Source: a virus
Reading direction: 5' to 3' (one strand)
IMG/VR virus record: IMGVR_UViG_3300042470_000069
Coordinates: 1-25,055 of that record
DNA length: 25,055 nucleotides
Shown here: piece by piece, positions 1 through 25,055 of the stretch
Layout: the number at the start of each line of letters is the position of its first letter
Position numbering within the stretch: the first letter of the stretch is position 1
The notes under the pieces: model-generated
Seen by the model: the letters and a program-made list of their open reading frames with translations, nothing else
Databases searched by the model: none
What the model was told of the DNA's origin: nothing
Program-made: the position numbers and the translations under genes

Positions 1-3000
1 TGATGATATTGTTTTCTTCGTCAACGTTCAGTATAGTCATGTACTCTCCGTTAACATAGATGGTTTTACCTTCTAATGTAGTGATAGTCAATATGTCACC
101 TGCTTGTATCCAATCACCTGACTGAATCAGTACGAATGGTCCTAGACCAGAAACACGCACAGTGATATAATCTTCATCAATATAACCTAATCTTGCTGGA
201 TTATTATTGTATACACGAACCTGCAATATATCGAATCTGTTAGCGATCAGACCTATCTCATGATTACCAAATACTGCTACAGGAGTCGTATTTGTTTGTG
301 TAGTGCTATTGGTTAATTTGCGAACATCATCTACTTGAATTCTGTCCATGTATTCACCAATATTTTCTGTCATCCAAGTTCTTGTTTCTGTGTTGGCTCT
401 GTAAACACTACCTTCTCCTGTCTTGTCAACAGTTTGTATATAAGTTTGTGCGTCAGGACTTGCTGAAGGCATCATGCTAGTGATCACCACTGTATCACCT
501 GGTAAGACTTCAGTTAATATACTGACTTCGTTTGCATCATTCAATCTTAGATTGTTTGAAGATACACGATAACCATTTACAGTTACCCATAGACGGTCTA
601 CGTTAGTTTGTTCCCACTGAGTGACGCGAACGTTGACAGGGCCGGCGATAGATAATGTTTTAGCAGTTCCACCCTGTGTATCGCTGATACTGAATTCATT
701 ATCAAATTCATTGATATCTTTGATATAGTATTTCTGACCTGCAATGATTTGAGGTATTGATGTCGGATCTCCCAACTCTACCCCATCTTCTGTGAAGTAT
801 ACAGGAGTCTCTGAAACTAATCCATCAACTTCATCAACTGTCATTACCCATTGCTCTGTGACATTGTTGTAGTCTGATTGAGTAGCATACTTATTCTCAA
901 GTATGTAACTATCTGCTAACCATACATATCCGCTACCAGTATATGTGTTCACATTAGTTACTGCTTCTGATGCTGTGTAATCTGTCACGCCCGGTGCATA
1001 CTCATATAATTCAAACTCAGTGGCACTTGTCACATTGATGATGAATTTCTGATTATTCAATTGTGTTGAACCACTAACGCCATCAATTCTAATGATATCA
1101 TCAATTAATAATCCATGAGGTATTGTTGTAGTCACAGTCACAGGAATAGTCACGTTGTTGACATAACTGATAGGTGATACTTGGATGCCTGTATATTCTG
1201 TTGTAAACAAATATTGACGTTGAGTATCATTGAATGTTGTAACTGCAATCGTATCTGTTGGAGTAGGTGCCATGCTGACGAATACTAATGTATCGTTAGC
1301 AAAATAGATATTATATTCACTTGGATCTATTCTTAATCCATTGACTTCTACTATCGCATTAGTTGGATTAGAACCACCTAGATAATTATCTAGTGTGTAA
1401 GGTCCAACACTACCTTGACCCAAGAACGTCTGTGTTTGTGGTAACGTAAATCCATATTGCTGTGGCTCTGTTGGTCCAAAGAATGAGTATGATATATAAT
1501 CAACTGTCTTATCATAACTGCCTGCAAAAATAATCTTGGCATTAACTTGATTTGCTGCCAATGTAGCCGCATAATCATTAGTGATAAAGATTGCTGATCC
1601 AGAGGCTGAAGTTAAGTATATTGGATCTCCGGCACCGTTTCTTATTCTGAACTCAGTAGCACTTACAATCTGATATACATAATAAGTTACATGTGGTATG
1701 ATGCTACCAAATATAGTATCGCTGAACACTATTGGTTGATCTACTATTAATCCAACTGTAGAGAATGTAGTCAATGCATGTGTTGCGGCATTTGTTGCTA
1801 TTACATAGTTTGTCAAGCCTGAAACTAGTTTAGTACCATTATAGAATACTGCTGGCTCAGTCCAGAACTGACCTGATGCTCTTTCAAGTATCACAGACAT
1901 CTGCCCTGCGTCAGTACTTAGTGGTAGTATAGGACCTGCTATACCTGATACTAATGTATCGCTTACAGTTATAGTGTTTCTAACAGTATTGATTGACTTG
2001 ATATAATACGGAGTGTTTATAGCAACACCACCGAACACATCGCCTGCAAAATATACTTCTTCGTTTAATGTAAAGTTAGACACATCATCTACTGTGATGA
2101 AGTCTGTACCGCTTTCAGTATCAAATGCTGTTACGCTGATAGGATAACTATCTGGCTGTACTATACCGCCACCGTTATAACCAAGAGTTGTGTAATTACA
2201 ATCTAAGTTTATTTCATCAAAACCAGTCACAGCATTTATTTCTATAGGTTCATTTTCTGTGCTTGACTTGATTAACTGATCGCCATTACCTACTTCATAT
2301 ACATCTATGCGTAATTTTTCGCCTGTTGACAATGCTGAATTTAGTGTGACTACTTTGGTTACCCAATCAATAGTATAATCAGTTGTTTCATATAATGTGA
2401 CGCTCAACTCGTCAGTCAACAAGAATACACTGATGTATGCAGGTGTCTGTACCACTTCGCTGAAACTATATTCATTAGATGCGTCTTCTTCTAGTTCAAT
2501 AGAAACTACGTTGTAGCCCACATGCGCATACTCAGTAGCAGACCAATTTGTACCTGCTCTAGTATTAACAATCATAGTTAATTGATCAGATACGATACCC
2601 GGCACTAATTCTTCTGGGCCATAACCTGCTTGGAACGGATCACCCTGTACAATATACTCTGGTTCTGGAGTTGAGAACACCTGTGTAGTATCCCATATTA
2701 CTACTGGCGCTGTAATGTCTAAAGTTTGTAACACAGTATTGTTGTCACCAACTATAGTCCACTGACCTCTATCTTCTACATAGATGACATTGTTTAAGTT
2801 TTCTATAGTACCGGTTGCTTTGACTGTGAACGTAGTTCCATCAGTAGATACTCTTACTACACCGCCATCACCTACTAATACTAATGTGTTATCGGCGAAT
2901 TCTACAGCATTATAATTTGTAGTACCTTGCTGAGTCTGTAGCCAAATAGTTCCGTTAGTGCTTGATAATACACCACCGTTAGTTCCTACAGTGTAGATAG

Positions 3001-6000
3001 TATCAAACCCCGAAGTCACACCCTTGAGTGATCTATTGCTCAATCCGGTTATTCTAGTCCAAACTGTTTGATTATAATTTCCTTCTCTTACATCCATGCT
3101 CTTTAATATAAGTGGTTCGGTTTGATTAGCACCTACTGCAATATATCCGTGGAATTGAGTAGTTTCGACATAAGAAATATCAAATAATTGTCTCGTAATG
3201 CCGGGATTTTGCGGAAGCACAAAAATCTCGAACCATAATGACGCATCATCACTTACGATTATGTTTTTCGTACCTACAGCAAAATATCTATCATTCTCGT
3301 ATGACACTGCATTTAATTGTAGCCCTGAAGCAATCAAACGTTGTTTGAAGAAATCAATAGAATCAACCGGAGTACCGATAGGCACAAGATAACCATTAAC
3401 ACTCCATATTGATTTGTCTGCGCTACTGAACAATGGTGTAGGACTGTTTCTAGAACTCATGACATAAATGCCATCACCCCTAGTTATATCAGTCAACGAT
3501 AATGTTTGATTTGCAAGTTTAGATAATAACCAATCATCTTGTACTTCTAAGTCTGCGATCACCGCCGCATAATTAGGCAAGTTAGCAGGTGCAATATAAT
3601 TAGTACCGTCCCACTCTATTGCAGGTATACTGACCTGAGTTGGGTCGAATGGTAAATCGACCAACTGTGTATCAACAGGATACTGTTGATCAGGCTGGAA
3701 CATGTTACCTTTATATGTAGTGTTAGGATAAGTCAATCCTGTAAACAACTGTGTTAGATCCATGCCAGGCATATTGACGGTTGGTGCATAGTATCCTTTA
3801 GCACGATCTAATGCATTGAGTCTACGATCATCTGAACGCAACTCTTCCCATTTACCGAACACGAATTCGCTATCATTGTTTGATAATGTACATGCCCATA
3901 CACGGTTGTTGTATTTCACTATGCTTGGTGTGAATATTAACGGTTCAGGCAATAGCATGAACGAGCCGGGTTTTGTCGCAGTACCAGAAACTCCTGATCC
4001 TGCATTTACAGCAGTATCACCTGGATTGATTGCTACTGTAATATTGTTTCCTGCGACACTCAACACATAATATGTTTGCCCAACTGTTAATGTAATACCT
4101 GAATCTAAATCATTGAATACGATAGGATCGTTCACAGCAAAGCCGGTCGCATCATCTAAAGTTATAACAGTAGACGATACATTTGTTATGCTAGTTTGAG
4201 TAAATCCTTGATATGGGAAATTGACTCCGCTTACAGGAACTTGCATCAATGGATCACTGTAAACTTTGAATGTGTTTGCACCGGTTACTTTCAAGAAGTA
4301 AGTTGTTATAGTACCAGTAGGAGTTCCACTGCTTATTACTTTAGTGATAGCACCATCACTCTGTAATGGTAGTGACCAACTATATGTACCTGCTATGATA
4401 GGATTGATTCTTGATACAGTCAATGTTAAATCATTGTCAGGAGTAGTTCCTCCCAATGCATCACCTGGTATAGTGATCGTGTTATTTTGTGTGAATCCAG
4501 TACCACCGTCATTGATGATTACATTGTAACCACCTAAAACGTATCCTATATCAAAAGTAGGATCCTGTGTGATTTCTTGATTCCAAGTCACCGATCCAGA
4601 ATCATTAGTCAATACTACAGTGGCTTGACCTGTACCTGTTTGTGGGTTACTGTTGCAAGTGAAATCTGTTTGATATGCAGTACCGTCATTGATACCTAAA
4701 GTACCCGGGTTCTTAGCATATAAAATATCTTCAGAACTTACTACTAGTGTAGGATCGCCAGTCACTGTTCTCCAGAATGCATTAGTATTAGATCCTAAAT
4801 CTTTTATGATATAATACTTGCCTACTGTTACAGCATTTCCAGACACAAGATAAGTCGCACCCAATGATGAGAAAACAGTAGTACCTATGAATTTGATCTC
4901 GTAATCATCACCTGATACTAATTCGCCTACAGGCAGATATGATTTCATCACAGGGCTACCTGTACCTAGCATATTGCCACTGGCAGTAGTTAATGTCACT
5001 GATGATTCGTTTTCTACGGCTGCTATGGTAAATTGTGTTGAATTTATTATGTGACGAACATAATATGTGTAATCTAACAATGTGCCACCTAGACTTTGTT
5101 CAGTGAATACAATAGGCATGCCTACATACATCATGTTTGTATCGAAATCAGTATCGACTGTAATAATACCATTGGTTGTAGTGCAACCAGTGGTCACTAC
5201 TGGAACAAAATATGTTGTGCTTACTTCATATGTTCCGTTACCGCCTGAACCAGAAATATAACTTACAATATATGTGTTAGGTTGAACGTTACTTCCTGTG
5301 ACTAATGATCCTGGATATAATATTCCGGTACCGGATGCATTAGTTACAGTCATCGTTGTACCTAAGAAACTAGCATCATAAGTCAACAAAGTTCCTGCTG
5401 TTGATTGGCAATCTATCAATACATTAGTTAAATCATATGCATAATATGTTTTACCAGTTACTAATCCACCGATGTTTGATTCTACAGTGAAAGGTATATC
5501 AATATATAAGCCGCTATTATTCTGTTTATATGCTATCTGATTATAAGGTGCTAATGTCTGTACGATTGTCTTCTCTAATAGATTTCCATATACTAAATCA
5601 GGAGTAGTAACATCAGCATAGTTTTGTGATGATGGATAGAACGTGAACGCTTGTCCATCTACTTGACCCGGGCTGATCGGTACGCCTACTACCATAGTAG
5701 CATTACCTGAACGTGTGGTTAATGTTAATACATTCGCTTGGCTAGTAATAAAGCAATATGTGTCATCAGCGGGTGCAACTACTCCAGTAGAGAATGTAGG
5801 TCCACCTACAGTAGTGCTAATAGTAATGACATTGATACCAATAGTCTTGATATAATAGATCGTTTGTTTATCAATGTTTCCAAAAGTATCAGATGGTTCG
5901 CCATTGATTGCTATGCTATCAAATACTACTGGATCGCCAACTTCTAAGCCATTAGTATTTTCAACTATGATTTGATTTGCCAAGTTTGTCTGATAGACTC

Positions 6001-9000
6001 TGACCACAGCAGGCTCAGATGAGAATGCGTCTCTCAATGTGAATTCTTCGCTACCCAACACTGAAACTACGTAGAACATAGCATTAGTTCCGAACATTCC
6101 GCCGCCTGTAGTAAAGTACACGGGTAGATTTGTATAGAATCCATTAGTGCCGCCGGTACCTATATCGGTCAATGCGACTCTTACTGAGTTAGTTCCAGAA
6201 TATGTGTTAGTTACATTTCTGTAGCCTGAGTATATCGATGTGAGTACCGCAGTATCAATAACTTTCGCTGTGTACATCTTGAAATCAGCAGATGGGATAG
6301 GAGCAAGCGATAGTGCGCTACCACTTTCTGTAGTGCTGATCTTGAATGTATCAAGACCTATGATCTCATTGATGTAATATGTAGTTCCTTCAACTATCTC
6401 AGAACCTGTGTCACCTTCAAACTTGACTGGCATGCCAACATAGAAACCTATCGTTGATCCTGATGGATACTCATCTGTACCTGAACTAGTGTAACTCAAT
6501 ATAAGTTCATTGTTTGACACGATAGCACTTACTGTACGTTCAAAACTCGACCAATCTACTTGTCTATCATTTGTTACATTAACTAACGGAAATGCTGTAC
6601 CTTCTGCGCTAGATAATATAGTATTGATGTCAGGTTGTACTGAGGCTAATGATACGCTACTGCTTGATGCTTCAAGCAAGTAACTGACAAACTCACCACC
6701 GTAGAATGTATTAGGAGCCCAATCAGTTACTTGTGTATCATATGTTGTTCTGTCAAAGCGCAATGTGATATTGTTTTCTCTGACAGGATAACTTGATGTT
6801 ATAGGTGTTGCTCTTGCACCATATTCAAAACTTTGACTGCCGGTGCCTTGACTCAACAATCTTACTCTAGTGTTGTCGTTCAACGCATCTGCATAAGTTG
6901 TATACAATGCCGCGATAGTAGTTGGACTTGAATCCAATACGTTTACATAATAATATTGACGATCTGCAAGACCACCGATATTCTCGGTACCGGCCACATA
7001 TCGTACTAGATCACCTGTAGTCAATGCTGGAGCATATAGTTCTATAGTGTTTGTGACAGTATTCACGTTGCCGCTACTAAAAGTGAAAGTATCAGCAGGA
7101 TCTATAACGATTTCAGGCAGCACGGCATAGCCTTGACCTGGATCTATAATGTTTATTCCTACTACACTGTCTAGGCTCATGACAGCCTCAAGAACTGCTT
7201 CTTGTCTTGGTTCTGGATATACAGTAGTGTCTATTACTGCTATAACTCTAGGAGGGTTAGCATAGCCACGACCGCCATCTAATAATAATACACCCGGTAG
7301 ATTCATATAAATCAATTCACCCGGTAAGTGATCTACGATAGTAGTTCCGTCTACGCCCCTAGTCAAGCCAGTAATGATGCCGGTTGCACGATCTACTGTA
7401 GCATAACTTATCTTTTCTGAACCTATAGTGAATGTTCCGTTGATTGGGAATCCTTGTGGATTATCAACAATGATATTCTGGCTAGTGATAGTTAGATATG
7501 ATTCTAATGTTGCTATCTGATAATTGTCTTGACCGGATAGACTTACTCCGTGATTATCAAACCATTCTTTATATTTTTCAGTCTGCCATATAGGATCATC
7601 TGGTAAGAATTCATATTCTGTATCAGCATTGTTGTATACTAATTCAGGGCTTACGAATCTATCTATAGTTGTGTCATAAGTCGCAGGCAAATCAAAATCA
7701 GTTAATGTGCCTGGATATACATCGCCACCTGTGTAATCGAATAAGAATTCTTTGATGACTACGTGATATGGTTTAGTTTCATTCACATAACCTTCTAAGA
7801 ATAGTTCATTGTCGCTTACGAAATTTTGTAATGGTTTTAGTTCACGAATTTTGTGGGCCACATCAACTAATGATGTCTTGTTCAACCATGGTAGATAGTT
7901 TTGATTTTCATCAGTTTCTTCTTGAATATATTCGAACAACAATATCAAACTCTTGTTTCTGTAAATCAACAATTCGTTTGTATAAATCTGTTCGTTCAAG
8001 GCGCGCATGATCCAGCGTGTTTCTTCGCTTGGATATACGTCATAACTGTCAGTATCGTAGAACGTGCCGCCGAAACCAAATCCGGCTGCGTTGTAATCAA
8101 ATAGTTCATCTTTGAATCTGATAGTACCGTTCTGTAATCCTATTCTAGTCCAAACTCCATCACCATCATAGCGATATGTTTCAGTAGCACCATAGCCGTT
8201 TTGTGCTACAGTAACGATAGTACCTGATGCAAATTCAAGCGCAGATAAATCAGCATATATAGGTACCTGTGTGACAGACTTAGTGTTGTTGTCATAACCT
8301 GGTGCCCACCAGTTGATATACTCCCAATAGTTACTAGTATCATAATAAGTTCCTGAAGTGTTCAAGAAATTAAATGATCTGATCTCGCTGATCGGGAACA
8401 GTTTCATTATAGTGTTTGCAAACTGTAGATAGTTCTTTATCGCAAGATATCTGTTATAGAAGAAACTCTGTCTTGGTCTTGCCAACACGCCTGATTGTAC
8501 TGCTTTAGGTAAGAATGGGTTAGGTACTACTGCACCGGTCTCATCTACACCTGATAAACTGTCTAATAATCTGTCATATAATGACTGTGGTGTGACATAG
8601 CCTCTTGTTCCAGGCACGCCCGGTAAGAAGTCATCAGCATAATCTGTTCGTATCAATGTGAATGATTGATGAGCAGGATTATCTTGCTGTCCAGTACTGA
8701 ATCCTATCTGTAACACAGTGCTATTTGCATTCAAGAATTGTTTTGTATTGTAAAGAGCAACAGCATCAGAATTGATAGGAGTCAAGTAACTTATGCCTGA
8801 TGATACAGGACTGTTTATATAGGCTGCGATATTAATGTCAGCGAGTGATTTACCTGGTGACACGATACCATAATTTCTGACCCAGAAATAATATACAGGC
8901 GTTATAGTATTAGATGAATTCAATACGGTTTGTACTGTGTAGTTAGTTATGTCTCTAGGTACGCCAGGACCTTGATATGATGAAGGTAATACATTACTTG

Positions 9001-12000
9001 CTACCCAAGTACATACTGCTACATCGCTGCCTGGGAATAACGTCCCCCAATAACGTGCGTTGTAACTATTATCATTTTGATGATAATTGATATATTTTAT
9101 ATTTGATGTATCGAACCAGATTGATCCCGTTTGCGCTTCACCCCATATCATGCCTTGCGGGCTGTTGACGTTGTTATAGTTTGCAGGATCTATGTTAGAA
9201 ATAACGTCTATGTTCTGCTGTACTGCACCTAACAACTTACCCTGTAATGGATCAATATAATCTAAGTTGCTTAGAGTATTATTAGTCTCCCCGTCAAACA
9301 TCTGTATGTTGTATATTCTTTCGATATCAACTACAGGATTTGCGTGTCTCAATACAGACCAGTTTTTCTCACCTGTGTTATTCACATAAATCACTACTTG
9401 ACCATCAATGTCTTCAGGTCTGTAGTCAGGGCTACCGATCACGATCTTGTCATCTGACCAATCTATAGCAGAACCATATCTTGGCTGACTACCATAAACT
9501 AAGTTCTGTGCGTTAACGCTTTGAGCATAAGTGTAATTACCTATGTTCTGTAATGATTCGTTATAGTTGCCTAGATACTCGAAAGTATAAACTGCGCCTG
9601 CGTTATTAAATGTATCTATGAACTGTGTTGAGTTGTTATCAAAGATAGTATCATTTTGATAATTTGCATCATCAACAAAGTCAAATGAAGTTAATGTATA
9701 GCGTGTTCCTGATGGTGCTGATATAGCGACACTGTTTTGGTCGTTGAATTTAACAACTGTACCAAATTGACTTGGGCCTGTACTATGTGGATTCTGTACG
9801 ATCTGAGTTTGTGTGTATAAATCTATACCTAACTCACTCAATGTTGTCAAATCTGCTGACAACAATAATTCTTGATTTGCAGAAGCCAGATCAAAATTTA
9901 TCAAACTAATGATCAATTTGCCATTAACAGAAGATGCTTGGACATTTATGATATTAGCATTGTTTATATTAGTTGCTGCCTGAGTGCTATCTCCAACTGA
10001 GATGTTAACTAAGTAACCATTCACTAATATTGATCTAGATGCAGTTACGTTAGTATTTGTTGTTCCGGCTATAATACCGAATCTAGCACCACCATATGTA
10101 TATCTGAAGGCTGCACCTTCTTGATTTGCTGTGCTTAAGTAGAACGGTGTACCTACTAATATCTCAGTACCTTGTGTATTATTATCTACGCTAAATCCAA
10201 ACTGACTTCCGTTTCTAGGATTATTTGCATTACTTAATTCTTGTACCAATACAAATTCATTACCGCTTACAGTTAGTATGTCACCGATAGTGAAATTACC
10301 TAAGTAACTGAACGTAGTGCCGGTGAATGAATAGTCTGTGCTATCTATTAATATACCGTTCTTTGTTACAGTTAACGGTTGTCCTACAGTAGGTGCCCAT
10401 ATCAACGTGAAGTCAACTGTATCACCTACCACATATTCTTGCTGTATCTGATAGTTCTGTACTAATCTATCATAGATATAACTTCTGCCGTTATTAGTTG
10501 CGAGATGATCTTGGTTAGGTGCACCTACTACTAATGTAGTACCATAATAGTTTGTAGACAATGAATGTCCGAACTTGTCAATAGCAGTAGATCCGCTAGC
10601 AATAGTTGTGAGATACTCGTAATCAACACTCTTAGCAGTGCCGGTACCTGAACCTATTCCTGTAGCAATAAAGTAGATACCTATAGCATTTGTGACGGCA
10701 CCAACTTCTTCAAAGTCAGTATCACCTATGCTTGTTATCTGATATGTCTTACCTACAACAAAACTTCCTGCATCAGTCTCTACGTTAGTTCTACGATATA
10801 CGTGAACATTATTTCTTGCTGAAGATATATCCTCATCAAAGTCACTTATGAACAACCAGTTCAAGTCACCAGACAAGGCTGTTGCTTTGCCGAAATTAGT
10901 GATGCTTGGATCTATATCGGTCGCGTCAATTTCTTGATAAAGTATGATATTGTCTGAAACTTTAGTATTGTTTACAGTGTATAAGAATACTTTAGGAGTA
11001 TTTTCAGGCTGTGATATCACATAGATATTTTGTTCGTGTACAATAGTAGTACCGAAACTCACATCACCTGTCAATGTCTCGTCTAATTGATAATCTCCAT
11101 CAGTCACATCATATTGATAACGATAGACTTCGCCTAAGTTAGGATCGCTGAATAGATAATCACTTAATGGACTATATGCTACTGCTGAGCCAAACTTCTC
11201 GCTGTTTTGTTTATTGAATTCTTTTTCATATGAATAGTTTATATTCTTACGATATACAGCCCAATCTCCGTTTGTGTTCTCGTCTACCCACACTGTGTTC
11301 TTGACAAATTCAAAATCTAGTAATGGTAGAGACTGTATATTACCCGGCTGTGCAACACGCTGAGTCTGGAACTGTAGTCCTATACCAAAACCTGTTATAG
11401 CCTTTGTTCCGTTAGGTAATGATAATGTCACAAGTACTTGTCTTGTGTTAACAACATTTGTTACTACATAGTAACCATTTACCGCGCTATCAAAATTTAT
11501 GATACTGAAAATATCAAACTGACTTAGATTGTGATCTTTATCAAATGTGACTGTGCAAGTATTATTCAAGTTGTTGCGTACCAATATCACTTGACCAATG
11601 CTTGTAGGTGTCAATATCTGCCAACTTGCTCTATAGTCTGCTAGCCATATATAATCACCAACATATATGTTGTTGATCGGTACGATCTCTCTATTTTTGT
11701 CTACACCTGTTGGTAGATTATTAAAGAAATAAGCAGAAACTTTTACGTCATTTATGTTGACATAGCCTGCATCTGGATATACTTCATAATTAATGTTATC
11801 TTCTAATAAAGGTAATATGTTAGGATTGTTGATAGGTCTATTATAATTGAACAATGAATATAGAGGAACAAGTTGTTGCGCACCTTCTACGTCATTACCA
11901 TTAGTTATACCTACGATGCTTGGGTTGGCAGTTAGATTATTCTCGTTCAATCTAAATTGAATAAAGTTGTCGTTTAATGTTCCGCCGAACGTACCTTGCA

Positions 12001-15000
12001 ATATACCCCAGTTCTCGTATATGTCGTAATCGATACCGCCTTGAGGTAAGTTAGCACCCTTGAATGCCTTAACTGCGTTCAATGTACCTTTTTCTTTGAT
12101 CAAGTTTTTATAGATGTTGACCTGTGTGATGTCTGTCAAGTCAGCACTTGCCATGTATTCTCTTGGTCTAAATCCAATCAAACTGAAACTCAACAAATCT
12201 GCATCTTTTTCTAAGTTGGCAGTGTTGGTGTTGTAGTACAATGCGCTCTCATAACTACGTGTGCTACTGTTCGGTAATAATCCTTTTTGAATCTCATCGT
12301 AATCAGTTTGCTTCCACTCTTCTTCTTTGAATTTCTTTCCAGGCTGCACGATCTGCAATGCAGTGAAGAATTTGTTTTTGTACTTGACGATAGCGCCCTT
12401 AGTATACTTTAAGTCAGGGCTCCACTGTTCGATATTATCTTGATTATAGATGAAACCGCTAGCAAATAATGTTCCGTTCCATTCTCCGCTCTTAGTGCCG
12501 CGTAGATATATGCGGTTCTGCTTTAATCCTGATATCAGATTATAGATAGTGTCGTTGAACAATGTCTCATTCTGGAAAACAATACCGTGTTCGATATTGC
12601 TTAGATTGAATTGTCCATATGCTACTGCATCACCTTCGTTGAGTGGTTTAACAGAGAACAAAGTGCCATCTCTGAATATGTTCAAATCTTTATTCTGTAT
12701 AGGATACAGATTGTTGTTTAATATGAAATTATTATTAGCATAAGTCAATGGTTGTACAACTTGACTTTCTTTGTTGATAGTCAATTGTAGTGCCGCTGGA
12801 TTCAATGTCAATATACTACCTTGTGTCCAGCCTGTCTGTGCCCAATATAAGAACTCGGCGACCATCTGTCTCCAAGATACTTGTATGTTCTGTATCTGGT
12901 CATCAAATACTGCACCATTCTCTTCTAACCAAGCACCGTAGTTCAACAAGAACTGTGATACTTCTTGGTATGTATAGAATACAGTGCCATATGGTACGAT
13001 CTCTTCTTGTGCTGTATATCTATCTGCTACTTGTATGCTGACATCTTGTACTGTTATTCTGCTTCTTTGACCATTTGTTATAGGTTTCAAAGTCTTGAAA
13101 TATGCAGTAGTCTGGCTGTTACCAAACACAGCAAATCCTTCAGCCACGCTTTGTACTACTACACCTGAGTATACCAATTTTGTCATTGGTTGATTCTCGT
13201 ATAGTATTACTTGATAACTTTCATCAGGAATCAACAATGAACTGTTTCTTGATTCAGGTGTTCCTTTTTCTACAAAGAACTTCAATAATGACTTATCGCT
13301 AAAGCCTGCTAGGCGATATACTAATCTTACGTCTAAGTTATTCAATAGGTCAGTGATGTTCTGGGTAGCATCAACACCTAACTGTTTCTGATAGTCTACT
13401 ATCCAGTTTAAGTATGATGTCTTGGCGACACCATTGCCATAAATCTCTATCTCTGACGGCACTAAGTGTGTTCTACCATTTACTAAGAACTGATTAAACT
13501 CAACATTGTATTTGTAGTTGTCAATGTCAGCACCTAGATTATAGAATATAGCAGGTTTCAATAATGCTTCAAGGCGCATCAAGTCGAACGGATATGTTGA
13601 ACTCTTGCGATATGAATATTCTACTGGAGCATCATCACCCACTCTCCAATCGCGCTGGAATGATAGTTGATTATAGTTTGCGATGACTGTATCTAATGGT
13701 TCTTTTAGATTGCCTTGGTCGTCGACCGGTATGATATCTAGCAACCCTGGTCTCTGATATAATGGTCTTACTATAGGATCGCCGTTATTATAATCGATAC
13801 CATCTTGTAAATCTGTCCACAATATCAAGTTGTCACTAGTATATGGTGCGGCTCCATAACGACCTTCCCACCAAGTTGGTTTGTTAGCGTAACCTATCAT
13901 AGCCCATGGTGTCAAGTTTGGTGTTGAAGTGTCATATACATATTCATATATGCCTCTCCAATATCCTTGCAATATCTGGCTACCATCTAACTTGAATGTG
14001 CTTTGTTCTCTGTAGTTGTATGTATAAGGGTCGGTTGATCTATACAATTGAGTTTTGTAATTCAATCTATTTTGGCCGGCCCAGTCTAAGAAGTTTCTGC
14101 TGTATATATCAGTCCATTCAAAATAAGTCAATGATGAATCTCTGAAGTACCCCGGTACGATCTCTGCAAGATCGACAGGTAAAGTATTGCTTAACTTGAT
14201 GTTATTATAAACTCTAGTCTCAAATTCTAATAAAGCCTGATCTCTGAAATCTACAGGTAATCCTATAACTTCATTATAGTCACCGTATAATTTATTATAC
14301 GAACCATCATGTCCTTGTATGAAATATGTTGGTTCTTGATAAGTGGTATCTAGTAAAACTTTAGGTTCGTATAATGGATACAAGCCTAATTTAGTAGGAG
14401 TGTTTGGAATATATGAACCATATGTCTGGTTATATTCTTTGATGATGATCTTATCGCCACTCTCTAAAAATTTAGTTACTGTTACGCTAGGGCTGTCTGT
14501 GCTTACGATATATTCAATATTTTTTATTAATTGTTTTGTTACTATTATACCTTGTATTCTTCGTTGCGAGTATACCAGCACGCCGTCATAATTGGCTGTG
14601 CTGAAATCGTAAATCTTGCTCAATGGGAATACACTAGTCTCAGACTGGTTAGCAAAATTGTATGTGTTACTGATATATGGCGCCTTGTTAGGTATCATAT
14701 CAGACCAGAAGAAAGGTTGTTCTTGGCTCTTGACTGAAGTTATAACATCAATCGCTTCATCCAACAACATTGCTGGATCGTATTTTTGCTGGTATGATAT
14801 CTTATCGACAGTATCGATCAAGAGAGTCTTAAATTTAATGTACTCTCTACTGTTGTACATCAAAGCATCATATAAGTTGTTTCTAGGATTTCTTAATAAT
14901 GCGCCGGGTAATACTAAACTTGCGCTATTCTGAATAATGCGATTACCCCATGGCACTAAGTTACCTAGATCACGATAATTGTTAGGACCAAACATTACTC

Positions 15001-18000
15001 CGGTAGTGTCTGGATTGTTATCATAGATAGATTGATAATGACCGCGAATATCTCCTATATCTACAGTTGCAGGATCAGCATTGAATGGATTATTTGATAA
15101 GTTGATAGGTATAGTATAATACGCATCTTGGCTTACCTTATCGCTCAATATCAATACTTGTATAGGTGTATCAATGTCTTCTGTTAACTTGATTGTGATT
15201 ATAGTTGATGTTGAAGTATTTTCCACAGTATAATCAGTATCCAACGTCAATATATCATTGTTGTTGTATACTTCAAGGCTTGGCCATATAGTATCATCTA
15301 CGTTTAACTGTGGTACATTAACAGTCACAGTATAATCAAAAGTATCACCTGGATCTAATACCGTTACAGGATTGTTTGCTTTATAATCAAATTGGAATAA
15401 TTGATATTGTGTACTTGGTGCTACTGCTGTCTGCCAGCCGATCAATCTTTCATAATCAACTCTAGATGAATAATTGTATACAAAACCATTCTTTACAGTC
15501 GATGTTATAGAATTTCCGTTATTGATATAATCAAATGTTTGAGTATATAATGATACTTCGAATGATATATCACCTACGTTATTGATCGAACTGAAACTGA
15601 TAGGGAAACCTAAAATCGTGTCATTGATTCCTACGCCAAGTTTATAGTTGAACAACTTACAACCATCAAATGTTGAAGAGTTATATACAACTTGGTCACC
15701 ATAACTTATGCCGTTTTCATCAAAGATATCAAACAACGGTGCTTGATTGACTGTCTGTTTTTGTTGTGCTTGAACATAATCTAAGCCGTTAAAATAGAAA
15801 GTTTTTCCTATGTTGTTGAAACCTCTTTGTACCGCAAACATATCATCGTCAACAACATCACCGTCTGCTGTTTCAGTAAGTGTAATGACTGGATATGTTT
15901 CGGATCCGGTAGTATTAAAGTTTACTGTGTAAATCTTGTTTCTGATTAATTCATTTTCGTCTGCGGCAAATACTACTCTTGATCCTGGGAACAAGAGTAA
16001 GTCAGCGTTATTCTTTGTAGCAGCCACAAAACTTGCACCGGTACCCGATGCGATGTCTGCAGGTAAAGGCCAATATACAGTAAGCAAATAAGGATCAGTA
16101 GTATCTACAGAAAGAATTCTAGTTCCGGCTGGTAATCTGCTCTCTTCACCTAAGATCAAATCATTGATCCATTGTCCTTGTGTGAATACACCTGTGACAT
16201 AATCAGGGTCGATACTTACTGTAGTGACTGTTTTTGGTAGTATTTGTCCTGAACCTTGCACGGCGGTTCCTGTACCGAAAGCGGATCCGGTGGCGACGAA
16301 ATTTTGCGGCATCGCTGAACCAAGACCTACATCTGCACTTACTACTGTTATCTTATCGCCTACTTTGTATGTGACTCCTGTAGTACCGGCTACAACGTTC
16401 CAATCAGTACCTACACCCAAATCCCATATAAAATACACATTACCGGGTACTAATAAACCTGAATTGACCGTAGCATTACCTATCAATTGCCATTGAGTAG
16501 TACCTAGACTTACTATTGAATATTCTAAACCAGCAGTCAATGAATCTGAATTAACTATACCACTTTGTGTTGCTTGGAATAATGTTTTTAATGCTGTACC
16601 ATTGCCAGTACCATCGCCCGGAGTTAGTGCAGTAAATATAGTACCTACGCTATAAGATCCAGGTCCACCTATTGTTACCCAATCGGTAGTGCCTAGATCA
16701 GTAATGATATATTCTTCATTGGTCTCGAATTCACCGTCTTGTTGTGATTCGGCTCCTAATAATTCCCATGTCTCTGCCTCTGTAGTTCCTAGGCTAGTGA
16801 TCTGATAATATTGATCTTGCAATAATGATGACAGTGTTACAGATATATTATTAGGATTAATAGTTCCTTCATATTCAGTATATGTCTGTACATCAGGATA
16901 ATAATTCTGTTGATTTTCAACAAAGTCAAATGCGTTGGTTGTTCTTGTATCTATAAAGTCTATATTATTTTTACCAACGATACCTGAATTGAATAACTTC
17001 AAATTAGGATAGAATTCAATGATGGGTCTTTTTGCTTTGTTTAAAGGAGTAGCATAAACATCCGGGATAGTAGGATTGTTATTGTATTCTGCTGTGGAAT
17101 TGATGACATCAATATGGAACCAGCGATTGCTACGTGACCATGCATTCTTGTTTATTGAATTTCTTGCTATGGTTATGTAATCAGGTGTTTCTGGAACATT
17201 CAAACTATCGTCATATGGTCCTATGTCATACGGTAATATATCATATGGACTTGATGTTAGTGTAGTGAAAGGTTCTGGTACTACTAATTCTTCTACTGAG
17301 ATCAATTCGATTCCTGTACCTACACCTTGAACGTAATATTCTCCGTCCAAGTAACTTCTAGGAATCACGTCACCGCTAAATTGTACTTTCAATCCATTGG
17401 TGAATACTACGCCGTTTTTAGCAGTGTAGTTTATTTTTCCAAGTATATCGTTAGTTACGTCGATTACGTTAGTCTCATTATTTTCAATTAGTTTGATTAT
17501 ACCAACTCTGTTAGGGTTAGTGCCATCTTGATAATAAAGAGTATCTAAAGGTGCAGATATATATGGAATTAATTCTATGTAGCCGGCTAGATTTTTAAAG
17601 AAGTTAAGACCTACATATTGTGTACCGTATAACGCAGTGATCTTTTGTTCGATAGGTATCAATCCTGCAGGGATAAGTCTTAATGTAGGATCATCTCTAT
17701 CACCTTCGAAAATGATCGTATAGAAATTATCGTTTACTTCTGTATAGAAACCTTCTTCATATTGACCTTGATTAATGAAAGCAGTCATGCTTCCTGAGGC
17801 AGCCGATATCGGACTGAATGTAGGACCATTCAATGATTCTGATATAGTGATGGTGTTATCGCTAGGATTAATACCAGTGATATAATAGATTGTAGGTTCA
17901 TATTCAACTACTAATCCAGTTGTTGATGGTATAGAGTCACAAGTAAATATCTTACCCAATTGTATAGCATAAACATTGATCGTGTCTCTTGGTATATTTT

Positions 18001-19378
18001 GAGAAACATCTATTGTATAAGTTGGCACACCATTAGCCGCAGTTGCGATCATATCATAGCCAACTATCTTTGTACCGTTTGTTACTCCGGCACCATTCAA
18101 TGTATTACCTATACTGAATGCTCCAGAAATAGTATTATAAACTCTTAGTTCTGTTCCTACTATCTCTGCATCTAATACTGCATTTTCATTGACTCCGGCA
18201 GCGATCCAATCAACATTACCTAATTCATAGATAAAGTATTTCTTACCTACAACCATAGATGTCGCATCACTAGGAATGATGACGTTAGGATCATATGGTA
18301 GTATTCCACCGAAACTTGTTCCGCTAAATGTTAATGTGTTTCCTACTATTAAGTTAGCAGTATCACTTACTGTTAATCTTCCAAGACCATTTATTGCTGT
18401 AGCAGTTATCGTCTTTATACCATTTAATGTTCTATTTTTATCATATATGGTTGTGTCGTAGAATATGCTGACATAACCTGTTTCATTCTGTATGCCAGTG
18501 TTATAGAACATCACTGTTCTACCATTCAATGAAGTCACTCCGTCGATGCTTCCTATATCTGAAAGTCTAGCACCATTGATTTGACTGAATGGTAATGTGC
18601 TGACAACTCCTACAGTGTTATCACCGGGGAAATTATATTCATTTTGTGCATCCTTTTGTGGTACATCAAAAACAACTACACCGTTGTTTGCTCCGTTGTT
18701 AGTGACACCGTATACATCTCTAGTCTGCACATTAGTTTGAGTTGGGTCGTAACCTGTTACGCCTGGAACACCTTGAATCCAAAATTGAGTTTGTTGATTA
18801 ACGTTGAATGTATATCTACCACCACGCAACATTGTTATCGTAGGATTATTTGACCCAGCACCTGCGCCCTCTGCTCTTATGTTATATGCACTAGGTAATG
18901 CTGTTACTTGATAATCATTTGTCGTATATACTGTTGATGCCGCTACCGTTACGGCGGGAGGACCATCTGGTAGCCAGTAATACTGACTATAATTGATGAT
19001 CATGTCTAAATTAGTGAAACTATCCCAACTATAAAATTGGCTCTTAAACAAATCATTATTGTTGTTTGTGATAGCACCTTGTAATTTTAAAGAATCTAAT
19101 ATACCTGGATAACTGATAAAATCATATGCAGTTACTTCATTGTTCTTTAAGAATGCTACGCCCGGTTCTAACTGATAATCTCTGCGAACCTTGTTTGGTT
19201 CTGTTACATAATAATCTTTCGCATCGACACCATAACCAAACTTACTACCAACATAACCTTGTATCGTTTTTGTTACAGGTGGATTTACCAATTGGTCTAA
19301 TGTTGCGGCCAAAAACTGACTATTAGTTTCAGTCTGAAATATGCCCGGTAGAAAATCTAGTGTTCTTATTCTGGTCAT
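1..19378 (-). CDS. Giant modular virion structural protein, gp7 position (3' end beyond window)
   Basis: One minus-strand frame stays open from ATG at 19378 to the left edge, at least 6459 codons; the stop lies outside the window. I read the translation in blocks along its length and found coherent protein throughout. It begins MTRIRTLDFLPGIFQTETNS and soon has NYSQYYWLPDGP, blocks I associate with very large virion proteins next to gp6 in marine T4-like phages (from memory). No signal peptide or membrane segment is visible. It is beta-rich and modular, with repeats described in separate entries. The start is 1 nt after the gp6 stop and has no good Shine-Dalgarno, so translation is probably coupled to gp6. 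The position matches T4 gene 7 (wedge protein, about 1030 residues), but I cannot show homology to gp7. Likely role (inference): peripheral baseplate or fibre-like structure contacting the host surface. The reading frame is near certain; the function is moderate. Confidence 0.9.
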   Translation of the reverse strand, partial: MTRIRTLDFLPGIFQTETNSQFLAATLDQLVNPPVTKTIQGYVGSKFGYGVDAKDYYVTEPNKVRRDYQLEPGVAFLKNNEVTAYDFISYPGILDSLKLQGAITNNNNDLFKSQFYSWDSFTNLDMIINYSQYYWLPDGPPAVTVAASTVYTTNDYQVTALPSAYNIRAEGAGAGSNNPTITMLRGGRYTFNVNQQTQFWIQGVPGVTGYDPTQTNVQTRDVYGVTNNGANNGVVVFDVPQKDAQNEYNFPGDNTVGVVSTLPFSQINGARLSDIGSIDGVTSLNGRTVMFYNTGIQNETGYVSIFYDTTIYDKNRTLNGIKTITATAINGLGRLTVSDTANLIVGNTLTFSGTSFGGILPYDPNVIIPSDATSMVVGKKYFIYELGNVDWIAAGVNENAVLDAEIVGTELRVYNTISGAFSIGNTLNGAGVTNGTKIVGYDMIATAANGVPTYTIDVSQNIPRDTINVYAIQLGKIFTCDSIPSTTGLVVEYEPTIYYITGINPSDNTITISESLNGPTFSPISAASGSMTAFINQGQYEEGFYTEVNDNFYTIIFEGDRDDPTLRLIPAGLIPIEQKITALYGTQYVGLNFFKNLAGYIELIPYISAPLDTLYYQDGTNPNRVGIIKLIENNETNVIDVTNDILGKINYTAKNGVVFTNGLKVQFSGDVIPRSYLDGEYYVQGVGTGIELISVEELVVPEPFTTLTSSPYDILPYDIGPYDDSLNVPETPDYITIARNSINKNAWSRSNRWFHIDVINSTAEYNNNPTIPDVYATPLNKAKRPIIEFYPNLKLFNSGIVGKNNIDFIDTRTTNAFDFVENQQNYYPDVQTYTEYEGTINPNNISVTLSSLLQDQYYQITSLGTTEAETWELLGAESQQDGEFETNEEYIITDLGTTDWVTIGGPGSYSVGTIFTALTPGDGTGNGTALKTLFQATQSGIVNSDSLTAGLEYSIVSLGTTQWQLIGNATVNSGLLVPGNVYFIWDLGVGTDWNVVAGTTGVTYKVGDKITVVSADVGLGSAMPQNFVATGSAFGTGTAVQGSGQILPKTVTTVSIDPDYVTGVFTQGQWINDLILGEESRLPAGTRILSVDTTDPYLLTVYWPLPADIASGTGASFVAATKNNADLLLFPGSRVVFAADENELIRNKIYTVNFNTTGSETYPVITLTETADGDVVDDDMFAVQRGFNNIGKTFYFNGLDYVQAQQKQTVNQAPLFDIFDENGISYGDQVVYNSSTFDGCKLFNYKLGVGINDTILGFPISFSSINNVGDISFEVSLYTQTFDYINNGNSITSTVKNGFVYNYSSRVDYERLIGWQTAVAPSTQYQLFQFDYKANNPVTVLDPGDTFDYTVTVNVPQLNVDDTIWPSLEVYNNNDILTLDTDYTVENTSTSTIITIKLTEDIDTPIQVLILSDKVSQDAYYTIPINLSNNPFNADPATVDIGDIRGHYQSIYDNNPDTTGVMFGPNNYRDLGNLVPWGNRIIQNSASLVLPGALLRNPRNNLYDALMYNSREYIKFKTLLIDTVDKISYQQKYDPAMLLDEAIDVITSVKSQEQPFFWSDMIPNKAPYISNTYNFANQSETSVFPLSKIYDFSTANYDGVLVYSQRRIQGIIVTKQLIKNIEYIVSTDSPSVTVTKFLESGDKIIIKEYNQTYGSYIPNTPTKLGLYPLYEPKVLLDTTYQEPTYFIQGHDGSYNKLYGDYNEVIGLPVDFRDQALLEFETRVYNNIKLSNTLPVDLAEIVPGYFRDSSLTYFEWTDIYSRNFLDWAGQNRLNYKTQLYRSTDPYTYNYREQSTFKLDGSQILQGYWRGIYEYVYDTSTPNLTPWAMIGYANKPTWWEGRYGAAPYTSDNLILWTDLQDGIDYNNGDPIVRPLYQRPGLLDIIPVDDQGNLKEPLDTVIANYNQLSFQRDWRVGDDAPVEYSYRKSSTYPFDLMRLEALLKPAIFYNLGADIDNYKYNVEFNQFLVNGRTHLVPSEIEIYGNGVAKTSYLNWIVDYQKQLGVDATQNITDLLNNLDVRLVYRLAGFSDKSLLKFFVEKGTPESRNSSLLIPDESYQVILYENQPMTKLVYSGVVVQSVAEGFAVFGNSQTTAYFKTLKPITNGQRSRITVQDVSIQVADRYTAQEEIVPYGTVFYTYQEVSQFLLNYGAWLEENGAVFDDQIQNIQVSWRQMVAEFLYWAQTGWTQGSILTLNPAALQLTINKESQVVQPLTYANNNFILNNNLYPIQNKDLNIFRDGTLFSVKPLNEGDAVAYGQFNLSNIEHGIVFQNETLFNDTIYNLISGLKQNRIYLRGTKSGEWNGTLFASGFIYNQDNIEQWSPDLKYTKGAIVKYKNKFFTALQIVQPGKKFKEEEWKQTDYDEIQKGLLPNSSTRSYESALYYNTNTANLEKDADLLSFSLIGFRPREYMASADLTDITQVNIYKNLIKEKGTLNAVKAFKGANLPQGGIDYDIYENWGILQGTFGGTLNDNFIQFRLNENNLTANPSIVGITNGNDVEGAQQLVPLYSLFNYNRPINNPNILPLLEDNINYEVYPDAGYVNINDVKVSAYFFNNLPTGVDKNREIVPINNIYVGDYIWLADYRASWQILTPTSIGQVILVRNNLNNTCTVTFDKDHNLSQFDIFSIINFDSAVNGYYVVTNVVNTRQVLVTLSLPNGTKAITGFGIGLQFQTQRVAQPGNIQSLPLLDFEFVKNTVWVDENTNGDWAVYRKNINYSYEKEFNKQNSEKFGSAVAYSPLSDYLFSDPNLGEVYRYQYDVTDGDYQLDETLTGDVSFGTTIVHEQNIYVISQPENTPKVFLYTVNNTKVSDNIILYQEIDATDIDPSITNFGKATALSGDLNWLFISDFDEDISSARNNVHVYRRTNVETDAGSFVVGKTYQITSIGDTDFEEVGAVTNAIGIYFIATGIGSGTGTAKSVDYEYLTTIASGSTAIDKFGHSLSTNYYGTTLVVGAPNQDHLATNNGRSYIYDRLVQNYQIQQEYVVGDTVDFTLIWAPTVGQPLTVTKNGILIDSTDYSFTGTTFSYLGNFTIGDILTVSGNEFVLVQELSNANNPRNGSQFGFSVDNNTQGTEILVGTPFYLSTANQEGAAFRYTYGGARFGIIAGTTNTNVTASRSILVNGYLVNISVGDSTQAATNINNANIINVQASSVNGKLIISLINFDLASANQELLLSADLTTLSELGIDLYTQTQIVQNPHSTGPSQFGTVVKFNDQNSVAISAPSGTRYTLTSFDFVDDANYQNDTIFDNNSTQFIDTFNNAGAVYTFEYLGNYNESLQNIGNYTYAQSVNAQNLVYGSQPRYGSAIDWSDDKIVIGSPDYRPEDIDGQVVIYVNNTGEKNWSVLRHANPVVDIERIYNIQMFDGETNNTLSNLDYIDPLQGKLLGAVQQNIDVISNIDPANYNNVNSPQGMIWGEAQTGSIWFDTSNIKYINYHQNDNSYNARYWGTLFPGSDVAVCTWVASNVLPSSYQGPGVPRDITNYTVQTVLNSSNTITPVYYFWVRNYGIVSPGKSLADINIAAYINSPVSSGISYLTPINSDAVALYNTKQFLNANSTVLQIGFSTGQQDNPAHQSFTLIRTDYADDFLPGVPGTRGYVTPQSLYDRLLDSLSGVDETGAVVPNPFLPKAVQSGVLARPRQSFFYNRYLAIKNYLQFANTIMKLFPISEIRSFNFLNTSGTYYDTSNYWEYINWWAPGYDNNTKSVTQVPIYADLSALEFASGTIVTVAQNGYGATETYRYDGDGVWTRIGLQNGTIRFKDELFDYNAAGFGFGGTFYDTDSYDVYPSEETRWIMRALNEQIYTNELLIYRNKSLILLFEYIQEETDENQNYLPWLNKTSLVDVAHKIRELKPLQNFVSDNELFLEGYVNETKPYHVVIKEFLFDYTGGDVYPGTLTDFDLPATYDTTIDRFVSPELVYNNADTEYEFLPDDPIWQTEKYKEWFDNHGVSLSGQDNYQIATLESYLTITSQNIIVDNPQGFPINGTFTIGSEKISYATVDRATGIITGLTRGVDGTTIVDHLPGELIYMNLPGVLLLDGGRGYANPPRVIAVIDTTVYPEPRQEAVLEAVMSLDSVVGINIIDPGQGYAVLPEIVIDPADTFTFSSGNVNTVTNTIELYAPALTTGDLVRYVAGTENIGGLADRQYYYVNVLDSSPTTIAALYTTYADALNDNTRVRLLSQGTGSQSFEYGARATPITSSYPVRENNITLRFDRTTYDTQVTDWAPNTFYGGEFVSYLLEASSSSVSLASVQPDINTILSSAEGTAFPLVNVTNDRQVDWSSFERTVSAIVSNNELILSYTSSGTDEYPSGSTIGFYVGMPVKFEGDTGSEIVEGTTYYINEIIGLDTFKISTTESGSALSLAPIPSADFKMYTAKVIDTAVLTSIYSGYRNVTNTYSGTNSVRVALTDIGTGGTNGFYTNLPVYFTTGGGMFGTNAMFYVVSVLGSEEFTLRDAFSSEPAVVRVYQTNLANQIIVENTNGLEVGDPVVFDSIAINGEPSDTFGNIDKQTIYYIKTIGINVITISTTVGGPTFSTGVVAPADDTYCFITSQANVLTLTTRSGNATMVVGVPISPGQVDGQAFTFYPSSQNYADVTTPDLVYGNLLEKTIVQTLAPYNQIAYKQNNSGLYIDIPFTVESNIGGLVTGKTYYAYDLTNVLIDCQSTAGTLLTYDASFLGTTMTVTNASGTGILYPGSLVTGSNVQPNTYIVSYISGSGGNGTYEVSTTYFVPVVTTGCTTTNGIITVDTDFDTNMMYVGMPIVFTEQSLGGTLLDYTYYVRHIINSTQFTIAAVENESSVTLTTASGNMLGTGSPVMKSYLPVGELVSGDDYEIKFIGTTVFSSLGATYLVSGNAVTVGKYYIIKDLGSNTNAFWRTVTGDPTLVVSSEDILYAKNPGTLGINDGTAYQTDFTCNSNPQTGTGQATVVLTNDSGSVTWNQEITQDPTFDIGYVLGGYNVIINDGGTGFTQNNTITIPGDALGGTTPDNDLTLTVSRINPIIAGTYSWSLPLQSDGAITKVISSGTPTGTITTYFLKVTGANTFKVYSDPLMQVPVSGVNFPYQGFTQTSITNVSSTVITLDDATGFAVNDPIVFNDLDSGITLTVGQTYYVLSVAGNNITVAINPGDTAVNAGSGVSGTATKPGSFMLLPEPLIFTPSIVKYNNRVWACTLSNNDSEFVFGKWEELRSDDRRLNALDRAKGYYAPTVNMPGMDLTQLFTGLTYPNTTYKGNMFQPDQQYPVDTQLVDLPFDPTQVSIPAIEWDGTNYIAPANLPNYAAVIADLEVQDDWLLSKLANQTLSLTDITRGDGIYVMSSRNSPTPLFSSADKSIWSVNGYLVPIGTPVDSIDFFKQRLIASGLQLNAVSYENDRYFAVGTKNIIVSDDASLWFEIFVLPQNPGITRQLFDISYVETTQFHGYIAVGANQTEPLILKSMDVREGNYNQTVWTRITGLSNRSLKGVTSGFDTIYTVGTNGGVLSSTNGTIWLQTQQGTTNYNAVEFADNTLVLVGDGGVVRVSTDGTTFTVKATGTIENLNNVIYVEDRGQWTIVGDNNTVLQTLDITAPVVIWDTTQVFSTPEPEYIVQGDPFQAGYGPEELVPGIVSDQLTMIVNTRAGTNWSATEYAHVGYNVVSIELEEDASNEYSFSEVVQTPAYISVFLLTDELSVTLYETTDYTIDWVTKVVTLNSALSTGEKLRIDVYEVGNGDQLIKSSTENEPIEINAVTGFDEINLDCNYTTLGYNGGGIVQPDSYPISVTAFDTESGTDFITVDDVSNFTLNEEVYFAGDVFGGVAINTPYYIKSINTVRNTITVSDTLVSGIAGPILPLSTDAGQMSVILERASGQFWTEPAVFYNGTKLVSGLTNYVIATNAATHALTTFSTVGLIVDQPIVFSDTIFGSIIPHVTYYVYQIVSATEFRIRNGAGDPIYLTSASGSAIFITNDYAATLAANQVNAKIIFAGSYDKTVDYISYSFFGPTEPQQYGFTLPQTQTFLGQGSVGPYTLDNYLGGSNPTNAIVEVNGLRIDPSEYNIYFANDTLVFVSMAPTPTDTIAVTTFNDTQRQYLFTTEYTGIQVSPISYVNNVTIPVTVTTTIPHGLLIDDIIRIDGVSGSTQLNNQKFIINVTSATEFELYEYAPGVTDYTASEAVTNVNTYTGSGYVWLADSYILENKYATQSDYNNVTEQWVMTVDEVDGLVSETPVYFTEDGVELGDPTSIPQIIAGQKYYIKDINEFDNEFSISDTQGGTAKTLSIAGPVNVRVTQWEQTNVDRLWVTVNGYRVSSNNLRLNDANEVSILTEVLPGDTVVITSMMPSASPDAQTYIQTVDKTGEGSVYRANTETRTWMTENIGEYMDRIQVDDVRKLTNSTTQTNTTPVAVFGNHEIGLIANRFDILQVRVYNNNPARLGYIDEDYITVRVSGLGPFVLIQSGDWIQAGDILTITTLEGKTIYVNGEYMTILNVDEENNII
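2690..3480 (-). repeat. BNR/Asp-box-like repeats, probable second beta-propeller (about residues 5300-5563)
   Basis: Four or five repeats end in an S-x-(D/N)-x-x-x-W/F Asp-box: SSADKSIW, VSDDASLWFEI, SSTNGTIWLQ and VSTDGTTFTV, with LKSMDVREG as a weak one. Each is preceded by a strand with VG or MS before it (FAVGTKNIIVS, YTVGTNGGVLSS, LVGDGGVVRVS), and NAVSYENDRY or NAVEFADNTL leads into the next repeat. This is the texture of sialidase, YCF48-like or tail-associated propellers. No sialidase catalytic set (Arg triad, Tyr/Glu pair) can be claimed. A binding or scaffold role is inferred. Confidence 0.6.
3780..3940 (-). other. Aromatic VKY..W motif, possible second CBM-like module
   Basis: The frame reads PSIVKYNNRVWACTLSNNDS, then EFVFGKWEELRSDDRRLNAL and DRAKGYYAPT. 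The spacing V-x-Y-x-x-x-x-(W)-A...F..W-E resembles the second half of the CBM5/12-like motif at 12312-12430, but the first Trp is missing. It is followed directly by a charged DRRLNALDRAKGYY segment. It could be a degenerate sugar-binding module or an unrelated structural domain. Confidence 0.4.
4740..4890 (-). repeat. Two degenerate SLGTTD-type modules
   Basis: The frame reads SGDDYEIKFIGTTVFSSLGA, then TVGKYYIIKDLGSNTNAFWR. Both keep the Y-x-I..(I/L)G core of the family, and the second keeps a Trp. Both lack the GTGTA tail. They lie between copies of the VF..YY repeat, so the two families are intermixed in this part of the protein. Confidence 0.45.
7090..7500 (-). repeat. GLTRG module plus paired GxGY..P repeats (about residues 3960-4097)
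   Basis: The first part reads GSEKISYATVDRATGIITGL, then TRGVDGTTIVDHLPGELIYM. This is a small beta-module with an RG..GT....H..G ending, which I recognise from phage structural proteins. It is followed by two related units, LLDGGRGYANPPRVIAV and IIDPGQGYAVLPEIVID, in which a GxGY turn precedes a proline and a short beta-strand. A third, diverged relative (INDGGTGFTQNNTITIPGD) occurs near 4440-4560. Confidence 0.5.
7680..8470 (-). other. Conserved alpha-helical block (about residues 3637-3900)
   Basis: This block has a helical texture unlike its beta-rich surroundings: NRYLAIKNYLQFANTIMKLF, ETRWIMRALNEQIYTNELLI, SLILLFEYIQEETDENQNYL, PWLNKTSLVDVAHKIRELKP and LEGYVNETKPYHVVIKEFLF. The second half (PWLNKTS to KPYHVVIKEF) is dense in charged and aromatic residues with few small ones. 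That suggests a strongly constrained interface, perhaps with another baseplate protein. The function is not recognised. Confidence 0.5.
9775..10040 (-). other. Inserted domain resembling a flagellar hook IN motif, between propeller repeats 5 and 6
   Basis: The frame reads ASRSILVNGYLVNISVGDST, then AATNINNANIINVQASSVNG, KLIISL and LSELGIDL. The order I-x-VNG-x-x-(V/I), GD(S/T), an IN helix, V-x-AS-x-NGKL-x-I and a closing LGI is that of the flagellin/hook IN motif, also found as an insert in phage tail proteins. It sits in the loop between FG-GAP repeats 5 and 6. The assignment rests on pattern only. Confidence 0.45.
10630..10768 (-). repeat. SLGTTD-type module inserted between propeller repeats 3 and 4
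   Basis: The frame reads VGKTYQITSIGDTDFEEVGA, then IGIYFIATGIGSGTGTAKS. This is a full-length unit of the family clustered at 16225-16830, including the GTGTA tail. It falls exactly between the end strand of FG-GAP repeat 3 (HVYRR) and the lead-in to repeat 4 (YEYLTTIASGS). Confidence 0.65.
12312..12430 (-). other. CBM5/12-like carbohydrate-binding motif (about residues 2317-2356)
   Basis: The frame reads EQWSPDLKYTKGAIVKYKNK, then FFTALQIVQPGKKFKEEEWK. This is the W....Y..G..V.Y....F.A......P......W spacing of the small chitin-binding-like (CBM5/12) module found in chitinases and many phage tail proteins. The aromatic residues that line the sugar site in that family (first Trp, Tyr, and last Trp) are present. 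Binding to a cell-surface polysaccharide is an inference. A structural use of the same fold without sugar binding is equally possible. Confidence 0.55.
13300..15010 (-). other. Aromatic-rich central core (about residues 1457-2027)
   Basis: This non-repetitive region is rich in Trp, Tyr and Phe. It includes WGNRIIQNSASLVLPG, QGHDGSYNKLYGDYN, YFRDSSLTYFEWTDIYSRNF, LQGYWRGIYEYVYD and PWAMIGYANKPTWWEGRYGA. It lacks the Gly/Ser/Thr repeat texture of its flanks and looks like a compact globular domain. A beta-strand hairpin unit (NIEYIVSTDSPSVTVTKFLE then GDKIIIKEY) near 14400-14560 resembles the GD-x-I-x-V turn seen in tail-fibre repeats. No catalytic motif is evident, and I do not assign a fold. 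Confidence 0.5.
16225..16830 (-). repeat. Cluster of SLGTTD-type modules (about residues 850-1052)
   Basis: Four successive units share the plan Y-x-I-x-(S/D)-LGTT-x-W-x-x-(I/L)G, a loop, F-x-A, and GTG-x-GTA. Visible cores are YYQITSLGTTEAETWELLG, EYIITDLGTTDWVTIGG with FTALTPGDGTGNGTA, EYSIVSLGTTQWQLIG, and YFIWDLGVGTDWNVVAG followed by FVATGSAFGTGTAVQ. Units are about 40 residues and are separated by short linkers. The module is known to me from large phage structural proteins; its function is not known to me. A small beta-domain used as a spacer or surface decoration is an inference. Confidence 0.65.
17800..17940 (-). repeat. N-terminal outlying copy of the YY..TIS repeat
   Basis: Translation gives GLVVEYEPTIYYITGINPSD followed by TITISESLNGP and a Gly-Ser tail ending GSMTAF. 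This is the same plan as the repeat family clustered at 665-6480 (an IYYI strand, a turn, an F/T-I-S strand, then a short Gly/Ser hairpin). It lies about 3800 residues away from that cluster. The wide separation suggests the unit has been copied and moved within the gene. Confidence 0.5.
18178..18246 (-). repeat. SLGTTD-type module, degenerate copy 1
   Basis: The frame reads KKYFIYELGNVDWIAAGVNE. It matches the pattern of the modules at 16225-16830: Y-x-I, then LG, a short polar run, W, and a small-residue loop. The usual GTGTA tail is missing, so this is a shortened or diverged unit. Confidence 0.45.
18860..19378 (-). other. Conserved N-terminal block of the giant protein (about residues 1-173)
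   Basis: This block contains LPGIFQTETNSQFLAATLDQ, then GYVGSKFGYGVDAKDYY, QLEPGVAF, a segment about a pale helical stretch (YDFISYPGILDSLKLQG), and NYSQYYWLPDGP near residue 135. It is non-repetitive, unlike most of the rest of the protein. This suggests it is the attachment end that docks on the gp6/gp25 wedge. The docking role is an inference from its position and conservation. I recall similar N-termini in giant structural proteins of T4-like marine phages but cannot verify this here. Confidence 0.6.
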
Positions 19379-19379
19379 C

Positions 19380-22300
19380 TTATGCTACTTGTAATTGATC
19401 AGGTGTCAACGCTGATATAACTAAAATACTATCAGCCACTGCCGCGTTAACGAAAATTTCAAATGGTCTGCATTTGATCTCATATAGAGTCCCAAATGGT
19501 TGTGTTGGATCGTTTGGTACTAATACTGCGGAACTGATTAATTCTCCGCATTCATTATGTAGATATGCGCTTAATTCTGAAAAGAAGAATGTGTCACCGA
19601 AATTCCAATTATTGATATCGAAATAGTTATTCATAGCAGTCAATACTGCACTTCGTATCTCGCTATCGCTTGCGGTTGTATCACTTGTTTTAATCACTTT
19701 GATAGTACCTTGTAATGCTGGTGAAGCCTTAGGTCCAAACAACGGTTTGAACACTACGCTATTTAACACCACACTATCACTCAACATTTTGTAATCTTGA
19801 ATCTGACCATATGCCGCAGACAACTCATTGATAGTAGGTCTGCTTGGCTCTAACACTCTGTCAGTAGTATCTTGTATATAATTCTGATATTGAGTGTAGT
19901 ATGCTTGTGTCACTACATACAAATCAATGATGTTTGTAGTTGCCGGATCTATGCGGGTAGTGTTGTTGCTATTATGGCGATACTGATAACTTAAACCTTG
20001 ACGCCCCGGTTTAACACTATATTTTGTTTGCTCTACTAATACATAACTTGCTTGTGTCACAGTCACATCTTGTACTGTTTTGTAAAATTTATTATCTGTG
20101 TATGCATAGAACAATTGTCCTACTGGATAATCATATTTCACAACTTCAATTTGACTCTTTAATGCATAAGAATAAATCACATCTGTGCTTGGTAACAACT
20201 GTAGTCTGGATAGATTTATAGCGTCTTCTACTAACTCAAAGAACGCATATTTACCAATGTTTGCGCTACCCGGAGTCACTCCGGTTATCTCTTGGAAGAA
20301 GTCAGGATTTACTACAAGCACTCTGTTATTAACATCTGAACTTGCTACTTCAACTTCAAAATCATTTACATAACCATCACTTTGTACAGTTTGTCCTATG
20401 ATATTAACTTTTGTATCTTTACCAATAGCACTAGTAGAGTTAGGTTGTGTGTTAACACCTAACATGTTAATGTAATCTTGTAATATCTTGCCACTGAAAG
20501 GATCATATACCAATTCATTTAATGCATATGTGAATCGTGTTTCATCTACGCTGCCGAAATAATAACGGTTTGATCTCAATAATATAGACCATTTGTTCTC
20601 CGCAATATTAGTAAACTTAACAAACCAATTTGGATATGCGCTTCCTAAGATCGACCAGCGTTCTTGGTTGATCGGTACACTGTTAGTGAATACTAATGTA
20701 AAATCTCTCTGTAATTCAATTTGTAGTATAGCCTGTTGTATAATAGTTACCGACAATGAATTAGTGAATGATGGAATCACTGTAGTTAATATTGCTCCAT
20801 TAGGAACATAACCATTTAATGTTACAGGGCCTACACCATTGCTGAAATTGCCTTGACCTGTATTGCTGCCGTCTCCTACAACATTCAATACTGTAGTCCA
20901 TATAAATGTACTATCTGCTGTGCTAGCAATACCTGGCACTAATCTATTATTTTTATCAAAATAATATCCTGCCGGTGCTATGAATTTTATCAACGCACCT
21001 TTAGTGACGTACAATAGATTATTAGAAGCAAGAGTTCCTATCATGATAGGAGTCTGTATGGTATTATCTAAGATATAGAAATATCCATTCTCATTATCAC
21101 CGTTAACATTACTTGTATTCCAATATACAGTTCCAGTACCTGACGATTCACTTATGTCAAATCTTTTGTAATGGTCGTTTGTAGGGTTTCCAGTAGCGTT
21201 GAGATAATATTGAACTGCTCTATTTTCTGCTAACGCACCGGATAATGTATCTGTCAAGAAAGCGATTATGCTACTTGCATTAGTGACGTTTAATTCTAGG
21301 TATGCATTGCTATCATCTATCCATAATCCACCATCATTACCTATGCTATTAGTGCTTGAGTATTTTCCGGTAGGATCTAGTAAGTCAAGATTTTTTGATA
21401 CACCAATCGAACTGCGATTGATTGCTTTTGATTTAATGATTGAACTGTATAATGTATATGGGAAGTTGTTATAGTCTTCACCATTAACCATACGATTTTG
21501 TGTATAGTAACGTGTTGGTGCACGTTGCTTGATACTTGGTAAACTTTCACGTGCCTGAGCATTGCTTACTGGCTGTGATAATTGCAAGCCAACTGTTAAT
21601 GTTTCTGCACGACCTTCACGGCTGATATATGTGAATGCAACGCTGATGCCTTGCATTTCTATCTGATCGATAGTATATGTCAAGCCATTGCTTGCGCGTA
21701 CATAAGCACGGAATGTGCCGACTGGTATATTGCTAAACACGCCATCACCGAAAATATAAGTTACTTGGTCATTGAAACGTGAGTTTACGCTGAAAATACT
21801 TTTCTTGCTAGTCTCTGTTTGTAGGTAAGCATCAGCATAGATGTTATCTACTTTTTCCCATAAAATTCTAGTGTTGTTATTATCATTTAATTGATACAAC
21901 CATGTGTCTGTGTTGTTGACACCTTGAATATTGATGTCTACTGCTTGGTTAGCGATCTGTTGTTCTAACACGAAATCATAGTTGTTCAATATACCTTGCT
22001 TGAAGTAAAAGAAATATCCTGTATTTGCGCTAGCAAATCCAAGTCTATCATTTCTATAAAGCATATTGAAACGTCCTGTTGGTGCAGGCGGTATCTCATA
22101 TAGATAATCTTCATCAACGCTAGTAACGCTGACTAGTTCGAAATCCATTGTTTGTCCATCGATAGTGCTAGTGAAAGGTACTATCGGTAATGTATTCTGC
22201 GGTATCTGCAAACTATATTCTGCTGTGTTCACACCTAATATGTCGCTGACGTTTCCAGGACGTCCTATCCTTTGTGTGCTTACTAATGCGGCATTGATGA

Positions 22301-22775
22301 TAGTGTTGAATTGTTCAAACCAATTTTGGTTAGCAGGGTCGTTCCATAATATAGGAAGATTGCTTAGATTTACACCATTTAGATCAGTTATGCTTTGGCT
22401 AGTTGTGATGCTAGTAACTTTTAAAACACCCTCAGCACATAGATTGCGTTTTGGTGTGTAACTTACTAGATTCGCGAGTTTGATGACGCTATCACGGCGT
22501 TCTGCTGTATCGATAAAATTTTCACGGGCATTTAAGTCGTTTCTAAATGCTAGACCTTGACCCATGAACGCCATGACATCAAGCAATGCGATAAATTCAC
22601 TGCTCTCAATGTAGTCGTTATATGTTTCTGGATAATAGACACGCAGGTAGTCGATGAAACTCTTACGTAATGTCTCGTAATCATAACTTCGGAAGTCGGC
22701 CTCACGAAAAGTTTGATAGATTGCTTTCCAATCGTTGACCCCGAATAATGCTGCCTGTCTTGAACTTGTAGCCAT
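19380..22775 (-). CDS. 6: Baseplate wedge protein gp6, enlarged (1131 residues)
   Basis: T4-like gp6 is the backbone of the contractile-tail baseplate wedge. Dimers form the inner ring that links the wedges and switches at sheath contraction; gp25 and gp7 bind it. Visible blocks are the N-terminal WKAIYQTFREADFRSYDYET and FIALLDVMAFMGQGLAFRND (residues about 17-80), YIFGDGVFSNIPVG of the J-like core (340-353), YYTQNRMVNGEDYNNFPY (423-440), LDPTGKYSS (466-474), and a C-terminal NNWNFGDTFFFSELSAYLHN followed by EIFVNAA. T4 gp6 is 660 residues, so there is about 470 residues of extra sequence, mostly between 480 and 1000. ATG at 22775 is preceded by AGAG at 7 nt. It follows gp25 by 46 nt and ends 1 nt before the giant gene. 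Assignment is strong. Confidence 0.9.
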   Translation of the reverse strand: MATSSRQAALFGVNDWKAIYQTFREADFRSYDYETLRKSFIDYLRVYYPETYNDYIESSEFIALLDVMAFMGQGLAFRNDLNARENFIDTAERRDSVIKLANLVSYTPKRNLCAEGVLKVTSITTSQSITDLNGVNLSNLPILWNDPANQNWFEQFNTIINAALVSTQRIGRPGNVSDILGVNTAEYSLQIPQNTLPIVPFTSTIDGQTMDFELVSVTSVDEDYLYEIPPAPTGRFNMLYRNDRLGFASANTGYFFYFKQGILNNYDFVLEQQIANQAVDINIQGVNNTDTWLYQLNDNNNTRILWEKVDNIYADAYLQTETSKKSIFSVNSRFNDQVTYIFGDGVFSNIPVGTFRAYVRASNGLTYTIDQIEMQGISVAFTYISREGRAETLTVGLQLSQPVSNAQARESLPSIKQRAPTRYYTQNRMVNGEDYNNFPYTLYSSIIKSKAINRSSIGVSKNLDLLDPTGKYSSTNSIGNDGGLWIDDSNAYLELNVTNASSIIAFLTDTLSGALAENRAVQYYLNATGNPTNDHYKRFDISESSGTGTVYWNTSNVNGDNENGYFYILDNTIQTPIMIGTLASNNLLYVTKGALIKFIAPAGYYFDKNNRLVPGIASTADSTFIWTTVLNVVGDGSNTGQGNFSNGVGPVTLNGYVPNGAILTTVIPSFTNSLSVTIIQQAILQIELQRDFTLVFTNSVPINQERWSILGSAYPNWFVKFTNIAENKWSILLRSNRYYFGSVDETRFTYALNELVYDPFSGKILQDYINMLGVNTQPNSTSAIGKDTKVNIIGQTVQSDGYVNDFEVEVASSDVNNRVLVVNPDFFQEITGVTPGSANIGKYAFFELVEDAINLSRLQLLPSTDVIYSYALKSQIEVVKYDYPVGQLFYAYTDNKFYKTVQDVTVTQASYVLVEQTKYSVKPGRQGLSYQYRHNSNNTTRIDPATTNIIDLYVVTQAYYTQYQNYIQDTTDRVLEPSRPTINELSAAYGQIQDYKMLSDSVVLNSVVFKPLFGPKASPALQGTIKVIKTSDTTASDSEIRSAVLTAMNNYFDINNWNFGDTFFFSELSAYLHNECGELISSAVLVPNDPTQPFGTLYEIKCRPFEIFVNAAVADSILVISALTPDQLQVA

Positions 22776-22782
22776 AGTTTAT

Positions 22783-22786
22783 CTCT
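22783..22786 (-). promoter_or_regulatory. Ribosome binding site of gp6 (AGAG)
   Basis: On the minus strand AGAG lies 7 nt before the ATG at 22775. This is the best Shine-Dalgarno match in the window, and it supports this start over later Met codons. The gp25 and giant-gene starts have no comparable site. Confidence 0.55.
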
Positions 22787-22793
22787 AATTTAA

Positions 22794-22801
22794 TATTTAT
22801 C
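22794..22801 (-). promoter_or_regulatory. T4-type late promoter candidate upstream of gp6 (GATAAATA)
   Basis: Minus-strand GATAAATA matches the T4 late consensus TATAAATA at 7 of 8 positions. It also fits the NATAAATA form reported for T4-like cyanophages. It lies in the only sizeable intergenic gap, 18 nt before the gp6 ATG. With the usual spacing the start site would fall near 22788, just upstream of the AGAG ribosome site. This leaves a very short leader. It would let gp6 and the giant gene be transcribed separately from gp25 by a gp55/gp33/gp45-type late system. Confidence 0.5.
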
Positions 22802-22808
22802 AAACCTA

Positions 22809-22823
22809 AAAAACCGAGTTTTT
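22809..22823 (-). terminator. Weak AT-rich hairpin at the end of gp25
   Basis: AAAAAC-TCG-GTTTTT on the minus strand can form a 6-bp stem with a 3-nt loop followed by T-rich sequence. It overlaps the gp25 stop. With a single G:C pair it would be a poor intrinsic terminator. It might give partial termination just before the late promoter candidate, or be chance in AT-rich DNA. Confidence 0.2.
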
Positions 22824-23274
22824 AAGATTGTACACGGGCTTGATTAGTACTGCTGTCGAAAAAGACGCTGAGTAAAAGAGCCTGATTAAAAGGTTGTACG
22901 CCTATCTGAACTTCCATCAATATGCCATTTTCTTGAGGGTATGCTTTTACATAATCTATTAATATTCTAGGATCTTGACTGGCCACTCGTCTGATTTCGT
23001 TATCTAATGCAAATTGCATGTCAGGAGTGTTAGGTTCGAATACAAAATTCCATAATGTAGTACCATAACTAGGTTGTCCAACCTTTTCTCCTTGGCGTAT
23101 GTTCAAAGCATTTATAAAATCTCTGATAACTAAATTTTCATCGGTTAATTTAAACTTTTTACCTGGATTGATGGGGTTTATCATAGAACCCACACCGCCA
23201 CCTGTGCCGGTGGGCGCATTAGTTGTTTTAGGCTGATTTGCGCCTATAGTGCTGAATCCTACATATTGTGACAT
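22822..23274 (-). CDS. 25: Baseplate wedge protein gp25 (gpW/gp25 family, 150 residues)
   Basis: gp25 is the small wedge protein of contractile tails. It binds the gp6 dimer in the inner baseplate and primes sheath assembly. Residues 1-40 are a Gly/Pro/Thr-rich tail. The family fold follows: LVIRDFINALNIRQGEKVGQ (48-67), PSYGTTLWNFVFEPNTP (68-84), a helix FALDNEIRRVASQDPRI (88-104), then YVKAYPQENGILMEVQIGV (108-126) and a final strand. The family's EPR motif, which contacts the gp6 core bundle, reads DPR here (101-103). T4 gp25 is 132 residues, so the extra length is N-terminal. The gene lies 17 nt after the upstream gene's stop. No clear ribosome site is visible, so coupling to upstream translation is likely. 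Assignment is strong. Confidence 0.88.
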   Translation of the reverse strand: MSQYVGFSTIGANQPKTTNAPTGTGGGVGSMINPINPGKKFKLTDENLVIRDFINALNIRQGEKVGQPSYGTTLWNFVFEPNTPDMQFALDNEIRRVASQDPRILIDYVKAYPQENGILMEVQIGVQPFNQALLLSVFFDSSTNQARVQS

Positions 23275-23291
23275 ATTAGTATTTAGTTACT

Positions 23292-25055
23292 TTATGTGGC
23301 TGCCCCTATACCAGTAGCACTATCTCCATCTGCTACGTTAGGAGTTGTAGATGATGCTATAGCAGATGCTATAGCAGGATATTGGTTAGGTAAATCGTCA
23401 ATTTGTGCTATTATTGTTTCCCATTCTTCGATGGCAGCGTAATACTCATCTCTTGCTTCATCTATCGCAGGGTCGCCAGCCGGATAGTTAAACTGCGTAG
23501 TTAGGTATGCATCTAGTTTCGCTTCAATGTTTGCTTCAGCCGCTGATCTTTCTTTTGTCAATATATCTGATTCAGCGATATAATCTCTTCCCTGTTGTTC
23601 GATATCATCGATAGTGCCTTCTGCGGCTTCATCGATTTCACCGAATGTAGGTGTCGGTATTCCAGGATCACCCAATTGACTTGTTACAGCCTCTGTTATA
23701 GTGCTTCTATCCGTAGTGTTAAATCCAACACTAGGTATCTTTATTCCCGACCCAGGACTTGCTAATGAAGACATTGCGCTTTGCAACTCGCTGGCGGCGC
23801 CTGCAGGTAGACCAGCAGATAATAGACCCTTTAGTCCATCTCCTGAACTTGTTGCTTTGCTTAATAAGTCTGATGCATCTTTTGTGAGATTATCTACCCC
23901 AGTCAATGCTTTGTTAAACGATCCTGTTATAGCATCCTTCAATGTTCCAGTACCCGGTAAACTTGGTAATGCCCCAGCGGCTAGATTAGTCACAGCAGAA
24001 GCCATTCCTTGTCCACCAGGCAGTTTAGACAAACCACTTGCTACTGAGGAGTTGACTGTTGATATCAATCCTGATTTAATATTACTTGCTGTCTGTGCTA
24101 AACCTTGTGCCGATGTCAAAGAAGATGATAATGATGACGGGCTAGCAAATGCAGTGGCTACTGTAGTTGCAGTTTTTGACACAGCCGATAACTTACCAGT
24201 GACTGATGCTAAAGCGTTGTTGCCAGTTACCGAACCTAAAATAGTGCTGGCTTTCACTAAACTGTCAGCAACACTACCTGCATTGGGCAATATAGATTTT
24301 GCTTGATTTAACAGACCTCCGGCTGCGCCGCCTACCGCATCAACTAGTCCGCCTTGACCTAAAATAGAAGTACCTGTTTGTGATGCTATCTCATTGATGC
24401 TTGATTCTGAGGCAGCCATAGTACCTTCGGCCGATTTTTTAGCAATCTCAGTAAGATTCTGCGGCACACCTGCTTCTAATGGCTTGAATGAGGCTTTGAT
24501 TGCGCTGAATGCAGATGCGGCTACACCTTTGGCTTGATCAATTACAGCATCAAGGCTGGGTGACTTGATGAGTGCATCTACTGAGTTCTGTATTCCACTT
24601 AAAGCCCCATCTAAGCCGTCGCCTATACCTGATGCAAAATTACCAGACGCAATATCTTTGATTACTCCATCTACTTCTCCGGTAACTCCGGCAATGGCTG
24701 CTCCTGGATTGCCTAATGATTTGACTGCATCTAATGTAGAGTTTAATCCGTTTTTAGTTGTGGCAAGAACCATGCCACCTATCTGGCTAGCGGTCTCGGC
24801 ACCGCTTATAGCACCTGCTGATTGCAATGATGTTTGAGCCTGCTGTAATGTCTTACTCAATGACGCACCTTGTGCAGGAACGCTTGATATCAATTGTGGC
24901 AATGACTGCGCACCTTCTTGACCAGTAAACAAATTCTGTGTCAATGATTTAGAAACATTTCCAGTAGACTGAGCCAATGAATTAACTAATGCCGCGCTTC
25001 CGGGCTTGATAGTTCCCGCTTGCTCAAGTTGAGTTGCTGTCAATGCATATTTACC
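23292..25055 (-). CDS. Ala/Ser/Gly-rich virion protein upstream of gp25 (5' end beyond window)
   Basis: The frame is open from the right edge (first codon GGT at 25055) to TAA at 23294-23292, giving 587 visible residues. A TTG at 25043 could be read as a start, but the upstream codons give GKYALTATQLEQAGTIKPGS, a continuous motif, so the gene most likely starts outside the window. Next come FTGQEGAQSLPQL and QTSLQSAGAISGAETASQIG, then a long low-complexity Ala/Ser/Gly/Leu stretch with helical heptad character. The C-terminus has a charged coiled-coil-like segment (DILTKERSAAEANIEAKLDA and AIEEWETIIAQIDD). The QLExAGxIKPG block is one I associate with tail or baseplate-hub proteins of T4-like marine phages, from memory. 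Position before gp25 and gp6 supports a baseplate or hub role. No lysozyme or peptidase motif is visible in this part. Confidence 0.8.
   Translation of the reverse strand, partial: GKYALTATQLEQAGTIKPGSAALVNSLAQSTGNVSKSLTQNLFTGQEGAQSLPQLISSVPAQGASLSKTLQQAQTSLQSAGAISGAETASQIGGMVLATTKNGLNSTLDAVKSLGNPGAAIAGVTGEVDGVIKDIASGNFASGIGDGLDGALSGIQNSVDALIKSPSLDAVIDQAKGVAASAFSAIKASFKPLEAGVPQNLTEIAKKSAEGTMAASESSINEIASQTGTSILGQGGLVDAVGGAAGGLLNQAKSILPNAGSVADSLVKASTILGSVTGNNALASVTGKLSAVSKTATTVATAFASPSSLSSSLTSAQGLAQTASNIKSGLISTVNSSVASGLSKLPGGQGMASAVTNLAAGALPSLPGTGTLKDAITGSFNKALTGVDNLTKDASDLLSKATSSGDGLKGLLSAGLPAGAASELQSAMSSLASPGSGIKIPSVGFNTTDRSTITEAVTSQLGDPGIPTPTFGEIDEAAEGTIDDIEQQGRDYIAESDILTKERSAAEANIEAKLDAYLTTQFNYPAGDPAIDEARDEYYAAIEEWETIIAQIDDLPNQYPAIASAIASSTTPNVADGDSATGIGAAT

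Follow-up and report, generated by a model that had tools for sequence, protein, structure and literature searches.

The DNA analysed here (the window) is a viral stretch of 25,055 bases and makes up the whole of the public record IMGVR_UViG_3300042470_000069, so its left end is also the end of the contig. On the minus strand, the C-terminal part of a putative hub/tail-lysozyme-type gene is followed by a gp25-like gene, which precedes a gp6-like gene, and then by a giant open frame whose ATG start codon lies one base past the stop of the gp6-like gene (Table 1). The gp6-like gene was identified from PHROG profiles, as the Pfam gp6 model gave E 0.38, under its cut-off. The truncated gene at 23292..25055 was assigned from its position, with no PHROG match at E 0.1 for the window protein; in a related contig (G033), the 1,111-residue gene before gp25 matches phrog_13211 (1.7e-36) and Phage_base_V (1.4e-5). 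The adjacency of the giant frame to gp6, which an earlier note on this DNA had claimed, is thus borne out by phrog_10646 and phrog_219, with a single base between the two genes.

Table 1. Genes, conserved blocks, domains and repeats in the window; residue numbers are those of the giant protein
Feature	Position	Strand	Basis
Giant gene, 6,459 codons in window, PHROG 10938 family	2..19378	-	ORF list, stop counts, near-identical contig, PHROG profile
Conserved block 1, residues ∼1-145	18944..19378	-	BLASTP; common to Atu_ph07, PA5oct, GAP32, SCTP-2
Conserved block 2, residues ∼620-840	16859..17521	-	Relatives aligned; stretch between blocks 1 and 2 variable
GTTDW repeat (∼44 residues), four copies or part copies, residues 856-1022, variable insert	16313..16813	-	Own HMM
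Conserved block 3, residues ∼1127-2500, most conserved	11879..16000	-	Alignment; phrog_10938 1.6e-154
Small beta domain, residues 1564-1652	14423..14689	-	VIA-align of AlphaFold2 model
Chitin-binding type 3 (CBM 5/12)-like domain, residues 2314-2360	12299..12439	-	Model versus structures
FG-GAP_2 repeat, residues 2926-2969, in variable region	10472..10603	-	PF14312 23.4 and 28.4 bits, cut-off 23
Conserved block 4, residues ∼3300-3945	7544..9481	-	Relatives aligned
Part of C-terminal extension, residues 4308-6243, 9 of 11 copies of ∼52-residue repeat	650..6457	-	Own HMM
Pfam E1_FCCH stretch, residues 6080-6152	923..1141	-	PF16190 3.5e-5, 24.2 bits versus cut-off 29.5
gp6-like baseplate wedge gene	19380..22775	-	phrog_10646 1.7e-254, phrog_219 1.8e-22
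gp25-like baseplate wedge gene	22822..23274	-	PF04965 4.8e-7; phrog_261, phrog_43
C-terminal part (587 codons, truncated by contig end) of hub/tail-lysozyme-type gene	23292..25055	-	Position only

The same note had described one uninterrupted frame of at least 6,459 codons, encoding a protein of more than 700 kDa that ends outside the window. In the ORF list, the minus-strand frame is stop-free over 6,459 codons and runs past the left end. The other two minus-strand frames hold 602 and 658 stops and the plus-strand frames 422, 335 and 578, with no plus-strand open run longer than 106 codons. At the lowest stop density among the other frames, the log10 probability of a chance open run of this length is about –149. 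A second contig, IMGVR_UViG_3300042515_000124, is identical to the window at 25,045 of 25,055 positions (10 differences) and extends beyond it. The stop that was to be sought left of the contig end lies there, 70 codons on, completing the gene at 6,529 codons and the protein at 719.8 kDa. Over the shared 6,459 residues, the two versions of the protein differ at three. The completed protein is 6.3 times the size of T4 gp7 (1,032 residues), in keeping with the more than sixfold excess claimed earlier. Four more IMG/VR loci show 97–99% identity across whatever N-terminal part each holds.

A collapsed or chimeric assembly might produce a frame of this kind, and the window is indeed a fragment, taken from a collection of metagenome-derived viruses, and encodes a protein that contains repeats. 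At the DNA level, however, Tandem Repeats Finder detected only a single short array within the giant gene, and the near-identical contig both matches the window and completes the gene. From IMG/VR, we fetched 78 loci that hold the N-terminus and 24 that hold the segment 3290-3960. This conserved segment gave a stop-free match within a long open frame in 47 of 47 records searched (43 from IMG/VR and 4 named phages), the frames spanning 3,368 to 7,258 codons, several of them cut by contig ends. Moreover, the conserved blocks occur in the same order across ten aligned relatives. An artefact, rejected on the strength of the second contig and the related records, is nearly excluded, its probability being close to nil; the giant open frame is real.

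Compared with G036, a relative 66% identical across 5,694 aligned residues, pN/pS ranged from 0.13 to 0.46 in 13 windows; compared with the more distant G021 (53% identity), it ranged from 0.31 to 0.59. These comparisons stop 29 or 27 residues short of the C-terminus, and synonymous sites in them are near saturation. The giant is under purifying selection along its length.

To place the giant among known proteins, we compared it with PHROG profiles and phage records. The profile of PHROG 10938 matches the N-terminal part at 1.1e-44 (profile positions 21-247, best stretch residues 6-823) and inner segments at 1.6e-154 (profile 544-1462) and 1.6e-57 (profile 1802-2134). This family is annotated as 'virion structural protein' of RaK2-like jumbo phages and includes CBB_236, GAP32_230, RaK2 ORF070, PA5oct gp355 and Atu_ph07 gp180. 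Among 50,697 phage records, 26 were matched by residues 1-1,000 and 60 by residues 1124-2500, all at <60% identity. Record sizes are 284 to 490 kb for all 26 N-terminal matches and for the 40 listed of the 60 others, and the large phages matched include RaK2-like phages, PA5oct, Atu_ph07 and Salicola phage SCTP-2. Those complete members of the family that were read out range from 3,138 to 7,256 residues (G028, 7,256; G042, 6,552; G021, 6,494; RaK2, 3,326; the distant RAS14, 3,138). The giant resembles the named members in its profile match, block order, position after gp6 and single frame. It is longer, at 6,529 residues compared to 3,326 to 4,449 (3,138 in RAS14), and the extra length consists of inserts and a repeat-bearing C-terminal extension. 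By its sequence, then, the giant is a new long member of an already known family of giant virion proteins. The earlier view of it as exceptional for a phage gene does not extend to the kind of protein, as the family is already present in PHROGs and in named phages and similar sizes are in print. We found no paper title on the function of the PHROG 10938 family, in a search that lay mostly outside the subscription literature.

Position is conserved along with sequence. A gp6 relative lies directly before the giant in six of the seven named phages read (Atu_ph07, PA5oct, GAP32, CBB, RaK2 and RAS14). The seventh is SCTP-2, in which the preceding gene (5633-14923) spans 9.3 kb, is functionally unannotated and is not of gp6 size. 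On the maps of the six phages, gp25 is named as such near the giant only in GAP32 and CBB. Large contractile-tailed phages thus encode giant virion proteins of PHROG 10938 right after a core baseplate gene. The PHROGs category of both this family and PHROG 701 (see below) is head and packaging, which is at odds with a location in the baseplate cluster.

Some members have been detected in virions. CBB_236, the member from phage CBB, is listed with 21 unique peptides and 7.72% coverage in mass spectrometry of virions (PMC5259590), and the record of PA5oct gp355 carries the note ESI-MS/MS. The names ORF070 and gp070 do not occur in the main text of the RaK2 paper. It is only by analogy with CBB_236 and PA5oct gp355 that the present giant would be placed in the virion.

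Alignment with the ten relatives delimits four conserved blocks separated by variable inserts (Table 1). Block 4 is followed by an extension of ∼2,600 residues, which is in part common to nearer relatives. AlphaFold2 models were obtained for residues 1400-2500 (mean pLDDT 75.0, pTM 0.70) and 3290-3960 (mean pLDDT 72.9, pTM 0.47). Within the first model, the small beta domain aligns modestly with the P1 baseplate chain 9vzk_T (VIA-align Z 8.0, rmsd 2.8, 75 residues aligned) and with CBA120 tailspike 4 (Z 7.7, rmsd 2.2, 64 aligned), and is predicted to resemble the small beta domains seen in chains of phage tails and baseplates. The chitin-binding-like domain matches 8fqc_P1, again modestly (VIA-align Z 7.3, rmsd 1.4, 45 aligned), and in Foldseek 8fqc_Q1 and 2d49 (prob 1.00 each, E 0.09 and 0.11). 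Its counterparts are in baseplate chains of Agrobacterium phage Milano and in 7-7-1 fibre chains. The Pfam CBM_5_12 match in the giant (E 0.3) is under the cut-off and was left unused, as was DUF6734 in the first 1,666 residues (E 0.0055). The variable region around the FG-GAP_2 repeat reads like a candidate beta-propeller.

Searches of solved structures with both models gave no strong match (best Foldseek E 0.08 and 0.03), and profile searches of the PDB with segments A1, A2 and A3 gave a best E of 0.17, nothing and 0.09, respectively, which we judged to be chance, as we did the best E of 0.42 from a further sequence search of solved structures. No match of the 3290-3960 model was convincing in Foldseek or VIA-align: the SH2 and antibody matches reflect common folds, and the alignment to tailspike 24qi (Z 4.8, 46 aligned) is too short. 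At E ≤0.001, a search of BFVD returned 21 matches. These are long phage proteins, the Atu_ph07 member being one of them, and most carry no functional name.

Two repeats were followed with HMMs whose seeds came from the present giant itself. The ∼52-residue repeat is present in 11 copies, or 10 when the larger set was searched with an unchanged cut-off; 20 shuffled versions of the giant contained none. The seven other members longer than 6,200 residues have 12 to 16 copies, compared to 0 to 6 in the 13 members shorter than 5,800 residues. Member length rises with copy number (Spearman 0.86, n = 21), a correlation among related, and so not independent, members obtained with an HMM seeded from the window protein. 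A tentative identity of this repeat with E1_FCCH was rejected and is not claimed here, because the Pfam E1_FCCH stretch lies beside the copies and overlaps none of the 11. The GTTDW repeat, for which Pfam lists no family, also occurs at residues 376-416, 2873-2915 and 4820-4872. It has 8 copies in the giant (7 in the larger set) and 11 in the longest relative, G028, compared to 0–4 in each of the remaining members counted. Of 21 members, 13 have a GDP[LI]Q motif, which begins 19–23 residues before the C-terminus, and 8 lack it.

The first gene after the giant encodes a 204–206 residue protein of phrog_11259 (204 residues beside the present giant). The product of the second has 309 residues and an autoproteolytic domain of the Peptidase_G2 type (PF11962, 3.1e-8); we read it as a fibre- or spike-type protein. 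In contig G033, ∼7 kb after the giant (14440-18934), lie three consecutive radical SAM-type genes, one above the Pfam cut-off and two just under it, the third with a SPASM domain. It is conceivable that their products modify virion or fibre proteins.

T4 gp7, the baseplate wedge initiator, is likewise encoded directly after gp6, and the giant does occupy the T4 gene 7 position, as the earlier note had stated. In T4 the next gene is gp8, whereas here it is the phrog_11259 gene. Homology to T4 gp7 was sought with whole-family and segment profiles, and no sequence or profile homology of the giant to this 1,032-residue protein was detected. With hhalign against six gp7 sequences, the best E values were 0.13 for the N-terminus, 0.14, 0.23 and 0.46 for A1–A3, and 0.26 for the whole. 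Accordingly, we do not file the giant as gp7. T4 gp7 is also absent among the structure matches listed, which is no evidence of a differing fold. In the comparison proposed earlier with gp7, gp8, gp10 and gp12, the gp7 profile values are those just given (0.13–0.46), and no gp8, gp10 or gp12 Pfam domain was found.

We favour the view, with a probability of roughly 0.7, that the giant is a single virion structural protein, most likely one that lies at the periphery of the baseplate wedge and occupies the gp7 slot, composed of a conserved scaffold and a repeat-built arm. The family profile, the gp6 neighbour, the stop-free matches in all 47 records, purifying selection, the two relatives reported from virions, the tail-type domains in the core model and the relation between length and repeats argue for this view. 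The head-and-packaging label in PHROGs, SCTP-2, where no gp6-size gene precedes the giant, and the absence of a gp7 profile match or a strong solved-structure match argue against it. We infer the following arrangement. The giant would be translated after gp6, probably with translational coupling. The four conserved blocks (∼2,400 residues) would dock on the inner baseplate of gp6 and gp25 and organise the wedge, and the variable inserts, together with the repeat-rich C-terminal extension, the CBM-like domain and the FG-GAP region, would form an arm. This arm may carry fibres or touch the cell surface.

Much of the same material could be accommodated by a long fibre or adhesin, mounted on the baseplate or tail and taking no part in wedge assembly. 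Length varies with repeat number in many fibres and adhesins, as it does here, and FG-GAP, CBM-like and repeat elements are all present. On the other hand, the most conserved blocks are not repeat-like, six of the seven named phages retain the giant immediately behind gp6, and separate fibre-type genes follow the giant, which together make a protein of this sort unlikely. Slightly less likely again, in our estimation, is the proposal of the earlier note that the giant replaces several of the T4 baseplate genes 7 to 12, either as a fusion or by assuming their functions. It draws some support from gp8: none of 14 relatives, of which 4 are complete genomes and 10 are fragments, gave a match to PF09215, while this profile does find gp8 of cyanophage ACG-2014e (6.7e-11 with hmmscan; the tools search differently), and the genes just after the giant are those for the phrog_11259 protein and then the Peptidase_G2-type protein. 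However, GAP32, with a giant about half as long as the present one, is likewise without a gp8 match, so gp8 absence does not track giant size; the lack of a recognisable gp8 seems, on profile matches, to be a trait of this phage group.

Genes of the gp9/gp10 type bear on the same proposal, as matches to them occur elsewhere in these genomes. PA5oct retains a Gp10_C protein (PF21939, 9.8e-24), and 9 of 14 relatives have T4_gp9_10_N matches that lie beyond the giant, in 2 of the 14 above the cut-off; the frames concerned are mostly of 145–303 codons, and two control genomes gave weak matches, none above the cut-off. Cyanophages with giants of ∼6,400 residues also keep a gp9-type gene, and one of them, ACG-2014b, a gene annotated gp8 as well. 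Across the 6,459 residues of the giant, a Pfam scan picks up no domain of gp8, gp9, gp10 or gp12. These data do not support the replacement of several baseplate genes, though for gp8 it is conceivable. Our preferred assignment, a wedge protein in the gp7 slot, gives a testable place to a family of giant virion proteins that is known but has received little study. The present giant extends this family to 6,529 residues, and its relative G028 to 7,256. Comparison of the giants separates the constant parts from those that vary with repeat number, and a phage that devotes ∼20 kb to one chain lends itself to asking how attachment depends on repeat number.

Giants are found in the same slot in another lineage. 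In four cyanophages, two wedge genes, named gp25 and gp6 in all but one of them, precede a gene whose product has 3,495 residues in ACG-2014e, 3,045 in S-CAM3, 6,395 in S-RIM8 and 6,422 in ACG-2014b. The two that were scanned belong to PHROG 701 (S-RIM8; profile of 6,136 positions) and PHROG 4406 (ACG-2014e). The giants of S-RIM8 and ACG-2014b are followed by a gp9-type gene (PF07880, 2e-8 in S-RIM8), a wedge gene encoding ∼1,550 residues and then another wedge gene, the one annotated gp8 in ACG-2014b. Those of the Kyanoviridae (S-RIM8 SXDG_00051, PHROG 701, and ACG-2014b gp087) thus share with the present giant the slot after gp25 and gp6, the size class (6,395 and 6,422 residues) and internal repeats, but the similarity is confined to short stretches of repeats (hhalign E 8.5e-5) and the conserved blocks are not shared. 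BLASTP of the cyanophage giants against the PA5oct member likewise reached 4e-6 in short repeat stretches. PHROG 701 gave no match to residues 1-1000, 1124-3960 and 5460-6459 of the giant, the scan leaving out residues 1001-1123, 3961-5459 and the last 70. Support for a common origin was found for the short repeat stretches only, so it is the slot and not the sequence that is common to both lineages. Proteins as long as 7,694 residues, a structural role being tentatively annotated for some, are also described from huge phages (Al-Shayeb et al. 2020, PMC7162821). Compared by size alone, these fall in the same class as the present giant.

Taken with the giants described above, the gene order raises the tentative possibility that phages with contractile tails have a hot spot of protein gigantism in the gp7 slot. 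Here, in at least two T4-like lineages, scaffolds without detectable homology to one another would have grown by inserts and repeats to 6,000–7,000 residues. T4 gp7 is present in one copy per baseplate wedge. If this number also applied to the present protein, six 720-kDa chains (∼4.3 MDa) might make up the outer baseplate and its arms, with repeat number tuning reach or host contact. In Synechococcus phage S-SKS1 (NC_020851.1, 11287-18284), ∼7 kb of the gp7 slot is without a listed gene, and a 1,601-codon open stretch lies in this interval or at its edge; a giant gene in this slot seems to be unannotated or broken.
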